From positions 186,001-250,000 of the forward strand of contig NOKP01000036.1 in the NCBI GenBank assembly GCA_002682825.1: a stretch of DNA of 64,000 nt. Reading direction: 5' to 3'. How positions within the stretch are numbered: the stretch's first letter is position 1; each line of letters opens with the position of its first letter. Below, in pieces: positions 1-64,000 of the stretch. The notes beneath the pieces are model-generated. The model was not told the origin of the DNA, made no database searches, and saw only the letters and a list, made by a program, of their open reading frames with translations. This DNA is from Neonectria sp. B-13. Taxonomy: Eukaryota; Ascomycota; Sordariomycetes; Hypocreales; Nectriaceae. The position numbers were made by a program, and so were the translations under genes.

Positions 1-79
1 TTATATACAAAGCCATAAGATATAAGAGTTAGTATTACTAAAGTAAAATATAAAGGTTATAAAGATAAATATTAATATA

Positions 80-443
80 TTATTTAAATATAATAGTTCT
101 TAATAGTTTATACTTAGAAATATTACTATTAAAAATAATTATAATTGAATTCTTTACTTTTTAATATATTACTTTCTTAATTATAGATTAATTAATATAA
201 TATTATATATTAATTATATTACTATTAAAACTACTATTTAGATTATTATTTTTACATATTTATAATTCTATTAAATTATATATTTCTTATACTTAAGCTT
301 AATAAAAGGATAGATCTTTAGATGTTAAAACTAATTATTAACTTTTACTCCTTTTACTACTATTAGTTTATTAATACTAAGAATAATTATTAGACTTCTT
401 AAAACTCTTTTTATTAAATCTTTTTATATTTTATAATTAATAT
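80..443. repeat. Scrambled fragments of the ~1-kb R1 repeat
   Basis: Pieces of R1 sequence are recognisable but more decayed than the copies further in. Positions 85-125 resemble the R1 left end, 223-350 resemble the R1 right end read on the opposite strand, and 130-220 resemble an internal stretch. Target duplications cannot be defined. Positions 1-80 show nothing I can identify beyond AT-rich sequence. The mirror is 30521-30884. Confidence 0.5.
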
Positions 444-1463
444 TTAGATATAATAGTCCTTAGTAGTATACACCTAGAGAAGGGGCTAAAGGTTAAATAG
501 TATAAAAGAAAATAGAAAAAACAATAGTATAATAGGCTTAATACTTAAGCCTAAAGCAATAATAACTTAAGAAGATAAAAGTTTCTACTATAAAGTTAAG
601 GTATAAGTTTTACTGTCCTAATCAACTAGAAAAGCTAGATCTTAGAAAAGCTAGACCTTAGAAAGCTAGATCTTAAAAAAGGCTAAAATCCCTTAGGATA
701 AAAGCTTAGCTTATAAGATAACCTTTATACTTTCTAGGTTACTTTTTTACATTATATTCAACCTTCTATATAATATAATAACTATACTATTAATTGCATA
801 AGATAATCATTCAAATTGCATTATAGTCTAGTAAGCCCTTATTAAGTTATATATATAGGCTTTTATATAATCTATATAGTAAATTAAAAGAATATTTAAG
901 CCTTATTTCTATATTATAAATTATAGCTTAAAAGTCTAACCTAAGGTATATAAAATAGCCTATAATTAACTACTTTAGACCTAAAGAGTTAATCTAATTA
1001 GTAATCTTTAGCTATAATATCCTATTATAAAAGGAAATACAGTTTAATATAATAACTACTTAATAGATTGCAATAGAATAGTTCTTTCTAAAGAGGCTAG
1101 CTCTAAAGCTAGAAATAAATAATAATATTACTATTATAAAAAAGGAGTTCCTTAAGAAGCTATATAATCCTATTTATACCTTATAGATTATATAGTTAAT
1201 AAGTAATACTATACTAACTAACCTATAATCAAAGGAGTAATATATTAGAAAGTAAGAAAATCCTATGATTATCTCTAACATTAGCTATAAAGCTATATAG
1301 AGGGATTTAGTAGAAGGAGTTAGAAGCTAGAGAGGGTAAAAGTTAATAATTAGGTTTAAAATCTAAAGATCTATCCCTTTATTAAGCTTAAGCAAAGGAA
1401 ACATATGATTTAATATAATTATAGATAAGTAGAAATAGTAGTTCAAATAGTAGTTTTAATAGT
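444..1463 (+). mobile_element. R1 element, copy a (about 1 kb)
   Basis: This is a full-length copy of the R1 family, read from TTAGATATAATAGTCC to a decayed version of TTTCAACAGTG. Near 615-680 it holds short internal repeats built around GCTAGATCTTAGAAAA. It has no open frame, and the original coding content, if any, is not recognisable. Flanking sequences are similar but not identical, so the duplication is unclear for this copy. The family boundaries come from copies b and c. Confidence 0.7.
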
Positions 1464-3053
1464 AAATATAATTATTATATTATATAGAAGTAGGGTTATG
1501 AAATTAATTAGTACTTTTTCTACTAATTAATACTAATTGAAATTAATTAGTAAAATACTAATTAAATACTAAAAGCTTTAGTATTAGTATAGACTAATAC
1601 TACTTAATTTGAAATTAGTATTTAATTAGTATTTAGTATTTTAAATTAGTATTAGTATTAGTATAAAGTAGTATTAATTAAATACTAATTAATTAGTATT
1701 TTAGTATTAAATTAGTATTAAGATATATTTAAAGTAAAATAATATTTATTTAATAAATAAATACAATATAATATTAAAATAATATTATAAGATTAATTTA
1801 AAGATTTAATATAAAATAGTAATATAGTTAGTAAATAGATTCTTTAAAAGACTAATTATTAAATATAGCTTTTTAAGGTATTAGTTATTAATTAGAATCT
1901 TCTAAGAGATTAATTACTAATTAGAACCTTTGAAAAATAAGATTAATAATTAGTTATTATTAATATTAGGATTAGAATTACTAATTAGAATATTCAAGAA
2001 ATAAGATTAATAATGAATTATTATTAATACTAAGACTAAATTACTAATTAAAACCTTATAGAAATAGGATTAATAATTAGCTATTATTAATATTAGGATT
2101 AGAATTACTAAATAGAACCTTCTAGAAAGAAGATTAATAATTAACTATTATTAATACCAAGACTAAATTACTAATTAGAACCTTCTAGAAATTAGATTAA
2201 TAATTAATACCTTTAGTTTTATAACTATATAATATATTCTTTATTTCCCCTTTAGCTATTATCCTTTTGGTATTATTTAATCTATTCTATCTATATTATC
2301 TTATTATTGCTATCCTATTAAAATCTATCTTTTTCTTCTCTATGGATTTATTTGATGAATTTAATCCTCTTTCTGAGTCTAAGGCTGAGACTAATCCCTT
2401 TTTAGAAGAAGCTAGCCAATTAGCTTACTATGAAATAGATAGTCTCAATCAATTAGGTCTTAACTCAGAAATAGCTTCCTTTTCTTTATAAGCTATTCTA
2501 GAGGATATAAGCTCTAGAGCTTATATCTTTAAATATAGCTTATTTAAAAGGACTTTATTACCTTCTAAGGAAGGTAATAAGCTAGAAATGGAGGTTAGCT
2601 GTATAATATAAGTTCTTTCTTTTAATAATCTTATTTTAACCTTATTTAATAAGCTACTAATTATACTAGGTGTAATTATAAGAAGATTGTAAAGGTTTAA
2701 GGATTTTAATCTTCTAACTTTCAAAAACACTATGAGGCTAAGCATTTACAAATTGCTTATAATAAAAGGTCTAAATCAATTAGAAAAAGAAGTAAGTTAC
2801 CTTATTATTTCCTTTTTAACTAATAAGCTAATTTAAATTAGAAGAAGACTTTATAAAGCTATCTAGTCCCTTTGGCCTTAATATTAGGAATAAGAGGTCT
2901 AGGTAGGACTTACCTAGCTATTCTAATAGCTTTAAGGAAGAAGAAGCTTTAAAGAAGATTCTTTATTTTCTTATTGAAAATAACCTATCTTTTAATGTTT
3001 TGAATTCCTATAGTTTTCAAGACCTTCTAACCTATTATAATAAGTAAGTTAAT

Positions 3054-3150
3054 TTCTATTTTCTATTTCCTATTTTCTATTTCCTATTTCCTATTTCCTA
3101 TTTCCTATTTGCTATTTCCTATTTGCTATTTCCTATTTCCTATTTCCTAT
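3054..3150. repeat. Microsatellite-like (CTATTTC)n tract
   Basis: About a dozen imperfect copies of a 7-bp unit, CTATTTC, with variants CTATTTT and CTATTTG. It lies inside an intron or decayed part of the H1 transposase. The mirror is at 27814-27910. Confidence 0.85.
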
Positions 3151-3695
3151 TAAAATATATACTAATTTAAATTAGGGCTAGCCCTCTAGTTAATAGGTGG
3201 AAGATTAAGGGTATCTTAAATAATACCTTTAATAATAGCTTATTATAGCTAAATAAGTAACTAGAGGAAAATATATTAGACTTAGGGTCTTTTTCTCTAA
3301 CATTTAATATATGGACTTTAAATACTCAAATAGCCTATTTAGGCATTATTATTATCTTCTTAGATAAAGATTTTAAGCTTATTTATAAGCTAATTAGTAA
3401 GTAAAGATTTTATTATACTAATTAATTATAATAATTTCCTATTTAGAAGTTAGCTAATCTTATTAATTTAACTAACTTCTAAATATGCTTTAATTAGCTT
3501 TCTGAAAGCTATACTAGCCTTTATATCTATAAGGAATTTATATAAGCTTTAATCCTTTATCTAGCTATTATAGTTAATTCTATATTTAGGTAAGTATTTT
3601 CTTTTAATTAATTAATTAAACTTTTAAGCTTTTAAGCTAATTATAATCTTAATAGTATTATAAGAGATAATACAGCAAATAATAATACATTTATC

Positions 3696-4376
3696 CAGGG
3701 TTGTGAAATTAGTTAGTCCGGACTAACTAAAAACAAATTTAACTAGTCTTTAGTTAGTCTAGACTAATTAGAATTAGTCTTTATTTAGTCTAGGCCTAGA
3801 CTAGGACTAACTAATCTATAACTAGTTTTTAGTTAGTCTAGGCCTGGACTAGGACTAACTAATTTACTAGTCCAGGCTGGACTAATTCTATTTAAAGTAG
3901 GATTATTCTAGATAATAAAGCTAGTTATTTAATTATTAGATAAATATATCTATCTTACTTATTAAATCTAGTTTACGTACATATTAGATCTATACATATA
4001 GCTATTTTTAATAATTAAATATATGCTATTTAAAAGTATAGATAACTTTAAAAGGCTAAATATTTACTAAGAATAATTACATAGGAATTATATTTACATC
4101 TAGATATAGGTTTTAAAATAAGCTATATTTTAATAGCTATTTTATAGCTTATTTTAGACCTTCAAGTTCTATAAACTAGTCCAGGCCTAGACTAAAACTA
4201 GAACTAGTTTTTAGTTAGTTAGTCTAGGCCTGGACTAGGACTAGGACTAGTTTCTAATTAGTTAGTCTACCTATGGACTAAAACTAGTTTCAATGGACTA
4301 AAAACTAACTAAAAACTAACTAATTTAAACTAGTCTTTAATTAGTCCAAAATGGACTAACTAATTTCACAACCCTA
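3696..4376. mobile_element. Non-autonomous hAT element M1 with 8-bp target duplication
   Basis: This 681-bp element has inverted ends CAGGGTTGTGAAATTAGT and the complement ending CACAACCCTA. It is flanked on both sides by CATTTATC (3688-3695 and 4377-4384), a perfect 8-bp target duplication as made by hAT transposases. It interrupts the H1 frame at the position matching NTFISAFKDNY in H2. The interior is AT-rich with repeated TAGTCC/GGACTA motifs near both ends and no coding potential. Confidence 0.92.
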
Positions 4377-4470
4377 CATTTATCTCTGCTTTTAAAGATA
4401 ACTATAAGCTATCTTTAAATTAGAGGTATAAATATAATATTCACTATATAGCTTATATAATTAACCTTAT

Positions 4471-6157
4471 CACTGTTGAAACTACTATTTGGACTACTGT
4501 TTCTGCTTATCTATGATTATACTAAATCATATGTTTCCTTTGCTTAAGCTTAACAGAGGGATAGATCTTTGGATTTTAAACCTAATTATTGACTTTTGCC
4601 CCCTTTAAACTCCCTCTGCCAAATCCCTCTATATAGCTTTATAGCTAATGTTAAAGATAATTATAGTAAGATTCTTTTACTTTCTAATGTATTACTTCTT
4701 TGGTTATAAGTTAATTAGTATAATATTACTTATTAGCTATATAACCTATAAAATATAGTTATTATACTTTAGACTATTAATAAACCTTTTCTTTATATTA
4801 GTAATATTATTATTCCTTTCTAGCTTTAAAGTTAGTCTTTCTAAAAAGATCTATTTTATTATAATCTATTAGACTATTATTCTATTAAGCTAGATTCTAT
4901 CTTATAGTAGGATATAATAATTAAAGACTTTTAATTAGACTAATTCTTTAGCCTTAAGGTATTAATTAGTTTTAATCTTTTTTATATCTTATAGATTAAA
5001 CTTTTAAACTATAATTTATAGCTTAGAAATAAAGCTTAAATCTACTTAAAATAGGTTATATAAGTTATATAAGAGCCAATAGGTATAGCTTAGTAAGAGC
5101 TTACTAGGCTATAGTATAATTTAAAAGGTAGTTATTTTATATAATTAGTTATATAGTTATTATATTATATAGAAGGTTGGATAGAATGTAAAGAGCCTAG
5201 AAAGTATAGAAGTTATCTTAAAGACTAAGCTTTTATCCTAAGGGATTTTAGCCTTTTCTAAGATCTAGCTTTCTAAGGTCTAGCTTTTCTAAGATCTAGC
5301 TTTCTAAGGTCTAGCTTTTCTAAGATCTAGCTTTTCTAGCTGATTAAGGCAGTAAAACTTATACCTTAACTTTATAATAGGAACTTTTATCTTCTTAAGT
5401 TATTATTGCCTTAGGCTTAAGTATTAAGCTTATTATACTATTGTTTTTTCTATTTTCATTTATACTATTTAATCTTTAGCCCCTTCTCTAGGTATATACT
5501 ATTAATAGGGTTATGAAATTAGTTAGTACTTTTTAGTTAGTAATTAGTAACTAACTAAAATCACTTACTAATTACTAACTAATTACTAAAACTTTTAGTA
5601 ATAGTTAGGCCTATTACTAACTAATTTGATTTTAGTAATTAGTTAATAATTTAATAACTAAAGACCTAATAATATTATATTTATAGTCTTAAAAGATATA
5701 TATATTATTAATTAGATATTAATAGAAAGTAATAGAATCTTATTCTTAATAAGATAAAAATAAAGATAATTTATAATAAAGTAAAAAAGAGCTATAAAAT
5801 CTTATTATAAAGAATACTAAGCTAAGTATTATTAAATAGAGCTAATAAAAGCTATTAAATATTAAAATTAATACTATTAAAATAAGTACTATTAATAAGA
5901 GAGTAATAGAGAGCTATAGAATGTTAATATTAGTAAAATATATTATAAAGCTTATATATATATCTTATTATAATTACTAAATTAAGTACTAATTACTAAA
6001 ACTTTAATTAGTAATTTTACTAACTAATTACTAAAAGTTTTAGTTAATTACTAACTAATTACTAAAGTGAATTAGTTAGTAATAGTTAGAGTAGTTACTA
6101 ACTAATTACTAACTAACCAAAATCACAACCCTAACTACTAAGAACTATTATATCTAA
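4471..6157 (-). mobile_element. R1 element, copy b, with a nested hAT element
   Basis: The copy is inserted in the reverse direction, starting CACTGTTGAAAC and ending TATTATATCTAA. The host sequence ATAATTAACCTTAT is present on both sides (4457-4470 and 6158-6171), a perfect 14-bp duplication. It splits the H1 transposase in the conserved region just before the AQDILK-like motif. Its own sequence is split by element M2 at 5506-6133; without M2 it would be about 1.06 kb. There are no terminal inverted repeats, and the duplication is too long for hAT, Tc1 or LTR elements. Confidence 0.88.
5506..6133. mobile_element. Non-autonomous hAT element M2 nested in R1 copy b
   Basis: This 628-bp element has ends TAGGGTTATGAAATTAGT and AAAATCACAACCCTA. 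The 8-bp duplication is ACTATTAA on the left (5498-5505) and ACTACTAA on the right (6134-6141); the single difference is a C-to-T change. Both end regions closely match the two ends of transposon B, so M2 looks like an internally deleted derivative of B. The middle has decayed repeats of about 60 bp and no open frame. Confidence 0.88.
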
Positions 6158-7369
6158 ATAATTAACCTTATAGTGTAAGATATCTTAAAGGAATTCCTTT
6201 TATCAAAGGAATTAGAAATAGTATTATCTGATTAAAATAATACTATTTTACAAAAAATTCTTAGCTCTTTATCTAGTAAGTCTACTAATATCCTTAATTA
6301 TAAGCTTATTCTAATTTAATATAGGTCTTATTACTTAGATTTAAAGAATAGCTATTTTAACTAAGTATATAACTGAGGTTAAGCAGCTATTAGAAGAAGG
6401 AATAAAACGGTTTCAAAGGGAAAATAGCCTTCTTATTAAGAAGAAAAGGATCTCTCTAGGTATGTATATTTTTAACCTTATTTTAACCTTAATTTAACCT
6501 TAATTTAAAAGCTAACTATTTAAATAGATAATTTAATCCGCTGGAATTTAACATTTAAAATGATTGAATCTTGCCTTGAATTAAAAGACCCTTTAGGCTA
6601 TGTCTATAAGAATACATCTAATACAGATTTTGAAGAGGTAATTAGATAATTTCTTATCTCTTTTTCCTTATAATAATATTAATATTGAAATATAGGTCTT
6701 TTTAGGAGATATTAACTGGGATTTCCTAGTTGAAGTTAAAAGACTATTTAAGGTCTTTGTAAAACCTTCAATTAGGCTATAAGGGCAATTTTATACTATT
6801 ATGCTAGAAGTAGGGTTAGGAAATTAGTTAGTACTTTTTAGTTAGTAATTAGTAACTAACTAAAATCACTTACTAATTACTAACTAATTACTAAAACTTT
6901 TAGTAATAGTTAGAGCTATTACTAACTAATTATTAAAACTTTTAGTAATAGTTAGAGCTATTACTAACTAATTTGATTTTAGTAATTAGTTAGTAATTTA
7001 GTGACTAAAGGTTTAATAAGATTATATTATATAATGTATATTATTAATTAGAAAGTAATAGAAAGCTATAGAATCTTATTATTAATAATACTAAGATAAA
7101 TATTATTATTTAAAAAGTAATAGAAAGCTATAGAATATTAATATTACTAATACTAAGATAGGTATTATTAATTAGAAGGTAATAGAAAGCTATAGAATAA
7201 TAATATTACTAATACTAAAATAGGTATTATTAATTAGAAGGTAATAATAAGCTATAGAATTATAATATTACTAATACTAAGATAACTATTATTAATTAGA
7301 AAGTAATAAAAAGCTATAGAAATTTACTATTAATTATAAGAAGTCTTAAATCTATCTTAAGATATATAT

Positions 7370-8376
7370 TTAAATAGAATAGTCCTTAGTAGTATATACT
7401 TAGAAAAGGGGCTAAAGGTTAAATAGTATAAAAGAAAATAGAAAAAACAATAGTATAATAGGCTTAATACTTAAGCCTAAAGCAATAATAACTTAAGAAG
7501 ATAAAAGTTTCTATTATAAAGCTAAGGTATAAGTTTTACTGCCCTAATCAGCTAGAAAAGCTAAATCTTAGAAAAGCTAGATCTTAGAAAAGCTAGATCT
7601 TAGAAAAGGCTAAAACCCCTTAGGATAAAAGCCTAGCTAACCTTTATACTTTTTAAGCCTTTTATATTCTATTTAACCTTCTATATAATATAATAATTAT
7701 ACTATTAATTATATAAGATAACTACTATCTAAATTATATTATAGCCTAATAAGCCCTTACTAAGCTATATATATAAGCTCTTATATAACCTATATAGTAA
7801 ATTAAAAAAATATCTAAGCCTTATTTCTATATAATAAATTATAGCTTAAAAGTCTAGCCTAAGGCATATAAAATAGCCTATAATCAACTACTTTAGACCT
7901 AAGAAATTTATCTAATTAATAGTCTTTAGTTATAATATTCTACTATAAGGAATATAGCTTAATATAATAATAGTCTAATAGATTATAATAAAATAGCTCT
8001 TTCTAGAGAAGCTAGCTCTAAAGCTAGAAAGGAATAGTAATATTACTATTATAGAGAAAGAGTTCCTTAAGAAACTATATAACTCTATCTATACCTTATG
8101 GATTATACAGTTAATAGATAATATTATTCTAACTAACCTATAGCTAAAGGAGTAATACATTAGAAACCAAGGGAATCCTATAGTTATCTCTAATATTGGC
8201 TATAAAGTATGGAGGGATTTGGCAGAAGGAGTTAGAAGCTAGAAGGGGTAAAGGTTAATAATTAGGTTTAAAATCTAAAGATCTATTCCCCTATTAAGCT
8301 TAAGCAAAGGAAACATATGATTTAATGCAATTATAGATAAGTAGAAATAGTAGTCTAAATAGTAGTTTCAATAGTG
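7370..8376 (+). mobile_element. R1 element, copy c (1007 bp) with 14-bp target duplication
   Basis: This is the cleanest uninterrupted R1 copy. It is flanked by CTTAAGATATATAT at 7356-7369 and 8377-8390, a perfect 14-bp duplication. It begins TTAAATAGAATAGTCC and ends TTTCAATAGTG. Internal short repeats (GCTAGATCTTAGAAAA) lie at about 7560-7615. No reading frame survives RIP. The long duplication and lack of inverted ends suggest a retroposon (LINE- or SINE-like), but no poly-A or reverse transcriptase is visible. Confidence 0.88.
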
Positions 8377-8501
8377 CTTAAGATATATATATTCTAGATT
8401 TCTAATTCAATTTCAAATAAGCTATTATCTATTAAGCTATCTATTAAGCTATATTTTAAGCTATCTTAGCTATCTATTTAGCTATTTATTCTTTTATAAT
8501 G

Positions 8502-11500
8502 GACTATAATAGTGATTATAATCCTATACCTTTAGTTTCAGATATTAAAACTAACCCTTTTTCAGAGTCTATTTCATCTGAATTAGAAAATGCTATTATT
8601 TTAGATAATTCTAACTTAGCTGAAAATGAATTAGACTCTAAAATAGCCTCTTCTTCTACTTTAATTAGCTAAAATAAAGATATAGATTCTAGAATTTATA
8701 TCTTTAAAAATAGCTTATTTAAGTAGACAATATTACCTAATATAGAAAGTAATAATAGGGAAATGCAAATTGAATATACAATATAAGTCTTTTTTATTTA
8801 TATTCTATTTTCTATATACTAATTAGTATTTTTAGGTATAATTATAAGAAGATTGAAAAGATTAAGGGATTTCAATCTTCTAATTATATAAGGCATTATC
8901 AATTTAAGCATTCAGAAATTGCTTATAATAAAAAGACTGAATTAACTAAGAAAAGATGTAAGTTATTAAATTAAGCCTATTATTAATTTAAAGACTAATT
9001 ATCTAATAGAAGTTGATATAAATAAGAATAAAAGCTTTTTTGATTTATCTATAAATAAAAAAGCTTAGCTTAATACATCTTTTAATGAAGAAGAAGCCCT
9101 TAAAAAGATTCTTTATTTTCTTATAGAAAATAACCTATCTTTTAATATTTTAAATTCCTATACTCTTTAAGACCTTCTAACCTATTATAATAAGTAACTA
9201 TTTTCCTATTTTAGCCTTATAAGCTTACAATATACTAACTTTAATAGGGCTAGTCCTTCTATTAATAGGTAGAAAATTAAGGGTATTTTAAAGGATACCT
9301 TTAATAATAGCTTATTATAATTTAATAAGCAATTAGAAGAGAATATCTTAGACTTAGGGTCTTTTTCCCTAACGTTTAATATATGGACTTCAAATACCTA
9401 AACAGCCTTTTTAGGCATTCTTATTATCTTTATAGATAAGAATTTTAATCTTATCTATAAGCTAATAGGTAAATAAAGACCTTATTATACTAATATTTTC
9501 CTATTTAAAGGTTAACTAATTAGCTGAATTTAACTAACTTTTAAATAGGTTTTAATCAGCTTAATGAAAGTCATATTGGCCTTTATATCTATAAGGAATT
9601 TATTAATGCTTTAATTCCTTATCCCTCAATTACAATAGATACTACATTTAGGTATATTCTTTTAAGATTCTAACTATTTAAGACATAAGCTAATAAATAA
9701 CCTTATTATTAGTATTACAAGGGATAATGCAGCAAATACTAATACCTTTATTTCTGCTTTTAAAGATAACTATATGTTATCTTTAAATAAAAGATTTAAA
9801 TATGATATTTACTGTATAGTGCATATAATTAATATTATAGCGCAAGATATCCTTAAGGAATTTATTTTAGCTAAGGAATTAGAGGTATTATTATCTAATC
9901 TAGATAATAATATCTTAAATTCCTCTAATAATGAGTTTACTAGTAAGTTATCTTAACCTTAATTTAAAGCTTAAGCTAATTAATTATCTTTAGCTCTTAT
10001 TACTCGAATTCGAAGAATTGGTGTTTTAACTAAATATACAACTGAAGTTAAACAGCTATTAGAAGAAGGAATAGCTAAATTCCAAAGGGAAAATAAGCTT
10101 CTTACTAAGAAGAAAAAGATCCCTTTAGGTAAGCTTATTCTTATTTTATTTAAAGCTAATAAGCTAATTTAATTAAATAATTCTACTAGATAGAATTCAA
10201 CATTTAATATGCTTGAATCTAGTATTAAATTAAAAGATCCCTTATCTTATATTTATAAGAATACAACTAATAAGGAATTTAAAGAAGTTAGTTATTTCCT
10301 ATTTTAATAAGCTTAAAATACTAATAGCTAAATATAGATCTTTCTATCTGATTATGAGTGGGCCTTTCTAGTTGAAATTAAAAGACTATTTAAAGTCTTT
10401 ATAAAACCTTTAACTAGATTATAGAGTCAATTTTATACTATTATGCCTAAAGGCTTATTATTTATATATCAAATTTATAATAAGCTAAAAGGTTTAAATA
10501 AGGCTTTTATTAGCTATAGTAGTAAAAAGACTCAATTGGTAAGCTTTCCCATTATATTCTTATTAGTATTTATAGTAATTTTAGCCTTAGTTAATATTAT
10601 CTAATAGATTAAAATAATACAGTAGATAACATATCGTAATTAATATAATAAGATACTATACCTAGTACTATTAATCCCAATAACTTAAATATAGTAAGCT
10701 TTCCTAGTAATATGGTTCATATTAATATTATACCTTGAGCCTATTTTTGCAATCTATCTAGGTCCTTCTCTCTAACCTTAATATCCAATTCATAAAAAGC
10801 TTATCCTAAACTATAGTATATATAAATAACCTAATTGTCTCTTATTAAGCTGATAAGTCCAGCCAGCCTTCTTTCCTCTTTCTTAATACACTATAATACA
10901 GTATAATACAACTATAATACATTCTACTTTTACTATTATCTACTATATCTTATAACCTAATAGTAAGAAATAGAGCTATAAGATATATAAAATAGAATAC
11001 TATTACTCTCTAGATAGAGAGATTAAGCCTACTAAGTATAAGTAGTAGCTTTATTAGGCTAAAATCTATAATCTTAATAACTTTAAGTCCAACTATATAA
11101 CAGTTAGTACTATCTAAATAGTATATCTAGCTATATTTAGCTACTATCTGCTCCTAAACAATAAAGGTACTAAAGTCAATAATATTAGCTTTATTAAAGA
11201 GGAAAAGGAGTTTCTCGAAAAGCTCACTAGAAGATTGGAAGCTAGGTTATACTAGGATAAAGCTATTACTAACAAATTAACTAGAGATAAATATGCCCTA
11301 TGGTTCTAGGAGCTGCTGGGGTGCGTAGAGCTAGTGCAGATGGCCAGCTAGTGCATTGTGAAATCGGGGGGAAACACAAGGATCAACAAGGGTAGGATCA
11401 TGTGCTAGGAACAGGGTTAAGGAAAAACTTAGACTGGATAGAAAAGGTAGATAGGTTCGGGTCAGATGCAAAGATTAATAAAGAACTTTAAAACCAACCA

Positions 11501-12423
11501 GGCTTAAGACAAAGAAATCAATGTGTAATACAGTAATCATTATACATTAGGTTCCCTCATAGAGGGATTCTTATTAGTATATAATTCATTAACCTTCTAA
11601 TTAGGCTCAAGCCTATTTAAAGCTCTCTCAAGATATAGAAGCTGGCTTAAATAAGCTTGAAAGATATTTCCCTTGACAGCTTACTAATAGAAATATAACT
11701 AACTATAAGCCCTATCTTTATAGTATTATTTTAGACCCTAGGTTTAAATTAATGCACTTTAAAGATAATCACTTATTAGCCTTTTATCCTTCTATTAGTC
11801 AGGATATAATTAGTCTATTTAAGGCTGATTATCAAAAGTAAGTAATTTAACCTATTTCTATTTACATTATCTATTTACTAATTACTTAATAGAATTAAGC
11901 TAGAACGAGGAGACTTTAATCAGCTAATAGGGCCTAATCTCTCTTTTGATGAATTAGGTTAAGACCCTATTTTAGAAGATAAATTATCTTCTAATGAAGG
12001 GTCTGAAAATGAATTTTATATAAGTGATATTCCTAAAGAAGAGGAATATCTGACTTATATAAATAAAGCAGTCTTACCTAAAAAGGTTAGTCTTATTTAT
12101 TCTATTAGCTATTTAACCTATTAACTAACCTTATTTAAATAGACTAAAAATACCAGAATATTAAAGAAATAACTCAATTCGATTTCCTAATTTAGCTATA
12201 TTAGCTAGATGCTATTTAGCTATTCCAGCTACTTCTACTGCTATTAAAAGCACTTTCTCAATTAGTAATAATATTATTACTAAATCGAGAAATAGGCTAT
12301 TACCTAATACAGTTAGGCAGCTTATTTTACTAAAAAGCTGGAATAAAAGCTTTAATGATTTAAAGAAGGAAGAAGAAGAAGAAAATAAGAAAGAAATAGA
12401 AAGAGAAGATTAGTTAGATTAGG
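8502..12423 (+). pseudogene. hAT transposase remnant H2 (best-preserved copy)
   Basis: The frame starts at an ATG near 8502 (MDYNSDYNPIPLVSD). In order there follow: a BED-finger-like block near 8840-8955 (ends HSEIAYNKKTELTKK); WTS-x-N and FLGI near 9385-9430; ITRDNAANT near 9715, which carries a conserved Asp; IYCIVHIINIIAQDIL near 9800-9855, the C-x2-H motif; a WNSTFNML-like motif near 10195; and the C-terminal dimerisation domain (TKSRNRLLPNTVRQLILLKSW) near 12275-12345. These are established hAT landmarks. Introns with GTAAG donors appear near 8955, 10130 and 10540. Many stops make it dead. Confidence 0.85.
11296..11560. repeat. GC-richer island inside H2, possibly LTR-derived
   Basis: About 265 bp of nearly normal base composition lies in otherwise 75-80% AT sequence, in the foreign insert within H2. 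A TG...CA segment (TGTGAAATCG to ATTATACA) could be a solo LTR, but I found no target duplication. A 14-bp direct repeat, ATTCTTATTAGTAT, occurs near both ends of the larger insert (about 10553 and 11568). The origin is unresolved. Confidence 0.45.
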
Positions 12424-12732
12424 CTTCTAAAATATATTTTTATATCTTATTAAATTAAGTCTTTTTGAATTTTCTATATAGCTTTTACTAAGAATTAGAT
12501 TAAGATCTTATTTTATTTAAGTAATCTATTTTTATAAGTAAATAAATAAAGAATAAAGTTTTAATTATATACTATTATAATTACTAAATTAATTACTAAT
12601 TACTAAAAGTTTTAGTTAATTACTAACTAATTACTAAAGTAAATTAGTTAGTAATAGTTAGAGCAGTTACTAACTAATTACTAACTAACTAAAATCACAA
12701 CCCTATATATAATGATAAATACTAATAGTACC

Positions 12733-13235
12733 TTCTATATTTATTACCTATCTTATTTAGCTTAATAGTTTTAAGATCTCTATTTCTACTTTAAGATAAT
12801 TACTAAATTTACTATATTATAAAATAGGTTATAATAGCTTAATAAAAATAGATAACTAAAATAGGGTTTAATATTAAAATATAATATATAAAAAGAAGTA
12901 TAAATACTATCCTTAATATTTACTATTTACCTTATTAAGCTTACTAATTTTAAGAACTCTATTTCTATATTAAGATAATTACTTAATTTACTATATTCTA
13001 AAATAGTAAATAAAAGCTTAGTAAAAATAGATAACTAAAATGAGGTATAATATTAAGATAGGATATATGAAAAGAAATATAAATACTATCCCTAATATTT
13101 ATTATCTATCTTATTAAGCTTACTAATTTTAAGATCTTTATTTCTACTTTAAGGTAATTACTTAATTTATAATATTATAAAAGAAGTAATAAATAGCTAT
13201 TAAAAATAGATAACTAAAATAAGGTTAAATATTGA
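12733..13235. repeat. Three tandem units of about 180 bp
   Basis: Three diverged units follow one another. Each contains a block like TAAATACTATCCTTAATATT, then CTTATTAAGCTTACTAATTTT, then AAAAATAGATAACTAAAAT. The spacing of matching blocks is about 180 bp (for example 12906 and 13086). No gene is present. It ends just before element M4. The mirror is 17729-18231. Confidence 0.75.
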
Positions 13236-13243
13236 ATTATAAT

Positions 13244-14411
13244 CAGGGTTGTGAAATTAGTTAGTCCATTTTGGACTAACTAAATAGTAGTTTAAATTAG
13301 TTAGTATTTAGTTAGTATTTAGTCCACTAAGACTAGTATTAGTCCAAGGGTGTACTAACTAATTAAAGATTAGTACTAGTATTAGTATAGGCCTATACTA
13401 ACTAAATACTAGTTTTTTAGTACTTTGGTATAAAATTAGTACTAAGAAAATAGAAAATACTAATTTAAATAATAAAGGTTATTAAATAATAGCTTAAAGT
13501 AATTATATAGCTATTAAGCTAAGTCTTTTTTTTATAATCTATTTTTAATAGTCTAATATCTAATATTTTATAGTTATCTTAAGTTAGGAATTAAAAAGCT
13601 TAAAAAGTAAAAGAAGTAATTAAATTACTTAGAAAAGTAAAGAAATAGAATATATAAGCTTTAAAACCTAGATAAAAAATAAATATGACCTAATTTATAT
13701 ATCTTATCTATATATTAATCTATATCTTAAATCCCTTTTTAGTAATCTATTTTTAATAGCCTAATATCTAATATTGAATAGTTATCTTAAGTTAGGAATT
13801 AAAGAGCTTAAAGAGTAAAAGTAATAATTAAGTTACTTAGAAAAGGAAAGAAATAGAAGATATAAGCTTAATAAGATAGATAAAAAATAAATAGGACCCA
13901 ATTTGAATACCTTATCTATATATTAATCTATATATTAATCTATATCTTAAATCACTTTTTCGTTATCTATTTTTAATAGCTTAATACTCTATTTTTAATA
14001 GCTTAATACTCTATTTTTAATAGCTTAATACTCTATTTTTAATAGCTTAATACTCTATTTTTAATAGCTTAATACTCTATTTTTAATAGCTTAATACTCT
14101 ATTTATAATGGCTAACTTTAGTTAAGAATTAAAAAGCTTAAGAGATTAAAATAGTAATTAAGCTAGCTAGAAAAGTAGGGAATTCTTATAGGACTAATAA
14201 TAGTATTTTAATACTAAATAGGTATATTAAAATTAGTACATTTTGGACTAATGTACTAAAAGAATTAGTATTAGTCCAAGGGTGTACTAACTAATTAGAA
14301 ACTAGTATTAGTACCAGTATTAGTCCAAAAACTAGTATTAGTATTAGTATAGGCCTGTACTAACTAAATACTAGTTTAAATTAGTACAAACTAACTAATT
14401 TCATAACCCTA
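13244..14411. mobile_element. Non-autonomous hAT element M4 with 8-bp target duplication
   Basis: This 1168-bp element starts CAGGGTTGTGAAATTAGT and ends AATTTCATAACCCTA, flanked by ATTATAAT on both sides (13236-13243 and 14412-14419). The inner flanks of the ends carry TAGTCC/GGACTA and GGCCTGTACTAA-type repeats shared with M1 and the central element. Its core holds two ~205-bp tandem units (about 13520-13940) and a 22-bp minisatellite. There is no coding capacity. Confidence 0.9.
13967..14106. repeat. 22-bp minisatellite inside M4
   Basis: About six and a half near-perfect copies of a 22-bp unit (CTATTTTTAATAGC plus TTAATACT). The copies are almost identical although the surrounding sequence is diverged. 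The mirror is 16858-16997. Confidence 0.9.
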
Positions 14412-14489
14412 ATTATAATACTTAGTCTTTAATACTAATATAAAGGTAAAAATAGAAAATATTATTCTTACTAATGAAATTACTAATCT

Positions 14490-15332
14490 AATACAAATAG
14501 GTCAATTTCCTCCTTAACTTCTTCCTCTTTAACTTCTTCCCTATTTACCTCTTCTTCTTCCTTTCTAAGGTCATTAAAGCTTCTAGTCTAGCTTTTAAGT
14601 AAAATTAGCTGCTTTACTATATTCGGTAAAAGCTGTAAGGAGATGCACTAGAGGCCGGCCAGGGGCCAAGCGCTCGGCGCTCTGCCTTATAACTAGTTGT
14701 ATAGCGTAATTCAGGTAATATAGCTTACTTGAATTGGTTGATCTTTTGGTCTAATGGCTGATTGGTCTATTGAAGGTTGGGTATATTACCCCAACTCTTA
14801 CAAAAGCCTATTTCTAGACTTAGTAATAGTATTATTACTAATAGAAAAGGTACTTTCAATAGTAGCTAATATAGCTAGAATAGCTTAATACTATTGAGCG
14901 AATATAGCTAGGTTAGGAAATTGAATTAAGTTATTCTTTTAATAATCTAGGATATTAGTCTATTAAATAAAGGTTAGCAATTAATAAAGAATAAATAGGG
15001 TAAATAGGAAATACTAACCCTTTTAGGTAAGACTGCTTTATTTATATAAGTAAGATATTCCTCTTCCTTAGGAATATCACTTATATAAAATTCATCTTTA
15101 GACTAAGAAGATTAATTATCATCTAAGGAAGCATCTTAACCTAATTCATTAAAGGATAAATTAAACCCTATTGGCTAATGAAAATCCCATCTTTACAGCT
15201 TAATTCTATATAGGGATTAGTATTTAAATTTAAGCTAATAAGAATAAAGGAAAGAACCAACTTTAAATATTCAGCCTTAAAAAGGCTAATAAGGTGCTAA
15301 CTAATAGAAGGATAAAAATGTAATAGGAGTAC
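14490..15332 (-). pseudogene. hAT transposase remnant H3 (3' part), left-arm copy
   Basis: Read on the minus strand, this is the C-terminal third of a hAT transposase: an FYPSI-like motif next to the gap, an acidic stretch, and a dimerisation domain (STFSISNNTITKSRNRLL, then LPNIVKQLILLKS). A small LTR-like element is inserted within the dimerisation domain. The 5' part is cut off at the centre of the inverted repeat. Confidence 0.8.
14634..14802 (-). mobile_element. 169-bp solo-LTR-like element with 5-bp target duplication, left copy
   Basis: On the minus strand it starts TGTAAGAG and ends CTCCTTACA, so TG...CA with a perfect 6-bp TGTAAG/CTTACA inverted end. The host pentamer GCTTT (minus-strand reading) flanks both sides. 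This is the signature of an LTR retrotransposon insertion reduced to one LTR, or of a very small non-autonomous LTR element. It is far GC-richer (GGCCGGCC and GGCGCTC motifs) than its host, so it seems to have escaped RIP or arrived later. Confidence 0.85.
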
Positions 15333-15432
15333 NNNNNNNNNNNNNNNNNNNNNNNNNNNNNNNNNNNNNNNNNNNNNNNNNNNNNNNNNNNNNNNNNNNN
15401 NNNNNNNNNNNNNNNNNNNNNNNNNNNNNNNN
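15333..15432. other. Assembly gap of 100 N
   Basis: Exactly 100 N, the usual placeholder for a gap of unknown size between scaffolded contigs. It lies at the centre of the giant inverted repeat and removes the left part of the central hAT element. Confidence 0.99.
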
Positions 15433-15630
15433 TAGTATTTAGTTAGTACAGGCCTGTACTAATACTAGTACTAATTTTCTGGACTAAGTACTAACTAAAT
15501 ACTAATTTCTAATTAGTTAGTACAGGCCTGTACTAATACTAATTTTTTGGACTAAATACTAACTAAATACTAACTAATTTCAATTAGTATTTAGTTAGTC
15601 CAAAATGGACTAACTAATTTCACAACCCTG
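15433..15630. mobile_element. Right end of a hAT element of the M4 family at the palindrome centre
   Basis: The sequence ends AATTTCACAACCCTG, the least-mutated version of this terminal repeat in the window, followed by GGTACTCC. The inner part (TAGTCCAAAATGGACTA, GGCCTGTACTAA) matches M4. The left arm stops at GGAGTAC, the complement of the right flank, so the element sits between two inverted copies of the same flank. Its left end lies in the N gap. Confidence 0.85.
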
Positions 15631-15631
15631 G

Positions 15632-16474
15632 GTACTCCTATTACATTTTTATCCTTCTATTAGTTAGCACCTTATTAGCCTTTTTAAGGCTGAATATTTA
15701 AAGTTGGTTCTTTCCTTTATTCTTATTAGCTTAAATTTAAATACTAATCCCTATATAGAATTAAGCTGTAAAGATGGGATTTTCATTAGCCAATAGGGTT
15801 TAATTTATCCTTTAATGAATTAGGTTAAGATGCTTCCTTAGATGATAATTAATCTTCTTAGTCTAAAGATGAATTTTATATAAGTGATATTCCTAAGGAA
15901 GAGGAATATCTTACTTATATAAATAAAGCAGTCTTACCTAAAAGGGTTAGTATTTCCTATTTACCCTATTTATTCTTTATTAATTGCTAACCTTTATTTA
16001 ATAGACTAATATCCTAGATTATTAAAAGAATAACTTAATTCAATTTCCTAACCTAGCTATATTCGCTCAATAGTATTAAGCTATTCTAGCTATATTAGCT
16101 ACTATTGAAAGTACCTTTTCTATTAGTAATAATACTATTACTAAGTCTAGAAATAGGCTTTTGTAAGAGTTGGGGTAATATACCCAACCTTCAATAGACC
16201 AATCAGCCATTAGACCAAAAGATCAACCAATTCAAGTAAGCTATATTACCTGAATTACGCTATACAACTAGTTATAAGGCAGAGCGCCGAGCGCTTGGCC
16301 CCTGGCCGGCCTCTAGTGCATCTCCTTACAGCTTTTACCGAATATAGTAAAGCAGCTAATTTTACTTAAAAGCTAGACTAGAAGCTTTAATGACCTTAGA
16401 AAGGAAGAAGAAGAGGTAAATAGGGAAGAAGTTAAAGAGGAAGAAGTTAAGGAGGAAATTGACCTATTTGTATT
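15632..16474 (+). pseudogene. hAT transposase remnant H3, right-arm copy
   Basis: Mirror of 14490-15332, here on the plus strand. Reading 16090-16160 gives STFSISNNTITKSRNRLL, interrupted by the LTR-like element, then LPNIVKQLILLKS from 16332. It lacks the N-terminal two thirds. Confidence 0.8.
16162..16330 (+). mobile_element. 169-bp solo-LTR-like element, right copy
   Basis: It starts TGTAAGAGTTGGGG and ends CATCTCCTTACA, with GCTTT at 16157-16161 and 16331-16335. This copy is the easier one to read because host frame and element run in the plus direction: the transposase frame is broken after ...NRL and resumes with LPNIV. Confidence 0.88.
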
Positions 16475-16552
16475 AGATTAGTAATTTCATTAGTAAGAAT
16501 AATATTTTCTATTTTTACCTTTATATTAGTATTAAAGACTAAGTATTATAAT

Positions 16553-17720
16553 TAGGGTTATGAAATTAGTTAGTTTGTACTAATTTAAACTAGTATTTAG
16601 TTAGTACAGGCCTATACTAATACTAATACTAGTTTTTGGACTAATACTGGTACTAATACTAGTTTCTAATTAGTTAGTACACCCTTGGACTAATACTAAT
16701 TCTTTTAGTACATTAGTCCAAAATGTACTAATTTTAATATACCTATTTAGTATTAAAATACTATTATTAGTCCTATAAGAATTCCCTACTTTTCTAGCTA
16801 GCTTAATTACTATTTTAATCTCTTAAGCTTTTTAATTCTTAACTAAAGTTAGCCATTATAAATAGAGTATTAAGCTATTAAAAATAGAGTATTAAGCTAT
16901 TAAAAATAGAGTATTAAGCTATTAAAAATAGAGTATTAAGCTATTAAAAATAGAGTATTAAGCTATTAAAAATAGAGTATTAAGCTATTAAAAATAGATA
17001 ACGAAAAAGTGATTTAAGATATAGATTAATATATAGATTAATATATAGATAAGGTATTCAAATTGGGTCCTATTTATTTTTTATCTATCTTATTAAGCTT
17101 ATATCTTCTATTTCTTTCCTTTTCTAAGTAACTTAATTATTACTTTTACTCTTTAAGCTCTTTAATTCCTAACTTAAGATAACTATTCAATATTAGATAT
17201 TAGGCTATTAAAAATAGATTACTAAAAAGGGATTTAAGATATAGATTAATATATAGATAAGATATATAAATTAGGTCATATTTATTTTTTATCTAGGTTT
17301 TAAAGCTTATATATTCTATTTCTTTACTTTTCTAAGTAATTTAATTACTTCTTTTACTTTTTAAGCTTTTTAATTCCTAACTTAAGATAACTATAAAATA
17401 TTAGATATTAGACTATTAAAAATAGATTATAAAAAAAAGACTTAGCTTAATAGCTATATAATTACTTTAAGCTATTATTTAATAACCTTTATTATTTAAA
17501 TTAGTATTTTCTATTTTCTTAGTACTAATTTTATACCAAAGTACTAAAAAACTAGTATTTAGTTAGTATAGGCCTATACTAATACTAGTACTAATCTTTA
17601 ATTAGTTAGTACACCCTTGGACTAATACTAGTCTTAGTGGACTAAATACTAACTAAATACTAACTAATTTAAACTACTATTTAGTTAGTCCAAAATGGAC
17701 TAACTAATTTCACAACCCTG
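16553..17720. mobile_element. Mirror copy of hAT element M4
   Basis: Reverse complement of 13244-14411, with ATTATAAT duplications at 16545-16552 and 17721-17728. It contains the mirrored 22-bp minisatellite at 16858-16997. Confidence 0.88.
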
Positions 17721-18540
17721 ATTATAATTCAATATTTAACCTTATTTTAGTTATCTATTTTTAATAGCTATTTATTACTTCTTTTATAATATTATAAATT
17801 AAGTAATTACCTTAAAGTAGAAATAAAGATCTTAAAATTAGTAAGCTTAATAAGATAGATAATAAATATTAGGGATAGTATTTATATTTCTTTTCATATA
17901 TCCTATCTTAATATTATACCTCATTTTAGTTATCTATTTTTACTAAGCTTTTATTTACTATTTTAGAATATAGTAAATTAAGTAATTATCTTAATATAGA
18001 AATAGAGTTCTTAAAATTAGTAAGCTTAATAAGGTAAATAGTAAATATTAAGGATAGTATTTATACTTCTTTTTATATATTATATTTTAATATTAAACCC
18101 TATTTTAGTTATCTATTTTTATTAAGCTATTATAACCTATTTTATAATATAGTAAATTTAGTAATTATCTTAAAGTAGAAATAGAGATCTTAAAACTATT
18201 AAGCTAAATAAGATAGGTAATAAATATAGAAGGTACTATTAGTATTTATCATTATATATAGGGTTGTGATTTTAGTTAGTTAGTAATTAGTTAGTAACTG
18301 CTCTAACTATTACTAACTAATTTACTTTAGTAATTAGTTAGTAATTAACTAAAACTTTTAGTAATTAGTAATTAATTTAGTAATTATAATAGTATATAAT
18401 TAAAACTTTATTCTTTATTTATTTACTTATAAAAATAGATTACTTAAATAAAATAAGATCTTAATCTAATTCTTAGTAAAAGCTATATAGAAAATTCAAA
18501 AAGACTTAATTTAATAAGATATAAAAATATATTTTAGAAG

Positions 18541-21500
18541 CCTAATCTAACTAATCTTCTCTTTCTATTTCTTTCTTATTTTCTTCTTCTTCTTCCTTCT
18601 TTAAATCATTAAAGCTTTTATTCCAGCTTTTTAGTAAAATAAGCTGCCTAACTGTATTAGGTAATAGCCTATTTCTCGATTTAGTAATAATATTATTACT
18701 AATTGAGAAAGTGCTTTTAATAGCAGTAGAAGTAGCTGGAATAGCTAAATAGCATCTAGCTAATATAGCTAAATTAGGAAATCGAATTGAGTTATTTCTT
18801 TAATATTCTGGTATTTTTAGTCTATTTAAATAAGGTTAGTTAATAGGTTAAATAGCTAATAGAATAAATAAGACTAACCTTTTTAGGTAAGACTGCTTTA
18901 TTTATATAAGTCAGATATTCCTCTTCTTTAGGAATATCACTTATATAAAATTCATTTTCAGACCCTTCATTAGAAGATAATTTATCTTCTAAAATAGGGT
19001 CTTAACCTAATTCATCAAAAGAGAGATTAGGCCCTATTAGCTGATTAAAGTCTCCTCGTTCTAGCTTAATTCTATTAAGTAATTAGTAAATAGATAATGT
19101 AAATAGAAATAGGTTAAATTACTTACTTTTGATAATCAGCCTTAAATAGACTAATTATATCCTGACTAATAGAAGGATAAAAGGCTAATAAGTGATTATC
19201 TTTAAAGTGCATTAATTTAAACCTAGGGTCTAAAATAATACTATAAAGATAGGGCTTATAGTTAGTTATATTTCTATTAGTAAGCTGTCAAGGGAAATAT
19301 CTTTCAAGCTTATTTAAGCCAGCTTCTATATCTTGAGAGAGCTTTAAATAGGCTTGAGCCTAATTAGAAGGTTAATGAATTATATACTAATAAGAATCCC
19401 TCTATGAGGGAACCTAATGTATAATGATTACTGTATTACACATTGATTTCTTTGTCTTAAGCCTGGTTGGTTTTAAAGTTCTTTATTAATCTTTGCATCT
19501 GACCCGAACCTATCTACCTTTTCTATCCAGTCTAAGTTTTTCCTTAACCCTGTTCCTAGCACATGATCCTACCCTTGTTGATCCTTGTGTTTCCCCCCGA
19601 TTTCACAATGCACTAGCTGGCCATCTGCACTAGCTCTACGCACCCCAGCAGCTCCTAGAACCATAGGGCATATTTATCTCTAGTTAATTTGTTAGTAATA
19701 GCTTTATCCTAGTATAACCTAGCTTCCAATCTTCTAGTGAGCTTTTCGAGAAACTCCTTTTCCTCTTTAATAAAGCTAATATTATTGACTTTAGTACCTT
19801 TATTGTTTAGGAGCAGATAGTAGCTAAATATAGCTAGATATACTATTTAGATAGTACTAACTGTTATATAGTTGGACTTAAAGTTATTAAGATTATAGAT
19901 TTTAGCCTAATAAAGCTACTACTTATACTTAGTAGGCTTAATCTCTCTATCTAGAGAGTAATAGTATTCTATTTTATATATCTTATAGCTCTATTTCTTA
20001 CTATTAGGTTATAAGATATAGTAGATAATAGTAAAAGTAGAATGTATTATAGTTGTATTATACTGTATTATAGTGTATTAAGAAAGAGGAAAGAAGGCTG
20101 GCTGGACTTATCAGCTTAATAAGAGACAATTAGGTTATTTATATATACTATAGTTTAGGATAAGCTTTTTATGAATTGGATATTAAGGTTAGAGAGAAGG
20201 ACCTAGATAGATTGCAAAAATAGGCTCAAGGTATAATATTAATATGAACCATATTACTAGGAAAGCTTACTATATTTAAGTTATTGGGATTAATAGTACT
20301 AGGTATAGTATCTTATTATATTAATTACGATATGTTATCTACTGTATTATTTTAATCTATTAGATAATATTAACTAAGGCTAAAATTACTATAAATACTA
20401 ATAAGAATATAATGGGAAAGCTTACCAATTGAGTCTTTTTACTACTATAGCTAATAAAAGCCTTATTTAAACCTTTTAGCTTATTATAAATTTGATATAT
20501 AAATAATAAGCCTTTAGGCATAATAGTATAAAATTGACTCTATAATCTAGTTAAAGGTTTTATAAAGACTTTAAATAGTCTTTTAATTTCAACTAGAAAG
20601 GCCCACTCATAATCAGATAGAAAGATCTATATTTAGCTATTAGTATTTTAAGCTTATTAAAATAGGAAATAACTAACTTCTTTAAATTCCTTATTAGTTG
20701 TATTCTTATAAATATAAGATAAGGGATCTTTTAATTTAATACTAGATTCAAGCATATTAAATGTTGAATTCTATCTAGTAGAATTATTTAATTAAATTAG
20801 CTTATTAGCTTTAAATAAAATAAGAATAAGCTTACCTAAAGGGATCTTTTTCTTCTTAGTAAGAAGCTTATTTTCCCTTTGGAATTTAGCTATTCCTTCT
20901 TCTAATAGCTGTTTAACTTCAGTTGTATATTTAGTTAAAACACCAATTCTTCGAATTCGAGTAATAAGAGCTAAAGATAATTAATTAGCTTAAGCTTTAA
21001 ATTAAGGTTAAGATAACTTACTAGTAAACTCATTATTAGAGGAATTTAAGATATTATTATCTAGATTAGATAATAATACCTCTAATTCCTTAGCTAAAAT
21101 AAATTCCTTAAGGATATCTTGCGCTATAATATTAATTATATGCACTATACAGTAAATATCATATTTAAATCTTTTATTTAAAGATAACATATAGTTATCT
21201 TTAAAAGCAGAAATAAAGGTATTAGTATTTGCTGCATTATCCCTTGTAATACTAATAATAAGGTTATTTATTAGCTTATGTCTTAAATAGTTAGAATCTT
21301 AAAAGAATATACCTAAATGTAGTATCTATTGTAATTGAGGGATAAGGAATTAAAGCATTAATAAATTCCTTATAGATATAAAGGCCAATATGACTTTCAT
21401 TAAGCTGATTAAAACCTATTTAAAAGTTAGTTAAATTCAGCTAATTAGTTAACCTTTAAATAGGAAAATATTAGTATAATAAGGTCTTTATTTACCTATT

Positions 21501-22462
21501 AGCTTATAGATAAGATTAAAATTCTTATCTATAAAGATAATAAGAATGCCTAAAAAGGCTGTTTAGGTATTTGAAGTCCATATATTAAACGTTAGGGAAA
21601 AAGACCCTAAGTCTAAGATATTCTCTTCTAATTGCTTATTAAATTATAATAAGCTATTATTAAAGGTATCCTTTAAAATACCCTTAATTTTCTACCTATT
21701 AATAGAAGGACTAGCCCTATTAAAGTTAGTATATTGTAAGCTTATAAGGCTAAAATAGGAAAATAGTTACTTATTATAATAGGTTAGAAGGTCTTAAAGA
21801 GTATAGGAATTTAAAATATTAAAAGATAGGTTATTTTCTATAAGAAAATAAAGAATCTTTTTAAGGGCTTCTTCTTCATTAAAAGATGTATTAAGCTAAG
21901 CTTTTTTATTTATAGATAAATCAAAAAAGCTTTTATTCTTATTTATATCAACTTCTATTAGATAATTAGTCTTTAAATTAATAATAGGCTTAATTTAATA
22001 ACTTACATCTTTTCTTAGTTAATTCAGTCTTTTTATTATAAGCAATTTCTGAATGCTTAAATTGATAATGCCTTATATAATTAGAAGATTGAAATCCCTT
22101 AATCTTTTCAATCTTCTTATAATTATACCTAAAAATACTAATTAGTATATAGAAAATAGAATATAAATAAAAAAGACTTATATTGTATATTCAATTTGCA
22201 TTTCCCTATTATTACTTTCTATATTAGGTAATATTGTCTACTTAAATAAGCTATTTTTAAAGATATAAATTCTAGAATCTATATCTTTATTTTAGCTAAT
22301 TAAAGTAGAAGAAGAGGCTATTTTAGAGTCTAATTCATTTTCAGCTAAGTTAGAATTATCTAAAATAATAGCATTTTCTAATTCAGATGAAATAGACTCT
22401 GAAAAAGGGTTAGTTTTAATATCTGAAACTAAAGGTATAGGATTATAATCACTATTATAGTC
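18541..22462 (-). pseudogene. Mirror copy of hAT transposase remnant H2
   Basis: Identical on the minus strand to 8502-12423, including the C-x2-H stretch at 21008-21190 and the dimerisation domain near 18620-18690. It has the same stops and introns, so it is not an independent copy with its own mutations. Confidence 0.85.
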
Positions 22463-22587
22463 CATTATAAAAGAATAAATAGCTAAATAGATAGCTAAGA
22501 TAGCTTAAAATATAGCTTAATAGATAGCTTAATAGATAATAGCTTATTTGAAATTGAATTAGAAATCTAGAATATATATATCTTAAG

Positions 22588-23594
22588 CACTATTGAAACT
22601 ACTATTTAGACTACTATTTCTACTTATCTATAATTGCATTAAATCATATGTTTCCTTTGCTTAAGCTTAATAGGGGAATAGATCTTTAGATTTTAAACCT
22701 AATTATTAACCTTTACCCCTTCTAGCTTCTAACTCCTTCTGCCAAATCCCTCCATACTTTATAGCCAATATTAGAGATAACTATAGGATTCCCTTGGTTT
22801 CTAATGTATTACTCCTTTAGCTATAGGTTAGTTAGAATAATATTATCTATTAACTGTATAATCCATAAGGTATAGATAGAGTTATATAGTTTCTTAAGGA
22901 ACTCTTTCTCTATAATAGTAATATTACTATTCCTTTCTAGCTTTAGAGCTAGCTTCTCTAGAAAGAGCTATTTTATTATAATCTATTAGACTATTATTAT
23001 ATTAAGCTATATTCCTTATAGTAGAATATTATAACTAAAGACTATTAATTAGATAAATTTCTTAGGTCTAAAGTAGTTGATTATAGGCTATTTTATATGC
23101 CTTAGGCTAGACTTTTAAGCTATAATTTATTATATAGAAATAAGGCTTAGATATTTTTTTAATTTACTATATAGGTTATATAAGAGCTTATATATATAGC
23201 TTAGTAAGGGCTTATTAGGCTATAATATAATTTAGATAGTAGTTATCTTATATAATTAATAGTATAATTATTATATTATATAGAAGGTTAAATAGAATAT
23301 AAAAGGCTTAAAAAGTATAAAGGTTAGCTAGGCTTTTATCCTAAGGGGTTTTAGCCTTTTCTAAGATCTAGCTTTTCTAAGATCTAGCTTTTCTAAGATT
23401 TAGCTTTTCTAGCTGATTAGGGCAGTAAAACTTATACCTTAGCTTTATAATAGAAACTTTTATCTTCTTAAGTTATTATTGCTTTAGGCTTAAGTATTAA
23501 GCCTATTATACTATTGTTTTTTCTATTTTCTTTTATACTATTTAACCTTTAGCCCCTTTTCTAAGTATATACTACTAAGGACTATTCTATTTAA
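22588..23594 (-). mobile_element. Mirror copy of R1 copy c
   Basis: Reverse complement of 7370-8376, with the 14-bp duplications at 22574-22587 and 23595-23608. Confidence 0.87.
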
Positions 23595-24806
23595 ATATAT
23601 ATCTTAAGATAGATTTAAGACTTCTTATAATTAATAGTAAATTTCTATAGCTTTTTATTACTTTCTAATTAATAATAGTTATCTTAGTATTAGTAATATT
23701 ATAATTCTATAGCTTATTATTACCTTCTAATTAATAATACCTATTTTAGTATTAGTAATATTATTATTCTATAGCTTTCTATTACCTTCTAATTAATAAT
23801 ACCTATCTTAGTATTAGTAATATTAATATTCTATAGCTTTCTATTACTTTTTAAATAATAATATTTATCTTAGTATTATTAATAATAAGATTCTATAGCT
23901 TTCTATTACTTTCTAATTAATAATATACATTATATAATATAATCTTATTAAACCTTTAGTCACTAAATTACTAACTAATTACTAAAATCAAATTAGTTAG
24001 TAATAGCTCTAACTATTACTAAAAGTTTTAATAATTAGTTAGTAATAGCTCTAACTATTACTAAAAGTTTTAGTAATTAGTTAGTAATTAGTAAGTGATT
24101 TTAGTTAGTTACTAATTACTAACTAAAAAGTACTAACTAATTTCCTAACCCTACTTCTAGCATAATAGTATAAAATTGCCCTTATAGCCTAATTGAAGGT
24201 TTTACAAAGACCTTAAATAGTCTTTTAACTTCAACTAGGAAATCCCAGTTAATATCTCCTAAAAAGACCTATATTTCAATATTAATATTATTATAAGGAA
24301 AAAGAGATAAGAAATTATCTAATTACCTCTTCAAAATCTGTATTAGATGTATTCTTATAGACATAGCCTAAAGGGTCTTTTAATTCAAGGCAAGATTCAA
24401 TCATTTTAAATGTTAAATTCCAGCGGATTAAATTATCTATTTAAATAGTTAGCTTTTAAATTAAGGTTAAATTAAGGTTAAAATAAGGTTAAAAATATAC
24501 ATACCTAGAGAGATCCTTTTCTTCTTAATAAGAAGGCTATTTTCCCTTTGAAACCGTTTTATTCCTTCTTCTAATAGCTGCTTAACCTCAGTTATATACT
24601 TAGTTAAAATAGCTATTCTTTAAATCTAAGTAATAAGACCTATATTAAATTAGAATAAGCTTATAATTAAGGATATTAGTAGACTTACTAGATAAAGAGC
24701 TAAGAATTTTTTGTAAAATAGTATTATTTTAATCAGATAATACTATTTCTAATTCCTTTGATAAAAGGAATTCCTTTAAGATATCTTACACTATAAGGTT
24801 AATTAT

Positions 24807-26493
24807 TTAGATATAATAGTTCTTAGTAGTTAGGGTTGTGATTTTGGTTAGTTAGTAATTAGTTAGTAACTACTCTAACTATTACTAACTAATTCACTTT
24901 AGTAATTAGTTAGTAATTAACTAAAACTTTTAGTAATTAGTTAGTAAAATTACTAATTAAAGTTTTAGTAATTAGTACTTAATTTAGTAATTATAATAAG
25001 ATATATATATAAGCTTTATAATATATTTTACTAATATTAACATTCTATAGCTCTCTATTACTCTCTTATTAATAGTACTTATTTTAATAGTATTAATTTT
25101 AATATTTAATAGCTTTTATTAGCTCTATTTAATAATACTTAGCTTAGTATTCTTTATAATAAGATTTTATAGCTCTTTTTTACTTTATTATAAATTATCT
25201 TTATTTTTATCTTATTAAGAATAAGATTCTATTACTTTCTATTAATATCTAATTAATAATATATATATCTTTTAAGACTATAAATATAATATTATTAGGT
25301 CTTTAGTTATTAAATTATTAACTAATTACTAAAATCAAATTAGTTAGTAATAGGCCTAACTATTACTAAAAGTTTTAGTAATTAGTTAGTAATTAGTAAG
25401 TGATTTTAGTTAGTTACTAATTACTAACTAAAAAGTACTAACTAATTTCATAACCCTATTAATAGTATATACCTAGAGAAGGGGCTAAAGATTAAATAGT
25501 ATAAATGAAAATAGAAAAAACAATAGTATAATAAGCTTAATACTTAAGCCTAAGGCAATAATAACTTAAGAAGATAAAAGTTCCTATTATAAAGTTAAGG
25601 TATAAGTTTTACTGCCTTAATCAGCTAGAAAAGCTAGATCTTAGAAAAGCTAGACCTTAGAAAGCTAGATCTTAGAAAAGCTAGACCTTAGAAAGCTAGA
25701 TCTTAGAAAAGGCTAAAATCCCTTAGGATAAAAGCTTAGTCTTTAAGATAACTTCTATACTTTCTAGGCTCTTTACATTCTATCCAACCTTCTATATAAT
25801 ATAATAACTATATAACTAATTATATAAAATAACTACCTTTTAAATTATACTATAGCCTAGTAAGCTCTTACTAAGCTATACCTATTGGCTCTTATATAAC
25901 TTATATAACCTATTTTAAGTAGATTTAAGCTTTATTTCTAAGCTATAAATTATAGTTTAAAAGTTTAATCTATAAGATATAAAAAAGATTAAAACTAATT
26001 AATACCTTAAGGCTAAAGAATTAGTCTAATTAAAAGTCTTTAATTATTATATCCTACTATAAGATAGAATCTAGCTTAATAGAATAATAGTCTAATAGAT
26101 TATAATAAAATAGATCTTTTTAGAAAGACTAACTTTAAAGCTAGAAAGGAATAATAATATTACTAATATAAAGAAAAGGTTTATTAATAGTCTAAAGTAT
26201 AATAACTATATTTTATAGGTTATATAGCTAATAAGTAATATTATACTAATTAACTTATAACCAAAGAAGTAATACATTAGAAAGTAAAAGAATCTTACTA
26301 TAATTATCTTTAACATTAGCTATAAAGCTATATAGAGGGATTTGGCAGAGGGAGTTTAAAGGGGGCAAAAGTCAATAATTAGGTTTAAAATCCAAAGATC
26401 TATCCCTCTGTTAAGCTTAAGCAAAGGAAACATATGATTTAGTATAATCATAGATAAGCAGAAACAGTAGTCCAAATAGTAGTTTCAACAGTG
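24807..26493 (+). mobile_element. Mirror copy of R1 copy b with nested M2
   Basis: Reverse complement of 4471-6157. The nested hAT element M2 is at 24831-25458. The 14-bp duplications are at 24793-24806 and 26494-26507. Confidence 0.86.
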
Positions 26494-26587
26494 ATAAGGT
26501 TAATTATATAAGCTATATAGTGAATATTATATTTATACCTCTAATTTAAAGATAGCTTATAGTTATCTTTAAAAGCAGAGATAAATG

Positions 26588-27268
26588 TAGGGTTGTGAAA
26601 TTAGTTAGTCCATTTTGGACTAATTAAAGACTAGTTTAAATTAGTTAGTTTTTAGTTAGTTTTTAGTCCATTGAAACTAGTTTTAGTCCATAGGTAGACT
26701 AACTAATTAGAAACTAGTCCTAGTCCTAGTCCAGGCCTAGACTAACTAACTAAAAACTAGTTCTAGTTTTAGTCTAGGCCTGGACTAGTTTATAGAACTT
26801 GAAGGTCTAAAATAAGCTATAAAATAGCTATTAAAATATAGCTTATTTTAAAACCTATATCTAGATGTAAATATAATTCCTATGTAATTATTCTTAGTAA
26901 ATATTTAGCCTTTTAAAGTTATCTATACTTTTAAATAGCATATATTTAATTATTAAAAATAGCTATATGTATAGATCTAATATGTACGTAAACTAGATTT
27001 AATAAGTAAGATAGATATATTTATCTAATAATTAAATAACTAGCTTTATTATCTAGAATAATCCTACTTTAAATAGAATTAGTCCAGCCTGGACTAGTAA
27101 ATTAGTTAGTCCTAGTCCAGGCCTAGACTAACTAAAAACTAGTTATAGATTAGTTAGTCCTAGTCTAGGCCTAGACTAAATAAAGACTAATTCTAATTAG
27201 TCTAGACTAACTAAAGACTAGTTAAATTTGTTTTTAGTTAGTCCGGACTAACTAATTTCACAACCCTG
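26588..27268. mobile_element. Mirror copy of hAT element M1
   Basis: Reverse complement of 3696-4376, with 8-bp duplications at 26580-26587 and 27269-27276. Confidence 0.9.
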
Positions 27269-29500
27269 GATAAATGTATTATTATTTGCTGTATTATCTC
27301 TTATAATACTATTAAGATTATAATTAGCTTAAAAGCTTAAAAGTTTAATTAATTAATTAAAAGAAAATACTTACCTAAATATAGAATTAACTATAATAGC
27401 TAGATAAAGGATTAAAGCTTATATAAATTCCTTATAGATATAAAGGCTAGTATAGCTTTCAGAAAGCTAATTAAAGCATATTTAGAAGTTAGTTAAATTA
27501 ATAAGATTAGCTAACTTCTAAATAGGAAATTATTATAATTAATTAGTATAATAAAATCTTTACTTACTAATTAGCTTATAAATAAGCTTAAAATCTTTAT
27601 CTAAGAAGATAATAATAATGCCTAAATAGGCTATTTGAGTATTTAAAGTCCATATATTAAATGTTAGAGAAAAAGACCCTAAGTCTAATATATTTTCCTC
27701 TAGTTACTTATTTAGCTATAATAAGCTATTATTAAAGGTATTATTTAAGATACCCTTAATCTTCCACCTATTAACTAGAGGGCTAGCCCTAATTTAAATT
27801 AGTATATATTTTAATAGGAAATAGGAAATAGGAAATAGCAAATAGGAAATAGCAAATAGGAAATAGGAAATAGGAAATAGGAAATAGAAAATAGGAAATA
27901 GAAAATAGAAATTAACTTACTTATTATAATAGGTTAGAAGGTCTTGAAAACTATAGGAATTCAAAACATTAAAAGATAGGTTATTTTCAATAAGAAAATA
28001 AAGAATCTTCTTTAAAGCTTCTTCTTCCTTAAAGCTATTAGAATAGCTAGGTAAGTCCTACCTAGACCTCTTATTCCTAATATTAAGGCCAAAGGGACTA
28101 GATAGCTTTATAAAGTCTTCTTCTAATTTAAATTAGCTTATTAGTTAAAAAGGAAATAATAAGGTAACTTACTTCTTTTTCTAATTGATTTAGACCTTTT
28201 ATTATAAGCAATTTGTAAATGCTTAGCCTCATAGTGTTTTTGAAAGTTAGAAGATTAAAATCCTTAAACCTTTACAATCTTCTTATAATTACACCTAGTA
28301 TAATTAGTAGCTTATTAAATAAGGTTAAAATAAGATTATTAAAAGAAAGAACTTATATTATACAGCTAACCTCCATTTCTAGCTTATTACCTTCCTTAGA
28401 AGGTAATAAAGTCCTTTTAAATAAGCTATATTTAAAGATATAAGCTCTAGAGCTTATATCCTCTAGAATAGCTTATAAAGAAAAGGAAGCTATTTCTGAG
28501 TTAAGACCTAATTGATTGAGACTATCTATTTCATAGTAAGCTAATTGGCTAGCTTCTTCTAAAAAGGGATTAGTCTCAGCCTTAGACTCAGAAAGAGGAT
28601 TAAATTCATCAAATAAATCCATAGAGAAGAAAAAGATAGATTTTAATAGGATAGCAATAATAAGATAATATAGATAGAATAGATTAAATAATACCAAAAG
28701 GATAATAGCTAAAGGGGAAATAAAGAATATATTATATAGTTATAAAACTAAAGGTATTAATTATTAATCTAATTTCTAGAAGGTTCTAATTAGTAATTTA
28801 GTCTTGGTATTAATAATAGTTAATTATTAATCTTCTTTCTAGAAGGTTCTATTTAGTAATTCTAATCCTAATATTAATAATAGCTAATTATTAATCCTAT
28901 TTCTATAAGGTTTTAATTAGTAATTTAGTCTTAGTATTAATAATAATTCATTATTAATCTTATTTCTTGAATATTCTAATTAGTAATTCTAATCCTAATA
29001 TTAATAATAACTAATTATTAATCTTATTTTTCAAAGGTTCTAATTAGTAATTAATCTCTTAGAAGATTCTAATTAATAACTAATACCTTAAAAAGCTATA
29101 TTTAATAATTAGTCTTTTAAAGAATCTATTTACTAACTATATTACTATTTTATATTAAATCTTTAAATTAATCTTATAATATTATTTTAATATTATATTG
29201 TATTTATTTATTAAATAAATATTATTTTACTTTAAATATATCTTAATACTAATTTAATACTAAAATACTAATTAATTAGTATTTAATTAATACTACTTTA
29301 TACTAATACTAATACTAATTTAAAATACTAAATACTAATTAAATACTAATTTCAAATTAAGTAGTATTAGTCTATACTAATACTAAAGCTTTTAGTATTT
29401 AATTAGTATTTTACTAATTAATTTCAATTAGTATTAATTAGTAGAAAAAGTACTAATTAATTTCATAACCCTACTTCTATATAATATAATAATTATATTT

Positions 29501-30520
29501 ACTATTAAAACTACTATTTGAACTACTATTTCTACTTATCTATAATTATATTAAATCATATGTTTCCTTTGCTTAAGCTTAATAAAGGGATAGATCTTTA
29601 GATTTTAAACCTAATTATTAACTTTTACCCTCTCTAGCTTCTAACTCCTTCTACTAAATCCCTCTATATAGCTTTATAGCTAATGTTAGAGATAATCATA
29701 GGATTTTCTTACTTTCTAATATATTACTCCTTTGATTATAGGTTAGTTAGTATAGTATTACTTATTAACTATATAATCTATAAGGTATAAATAGGATTAT
29801 ATAGCTTCTTAAGGAACTCCTTTTTTATAATAGTAATATTATTATTTATTTCTAGCTTTAGAGCTAGCCTCTTTAGAAAGAACTATTCTATTGCAATCTA
29901 TTAAGTAGTTATTATATTAAACTGTATTTCCTTTTATAATAGGATATTATAGCTAAAGATTACTAATTAGATTAACTCTTTAGGTCTAAAGTAGTTAATT
30001 ATAGGCTATTTTATATACCTTAGGTTAGACTTTTAAGCTATAATTTATAATATAGAAATAAGGCTTAAATATTCTTTTAATTTACTATATAGATTATATA
30101 AAAGCCTATATATATAACTTAATAAGGGCTTACTAGACTATAATGCAATTTGAATGATTATCTTATGCAATTAATAGTATAGTTATTATATTATATAGAA
30201 GGTTGAATATAATGTAAAAAAGTAACCTAGAAAGTATAAAGGTTATCTTATAAGCTAAGCTTTTATCCTAAGGGATTTTAGCCTTTTTTAAGATCTAGCT
30301 TTCTAAGGTCTAGCTTTTCTAAGATCTAGCTTTTCTAGTTGATTAGGACAGTAAAACTTATACCTTAACTTTATAGTAGAAACTTTTATCTTCTTAAGTT
30401 ATTATTGCTTTAGGCTTAAGTATTAAGCCTATTATACTATTGTTTTTTCTATTTTCTTTTATACTATTTAACCTTTAGCCCCTTCTCTAGGTGTATACTA
30501 CTAAGGACTATTATATCTAA
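29501..30520 (-). mobile_element. Mirror copy of R1 copy a
   Basis: Reverse complement of 444-1463. The decayed R1 fragments of 80-443 are mirrored at 30521-30884. Confidence 0.7.
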
Positions 30521-30963
30521 ATATTAATTATAAAATATAAAAAGATTTAATAAAAAGAGTTTTAAGAAGTCTAATAATTATTCTTAGTATTAATAAACTA
30601 ATAGTAGTAAAAGGAGTAAAAGTTAATAATTAGTTTTAACATCTAAAGATCTATCCTTTTATTAAGCTTAAGTATAAGAAATATATAATTTAATAGAATT
30701 ATAAATATGTAAAAATAATAATCTAAATAGTAGTTTTAATAGTAATATAATTAATATATAATATTATATTAATTAATCTATAATTAAGAAAGTAATATAT
30801 TAAAAAGTAAAGAATTCAATTATAATTATTTTTAATAGTAATATTTCTAAGTATAAACTATTAAGAACTATTATATTTAAATAATATATTAATATTTATC
30901 TTTATAACCTTTATATTTTACTTTAGTAATACTAACTCTTATATCTTATGGCTTTGTATATAA

Positions 30964-31074
30964 TATATAATTGAGTGTAGCTTAGGCTGTAATATAAGTT
31001 ATCTCTTTTATTAATTTATTTATTCTAATTACTAACTTCCTTTCCATCTAAGATCCTTATTAACTCTGCGCGCG
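30964..31074. other. Boundary between AT-rich repeat block and gene-bearing DNA
   Basis: Single-copy AT-rich sequence for about 90 bp after the palindrome edge, then an abrupt change to normal composition at about 31060 (CTGCGCGCGC). No gene is seen here. The change falls next to the 3' end of the broken kinase-TPR gene. Confidence 0.7.
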
Positions 31075-33269
31075 CTATATCCTAACAATGTAATAACAAG
31101 TCTTGAGTGTGTCGAGATGATCACTCCCGAACACCTTCACTTGCACCTTAACAGCTTTCGCCCCCAAATTATCCAACCGATACAGGACCCTTGCCAAGCC
31201 CGTCATGCTCTCACATGTATATTTATGCTCTTTGCCCAAGGCTTGCTTCCCAAGTTTGGCAACCTCTCGGTAGACAGCCTCCGCTTCTTGAAGACTGTAC
31301 TGGGAAAAGAGTGTGTTTGCAAGGAAATTCATACTCATTAGTGTATGAGCAGGCCTTTTGCCGAAGACTCTTTTGCGAACCTCAATGATCTCTCGGAAAA
31401 CTGCATCTGCTTCTTCATAGTTGTCCTGATGAAGCAGCGACTCTGCATTAGAACTGCGTTCTCATGAGTGTTTTGTCATGCTCGTTGCGCAAGACTCGCT
31501 TCCGGTGCCTGATAACCTTTTAATAAATTGCGCTTGCTTCTGAATATCTGTCCTGCCAAAACACCGCCCTGGCAAGGCTGGCCAGACTGCCCGTGTACCT
31601 GGATGCTCCCTGCCTAAGGTTGTTTTCTTAAGCTTCACAAGCTCTCTGAAGATTAGCTCTGCCTCTTCGTGCTTCTTTTGACGAGCCAGCGAGACCGCAA
31701 GCTCAGACATAAAACGAATTGTGTTGCGATTCTTGCTGCCGAGTTCTTGTTTTCATATTTGAAGAACGTTTCGATATATGTTCTCTGCTTCGTCAAACTC
31801 CTCATGGCGATAAAATTCATCCACAAGACGACTCTCGTCTTCACCAGGAACCTCCTCCCATGAAATCCCTGAAAATGATGCATCATCTTCAGAGGTCTCT
31901 GCGTCTGATACGTTGCTGGTTTCCAGCACGACACTTTCCTGCTGTTATGCTAGCTCGCTGCACCTGGTTTGGCTGCACTGTCTTGTTTGTGTTTCTTGCA
32001 GCTGGAGAAGGTGTGACGCTAAGAGGAACTGCAGTTGTCCATGAGGCTGATGCATTGGCGGACTGTGATTGTATTATAGGCGGATATGGTTTGGGGATGC
32101 TCCTTTTGTCGGTAAGTTTGCTTTGTAAGAGATCAAGATCGACTTCCAGACCCAGGGAGCCGGTCTTTTCTTGAATCCATGAATGCCTCAACGCGCCCTC
32201 CGCTGTGATTCTGTTACTTGGATCGGGGACAATAAGTGAGCCTAGGAAGTTGATGACTGTTTTGCTCGTTTGAAGCCTCTCGAGAGCATGTTTGTAAAAT
32301 TGAAGCTGGCCTTGACAATAATTGGCTAGGTCTGCCTGGGTTTTGAAGGCAGATTGACCAGCAGGTGCTCTGAAGACGGTCTCCCCAAGACACCACATAT
32401 CGACAGGGTATAGATCCGCTGTCCTAGCGTCCCCGAAGAAGCCCCGCAGCTCCGGTGGTGCGAATCCTGGTGTTCCTATTGCTGCCGTGGATTCTGCCAT
32501 CTCGCCAAGCCGCTTGCTGATACCAAAATCGCTCACCTTTACCCACTACGAGTTTGGAGGATGACTCTCGATGAGGATGTTCTAAGTCGCTAACCTGTTA
32601 ATTGCTCGCTCATCGTAAAACCAGCATATCAATGGAATCTTACCGCCGGTTTGAGATATATATGGGAGAAACGCTCCTCATGCATCATCCGACACAGCAT
32701 CAAGCACCCATGACGTGATTTCGCGTACCTCATCTTCAGGCAACCGATTTCGTGGGCATTTTGTGGGATCTGAAAGGTAGTTTTGCAAATCTCCCAATGG
32801 ACAATACTCCATTGCAATATATATCTCGTCTCTGGAGGTGAACCATCCGTGAGATTTCACGAAGAGCTTTGAGTACTGGAACGTGTCCTGTTAGCCTGCA
32901 GCATTCGGCCTTAGGTTCTTTGGTGAACGAACTCTGATTTGGAGAACTTGCTTGGAGATTGCCTCAAGTTCTCTTATCAATGCAGATCGGCTCGCCGTAG
33001 GTTGATTCTCGACAACCCTGATTGATACTCTTGACCGCTCGAAACTGCGGGAGCCCTCCTTGATCCCTTTTCTCCAAATCCACCGATCCCTGTCCGCCAC
33101 TGTCCAGGTTCTTGATGTGAACCCATGTTTCTTGTGTTTGACTTCGTCGATAGCTCGCTGGTGAGGTATGAATTGTGTAGTGCCGCCCAATTTCTGATCG
33201 GAAGGTTGCGTGCATCCTCGAGTCCCGAACGAGCTCGGGGAGATTGCTCAAAGAACCCAGGCCGTCCAC
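31075..33269 (-). pseudogene. Broken serine/threonine kinase-TPR protein
   Basis: Minus-strand pieces in three frames assemble into a protein kinase followed by tetratricopeptide repeats. Visible are a glycine loop (SGGQGSV, near 33100), the RAVKSI lysine strand, YIAMEYCPLGDLQNYL, a catalytic loop reading HIYLKP at 32647-32664 (the usual Asp is Tyr, codon 32656-32658), a likely intron after LKPA, NILIE, DFG (VSDFGISKR), and GTPGFAPPE. From about 31.94 kb to 31.08 kb come TPR units with the LGKEH and TLG-REH signatures typical of fungal kinesin-light-chain-like TPRs. An in-frame TAG at 32546-32548 lies between ESHPPNS and WVKVSDFG, where Trp is expected. Several frameshifts are also needed. 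Such kinase-TPR proteins are thought to act in signalling; this copy should be dead. Confidence 0.75.
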
Positions 33270-33831
33270 TTTTCGGGACTGGACTTCATGAAGCTACCCC
33301 TCGTTCCGTCGTTTGAGTGACTGTAGTGATTTATGTCCGCGACGCACGACGGGTGGTGGACTGATGATATGGGTTGGTACGAAGGAAAATGAGGGGTACC
33401 GAACAATGACAAGGCAGTTTTTGGTACCCGACCTGCACCGCCCTGTCAGCCTCAGTTCAGCGCTGATTACCAATGGGGAAACGTGAGAGAGGCAATTGAA
33501 CACTTGATATTCCAATGCAAAACATAGACACCCTATGTAGAGAGGTTCTTCAATGCACTAGCACGCAAAGACGTAACATCGCCTTCTATATAAGAGAAAG
33601 GTCAGCGTCTAATAAACATAATGAAAGAGTTTATGCTTAAGCTGGAAGTGGTATGAATAAGGTTATGAAATTAGTTAGTATATACAGAACTGTAAAAAGA
33701 AAAGTCAAGTTATATTCTAATCTTTGAAAACCTTTAAGAGATAAAGATAATTAAACTATTTAAGCGATTCCATAATTCACAAGCTTATACACCTTTTACA
33801 ATATTTTATAATTTTAACACGATGCTACTCT
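33270..33831. other. Intergenic region with a relic hAT-element end
   Basis: No gene is seen. At 33659-33680 the sequence AGGTTATGAAATTAGTTAGT matches the terminal repeat of the hAT elements in the AT-rich block. The next 130 bp are AT-rich, up to about 33820. It has no partner end or target duplication that I can define. Confidence 0.6.
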
Positions 33832-35187
33832 TTACCTCAGCCAGCCCTTAGGTCCACCCCAGGTTCCCTTTACCATGGATTGATAGTGCACCCAGGGAAA
33901 GAAGTCCTTTTTCAAATGGTAAAAGGCCCGGCGAGGAATTGTCTGGTCAACAAGCCAGCCAAATGTTTCCTGGGGCACTCCACCATACTTGAACTCGGCA
34001 AGGAGAACCTCACCGTAGCCTGTGACGAGCGGGCACGAGGCATAGCCGTCGTAGGCCGCCGCGAGCTCCTTGCCCTCGATGGATGACAGCAGGTTGGAAA
34101 CTAGGACCGGTGCCTCAGCAGTGATGGCAGCGGCTGTCTTGGATGTAGGCAGGCTAGAGGCATCACCGGCAGACCAGACGTTGGGGTATTTCTTGTGGCG
34201 AGTGGTGGCCTCATCGACATCGACGTACCCAGCCTCGTTGGCCAAGGCACTGTTCTTGACGAAGGCATGAGGTCCCATCTTGGGGACGACGTGCAAGAGG
34301 TCGAACCGCTTAGTGACCTTCTCCTGGCCGTCAGGGCGGGCAAACGTTGCCGTGTTGCCGTCAATGGCGACCAAGTCGTGCTGGAACAGACCCTCAACGC
34401 CCCTCTCCTTGCGCATCTCCTCGAGCTTGGCGCTGTACCTGGGCACGGCAAACATGGAGGGAAGGCCAGTGGCGAAGGTGATGTTGATGGCTGAGCCGGA
34501 CGGGTTGCTGGGGTTGTACAGGCCTGCTCGCTTCCAGTAGTCCAGGGCGAGCCACATGATCTTCTGGGGAGCGCCGGCGCACTTGATGACGCCGGCGGGC
34601 TGAGTGAAGATGGCGTCGCCCTTCTTGAACTTCTCGATGGTGGGGAAGACCTTGCCGACGGTGTCGTAACCGTAGATGGACGAGACGGGCGACTCAGGAT
34701 CAGCGAGAGCTTCGGGCAGTCCCTTGACGCTGCCGTTGTTGACGGTGATGCCGGGTGCCACGACGAGCTGGTCATAGTTGACCTTGTCGCCGTTTCCTAG
34801 CGTGATGAAGTTGTCTTCTGGGGAGAAGGCACCGACACTGTCGCTGTAGAACTTGAGCTTGGGGTCAATCAGGCTGTTCATTGGCCTTCGCAGGCTCTCC
34901 TTGGTCTTGAGTCCACCGCCAACCAGCGTCCATCCGGGCTGGTAGTGATGCCACTCGGCGGGGTCGACAACGGCGATGTCATCCTGGGCGAACTTGCCAG
35001 ATCGCAACAGTTGGTGGCTGATGGCCAAGCCCGCGGTACCGCCACCAATGACGACGACCTTGTGGTTCCTCGTTCCGGAGACGACGGATGATGCCGTGGC
35101 GAAGTTTCGGACCGTCGGAGCTGTCTGCGCCGTGATGGCCGAGCGTCCGGCGGCACGAGCGGCCAATGCTGCGCGGCTGCGGAACAT
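33832..35187 (-). CDS. hmt2: Sulfide:quinone oxidoreductase, mitochondrial (HMT2/SQOR type)
   Basis: An intact single-exon gene of 451 aa. The start is the ATG at 35187 (MFRSRAALAAR); an in-frame extension to 35199 has only a TTG. The family oxidises sulfide at the inner mitochondrial membrane, passing electrons through FAD to ubiquinone. Residues 1-35 are rich in Arg, Ala and Ser with no acidic residue, as in a mitochondrial presequence. A Rossmann motif VVVIGGGTAGLA follows at about 44-55, then HHYQPGW at 80-86. Cysteines lie at 203 (GVIKCAGAPQK) and 385 (YASCPLVTGYGEV), the two positions expected for the active-site pair. VWSAGDASSLPTSKTAAA near 338-355 is the second FAD-binding block. Length and order fit fungal HMT2-like proteins. 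It stands alone, tail to the broken kinase gene. Confidence 0.93.
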   Translation of the reverse strand: MFRSRAALAARAAGRSAITAQTAPTVRNFATASSVVSGTRNHKVVVIGGGTAGLAISHQLLRSGKFAQDDIAVVDPAEWHHYQPGWTLVGGGLKTKESLRRPMNSLIDPKLKFYSDSVGAFSPEDNFITLGNGDKVNYDQLVVAPGITVNNGSVKGLPEALADPESPVSSIYGYDTVGKVFPTIEKFKKGDAIFTQPAGVIKCAGAPQKIMWLALDYWKRAGLYNPSNPSGSAINITFATGLPSMFAVPRYSAKLEEMRKERGVEGLFQHDLVAIDGNTATFARPDGQEKVTKRFDLLHVVPKMGPHAFVKNSALANEAGYVDVDEATTRHKKYPNVWSAGDASSLPTSKTAAAITAEAPVLVSNLLSSIEGKELAAAYDGYASCPLVTGYGEVLLAEFKYGGVPQETFGWLVDQTIPRRAFYHLKKDFFPWVHYQSMVKGTWGGPKGWLR

Positions 35188-35891
35188 GATGAGCGTCAAA
35201 GATGAGCGTCAAAGAAGTTGAAGTGAGATGAGATGAAGTTCTAGGCTATGACAGTTGAACGTAGCCTATGTCAATTGAGCAGAAGAAAGTCGTAAAAATG
35301 GAAGAAAAGACTGGCACGATGCAATTGAAACAACGACATGCCATTATCACTTTTCTTCGTTAAAAATTATTCGCGCAGGAATAGCCTGGATGACGCCTTT
35401 TCCTCCGTGGGTCCGCGCCCCACCTGTGCTTCCGTTTTCGTCGATCACATTTTTCTTCTTCACAAGAGTCTGCACCTTTCACTGTGTCTCACCTGCATGC
35501 ACATGTGATTATGCTTACCTTATGCACGCTTTCTTTCCCTGGCTCTACGATTGCCCCAGTAAGAGAAACTCCACAAGGGTGGCTGATCAAGGCGTTGTTA
35601 GATCTACCCCAACCGACATGTTGGCAGCCAAAGAACACCACGGCATGCATTTTGATGAAACAACATGTAAGGGACTAGAGACATGAGGCAATATATGTTC
35701 AATTGTGTTTAAAAAAAGATATACAACCGTGAACCCAAGCAATCGAGCTATCTCATACAACTCATCCAAATACAGCCATCTAGACTCCCAGAGCAGGGTG
35801 GATTTGCCGAGCCCATCGGTGTTTCGAAGGCAATAATACTCACACTCACAGATCCTTTTCTCACTCGTCCCGTCCCTGAGAAAGAAGAGAC
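35188..35891. other. Intergenic region, SQR promoter and pectate lyase 3' side
   Basis: About 700 bp without a supportable gene. Small open frames here lack any recognisable family or codon pattern. An AT-rich stretch near 35695-35735 probably holds the pectate lyase 3' end. Confidence 0.6.
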
Positions 35892-36881
35892 TTAGAGGGA
35901 AAGAGTGTTGCCAGCAGTTCCAACAACAGCGCCCTGGACGCTGCCACTGCCGACAAGGCTGTACTCGTAGGGGACGGAGAAGGCGCTGCCGGTAGGAGCA
36001 TCGTTGGTGCTGTCGCCGAGGTCGACATCGTTGACAGCAGCGGTGCCAGTCTCATCCGAGTCGAGGCTGGTGATGGCCTTCTTGACGTTCTCAAACTGGG
36101 TAGACTCAACGAGGACCTGAGCGCCCATACGGGTGTTGACACCGGAAGTGGCAACGTCAACATAGTAGTTGTTGTAGATGTGGGCAGTGCCAAATCGAAC
36201 GGAGGGGCAGCGAGAGCCGACGTTGTTCCAGTAGTTGTTGGCATAGGTGACGTGGAGGGTGCCGGTATCCTCATCAGCGTTGCTGTCGGAGTGGCCGACC
36301 AGGGAGTTCTTGTAGTGGTCGTGGAAGTAGGTGTTGGAGATGGTCACCCACTCGGAGGCGTGGGTGACATCCAGGAGGCCATCGTAGAAGTCCTTGCCGT
36401 TGTCGAGGTCCGAGGACAAGTCGACGTGGTCAACCCAGACGTTGGAGGAGGCCTGAATGCCAATGGCATCACCGTTGTCGGCCTCGACCTTGGAGATGGC
36501 GAGGTTGCGAACGATGACGTTGGACTGCTTGTTGATGTACAGACCGACACCAGTTAACGAGGCGCCAGACGTTCCGACGATGGTCTTGTCAGAGCCAACT
36601 CGGACCTTGGCAGCTCCGGAAATGGCGCCGTCAACAACGATGACGTACGCCTCGTCAGCCTCAGCGGCAGAGCTGAAGTCGGCGAACGAGGAGACGGTGG
36701 TGGTAGTGCCACCGGCGCCACCGGTAGTTCCGCCGTTGGTGCTGGCGTAGCCAATGTCACAGGCGTCGGTGATGGTAGCACGCTTGACGATGGAGCGGTC
36801 GACCTTCTGGAGAGTAGGCGTGGGGCTAGCAACGGCAACACCAATGACGGCGGCCAGGGGAGTGATCTGAGAGAACTTCAT
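35892..36881 (-). CDS. Secreted pectate lyase, polysaccharide lyase family 1
   Basis: A single-exon gene of 329 aa. It cleaves de-esterified pectin by Ca-dependent beta-elimination outside the cell. MKFSQITPLAAVIGVAVA is a signal peptide, and a Lys-Arg pair at 33-34 (SIVKR) suggests Kex2 removal of a short propeptide. PL1 landmarks are NGDAIGIQ at 136-143, VWVDH at 148-152, DGLLDV at 167-172, and the RxPxxR motif (SRCPSVRFG) at 223-231, which carries the catalytic Arg. The parallel beta-helix repeats (NVIVRN, WVTISN) are visible. Length is normal for fungal PelA/PelB-like enzymes and nothing is broken. A TATA-like sequence lies about 185 bp upstream. Confidence 0.95.
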   Translation of the reverse strand: MKFSQITPLAAVIGVAVASPTPTLQKVDRSIVKRATITDACDIGYASTNGGTTGGAGGTTTTVSSFADFSSAAEADEAYVIVVDGAISGAAKVRVGSDKTIVGTSGASLTGVGLYINKQSNVIVRNLAISKVEADNGDAIGIQASSNVWVDHVDLSSDLDNGKDFYDGLLDVTHASEWVTISNTYFHDHYKNSLVGHSDSNADEDTGTLHVTYANNYWNNVGSRCPSVRFGTAHIYNNYYVDVATSGVNTRMGAQVLVESTQFENVKKAITSLDSDETGTAAVNDVDLGDSTNDAPTGSAFSVPYEYSLVGSGSVQGAVVGTAGNTLSL

Positions 36882-39546
36882 CTTGAATGCGGGTGGGTTG
36901 AAGGGTTCAAAAGGTTGTGTGTTGAAAGAAGCAAGGCAGGGAACCGGTCCGCTGGATAATGCAAAGGTAGAAGTTGAAAGAGAGGAAGATGCGTTAAGAG
37001 ATAGACGATTGCCTGCGTTGAAGAGAGAAGAAGAATTGAGTTAAGGTTGCGACGGCGCGTCTTAATATATAAGCATCTTGGCCGCTTCGTACCTGTTTAA
37101 GTTGCGTACTACACTCCTCCGTGCAACTTCCGGTAGTTGACGATGCTGGCTGGGATTACAGGAGCTTGAGTGGGCGGACCTAGCTAGGGCAGGCCAAACA
37201 TAGATGATGGCGGGGAGAGAAAAGTGCACGAATGACAGGTTATGCCGCCTTGGAGACGCCCACCACAAGAGGCCCAACGCGGATGGGGTCGATTCGTTTG
37301 TCGGGCATTGAGTGTCCGTGGCCCATGGCATTGCGCGGCCATGGAGACTTAGGCCACGGAGCAGCGTGCATGTCCCATGCCAATCCCACGTCAGAAACAT
37401 GGCGACTGAAACAGAAAGGGGATGAAACGAGCTGCCGGGGATGCAACCCTGCAAGCGTGACAATGAGTTGGATCTTGGTTTACGCTCCAATAAGGGGCAG
37501 CCCCGCCGATTCGCGCTGTTATTCCCGTCACTAATGCTGCTTAGCGATGGCGCTTGTCAAGATGCACACTTTGCGTCAGAGTCGATCGTCAGCCAGACTT
37601 GCTTGATGGGAATGTCAGTCATCGATGCAATTGTACAGCCCTCGTCTCGCTCAATCCCAATCCGGAACCACTTCCCAAAAGGAAACACTCCGTTCATGCT
37701 CCGTAGTGTCTAATTGCGATCTACGAATACACACAAAAGAGGACCTCGCTCTCACCACCTCCGTGCCGACCCGCCGAGCCAGCGTCGCATGCTGTTCGTC
37801 CCCGGCCTATCATCCATGCCTCGCACCGTTCCATCAGGGACCCAGGATTTCGGCAAGGAAGTTTATGGGATGACACTTCCATAGTGCGGAGTACGCAAGA
37901 ACAAACTGCAGGGCACCTATGGAATCTGCCCTCAAATGTCCAAAAACACAAACAACCCACCCCGGCTTTGCTCACAGCTCGAGGATATGACGTTATGCCA
38001 CGCGAACCTCCTGACGGAGAAACAAGACTGCGAGCCCCTATCCTTTATGAATGGCCAACCGTGAGTGATGGACTTTCCGAGGGGGTTTCTACGCCAATCC
38101 GGCATCCTCAATGTATTCGTAATTCTTCAATTATGGGAAAACTTAGGAAGGTGATTGCAGTCGCCAATTCCCTTGAGAGTTGCATCTTCCAACCTCTCGC
38201 CTCGATTCACACCCCACAGATGAGTGAACTACAAGCCACTAAGGACTAAAGGTCGGTCAATCCCAAAGCGCATATTTCAGTTTGAAAGACGATTGAGCAT
38301 TTTTGTATGTACGTGCATAGCATTCAATCAAGCTGTTCTGTGAGGTTGCGCTATACTCTGTAGCAATTGATTCATGGGCAGTCCAGGGTGTGGTCGCGAA
38401 TACGCGGAACGGATGATGCCAGGTCGCAGACCATTTCTGCAAAGATGTTCTGTTAGGCTAGGAGGGAAGAGAGTGCTAAAGATGGAACGAACAATAGTTA
38501 GGAAAATGTGAGTGAAAATTCCGTGGGTAGCATTACATATCATAGTTAGCATATATCTTGGAAGGGAGCTCGAATTCAGGTTCTGCCTTTAGACATCAAC
38601 TCATGTCAAATATGCTTAGTGCTTGATTGTACACCTCCTTAGTGCAATTTTAGCAATGGGTTGAGTGTTCCATGAAGGTCACTTTTCCAAGAGATATCTC
38701 GAGGTTATGTAATTTTTAGAGGGTTCGCTTCGAATATTAGCGAAAAACACAGACTTTTCCTTTAATAAAATACCTATTCAACCTAGTCAATACATTTAAA
38801 TTCACACTTAGAGAATAAATAAATATACTTCAATAGTATCTAACTTTTAAGAACATTTCTTTATTTACATTATATACTTATCAACTTTAATACATTTAGC
38901 TAATCTAGGGTAGATTCTCACAGTCCCAGAGCCTCCACATTGAAATACGGTTGTGGTTCTTAGGATTACATTGGGTTGGTAAAAGAGTTTCCATGGTTGG
39001 GGTATCAACCAGATGCAAGATTTAGATCAGATGACAAAAGCATACAGAGTCTGCAGTCTCTGTATGTTTATCGAAGGAATGTCCACCGAATTACAAGCTC
39101 TCCAGATTAATCGTAGGCCATGACCCCTGTTTCTTCAGAGTAAGCCAGGAAACTAACGGATCTCCTGTTTCGGGTCCCTGAATTCTGCCTTGCGATCTGA
39201 GAAAAGCAGTTCATCCACCTGTATTGACACAACGCACCAGGCGGTTCCGTTCTTGCTATCGGAACCACCGCCGAAGTAGACTGACGACCCACCAAAATAG
39301 AGTGCTTGAGCTCTTGGCAGACGCAATGAAGAGCTCTTTTTGACGATGATCTACAAATCTGGTTGGTACGGCATCAAAACCCCCGTTTTCTTCTCGCTTG
39401 AGCTCAGCCGCAGTGGACCAAGAATTCCTGTGAAGCAGGCAAATAGGCCATTCCCCGACTCTCTTATGGTGCCTAAAACATATCTCCCCCCAACGCGAAT
39501 CTCCGAAGTGGCTTTCGACTTGACACATATCAATACCCCATCCACA
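36882..39546. other. Long intergenic region, 2.7 kb
   Basis: No gene is supported; the open frames here are short and overlap without a family signature. The first part is the pectate lyase promoter: a TATA-like TAATATATAA at about 37063-37072 and two CreA-type sites, CCGGGG at 37436-37441 and CCCCGC at 37501-37506. These are pattern matches only. Positions 38740-38920 form an AT-rich patch that may be a small decayed repeat. The last 200 bp should contain the promoter of the cysteine-rich protein gene. Confidence 0.5.
37063..37072 (-). promoter_or_regulatory. TATA-like box of the pectate lyase gene
   Basis: TTATATATTA on the minus strand, about 185 bp upstream of the pectate lyase ATG. It is the only such element in the first 300 bp. 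This is a sequence match only. Confidence 0.4.
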
Positions 39547-40684
39547 ATGAAAGGACCGTCGACCTTATCGCTGCTGGTTGCCGTCCTGGCAGCAACGCCT
39601 CTACTGGCCGCCAAGGCGGGCTATTTCGACTCGAAGAATTGCGTGGACCCATCGGGTTTGGAAAAGTGTTATGAGAAGGCCGAGGCAGACAGCTCCGACT
39701 GCATCACCAACAACTGCGAGGATCACAACATCGACTGTATCAACGTCTGTAGCTGTGTGCAAGTGCAAGATCAAATCGACTGCGCGGGTCGACACTGCTG
39801 GAATCAGTACGCGCGCGAACGTTCTCGCCATGAAATCTCTATAGGAGCGCCGGATAGAGAAGTTGAAACGAATACAAGTGTACAGCTGTGAGTACTAGTT
39901 GACGGCTGGAGACATCGCAAACTACTGCCTCAACCCCCGATTGAACGAGATCCTTTTCTATCCTCCTCCCGACGGCGCTGCTGGCTCATGTTCATGCAAC
40001 ACGGGAAAGCTGCTCACATCAGTCTATCGAATGGGAGACGAGATAGAAACCTGCGGTGTCAACGGCGAGGATATTTTCGAGCAGCTGACATCCAACGACG
40101 ATATACAAGATTTTACGAAGGCATGCACTTGCTGTAGCCAGAGTGGCATACTCTCAGCGTAAGCTTACTATTGGTGGGGTTGCAACTTGCTAACGGGGTT
40201 GCATCTTCTTTGCAGTTTCTGGGAAGTTTGTCCCAAAACTAATCCATCGCTTCTCGGCGTCGACGAAATATATGCAGGCCTCATCGAACGATGACGACTG
40301 GCCCAACTGTGCGGAGTATATGGACGCGTTCCCATGCGATGACAAGCTAGGACTCACTCCCCCTGGCGGCAACAAGTCTGCGATCTTCTACAAGCCCGGC
40401 AAACTGCCATCCAACGGTACCGAGACAACGTCCAACATTGCGGGGGCAATCACGAGCCCTGTGAGTGGCAAGATATATACTTGGACGTATACTGGCGTTG
40501 AGCGTCCGATTACGGTGGCCAAGGCAGACACAAAACCTTCTGCAAACCCTTCTGCGAAGGCTACTGATGGTGATTGAAACGTGATAGCGATGCTTCGGAT
40601 GAGGAGGATGCTGCATCCACGATGGTTCCTCGACTGATGTTAAGTGCTGGCCCGTTGATTTTGGCGGCTTTTGGTTTGCTCTAA
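39547..40684 (+). pseudogene. Broken gene for a secreted cysteine-rich, GPI-type protein
   Basis: The ATG at 39547 starts a signal peptide (MKGPSTLSLLVAVLAATPLLAA) and a cysteine-rich domain (NCEDHNIDCINVCSCVQ, CAGRHCWNQ). Coding sequence then resumes as VYSCEY, a TAG stop at 39896-39898, LTAGDIANYCLNPRLNE and CSCNTG. A good intron, GTAAGC to TTGCAG (40160-40215), follows. The next exon gives FWEVCPKTNPSLLGVDEIYAGLIE, then needs a frameshift near 40290 to reach DDWPNCAEYMDAFPCDD. Another shift near 40575 leads to a hydrophobic tail (MLSAGPLILAAFGLL) preceded by a small-residue region, as in GPI-anchor signals. The number of lesions argues for a pseudogene. No function is known to me; it was probably a cell-surface protein. 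Confidence 0.65.
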
Positions 40685-40737
40685 CAAGTCTCATTACTTA
40701 CAATGATCATGAATCCACTTTCCGCAATTCCTCAGCA

Positions 40738-43148
40738 TCAAAACTCCTGCTCGTGAGATGGAAAGTCTCCTACCAAGCTAGCCAGCAGCCCATCAAACCT
40801 CTCAGACATACCCGCATCAGCCATAAGCGTCATCCACTGCATCAAATCCCCCTCGCCCGAGTTGTCAGGTTCCGTTGACGTACTCGGTAGCTCCCGCTTT
40901 CCATCAGTCTTATCGTCCATCATCATTATGGTCCGATTGGCAAGCGTTTCAAAAATATCACGGTAGGGGGCTGCAGTATCCCACCGTTCTGCGATTATCA
41001 CCAAGACAATTGTACAGTCAGTGCAAGTGCTGCTGACCTGGCTCTGCTGATGAGATTTGCGTGCTGCTGACGATGTCCACAGGCAGTGAAGATATGTTAA
41101 TCCTGCGAGGAACAGTTCGTGGAGTGCCGACCATGTATAGCTCGTTGGCTTTCCCAGGAACTGGCGACGATAGCCATGGCATATGCTCTCGGCAGCTCGC
41201 AGGCAGTCCAGAAAAACGCCGTCCGCAGCTCCCGCCTGGCGATCGATGATTTGAGCTCGATAGAGTTGTAGTATAGTATAGTTGTACTCGAGGTCGAACC
41301 AGTCTGAAGTTGCAAACAATGAGAGTGCTTCGCCCGCGCGAGGGGTAATCGGAGGAATACTGGCACGCCAAATCTCAACCTCGGCACGAAGCTGCTGAAC
41401 ATGGCTGTCATCGTTGTGCTTCGCAGAACAACAAGTCGGAATATTCGAGTAGAGAGAGCTGTGTATGCGACTTAAAAGGCGTCGAATTCGGAATGCGTGA
41501 ATTGCTGCCGTTATGTTTGTTGGTGGCTCACTCGGAGAGTTTCGGGGAGTGCCGTAAATACCGACATCCGTAATACACGAGTCATCGACATCCATAGGAT
41601 ACTATGTTAGCACTGATTAGAAAGGATAGTTCCAACTTTGCATTTGGGCTGGCCCCCCCAAAGGGCTTCGGTGGCAGAATACCTCAGCATCAACCTCTTG
41701 GTAAGGGATACCTTGAGGTCGGCCCAGCATAACGGCAGCCTGCGTCTCCATTACGTAGGCACACCAGAACGCCCTCTTGCGCAGCTCCAGTCGAAGCGGG
41801 TCTGTAGTTGATCTAAATCGTTTGGAGTTGCGGTGATAACCTAGATCGATACACTGACGTAGAGCTAGCCCAGCCAGCTTCCTAGCCTTCGTCAGCGATA
41901 GCTTCTCCTGTCGTCCGGGCTACCCATACCAGTGCGATGTACCAATGGAAGATCGAAGAGAATAAACTGCGCAGCACAAAATTGCTTGTATAGCTTCTAG
42001 GTTATCACGTGGTAGGACGTGATCAATGTACATTTGCGCCGAGATGTATAATCGCTAAAACTGGGTCAATTCAGGACTCTAGAAGATGACAGTTTGCCTA
42101 CTCGCCTCTGAAGAGCATCCAGAACTGGGTAAAAGCAACGCACCAACAGCATAAACCTAGTTACGATGTCAATGATTTCTCCACAAAATGATGGTGCCGT
42201 TTCTAACTCACCATATTCAAGAAGAACAAAGGAATAGGGTTGGAGATGAGAGTGTCGAACCCTGCTGACCCGCTCACTATTGCCGCCTCCCACGTCCTAA
42301 ATGTTGGTTCATGTAAGAACGGGTACTGGGTGTGAATGTTTTGAAAATAAGCGTCGCTAAGCTTCACGGCTGTGTCGTAGTCGGGTAATAGGCACGGTGC
42401 TGGTAATATGGATGACTCCTCACTTTGACCAAATGTACTGGTATTGTGGGAATCCGACAGAACCACTTGACGAAGCGATGAGTTGATCAACCGCGAGAAA
42501 GCAAAGGTCGACGATGAACCCAAGTAAGGAGGCTCTGCTCCAGCTGCATTCAGACTCAGTAGGCCAACTTTTGAAGCCAATTGTTCAAGCCCGCCGTGCT
42601 GGTCGTTCTCGTCGTCGGTTCTAGGTAAGGTTGATGAACCAGAGTACTGATCCTCGATGGATTGTGTCATCATGGAAGAGCTGGATTGAGATTCTGGCCG
42701 AAGGGAATCGTGCTGAAAGAGATGATCGTTGGCCAGGTCTGGGCGATAGCTTTTCAGAACGCCCTCAAGGAAAGCCACGCGTTGTTCCAATGTTTCAAGG
42801 TAGTCTCGCGGCCGATGTTTCTTAGTTGCTGGATCTTCCACAAGGCAAACTGTCCTTCACAGTCAGCCATAGAGAACAATCTCAGGAATAAAGCCTGTAG
42901 CGATAGGGTCACTGACTTGAAGCAGACCGACGACAGTTCTCGCACCCCGAGACCTTATTGTCGCACTGAATTGTGGGCCTGATTAGCTGAGGGAGCATCT
43001 ATAATTGGCAAAGTGCAATGGAATATGATCGTACCTTCAACTTCTTTTCCTTGCAGTTTACGCAAGCGACCAGTGTCCTGTTTCCGGATCGCATCCGCTG
43101 ATTGCCTCTGGATGGCCGACTCTTTGGATTTCTAGCATTTTGATACAT
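40738..43148 (-). CDS. Zn2Cys6 transcription factor with two in-frame TAG codons
   Basis: I read six exons: 43148-43035, 42965-42917, 42849-42212, 42156-41930, 41881-41683 and 41601-40738, joined by GT-AG introns and keeping one frame (about 696 aa). Residues 29-56 are a complete binuclear zinc cluster with cysteines at 29, 32, 39, 46, 49 and 56, split by two introns. A coiled-coil linker (YLETLEQRVAFLEGVL) and the fungal-specific middle domain (AILCCAVYSLRSS, LAGLALRQCIDLGYHR, LRLELRKRAFWCAYVME, LGRPQGIPYQEVDAE) follow. The only faults are TAG codons at 42081-42079 and 42057-42055. They could be bypassed by splicing from 42211 to 42055, at the cost of the conserved VYAVGALLL block, so the gene may be recently inactivated. 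Its position suggests control of the neighbouring oxidoreductase and transporter. Confidence 0.75.
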
Positions 43149-43800
43149 GGTAAAGACAGTGTTGTCTTGAATGCTTGAACAGGTTTGAGAATGGGTGGAG
43201 TGTCGTTAAGAGAGGTGAAGTTGGTTCCGTGAAGCAAGATAAGATTGGAAGCGGGGTCGCAGCCTAGCCCCGGGTGTTTCCTGGGTCTTATCTAGGTCTC
43301 GTGCTACTGCTTATCGCTTCACTTTCCAAAAGACTTTGTACTTATGTTCAGGATGTGACCAAACAGAGGAGCTGAATATGTAGTTATGTGCTAACAGAAA
43401 TCCCTCAACATTGTCGGGAAAACCTTGCCACCTGCCACGCCTAATACAGGCATGTCTTGGCATCACACTTTTTTCTTTCTGAGAGAAGCCTCGCTACGGA
43501 TTATCTAGTGGAACTCGAGTCACGGCAACGGCGCCAGAGCTAGTTTAGGTGTGTGTCCGAGTCAATCACCACACAACCAAGGGCTGGTTGAGCCCAGCCA
43601 GATAGTTCAGGGAGAACAAGAGGAGAAAATGGTTAACTTTGATACTAGTAGATAATTTCAGCGCGCGGGTATAGTCCTGGTAATGACCCCGTTCCAAATG
43701 CTGAAACCAGGATAGCTATTGTGGTATCATCACCTGTAAGTCGACTAATGCTGGATTGTCTCGTCGCCACCCGTAGTCCATCATGCTGCACCCACCCATG
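43149..43800. other. Intergenic region between the FAD oxidoreductase and the regulator
   Basis: 650 bp with no gene, holding the promoter of the Zn2Cys6 gene and the 3' region of the oxidoreductase gene. No distinctive site stands out. Confidence 0.6.
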
Positions 43801-45594
43801 TCAGAGGCGAGATAAAACCGGGTCTTCCATGTTGAAACCCTTCCTCAGCTGTTTGATCCGTGATCTGGTGATCTGGTAGACTTCAGGGAGCTGGGTGTCT
43901 GCCCAAGAGCTCCCGCCCATCAACTTGACCAAGCCCGGTGCCGCGGTGAAGATTCGTGCCATTCCACTGTTATGTTGAGAAGTCATATTGTTAGACCACG
44001 GCAGTCAAAAGAGCAGAATCCCTTCCCGGTATGGCAAGAAAACTGTGAAAACTTACTGTCCATGGTGGCCAGCACAAACCCATTGACCTGGCAGTCCTGG
44101 CAACTGTCCTATGAACGGCACGCCGTCCGCGCTCTAGTTCTAGGATCAGCCTATGTCTAAGACTGAGGCAGGCTGGAAGATTGACTTGCCATTCCAATGA
44201 TACCGCTCCACGCGTGGCTGTAATGCTCAGCCTGATCTGTAGAATCAGTCGTCCACCCATTTAACCGGGACTCTGCAAATTCCTGGACAGCCTTTGTCAC
44301 AGATTTGAAGCCCAACAGGTCATCATCTATGCATCTTTCCGGGTGCTCCTGTAACCACTTCTCAAACTCTCCTTGGCCAGGGTTGCAGCCGCCGAAAAGA
44401 ACTGGACCCTCCGTGGTACTCCGGGGATTAATGCTGAACAGGCCTCCGTCTGGTAGCAGAACGCCGTATGAGTTGCTGAGCCCCCTAGGTCCCTTGAAAG
44501 TCACGGGTGGAACGATCTTGTTACACATGTGAGGTATAGGGTTAATTAATCCACGCAACGAGGGCTCGAGTGCAGGACTGTACGCGTTGGTTGCATGAAT
44601 GACCTGCGAGCATTCAATCTCACCGCGGTCACTTTTCACGATCCATTTCCCTGGAATCTTCAAAGACCGGGCAACTTGGGTGACTTTGGTATGTGTCTGG
44701 AGGTTGATGCCTTTCTTGAGGCTCTCACGCATAACGTGAGCCGAGAGTTTCCAAGGGTGCAGAGTCGACGCAGACCAGGCATAACAAGCCTGTGCGTCTT
44801 TGATACGGGACATCTGTAATTACGTTAGCTGTGTGGCACATAAAATTAATGCTGCTCTTGGTTCAGAACCTCTTCTGCTTTGGTCGAATCCTGGGTGACC
44901 TTGATATGATCGACCTTTCCGCCGGCTGCCTTGAAACGGTGAAAAGTATCCATTGCAACCTCTGCAGCCTCTGGGGTCAGTGGAACATCTAGCGTGTCAC
45001 CCACCCAAAGGTCACAGTCGACGTCGTTTTCACGTATGTACTGGACCAAGTCAGACCATGTCTGCTGCTCGTTTTGCAGAACCTGCGTGGTCAGGTTAGA
45101 CAGGTCGAGACAAGAATGGCTTCATACGCACCTTGAGAGCCTGCTGCGTTCCAAAGGCCTTCTCATATTCGGTGAACCCGCGCCACTGATCAGGCTTGCA
45201 GTGACCAGCATTTCGTCCAGTAGCGCCAGAACAGAACTGGCGGGCCTCCAGAACCACGACCTTTGCTTCAGGCCAGGTATCAATGCAGTGTTTGGTGGTT
45301 AACGTCCCGGTCATCTGTGGGTGGTGTTCAGTCGAGCTAGCCATCGAGCAGTTTCCCAGCCCATCACGGGACACTTACACCAGAACCGATGATGACGATA
45401 TCTGCCGACAAAGGCAGCTCTGGCGTCGTGAGGTGGTCCAGCAGAGGATCGCCCTGCACGCTTTGAAGCCAGTATGACGGCGAGTGGTTGTCTTGTTTTG
45501 GAAAGCCGAAGGGCTTCTGTGTGGCATTGGTTGAAGCGCATCCCTTAACGCTTGGGGCCATGGCGGCTGATTGTTCCGGCCGACAGAAGGCCAT
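43801..45594 (-). CDS. FAD-dependent oxidoreductase, DAO family
   Basis: Six exons: 45594-45379, 45314-45132, 45082-44870, 44813-44190, 44133-44057 and 43966-43801, giving 492 aa with no stop. The dinucleotide motif IIGSGMTG is split by intron 1. Then come VVLEARQFCSGATGRNAGHCKPD, the ADP-binding and family signature, ACYAWSASTLHPWKL, and C-terminal SADGVPFIGQLPG and GHHGHGMARIF, the second FAD contact. The family (COG0665) oxidises amines or secondary amino acids; gamma-glutamylputrescine-oxidase-like members look like this, but the substrate is not visible. Intron 4 uses a GC donor (GCAAGT) and intron 3 a weak GTTCTG donor. No signal peptide is seen. It is divergent from the MFS gene over 704 bp. 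Confidence 0.88.
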
Positions 45595-46298
45595 GATTAA
45601 TCCACGTTAAGATGGTCGGTTATCGTCAAAACCTTGCTGGGTGATGTATCAGAAAGTAGACCGACATGTCTTGCACCGACAAAACAAGTTTATAAAGTGA
45701 CAAGATCTGAAGTCTAGGTCCACTGAGTACGCCCCACAGAGCCCGGTTACAAGGAAATGTCACCAGTTAGTTGCCTTGTGACTTGTGACTTGTCAACGTT
45801 GCCAAGGACAAGGAGGTCATTCTACACGGCTTAGCTACTTAGCCACAACTCGACGCAGATGATGGTTGCATTTCAGCGTCAATCTCGAGTCGACACAGGA
45901 TCGAGAATTAGTAATGGCACCCTCACGCTCTGCAATTGGTGGAACGACCCGGTGAATGGCGTGTTTTGGTCCGGGGATAAGCAAACAAGTTGCCTCTTAT
46001 CCTCGCTCCACTGATAAGGCTTAGTCTGGCGCTCTGAGAAGGGACTGTAATTGGCCGTCCGTATTCTTCCAGTTGGCGTGTCTGGAAGTTGCCGCCAATG
46101 GTGGCGCATCCTTTCTCTCCGCATTCAAGCTCAACTGATGCACTGAGGAGTTGCAATTATGTTATAATGTATTATAAATTCTTACTGGCTTCTTACCCTT
46201 CTGTTCATATGTCCCCATAAGGTCTTTTCCAATTGGCCGTTTCCCATACCCATAAACCTGCAGTCACCTCGTTGTCTCTTCCGGATCTTGATCTCACG
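45595..46298. promoter_or_regulatory. Bidirectional promoter, FAD oxidoreductase and MFS transporter
   Basis: 704 bp separate two start codons that point away from each other. For the oxidoreductase, TATAAA (minus strand, 45694-45689) lies about 95 bp upstream of the ATG. For the transporter, ATTATAAATT at 46171-46180 lies about 120 bp upstream. Shared control is inferred from the layout. Confidence 0.6.
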
Positions 46299-48067
46299 AT
46301 GCCGTCATCCCTGTCGAATCGCGGTGCCGATAGTAACAGCTTATGGCCCCCTGGCACGGTGCGCCTTGAGAACACAGGTGCATCGGCTGGGAAAGACATT
46401 ATTCTGCAGCCGAGACCGTCTGAGGACCCCAATGACCCCCTCAACTGGGCCCAATGGCGCAAGTTTCTCAACCTCGGACTCGCGCTATTCTACGTCGCCA
46501 TGGTTGCTGAGTTTATCAACGCCGGAGCTCCAACATGGGGCCTAATGCATGACCAACTCGGCTTCAGCTACGAAATCTTGAACGATAGTTACGCTGCTGG
46601 CTGCGCTTCTCTTGCCATTGGCTCCCTCCTACTTATTCCTTTCGCCCTCAAGTTCGGCCGTCGACCGCTGTATCTCTTCAGCACGGTACTCCAGTTTGCT
46701 CTCAGCATCTGGTCGGCCAAGATGCAGACTGTTGCGGACCTGATGCTTATCAATGTCATACAATGTCTATTTGGAAGTCTTGCCGAGGTCATCGTCCAGA
46801 TGACCATCGCCGATGTCTTTTTCGTGCACCAGCGTGGAAGGATGAACGCCATTTACGTCTGGGTGTGGCTTCTCTCTAGCTACATGGGCATGCTCGTCGC
46901 TGGCTTTGTTGCAAAGGGTCAAGGCTGGAGATGGGTTTGGTGGTGGAACGCTATCTTCTTTGGTCTTGCTATTTTCATTGTTGTCTTTGGCTACGAAGAG
47001 ACCAAGTTCTGCCCGCCTACTTCAACTTCTTCCATGTCGAATGATTTGAATCCGCTACCAGACACCGAAAACAACGACAACATCAGCGATCTTGAGAAGA
47101 AGTCGACGGATATCAAACAGGCTCGCTCGAGCCAAGGCGTCGCCGATCTGGCGTCAATCCCAGCCGCCGAGGAAAGCGTATCTCACAACATCACTGCCGT
47201 CGTCATAAATACCAACATTCCTAAGAAGACATACCTGAAAAGACTGGCAATCGCCACTCCCACCTCATCTTCTAGTCAAGCAAAAGACTCTTTCCTTCGT
47301 CATATGTATCAACCTCTCATTCTGTTGGTAACCATCCCTGCCATCGCCTATGGAGCACTTGTCTATGGAATCTTGGTTGGCTTGGGAGATGTCATGTCAA
47401 CCACGTTATCTACCTTTCTGACCCAGGCACCCTACGACTTTACTTCAGATCAGGTCGGTCTCATGGCTCTGCCTAGGATGATCGGTGTCACCATCGGCGC
47501 CCTGATCATCGGTCCAATGAGTGATTGGTGGATTGTTTGGCTCTCCCGTCGACGGAATGGTATTTACGATCCAGAGATGCGACTCTGGTGTATCATTCCC
47601 TTCCTGCCCTTTGTTCCCGCAGGTGCACTCTTGTTTGGAATCGGCCTGAATAATCACCTACCATGGCCGATTATTGCTGTTGGGCTTGCACTATACAACA
47701 TCGGCGTCACCCCAATTAACAGTATCATCATAACCTACCTAACTGATTCTTACAGAGAGGTATGTGGAACCCGGACTTCCGGTCTCATAGATGGCCCATG
47801 CTTACAAGAAAACAGGTCATTGGCGATGCACTGGTGGGTGTTACAGTCGTCAGAAATACCTTCTCCACTGCATTCATCTTCGCTCTCACACCGTGGATTG
47901 CGAAGATTGGCATCAAATATGTTTTGGTAACTATCCTGCTAATCGCATGTGTCATTCTGATGCTTTTTGGCGTCTTCATTCGATATGGGAAAACCTTTCG
48001 GGAGCGGAGTGCTTCGCGATATTTGTACTATGCTCAGCGTCAGTACAAAGAGAAGATCTTTAACTGA
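46299..48067 (+). CDS. MFS transporter, DHA1/HOL1-like
   Basis: Two exons, 46299-47759 and 47816-48067, give 570 aa. The intron (GTATGT to AACAG, 56 nt) restores the last membrane segments (FSTAFIFALTPWIAKIGIKYVLV). The start is the ATG of MPSSLSNRG; the open frame upstream has no earlier ATG. EDPNDPLNWAQWRK before the first membrane helix is the DPxNWxxWRK signature of fungal drug:H+ antiporter-1 relatives of HOL1. Motif A (FALKFGRRPLY) lies between helices 2 and 3. A hydrophilic loop of about 100 residues sits between helices 6 and 7, as usual. It probably moves an organic cation or amine, which would fit the divergent oxidoreductase; the substrate is inferred. Confidence 0.9.
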
Positions 48068-48728
48068 GAGCATCGGCAACCGAGTTGCCCATGGTTCGTA
48101 TGGGGTTTAATCTTTTTAATGGTGTTCGGAAGGACGGTTGATTACTGAATAATGGGAACGAGGGAACCTGATCGCAGAGTAAATGTGGGATTGGGTTGGG
48201 CATGCGGTTTGTAAGAGTTTGAACAAATTCAACCATAAGCCGGACCTCGATTGGTTCAAGCTGATAGATGGATGGATCAGGCTCTTATTTACCCAGTAAT
48301 AGTTAGTTCTGTTCCGTAATGTATTCATCCAGTTATCCATTGAATCTAATTCGATCAGGAGCACTGCGCCACAAAGGTCGGCAAATACCGCGACAATCAT
48401 ATAGACTTCAAGCATGCATCGTTGAGGGTGTAGAATCTGACTCTACCGGAAGAATTCATTGGTTTCCCTTTTGTAGGGCCGACTAGCTTCATAGCCGAAC
48501 CCTGAACTCAGATGCCGTACATGCAGGGTAGTATGAGACTTTGACTCTGGCCAGGCATGACATCGATAAATCGTCACAATTTGTGCAGACGGTGACATTC
48601 CTACCTCACATGTGAGAATAAATAGTTACTACGTAGAATCCCCATTTCTGTATATTAACCTAACCCCCCCTTCTGTTTTTCTTTTTGGTTCGTCTAGCCT
48701 TGTTTGTGAGCAAATTAACAAGCCCAGC
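48068..48728. other. Intergenic region before the lipase-like gene
   Basis: 660 bp without a gene. A weak TATA-like GAATAAATAG at 48616-48625 lies about 105 bp upstream of the lipase ATG. Confidence 0.55.
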
Positions 48729-50604
48729 ATGGCACCGACTTTTGACGACCCCGACGGGCTAGTGAACCTGCGAAATCTTGCTCTAGAGGTAGAAGGAACG
48801 TTGCCTCACGATACGTCTATTCCCATTGTCTTTGGTAGGTATTCCAATATAGTCCCTGTGCAATTAATAACGTGATACAGTCCCTGGATTCTCTGGCTGG
48901 GGAACGCCACTGTTTGGTGCCATCAACTACTTCGGCGGTGTAATCGACATACCAAAGCTTCTGGTCGACAAAGGATACACGGTCATTGTTGCCCCTGTCG
49001 CTCCGATATCCACCAACTGGGAGCGCGCCTGTGAGCTTTACAGGCAGCTCACTATTGGGAAGTGTGTTTGGTTGTAGTGGCTTGTTCAGTGCTGTTGGCT
49101 AATCGCTTATAGATTCAGTACTGTAAACCAACAGACAGGCTCTCTCGATGAGATCTACGATGTAGACATTGACTACGGCATATACTTCGATGCTGATCCA
49201 GCACATGCCCCAGAAGAAACAACGACAGTTGGAAGGAGACGGGCCATTTTGTACACAAATTCTCCGGGCTTTGACGACTGGAAATGGCAGGGCCATAAAG
49301 TCCATTTCATTTGTCATTCTCAAGGCGGTAACACGGTGCGCTACCTGATTAGTCTTTTGGCCCAAGGCGCTGGTGGTTTGCACCCTGCATATTTCAACGA
49401 GACGGAGAGAGACGACTGGATCATCTCCGTTACGACCCTGGGGACACCTCACAAGGGGACAACCATCGTTGATGCACTTCAAAGCTTCGCTTCTGTAAGT
49501 GTGAATGCTTTCATCATACTGACTCTGCGGCCTCAAGTCTGACGAAATACAGGGCCCAACCGGACAGGCCGTGGATCTCGCCGCGAGGCTCTTCGCCACA
49601 GCCTCATTTTATCCCCCAGAGAAAAGGGCGTACGATCTTCAGCTTGATCACTGGGGCATCTGCAGGAGGACAAGGGAAACATTCCAGGAGATGCTCGAAC
49701 GCTTTGAATCAGTCAATGGCCCTGTGTGGAGATGGCTGAAATCGAAAAATACCGGTCTCTACGACAACAGCATTGAAGGCGTTGATCGTCTGACCCTAAA
49801 GGCATGGAAGGTTTCATCCAAGGTTTTCTACTTCAGTCTTTCATTCAACGCAACAGACTCCTTTCCCGAGGCTTGGCCAACCTGGGGTCGGGACGCAATC
49901 GACTCCTTTCCCACCAACATCGAGACTTTCGTTCGGAGCGTGACGGCAAACATCCCGATTCTGGGTCAGCTGACAGATGTAGTTATCAACGCGTTCACGA
50001 GCCTCGGTTGGGCAGGCCTCATGGTCGTCACTCGGTTTCGCTCCTTTGTGGGGTGGGTTACGGAAGCGGTCATCACTCAATTGCTCAAGAACCTGGGCTA
50101 CAACCTGGTGCTGCCGAAGCCTGGGAAGTACGTTCCGCGACGAGATGTCATACCGATAATGCTGCCAACAGTGTACGCCATGGGAAGCCAAGGGCTTACC
50201 ACAGATCAGAAGGATATCTTGGGGTCAGACCGGGGAGATTGGGATTTGAATGACGGCATCGTCAACACCGAATCCATGTCCGGGCCAAAGGACTGTGTTA
50301 AAAGCATTGGCTCACTCTCTGATCTGGGTTTCAGTGATGCTGACAGTAAAGGAGTCTACTGGCATCTAGGAGTCAACAATCGAATGGATCATGCTGATGA
50401 GATTGGGGTTTTCGTTGATCCAGGCACAGTGCGTCCTCGACATTCCTTGGCTCTCATGACCTACTAACATGGAAACAGGGAAATCACATGAAGAAGATGT
50501 ACTTGAACATTGCAAACTTGATATCACGACTTCCGTTTGATGCTACTCCATCTCCTCCTTCATCTTCTTCCTTATCCTCTCCTTCTTCCCCATCTCGGCT
50601 ATAG
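48729..50604 (+). CDS. Alpha/beta-hydrolase resembling bacterial family I.5 lipases
   Basis: Five exons (48729-48834, 48881-49061, 49113-49494, 49553-50428, 50479-50604) give 556 aa. The order of motifs follows thermoalkalophilic lipases of family I.5: VPGFSGWGTPLFGAINYFGG, APISTNWERACELYRQL, nucleophile elbow HSQGG (Ser165), VTTLGTPHKGTT, YDLQLDHWGICRR, NDGIVNTESM (Asp457) and RMDHADEIGV (His503). The last three positions would complete a Ser-Asp-His triad. It has a Cys instead of Ala before the His of the elbow. About 120 extra residues, some of them hydrophobic, sit between the YFSLSFNAT and RRDVIPIMLPT blocks, and a Ser/Pro-rich tail ends the protein. No signal peptide is visible, so it may act inside the cell. 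The last intron carries a perfect CTAAC branch site. Confidence 0.87.
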
Positions 50605-50665
50605 ATATGTGAATAGCTTCGTTCAGTCTTAATTGTCTTGGTGTAATTAAAAAAAGATTGTCAGA

Positions 50666-51492
50666 TTACCATGGGCAAATCGTTCCGTCCCCATACTCTC
50701 CACAAACCTTCCCCATGTCACCATCCCGTTCCCCTCTAACCACCTTGGCAATTCGCTCTGCTCCGACATGAGGTTCGGAAGCTCCTCTAGCACGTAATGA
50801 CTCAGCGTCCCCGGTAAGATCTGTCGCATTGAGGCCCGGGTCGGCAGAAAAAACCAGAAACCCCGCGTCTTTGAGTGCTGTCCAGTACTGCACCATGATG
50901 AAATTGAGAGCGGTTTTACTCAGGCGATATTCCGGCCTTGAGGCGATATGGAATCGCGACGTCGGATCTGACGCATATGTCAAGGACCCAGTGGATGATG
51001 ATACGAAGATGAGCCGCGGGGTTGATGACTTCCGCAATAGTGGCAGCATTGCTTCAGTCACGCTCACAGCTCCCGTAACGTTGACCTTCAAGACTCTCTC
51101 AAGGATATCTCTTGCAAGGGGGGCCAGGGGTTGTTTCCCGGCAAAGCATGACTCGGGGTTGATTGCCGCATTGTTAACGAGCACATCAAGACGTCCATGC
51201 GTCGAAGCAATCTTCGAAGCAGCATAATCAACAGAGTCGTCATCCTGAACGTCAATTACAATAGACTCGACTGAGCCTCGAGTCTCAGGTAGACCCTCAA
51301 GCGTCTCTGCGGCCTGTTTTCCATTGGAAGCATCACGACTGCCTAAGATGATGTGGTATTCGGGAGTACACATAAGGATCTTGGCAAGTTCGTACCCAAT
51401 GCCCCGGTTGGCACCTACAATTATAAGAATGTACTTTTATTGAAAGATCCAAGATACTTACCGGTAATTAGAATGACGATTTTACCACCCAT
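50666..51492 (-). CDS. Short-chain dehydrogenase/reductase
   Basis: Two exons, 51492-51462 and 51414-50666, give 259 aa. Exon 1 has only 31 nt and is needed to complete the NAD(P)-binding motif TGANRGIG at residues 10-17, so the start at 51492 is favoured over the in-frame open stretch that begins at 51373. Further landmarks are VIDVQDDDS, LVNNAAIN, VSSSTGSL with the catalytic Ser, and YRLSKTAL with the catalytic Tyr and Lys. This is a complete classical SDR of normal length. The substrate cannot be told. It lies tail-to-tail with the lipase-like gene, with 60 bp between the stops. Confidence 0.9.
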
Positions 51493-52550
51493 GTCTTAAT
51501 AGGTTCTGTTTGGTTTGGGGGCACACGGTAAGAAGAGTAGAGTGGTCTGTTTTTCATGGGCAATGAGAAATTGGCGGCAATGTTTATTGATAAATAGGTT
51601 CAGAGAGAAGTCTCCCTTTTATACCACAATGGACGCATTTCATTGTCAGAGCTGACGGAGTTTTCGGGGATAAGAGTCTTGAATTCATCGGGAGTCAAAT
51701 GTCGCCCCGACCCCGTACGGCATTCTACGGCCCCCACTTCGAGGCCCCGAAGCCAGAAGTTCGTCATGCATGTTTCAGTTCAGATCAAGGTCTCGGAAGT
51801 GTATGTCAAGACTATAGGAAGCCACTTCATTAGGTTTTGGTTGTCAAGGTGCACTCAAATTATTTAAGTTCCGGTCAATCGTACTCACTGTAAGCAATTC
51901 GGCTTAAGATCAGCCAGTCGCAACCCAAGTGCATTGATAACGGAGATCTAGAAAAAGAATTGGAGTTCAGCGCGCTCAAGGATTTGTCTCCGAGTGTAGT
52001 AAATGAACTTTAAGAACTGCCGGGCCTGTTAGATTAAGCAAGTGGTCATGGGCATTTAATAGTGAATTAGTGATTCCAGTTTCTTCTCTACGTCTCGTGC
52101 ATTGGGCCATGCTTAAACAAGAGTGTGTGAGTTGACCAAGGATAACAAAACTGAACCCAAACAAGGGCAAGGAGTCAAGATAAGACGCTCTCACCGCAAG
52201 ATTTAGGACCTGTTCAAGCGGCTGAATAATCTTGGAAAACTACTCCCCAAAATCTCCCTAAGTAATGCAGGATAGCGAAATCTGCGACCTCAATCGATCG
52301 ATACTTAGAAAGCCAAAGCCTTATTGGCTGATCGAGCGAATAACTGCAGGCGGGATCGACGGACATGCTGCCTGGTATTTCACTATGCATCGGATATCTG
52401 CCCGACGGAACTAGTGCCCGAGAACACGGAGAGGGCATTGAAGTGCGAATTAAATATGTATATCTCCGATCTTGTGTATTTATAACCTCTCATGGAACTT
52501 CTTTGCCTTTGTGAGATCAAGTCTATCTTTGTACATCTCAAAATCGAGTT
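51493..52550. other. Intergenic region between the SDR and the broken Gfo/Idh/MocA gene
   Basis: 1.06 kb without a supportable gene. TATTTATCA on the minus strand near 51582-51596 could serve the SDR, about 95 bp from its ATG. Confidence 0.5.
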
Positions 52551-53640
52551 TTGAATGTTGGTGTTGTTGGCCTTGACCGCATGGGACACTGCCATGTTCT
52601 TAACTTCCTTCGCCCGGTTCCCCGAGCCAATCTCCTTTGCGCCTGCTCGCCATTTCAAGAGGAGCTGACTTGGCCAGATGAGAATCTGGTCCCATATGGA
52701 GTCAACGTATTCTGTACGTTTGAGGAGATGGTCGAGACTCCCGAACTCGAAGCACTTATCATTTGCTCCGCAAACCCTTTACATGTCCTCCATGCTATTG
52801 AAAGCCGTGGACAGAGACACTCAAGTCCTCTGCGAAAAACTCATTAGCAAGTCCGTATCAGAGGTACGTTGGGTTGTGTGAGGACTACTTCTTACCACAT
52901 GGGTGCAGCTAACGAAGACTGAAGATGAAGGCGTTGCTCCACCGTACTGATGCCAACCTAAAAGCATCCACGCTGGCGACCTTTGCGCGACGCTTCGATA
53001 AAAGTTATCGAGATGTCTACCTAAATTTGTAGGCACGAGCAATTGGAAAACCAATACTATTCCGGCCTCATGGTGTTGGAAGGATGGATGGTAGCCCGTT
53101 CTCTCACCAGTACTTGAAGAATTCGGGTGGTATCTTCGCGGATTCCGCGATTTACGATATTGATCTGGCCCTCATTTTTCTCGATGAGCATTTCATTCCA
53201 AAATCGGTGTCGGCAGTGGGAGTCTCGGTAGTCTTGGAGCTTGCGGATGTTGGCGAATGCTAACAACGCTATGGCCGTGTGTGAGTTTTGGGACGGGAAG
53301 ATTGCGCACTTTTACCACTCCAGAACCAGTGCGGCTGGATATCACAACGCAAGCGACATTTTTGGCATGGTGGATCAATCGGGTTGAGCTGTGTGATGGA
53401 GATGGGTTCCTCAAGTTTGAACCCACGCATTCGTCGTATGACCGGTATGAATCAGCCTTTGTGGCCGAGAGAAACAAGTGGGTAGTCGGTGTCCTTGACA
53501 AAAGGACTCTGCCAAATCCATTAAGATCCATTTTGGCAAATCTTGTTATTGCGCAAGTGTTGCAGGACAGTCTAAGGTCATGCTGAAAAGTCGAGTTTAG
53601 CAGGGATGGACAGCTAAAGATCCAGAGTCTCGGAGCAAGA
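52551..53640 (+). pseudogene. Broken Gfo/Idh/MocA-family oxidoreductase
   Basis: Three frames must be joined to read the family. The N-terminal part gives the NAD(P) fold (VGVVGLDRMGHCHVLNF, LVPYGVNVF, ALIICSANPLHV). It shifts frame near 52800 to DTQVLCEKLIS, the EKP-like motif with Pro replaced by Leu. A probable intron (GTACGT to ACGAAG, about 52864-52918) leads to FARRFDKSYRDVYL, then a TAG at about 53032. AIGKPILFRPHGVGRMDG and GGIFADSAIYDIDLA (the GG-x4-D-x3-H/Y-D block) follow, then a shift near 53260 to MAVCEFWDGKIAHFYHSR. The C-terminus is LVIAQVLQDSLRS. Intact members oxidise inositol or related sugars. At least four lesions make it dead. Confidence 0.8.
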
Positions 53641-54716
53641 TCTAGACATAAGAACAAATCCAAATCTACTCCGGATTTCTTCAGCTGAGCGTGATACATA
53701 TGGGCTCTTCGATGTTTCCTCGACACCCACGGTGTTTCTCTAGTGAACATGTCTCAGTCAATATTCTATCGAATAGATAGACGCAACGTAACATGCGAAT
53801 AGATAATACAGACCAGCAATGCATCGTCAGATACCAAATGTGATATAACACATACTACCTATCTTAAAAACAATAGCCTAGCCTATCAATGTATTTAACT
53901 AACTTTAATGTATCTTCTACCTAGAGATCGCCTTCCGCTCCTCAGTCATCCTCGAGCAACGATATCCGAAACCTTATCTAAAGTTCTTCAACATGAGGAA
54001 TGCATCTAAGAGTATGTTCCAGTCGCCTTAAACAAACACGTGTTAGCTCGAAAATATGGAATTCAATAGAACCCGTCTGGATTGCGTCCCACTCGAGTAA
54101 CGATTTCCGAATGTCCGAACACTAAATTATCACATCACACAACTCTTTGTCATACGTGTCGTGTCGGCAGCTTAAACGACAACAAAAGCGGTCAAAGTTT
54201 CTGTGCCGCCTCAAGAATTCAATGTCTTGCTAGTATTACCCTTGTTTAACCCACAGTCCCTCGGTTCTGGACCCTTTTCTTTTGTGCCGTTGATACGCCA
54301 AGACAAGACGCGTCAGCAGATAAATCTTGGCAATCGTCCAGGAATCGCAGTATTTAGCGAAGGACGGAATGGATAGCGGAACAAGAAACATAATTTAGGA
54401 CTACAACATGTCTTGCCGGTTTTGAGATACAAGGTTGCCGAACGTGGTGGTATGGGGCGGCCGTTCTGGACCGTTCCGCGTTCATTCCATAGCTTCTTGG
54501 CATTTTATGGAGATAGTAAATTGAAGGAGTGGTATTTTCCCTGGCGTCTCTCGTAGTACTGTATATATGTTAATGGTTCTATTTAAACCAAGGAGCCTTC
54601 GTATGCTACGCTGATGGTGTGTCTTTAGGTGTCTTTCAACAAATTTAAACTGCTTACCTTGCTGTCTCCATTCCCTTCGAAAGATTTCTCAAAGCAAAGA
54701 CCACCTGAATTTCACT
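53641..54716. other. Intergenic region and AA9 promoter
   Basis: 1.08 kb with no gene. A TATA-like GTATATATGT at 54561-54570 lies about 150 bp upstream of the AA9 start codon. I saw no clear GGCTAA-type cellulase regulator site. Confidence 0.5.
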
Positions 54717-55820
54717 ATGGTTGCTTTCGGAATATCTTCGCTCCTTCTTGGTGCATCTCTTGTGTTAGAGGCTGCTGCCCATGGGCACGTGGACTGGCTT
54801 ATTACCAACGGTGTTGCTTACAGAGGCTACGATGCTCCCGCTTTCTCTTGGAATCCCAATCACGATCCCGTAGTCGGTTGGACTATCGGGGCTACCGATA
54901 ATGGTTACGTTGAGCCGAACAGCTATGGAGAAGCCGATATCATTTGCCACAAGAGCGCCAAGGCAGCCAAAGGTCACGTCACTCTCCAGGCAGGTGACAA
55001 GATCAACCTGCAGTGGAACACATGGCCCGAGTCTCACAAAGGACCCGTCATCGACTATCTGGCAAAGTGCCCCGGCAACTGCGAGGACGTCGACAAAACT
55101 CAGCTGGAGTTCTTCAAGATCAGTGCCAGCGGTCTCATTGACATGTCTCTTCAGAGTGGGAAGTGGGCGGCTGATGTCCTCGTCTCCAAGGGCTTCTCTT
55201 GGACTGTTCAGATCCCTAGCAACTTGGCTGCGGGGAACTACGTCCTCCGTCATGAGATAATTGCCCTCCATGGAAGCGGGCAGCCAAATGGCGCCCAGAA
55301 CTATCCCCAGTGCTTCAACATCAAAGTCACCGGTGGAGGTTCTCTTGCCCCGGCTGGCGTCAAAGGCACGGCGTTGTACAAGTCAAACGACCCAGGCATT
55401 CTATTCAACCTCTACACCACTCCGCTATCATATACGATTCCCGGCCCAACTCTTGTTCCAGGCCTCCCATCTACAGTTACCCAGGTCGCCACGAGTGCCT
55501 CTGTCACGTCCAGCGCCACAACACCAGGACAGGATGGAGGCGACGCAACTACTTCTCAAACTTCGACTTCTGGCTCAAACCCGAATTCCCAGTCGACTTC
55601 CACGACGTCAACAGGCTCTGGAGTTACCACTCTGGTAACTTCGACGACATCAGCAGGTGTTGCGTCTGCAACAACAACCGAGGGCATTATTTGTGGACCG
55701 GCAACTGGAGGGTTACCCAAATACAGCCAATGTGGCGGCCAGGGATACACGGGGCCGACGGTGTGCGCATGGGGTTCGACCTGCAAAATCCAGAACCCAT
55801 ATTACTCGCAGTGTCTTTAG
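54717..55820 (+). CDS. AA9 lytic polysaccharide monooxygenase with CBM1
   Basis: A single-exon secreted protein of 367 aa that oxidatively cleaves cellulose or related glucans with copper. The signal peptide ends AAA before His22, which becomes His1 of the mature enzyme. In mature numbering the copper and active-site residues are His1, His86 ([15 protein letters not shown]), His164 (LRHEIIALH), Gln173 and Tyr175 (QNYPQC), the same numbers as in the well-studied Thermoascus AA9A. Residues from about 250 to 325 are a Ser/Thr linker. The C-terminal cellulose-binding module ([18 protein letters not shown], then [12 protein letters not shown]) is complete with four cysteines and its aromatic residues. 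Everything needed is present, so it should be active. Confidence 0.96.
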
Positions 55821-56795
55821 TTGACGCAGGCGTTTATTTTGTGAGATGAGGGCCATTCTGTTACTTGTAACTGTTTATCTAATGAATAAAACATATGATG
55901 CTAAACCTTGGATTCCATTGAGTCCTCACGAGTACCTCGTTAACGATGGCGTTGTGTGCCGTATTTGTCACTACCGATTTGGTCATCAACAAAGATGAAT
56001 CGAGACGGAGCAAAATGTAAGGCGAATGTTAGCATCAATCTGTTCGGACCCAGCTTGTACATGATGTTGGTTTATTCTCTTTCGTAGCTGTCCTTTTCCT
56101 AGCATTCAATATTAGTGATAATTATTAGTAGCTCGCCTCATACTATGTACTCAGCGCCTCAATCACTAGATTTATTTGCCATCGTGGTGCCTCTTCACCG
56201 CATATAGTCCGTTAATTACCATTCTGTCCTAAGACTTGACCGTTATTAATAGTTACAGCTTCAGCCATTGGGACGGTGCCATCCTGAGGGAGGTTGGCTT
56301 AATCATGCGAAAGGGACCCTGGTCCAAATGAGAGCAAATCTAGCCGGCACTAATGCAACCTGCTGACACAGGCCCCGCTATTTTGCAGGGTTGATCCCCG
56401 GAAGAAATGTACAGACAAGACCACAAGAGTGGGACAAGGACGGTATCACCCAAGTTGGTTACGGTGAAGGAAGAAGGGCGAGCATATTTGAAGAACAGAA
56501 TTAACACAAGGAAGAAGAAAAAAGTAAAGATAGCAAAGAAGGAAGAGTGACTGAATGACGCATTCGTAGGAGCTAGTTGAATTGCTTAAATGGAGTGGAG
56601 CAACCTTGCTTCGGATGCTTAAGCGCAAAGGTTGTTATCTCGTGATGCGAGTACGTACCAGAAGCGAGTCAGTGCTCCTCAAGTCCTCAGGCTCCCAGGG
56701 GAAGGTCCCACTCAAGGTCAGCATGTTGCATAAGTACTGTACGAACGCTACTCTCGTGACGACGTCTCTCATTCCCGCTTCTCAACGGGAACAAC
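55821..56795. other. Intergenic region
   Basis: About 975 bp without a supportable gene. AATAAA at about 55884 may be the AA9 polyadenylation signal. The last 200 bp should hold the bZIP gene's promoter and leader. Confidence 0.5.
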
Positions 56796-57796
56796 ATGGA
56801 TCAACCTGATCAAAGTCACCTCCAAGTTGTGCTGCGGCCGATGCCCCAGCGATCGGAAGTACGTAAAGCTACTGATGATTGGACTGGCGTGACGAGCACG
56901 GCTCAAAGGAGAAAGCTGCAGAACAGGCTCAATCAAAGGGCCCGCCGTTAGTAACGCCCTCTCCTCTTACGCGCTCTGATACAGAACAGCCAGCTGACGT
57001 TTCTCTCCCTGTGGTTGCGTGGTTAGGAAGAAGAAAGGTGGAACTAAACTCGGCTGATCCTTGTGTATCACTGCCCAATGCTGTCGTGATCCTTGATGAC
57101 GAAGGCAACCTCCCGCCAACCTCCCAGCTGTCGGACCGCCCCGGCGCAGACCACGCCGGTCAAGAAGAGGCCCCACCACGACCAGGCTGCCGGTTAAGGA
57201 GTCAGGAGAAACAGGCGTTGGTCCGTAAATTCGCACAGCAAGCTTATGCTGAATATATAGCGGGAACGCACTGTCTCGGTAACCTGCCGACATTGATGGA
57301 AGTCAACGTCTTCTACGCACTGTCCCGCAATGCCACAGCCCTAGGCATCTCGGAAGAGTGGCTGAAGTATGACGCTATCTCCCCGTTCTGCCGTCAAGGA
57401 CCTGGGTTGAGCCGCTATCCAATAGAAACAGCATCAGCGCCCCCTCTTGCACGCCCCAAGTCTCTTCAACCGACAGAACTACAGCTTTCTATTTCCCACC
57501 ATCCCTGGATCGACTTGTTCCCGGTACCTCGACTACGAGAAAACGTCCTCTCTGCTATCTCTGACGTAGATGCTATCGACGAGGACGAGCTATGCTACGA
57601 CATGGTTGAAATCAGTGATGGCGGGTCAGCCAAGCCGTCGCTGATTGTTTGGGGCGAGCCGTGGGATCCGCGTGGATGGGAAGTGAGTGTGCCCTTCTTG
57701 AGGAAATGGGGAGCGTTGTTGGAAGGCTGCTGCGAGATGCTGGAGGCGACAAATTACTGGCGAGAGAAAAGGGGAGAAAAGAGGCTTGTGTTTTGA
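56796..57796 (+). CDS. bZIP-type regulator with DUF3425 domain
   Basis: Two exons, 56796-56946 and 57027-57796, give 306 aa. Exon 1 carries the basic region: DDWTGVTSTAQRRKLQNRLNQRARR, continued across the 80-nt intron as RRK. The WTG...RRKLQNRLNQRA pattern is typical of fungal bZIP/DUF3425 proteins. No leucine heptads follow, as is common in this group. The C-terminal half (KFAQQAYAEYIAGTHCLGNLPTLMEVNVFYALSRNATALG, HHPWIDLFPVPRLRENVL, WGEPWDPRGWEVS, RKWGALLEGC) is the DUF3425 domain. The open frame that runs through the intron without the basic region is misleading. It is probably a nuclear regulator; the target is unknown. Confidence 0.88.
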
Positions 57797-58135
57797 TATA
57801 GTGATGAGCCAGATAGAGTGACATACGGTGTAATTGAGTGTAACTTATTGGATGTGCATATTGAGCTTTCACTGGCCGCAATTGGCTATAACAGACTATG
57901 GAACAACTCTCCGTAGAACACCCGCGCAGCACACACGACAACACCAAAAACCCGCACGAAACCCGCATAATTTCCGCTCATTTTCCGCACAATGAGATCC
58001 GCTGACAAATAGATCGCCACCATTCCGCCAACTCCTTCCATCAGCCTCTCCAAGCTATCGCCATCTCAACGTTCTTGTCTCTTAAGTCTTGATCCACAAA
58101 CCAACTTTCCGCAATCTGCCCGCACTCTGTCCGCA
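57797..58135. other. Short intergenic region
   Basis: 339 bp between the bZIP stop and the Zn2Cys6 start. It is C/A-rich before the ATG, as in many fungal leaders. No other feature is seen. Confidence 0.6.
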
Positions 58136-59500
58136 ATGGTCCCGGCAAAGAAGCCCAAAGCGTGCCACGCTTGTACAAATGGGAAGCGACGCTGCGACAA
58201 GATGCAGCCGGTTTGCGGGCGATGCGATGAAAAGGACATTGAATGTCAATATCCCCCCGCAAAACGGAAGAGACATCACCAGGGACAGGTCCCGAATTCA
58301 TCTCCATCTCAATCTCCCGCGCATGGTGCACCAGGAGAGGCTGCTCTCGACAGTCTAGTACTAGAGGACGGATTCGACTTCGGGCAATGGGCTCAACCTG
58401 GAATAGACTGGAACGAACTGGGGCTGTCACATGCTCAAACTGAACATCCAATGCGAGTTGAACATTCGGGCCAGGCTGAAAACATAGCTCAAGCTGAACA
58501 TTCACTCCAAGATATCTCACAGGAACTCACTTCACTCGATGCGCCAGGACCTCTAAGCAGCGCGTGGTTTCTCAACCCAGGCTCGTGGATGATCTCTCAC
58601 GCCCCTTCTCACATTCCTCGCTTCTCTTCCGTCGTCTTTATCAACTACGTCCGTGGCCTCGAGACTTGGCTGACGCAATGGATAACCCACGGGCACTGTC
58701 CTTTGATACATCGCCAGCTTTACGCCGACAGTGGGCTACCTCATCTCATGAGAGATGCCTTCGCTTCCATAGCAGTGCACAATACAAAGACGTCTCACAA
58801 CGAGTCTCTGGTCTACCAAGTCATCGAGGCAAACGCTGCCTCTCTCCTCAGACACCAAGACTCGTGCAGTTCTGACGCCATTCTTGACATCCGCCAACAC
58901 CTAATCCGCACGCAAGCACTCTTCATCCACCTTGTTCTCGGCCTCTTCTCTCCATCTGTCCGGCCTCGCGGCCAGGCCGAAAGAAACATACCCATATTTC
59001 AGACCTGGCTTCGTCAACTCTGGGAGGCGGCTACCCTAGATCCCGACATTTCTGGCAATTTACCGGGAGGCCCCGTATCAAAAGCCCGAATGGACGCCGT
59101 GACAGACGCGCTCTTTGACGGAGACCCAGCACCGCGGCTGTGGAGAACGTGGGTGCTCGCTGAAAGCATTCGGAGGCTCTGGCTACTGGGGACAATGACG
59201 CTTGGTGTCTACAAGACACAGAAACAAGGGTGTAGCGATTGCAGTGGCGGAGCGAAGTTCACGGGACGAGGCGGCATTTGGGCGGCAGAATCGGCAGTAA
59301 GTTGGTCTCAAGCGGTGCAGAAGCAGGACCCATTGTTTATAATGAGCATGGAGTGTGATGTTTTGTTCACAAGCATCGACGCCGCAGAGGTGGACGAATT
59401 TGCGAGACATCTATCGACGGTCATGTGTGGACTGGAGAGAGTCGAGAGCTGGGTTGCAAGAACGGCAGGGAGTAGGGAAACGGTGAGGCTGCACTACTGA
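58136..59500 (+). CDS. Zn2Cys6 transcription factor
   Basis: An intact single-exon gene of 454 aa. The zinc cluster lies at the N-terminus with cysteines at 10, 13, 20, 27, 30 and 37 (CHACTNGKRRCDK...CGRCDEKDIECQYP), followed by a basic patch KRKRHH for DNA contact. Residues 50-150 are a low-complexity linker with repeated AEHS/QAEH motifs. The rest, including LETWLTQWITHGHCPLIHRQLY, is the fungal regulatory domain seen in many C6 proteins without the classical middle homology region. The target is not evident. The bZIP gene upstream reads in the same direction. Confidence 0.92.
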   Translation: MVPAKKPKACHACTNGKRRCDKMQPVCGRCDEKDIECQYPPAKRKRHHQGQVPNSSPSQSPAHGAPGEAALDSLVLEDGFDFGQWAQPGIDWNELGLSHAQTEHPMRVEHSGQAENIAQAEHSLQDISQELTSLDAPGPLSSAWFLNPGSWMISHAPSHIPRFSSVVFINYVRGLETWLTQWITHGHCPLIHRQLYADSGLPHLMRDAFASIAVHNTKTSHNESLVYQVIEANAASLLRHQDSCSSDAILDIRQHLIRTQALFIHLVLGLFSPSVRPRGQAERNIPIFQTWLRQLWEAATLDPDISGNLPGGPVSKARMDAVTDALFDGDPAPRLWRTWVLAESIRRLWLLGTMTLGVYKTQKQGCSDCSGGAKFTGRGGIWAAESAVSWSQAVQKQDPLFIMSMECDVLFTSIDAAEVDEFARHLSTVMCGLERVESWVARTAGSRETVRLHY

Positions 59501-60423
59501 GAAACGTGTTGGATATTACACGTCATTTGCGTTGGTAAGCGACATTTCAGGGGATATCCGACAGTCGACGGGCAGGTAATGGAGCTGAGAGAAGGTTGGG
59601 AGATGGCTTGCAGGAACAGCAAAAGTGCAGGAAAAGGTGAAGGTGTATGTATTACCGAGACCAGATGGCTCTCACAGGTCATATCCGACCTTGGAAAGAT
59701 TCTCCCGCTGCCGACAGTGAGGTATGCGTGCGTGCGGCTGAAAGAGAGAGTTGGGAGTTTGCCTGCAACAGCAACAAGAACCAGGGAAAAGGCTCTACTG
59801 AGATTGGCCTGAACCCGAGTCGTTGAGGCTTGGCAGCGTCTGACACGAACCAGACATGAGAAGTGACATCTCAACTATTCCCTAATAGCTCTTATTCAGG
59901 CTATTGCTGTGCCACAATGATCGACTAGCAAAACGCCTCCCAAGTCACATCACCAGGACTGAAGCAGCAAGCATCGGCAAACCAACCCCCGTCGGATAAG
60001 CACCGTCTCCCCAACCCCTCTCAACCCTTGCTTTTCCGAGCCGACGATGCCACCCGACGTCTCTCAGCATTGGTGGAATGCCCAGAATCACAGCAAACCC
60101 CCAGCCACCAAACGCTTGAGCCGTGTCCTTGGCACGCCAGCATTACCTGGTCCACTTCCCCAGACTGCCTCTCCCCGCTCCCCCGCAAATGCTCCACGGA
60201 AAAGGACCCTCAGATCAAGATGCTCTCTCGGAGATAGCCTAGCGAGGGTCGTGGCTTGAACGCGTCCAAGGAGCACTACGTCGTACTCAACACCATGGTT
60301 AGGTTATAAAGAGGTTATGGTTATGTCCCTGGTTCAACAATCAAGGCCTTGCATCCTCACCCTCACCCTCACCTCGAGCCTCGCCCTACATCACCATCCT
60401 CACCGTCATCGCCGTCGCCCACA
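59501..60423. other. Intergenic region and MFS promoter
   Basis: 920 bp with no supportable gene. TATAAA at 60305-60310 is about 115 bp upstream of the transporter ATG. Several CTCACC/CACC repeats precede the ATG (about 60355-60420). Confidence 0.5.
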
Positions 60424-62011
60424 ATGGCACCACAACACCCGCTCACCACGGTGCTGTCCGCGGATGGCAAGGAGAACATCTCGCACGTCGAGACGCCCGA
60501 CCACGATGATCAGTTCCAGAAGCTGCCCAAGATCGAAAAGGTCGACGAGTTTGGCGCCCACCAGAAGACCGATCCCAAGGAGATTGCTCTTGTCAAGAAG
60601 CTTGACCGCTACATGCTGGTAAGACCCAATGCTCACCGTCTTATCGCGGAGCCTTGATTGACCGTTTCAGCCCATTCTCTGGCTCATGTACTTCTTCAAC
60701 TTCCTCGACCGCAATGCCATGATTAGCGCGCGGCTCAACTCAATGGAGGAGGACCTCGGCCTCAAGGGCAGCCAGTATCAAACCTGTGTCTCCATCCTCT
60801 TCGTCGGATACCTCTGCGCCCAAGTCCCTTCCAATATGCTCCTCAACCGAGTCAGACCCTCGTGGTACATGAGCGGCTTCTGCTTGGCCTGGTCCATCTT
60901 GTCTCTCCTGACCTACAAGGCCACGAGCTACTCGAGCATGGTGGTCTGCCGCTTCCTGCTTGGAATTGTAGAGGCGCCATTCTACCCCGGTGCCCTGTAC
61001 ATGATCTCCATGTTCTACACCCGCAAGGAGATTGCAACCCGCATGTCCATCTTCTACACCGGCAACATCCTCGCCAGCTCTTTCTCGGGCCTTATCGCGG
61101 CAGGTGTTTTTGCTGGACTTGATGGCAAAAAGGGCCTTGCTGGCTGGCGATGGTAAGATCAAGATCACACAAGCTGGCTACCGGTATCAAGGTGCTAACC
61201 GATTCTTCATAGGCTCTTCATCGTTCAGGGCGCTGCATCTATCCTTGTGGCTCTTGTTGCCTTCTGGACTCTTCCCGACAGCCCGCTCAAGACCAAGTGG
61301 CTCACCGAGGAAGAGAGACAGCTTGCGCACAACCGAATCGCCCTCGATACCACCGGCCGTCGTGAGGGTACCAGTGTCTGGACCGGCTTCCGTGAAGCTG
61401 TCATGGACTGGCGCACCTGGGCCTTCTGCCTCATGGACAACATGCACCTTTCGGCCAACGGCTTCAAGAACTTCCTCCCGACTGTCATGAAGACTCTTGG
61501 CTACAACACCACCATTACCCTGGTTCTAACCTGCCCACCATACATTCTGTCCGGCCTCGTTTCCATCGGCGTTGCTTGGTCTTCTGGACGCTACAATGAG
61601 CGTACTTGGCATACGACCGTCAGCAAGCTCGTTGCCATAGTTGGATTTGTTTTGTCCTGCGCCACGCTCAACGTCCCGGTTCGTTTCGTGGGCATCATGC
61701 TCTTCGTAGGAGCCTCGTACGGTGTGAACAACATTATTCTCGGCTGGACAGCAAGTGTGGTCGGTCAGACAGACGAGAAGAAGGCCGTTGCCATCGCCCT
61801 TTGCAACACCTTTGGCAACGCCGCCAGCATCTACACGCCGTACCTCTGGCCTTCATCTGATGCGCCTCGCTACTTGATGCCCATGATGGCCAGTGCTGGA
61901 TTTTCCGCTGCCGTCATCATCTGTGCTTGGGTTTTGAAATTTGCCCTGAAGAGAAAGAACAAGCAGCTGAGGGAGACCAACCCCGGCGAGACCAACTTCT
62001 ACGTGTACTAG
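60424..62011 (+). CDS. MFS transporter, anion:cation symporter (allantoate/nicotinate permease) family
   Basis: Three exons, 60424-60618, 60671-61152 and 61213-62011, give 491 aa. The N-terminus is hydrophilic and the first helix begins after KKLDRYMLPILWLMYFFNFLDRNAM, the D-R-x-x-L/N-x-N-A signature of the Dal5/Tna1 group. Further family marks are QVPSNMLLNRVRPSWYMSG, CRFLLGIVEAPFYPGALYMISMFYTRKE and GWRWLFIVQGAASI, the last spanning intron 2. Members import carboxylates, vitamins or small peptides with protons. The exact substrate is not visible. It is tail-to-tail with the aldolase gene, so co-control is possible but not shown. Confidence 0.93.
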
Positions 62012-62586
62012 TGCTCAAGTTAGTGAGCGATCAGGCTCTTGAAGAATATTCGTGTGGGATTAGGAGGGGCAAGCTAGAGTAGTTAACACATGTTGACTTT
62101 CATGCTGGCTTGGCGGGGAAGCGTGGCAGGGTCAGGATGTTGGGTTTCAAATACACCATAATTAAGAAGCGTCTTTCACTCCTGAAACATTTGTGACAAT
62201 AATTAGATGACTTGTCCTGAGTGATGAACCTTGACATCTTTTGAAAGGATTGTGAATAAACCTGTACAACATACATATCACAGCCATAGCTAGGCTAGTT
62301 GCCCGTGTGCTAAACATTTTGGCATCATCAGTGCCACCCACAAGGTGAGAAAGACGTGAGAAACAGGCATCGTTCTGGGCCTTTGCGGCCCAGGTAGAGA
62401 CTTTTTTTATTCCGAATAGTACGGCCCTTGAGCTGGATGCGCTTCGGCTTTGAGCAAGTCGACATTTCGGAGGTTGGGTGAGATCAGACGGGAAAACTTT
62501 GTGCAAAGGTTGAGTAGAAACCCAATACATTATACGTTGTGGTGGTGTGCTCAGTAAGTCTATACTAGAGCTGGCGAACTACCAGC
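62012..62586. other. Intergenic region between convergent genes
   Basis: 575 bp containing the 3' ends of the MFS and aldolase genes. The open frames here have no family signature. Confidence 0.6.
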
Positions 62587-63673
62587 CTACGACTTTTTCT
62601 CCTCCTCAGCCATCTGGCCTAGAATATCACTCCACTTATCATACGTCCCCTCGGCCAAAGCACCTCTTAGAGGAAGTCTCCCGCCTGATAAATGGCCAAA
62701 GCCCAGCACTTTGTAGATGCCTTCTCGGATGCCGAGGATTCCATTGTTGACAATGAACTCCTCGGCAGCGGAAACCTTCCATTGTAGCCTGCGCACCTCC
62801 TCCAGCGTTGCCTCATCTAGTGGTCTCTTGGCTGCCAGACCGAAAAGACGAGTCACGGTCTTGGGGTAGATGGCGGCTAAGCCGTCGATGACACCGGCGG
62901 CGTTGAATACAACGATAGGTCCCAGCTGCTGGCCAAAACCAGAGAAGACGCGGAACTTGGAGTGGTCTATCTTAGGGTGAAGAGAAACCTGTACGTGGTA
63001 CGACACATTGCCATGTGACCTAAACGAGCTTGTCAGACAATCAACGGTGTATGAGAGCAGGGAGATCAAACTCACATCTTGCACCCTACGATGTTTGGGT
63101 GTGCAGCTAGTTTTACGTAGGTATCCACGCCGACAACTAGGTTATTGGTGACGCCCGGGTAATTGTATCTGTGATTGAGTCAGCTGCTGCCTTCATTCCA
63201 ATCATTCATAGTGTATTTGCGTACATCAAGATAGGCAGCGGGCTCTTATCGGCAACCAGAGTGTACCACTCGATGAGGTTATCCTGGTTTGCAGCACCAC
63301 CAAAGTAGCCAGGTGCGAGCACCAAACCCCATTGCGCTCCGGCCTTATGAGCATCTTGTAGCCACTCAAGGACCTCGTCAACACTATTGACTAGGACACC
63401 GGCCATAATGGGGTAGTCCTTGTGACCCGCCTCGTCTAGACCCTTGCGCACTCCAGAGATCATCTCGAGGCGCTCCGCACCCGACAGATGAATAGCCTCG
63501 CCGGTTGATCCCATCAGGACCAGACCAGTGATGCCGGATTTGGCCAGGTGAATACTGTGCGCGACTTGCGTCGGGACATCGATGGCAGGTTGCAAGGAGG
63601 GGGATTTGGCTTCCGCCTGGAAAAATGTTGGCACAGGGACGAAAACGCCATCGGGAGGAGTTGAGGGTGCCAT
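62587..63673 (-). CDS. Dihydrodipicolinate synthase-like class I aldolase
   Basis: Three exons, 63673-63225, 63168-63076 and 63019-62587, give 324 aa. It is a TIM-barrel enzyme of the DapA family: GSTGEAIHLS at 55-64 binds the pyruvate carboxylate, Tyr151 (LIYNYPG) is the catalytic Tyr, and Lys180 (NIVGCKMSHGN) forms the Schiff base. The Tyr-Lys spacing of 29 is close to that in bacterial DapA. Fungi make lysine by another route, so relatives act instead as 4-hydroxy-2-oxoglutarate or 2-keto-3-deoxy-sugar-acid aldolases, including the last step of galacturonate catabolism. That would fit pectin use, but the substrate is inferred. Both introns are needed to keep the active-site Tyr and Lys. 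Confidence 0.91.
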
Positions 63674-64000
63674 CTTTGTTGATTGTTGATCTAGGCGGGC
63701 TGAGGTTGTGTGTCTTGAACAGTGGCGGACCTGAATAGTAAGGATATGAACAATTACGAGCTCTACTATGTACGAATACAGTGTTAAATATCTCACATGA
63801 CAGGATTCCCTGGGTCTATGGCGGGATCTAAAAGTTCCCCACGTTCTTTGTCAAAGACGATGCCGGCACGGCTCGGCAGATTCGGCTCTAGACGACGGAG
63901 ATGCGGCGGGACTTGGAGTAAAACCCGGATAGAAAGCCGTAATTGACTTACTTATCCGTTGCATCGGATAACAAGCCACGGACTAATGTCCTCAGAACGG
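63674..64000. other. Promoter side of the aldolase gene, window end
   Basis: 327 bp upstream of the aldolase start with no gene visible before the window ends. Confidence 0.5.

Follow-up and report, generated by a model that had tools for sequence, protein, structure and literature searches.

A giant palindrome in a Neonectria sp. B-13 contig is probably an assembly artefact

The giant palindrome at the start of the window (the window being the whole 64000-nucleotide stretch analyzed, which is C57:152964-216963 on the minus strand) is almost certainly an assembly artefact: scaffolding appears to have joined a contig to its own reverse complement, a reading to which we give, from the sequence, a probability of about 97%. 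As far as tested, the 402963 bases of contig C57 are a 201531-base unit and a second, reverse-complemented copy of it that lacks the 199 bases on the gap side, with 100 N between the two. What was seen directly is the gap, the mirroring about the middle of the contig (for the pairs compared), the constant 199, and the recurrence of the arrangement in other contigs. Most likely, the cell has a single copy of the C57 unit.

Symmetry of the window and of contig C57

When the window was compared pair by pair, positions x and 30964-x were complementary in every case (15332/15332 for x = 1-15332), and 15632-30963 is the identical string to the reverse complement of window 1-15332; this symmetry is far beyond chance. 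The original prediction had proposed exactly this pairing and had added that, in every stretch compared, the two copies share every mutation; both statements stand, there being 0 mismatches in the 15332 window pairs. It made no mention of a gap, yet a run of exactly 100 N, the sole run of N in the window, is present on the symmetry axis at 15333-15432, and 199 unpaired bases (15433-15631) follow it directly. The record is thus truly symmetrical, though about a gap that holds no sequence. Table 1 lists the features of the window and their positions in C57.

The arm had been described as 15632-30963, but position 30963 is merely the one tied to the window edge, and the arm extends through the gene-bearing remainder of the window. 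When window 30964-46900 was compared with C57:216964-232900 on the other strand, which is DNA lying past window base 1, pairing continued with 0 mismatches in 15937 positions. In addition, a 2001-base piece from window 36000-38000 has exactly two full-length 100% matches, which are mirrored in C57, and thus the genes belong to the arm too.

Table 1. Features of the fold-back in the window and their positions in contig C57.
Feature	Window	C57	Remark
Shorter copy, inner part	1-15332	201632-216963, other strand	Exact reverse complement of 15632-30963
Shorter copy past window base 1		Runs to contig end, 402963	Part of stretch compared
Scaffold gap, 100 N	15333-15432		On the axis; same run at 12 other axes read
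199-base tip, longer copy only	15433-15631		Same tip length at 12 other axes, sequence irrelevant
Longer copy of the duplicated contig	15632-64000	152964-201332, other strand	Continues onward towards C57:1

The window pairing sum of 30964 corresponds to a sum of 402964 in C57, where position p pairs with 402964-p; the axis is therefore the arithmetic centre of the contig, and the first base of C57 pairs with its last. Inspection of the sequence left of base 1, which the original prediction had suggested as a way of finding where pairing ends, showed that pairing continues there, and it was traced to the ends of C57, with 0 mismatches in the 81232 pairs compared of the 201332 expected. The outermost 9963 bases at each end are an exact mirror of each other, C57 starting with 16 C and ending with 16 G. 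No unique flanks or telomeres were met outside the arms, and the contig stops where the arms stop; runs of at least two TTAGGG or CCCTAA units were absent from the 282863 C57 positions searched (~70% of the contig, both ends included). C57 thus shows what marks an artefact of this kind, namely a gap on the axis, symmetry about its own centre, no mutation separating the copies in the pairs compared, and a constant with the look of software.

A palindrome of very recent origin, or one under active gene conversion, would of course also be perfectly symmetrical, as C57 is over the 81232 pairs compared. C57 could in principle be such a true giant palindrome of the chromosome, formed by inverted duplication or as an isochromosome-like fragment, with gene conversion preserving the identity of its arms. 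We give this reading next to no chance of being correct. Real large palindromes resemble C57 in having two long inverted arms, but they have a sequenced junction and unique flanks, whereas the join in C57 is 100 unsequenced N, and C57 apparently contains only arms, tip, and gap (81232 of 201332 pairs, both ends included). The two ends of C57 match base for base, telomere repeats are absent from the positions examined, and two identical 201-kb arms in a chromosome would be expected, from general knowledge, to be merged by an assembler into one contig. Furthermore, the 100 N and the 199 bases are found again in the fold-backs of eleven other contigs.

Recurrence of the same anatomy in the assembly

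The assembly surveyed comprises 60.9 Mb in 123 contigs. Fold-back axes were read in 12 of these (C57, C1, C76, C27, C38, C55, C56, C59, C81, C117, and C69, together with two axes in C105), and at each of the axes (13/13) there is a single run of N, exactly 100 long, and one side exceeds the other by exactly 199 bases; the axes of C60, C65, and C70 fall outside this count. C1 and C76 were recognized from matches in a window-based search that paired about fixed axes, and both have the 100-N gap and the 199-base tip. The C1 arm extends to the last base of its contig (1000/1000 end bases mirrored), and that of C76 to the first base of its contig (400/400).

Contig ends were compared in two sets. 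The first consisted of 20 contigs, of which 12 were comparable, the other 8 being dropped as their starts read N; C27, C38, C55, C56, C59, C81, and C117 had base-exact mirrored ends, C69 was mirrored at an offset of exactly 199, and the ends of C58, C63, C94, and C105 were not mirrored, other offsets having been tried too. In the second set, 9 of 11 contigs were comparable (C110 and C35 were dropped, their starts reading N): C60 and C70 were mirrored to the base, C65 was mirrored with an offset of 199 (101/101 bases), and the ends of C39, C50, C42, C48, C52, and C34 were not mirrored. Overall, in a sample not drawn at random (C38 and C56 were included on the strength of earlier matches, and C1 and C76 were found from matches), 9 of the 21 other contigs with both ends readable had base-exact mirrored ends over the 300-400 bases compared, 2 had mirrored ends with the offset of 199 (C69 and C65), and 10 had ends that were not mirrored, although one of these 10, C105, nevertheless contains internal fold-backs. 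Outside these counts are C15 and C33, for which only the starts were read, and C122 and C98, whose starts alone were read and were N.

Some of the pieces chosen for comparison proved to be duplicated. A 1-kb piece of C56 had been intended as a single-copy control but is present in two copies that mirror each other about the C56 centre, and it was this result that opened the survey of other contigs. The C105 centre, also taken as a control, is duplicated as well, and two further axes were found from there; C69, taken as a non-mirrored contig, is in fact a fold-back with the 199 offset. Centre pieces of C58 and C94 are each single copy, and an axis at the contig centre was found in none of C58, C63, C94, and C105; the assembly is therefore not doubled throughout.

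The single-copy state of the C58 and C94 pieces also bears on a different origin for the two arms, in which a Hi-C or reference-guided scaffolder, one that writes 100 N, took two identical haplotype contigs, from a dikaryon or a diploid, and linked them tail to tail. Other scaffolders do use 100 N for gaps of unestimated size, as stated in excerpted descriptions of MEDUSA (PMC8290116) and Dovetail (PMC6423373). Nevertheless, identity over all 81232 compared pairs would hardly be expected of two haplotypes, nor would a constant 199-base trim at 13/13 axes be expected from independent contigs, and we consider a haplotype origin very unlikely.

Two contigs are irregular. C105, at 1811617 bases, has two fold-back axes, at 363958-364057 and 1269787-1269886; its start mirrors position 728208 and its end mirrors 728209, and there is an axis gap in each part. 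Its layout resembles a circle, X-gap-reverse X-gap, opened at a single point, which is a possible product of graph traversal but is hard to square with a chromosome. The position sum is 728214 at the first axis and 728209 at the outer end, a net 5-base difference between the copies, and it is 2539872 at the second axis and 2539826 further out, a net difference of 46 bases. The strict absence of mutations separating the copies, as seen in the C57 pairs compared, thus does not extend to C105. C60 has 296632 bases, its ends are mirrored (300/300), and it starts with a run of 58 G. Its length is an even number, and it consequently does not fit two identical copies plus one 100-N gap plus one 199-base tip; the C60 copies may differ in length somewhere. 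The irregularities of C105 and C60 argue against strict identity everywhere, yet they lend no support to a chromosomal palindrome.

The striking chromosomal palindrome contemplated in the original prediction is accordingly unsupported: the 100-N gap occupies the exact centre of the contig, the two contig ends mirror one another base for base, and the combination of 100 N with a 199-base unpaired tip is found at all 13 axes read, in 12 contigs. For these reasons, a true palindrome or isochromosome was rejected. The original prediction was right, though, to raise a fold-back artefact as the alternative that had to be excluded.

Tips, contig ends, and the likely origin of the joins

The 11 tips compared, from 11 contigs, vary in sequence and composition, with GC from 0.14 to 0.60; the exception is the pair from C55 and C117, whose differences are confined to the last 2 bases. 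A constant tip length combined with varying sequence is a software signature. The first 199 bases of C65 are also the same as the C55 and C117 tips save for the last 2 bases, and because these three sequences are nearly identical, several contigs break at the same repeat. The C57 tip (15433-15631) is itself a repeat, rich in short inverted repeats and containing TTAGTACAGGCCTGTACTAA twice; it has matches of 97-100% over 198-204 bases in C122, C35, C37, C52, C1, and C76, and the copy in C122 is one base from a 100-N gap. Among the contig ends of C57, C42, C60, and C27 and the gap-side ends of C1, C38, C59, and C76, several are simple sequence, consisting of C or G runs (16 in C57, 17 in C42, and 58 in C60), (TTTCCTA)n, (TTAATTAG)n, or (ATT)n. 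Ends at simple sequence are typical break points of short-read assemblies.

The program and the false link we infer as follows. One 201531-base contig would have been placed twice, in forward and reverse-complement orientation, and the two joined end to end through a 100-N placeholder, with the second copy lacking the 199 bases adjoining the gap. Such a result could be obtained if the assembler retained both strands of every graph edge, and if a scaffolding link then connected an edge with the reverse complement of that edge, for example through read pairs in a hairpin or a simple repeat at the contig end. The writer of the sequence would have trimmed the usual k-1 = 199 overlap of a k = 200 graph despite the intervening gap, leaving an edge followed by 100 N and the reversed edge, one of the two shorter than the other by k-1. 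At homopolymer, simple-repeat, or inverted-repeat-rich ends, read pairs are easily misplaced, and the false link may have come from there.

A trim of 199 implies k = 200. With their k of 200, DISCOVAR de novo and w2rap would fit the 199-base trim. The closest parallel is the two-strand graph of the DISCOVAR, w2rap, and Supernova type, in which a line joined to its own reverse complement should have the fixed k-1 offset seen here. In excerpts of the Supernova description, edges are single strands, abutting edges overlap by k-1 with k = 48, a gap spanned by read pairs appears in the output as 100 N, and the raw output gives each edge together with its reverse complement, the reverse complements being omitted in other output styles; k' = 200 is used only for joining paths (PMC5411770). 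Plain Supernova is therefore a misfit, because with a stated overlap k of 48 the trim would be 47, whereas the offset of 199 found here requires k = 200. The literature on the assembler and on such an artefact serves here as general background only, and we do not present the artefact as new to the literature.

Reads rather than scaffolding could have been at fault, if the assembler followed fold-back chimeric reads, a product of whole-genome amplification or of overlooked adapters, along the contig and back again. Trouble with palindromic reads has been described for amplified DNA, and excerpted accounts of amplification chimeras report false inverted repeats (PMC6218980, PMC13265396). Such reads should, however, give a continuous turn without N and with a variable offset, and neither a 100-N gap nor a constant 199-base tip would be expected at every axis, whereas every axis read has both. 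We therefore judge chimeric reads an unlikely cause of the palindromes, although fold-back fragments could be a source of the false link. It is also conceivable, but highly improbable, that some contig ends are genuinely hairpin-closed or palindromic in the cell, e.g., at inverted-repeat elements like the C57 tip. If so, the read pairs that linked a contig with its reverse complement would be a real physical signal and not noise; even then, the printed 400-kb palindrome would still not be real.

Arm content and consequences for the record

The arms had been described as old transposon sediment, a view that suits window 1-30000, which is AT-rich (GC 0.19-0.28), but not the ordinary genes found from about 32 kb, where GC is 0.46-0.56. 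The AT-rich block forms the inner ~16 kb of each arm (31 kb in all). Past this block, 17 long open frames are listed; ten were scanned against Pfam, and nine of the ten match families; those represented in the gene-bearing part include protein kinase, Pyr_redox_2, pectate lyase, MFS_1, AA9 with CBM_1, and Zn_clus. One protein, resembling sulfide:quinone oxidoreductase and encoded at 33832-35208 on the minus strand, shares 94% identity with a protein of Neonectria punicea, the other 119 relatives among the matches listed being at most 83% identical; this match suggests a member of the Nectriaceae, in or close to Neonectria, as the source. Both C57:110000-130000 and window 1-30000 show sharp AT-rich blocks (GC about 0.19-0.28) alternating with gene DNA of GC ~0.5. 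An alternation of AT-rich and gene-bearing DNA resembles fungal genomes with RIP-mutated repeats.

Eight contigs with mirrored ends and a matching axis would alone account for ~2.12 Mb of redundant sequence in the 60.9 Mb, a figure that assumes all eight to be mirrored throughout, the long interior comparison covering C57 only. Affected records are detectable by a simple test, namely 100 N within ~150 bases of the symmetry centre together with a 199-base tip. The palindrome is biologically unimportant and matters as quality control, in that whole contigs and their genes are present twice in the assembly; gene counts, claims of copy number, the dating of duplications, and repeat statistics taken from this record would be inflated.
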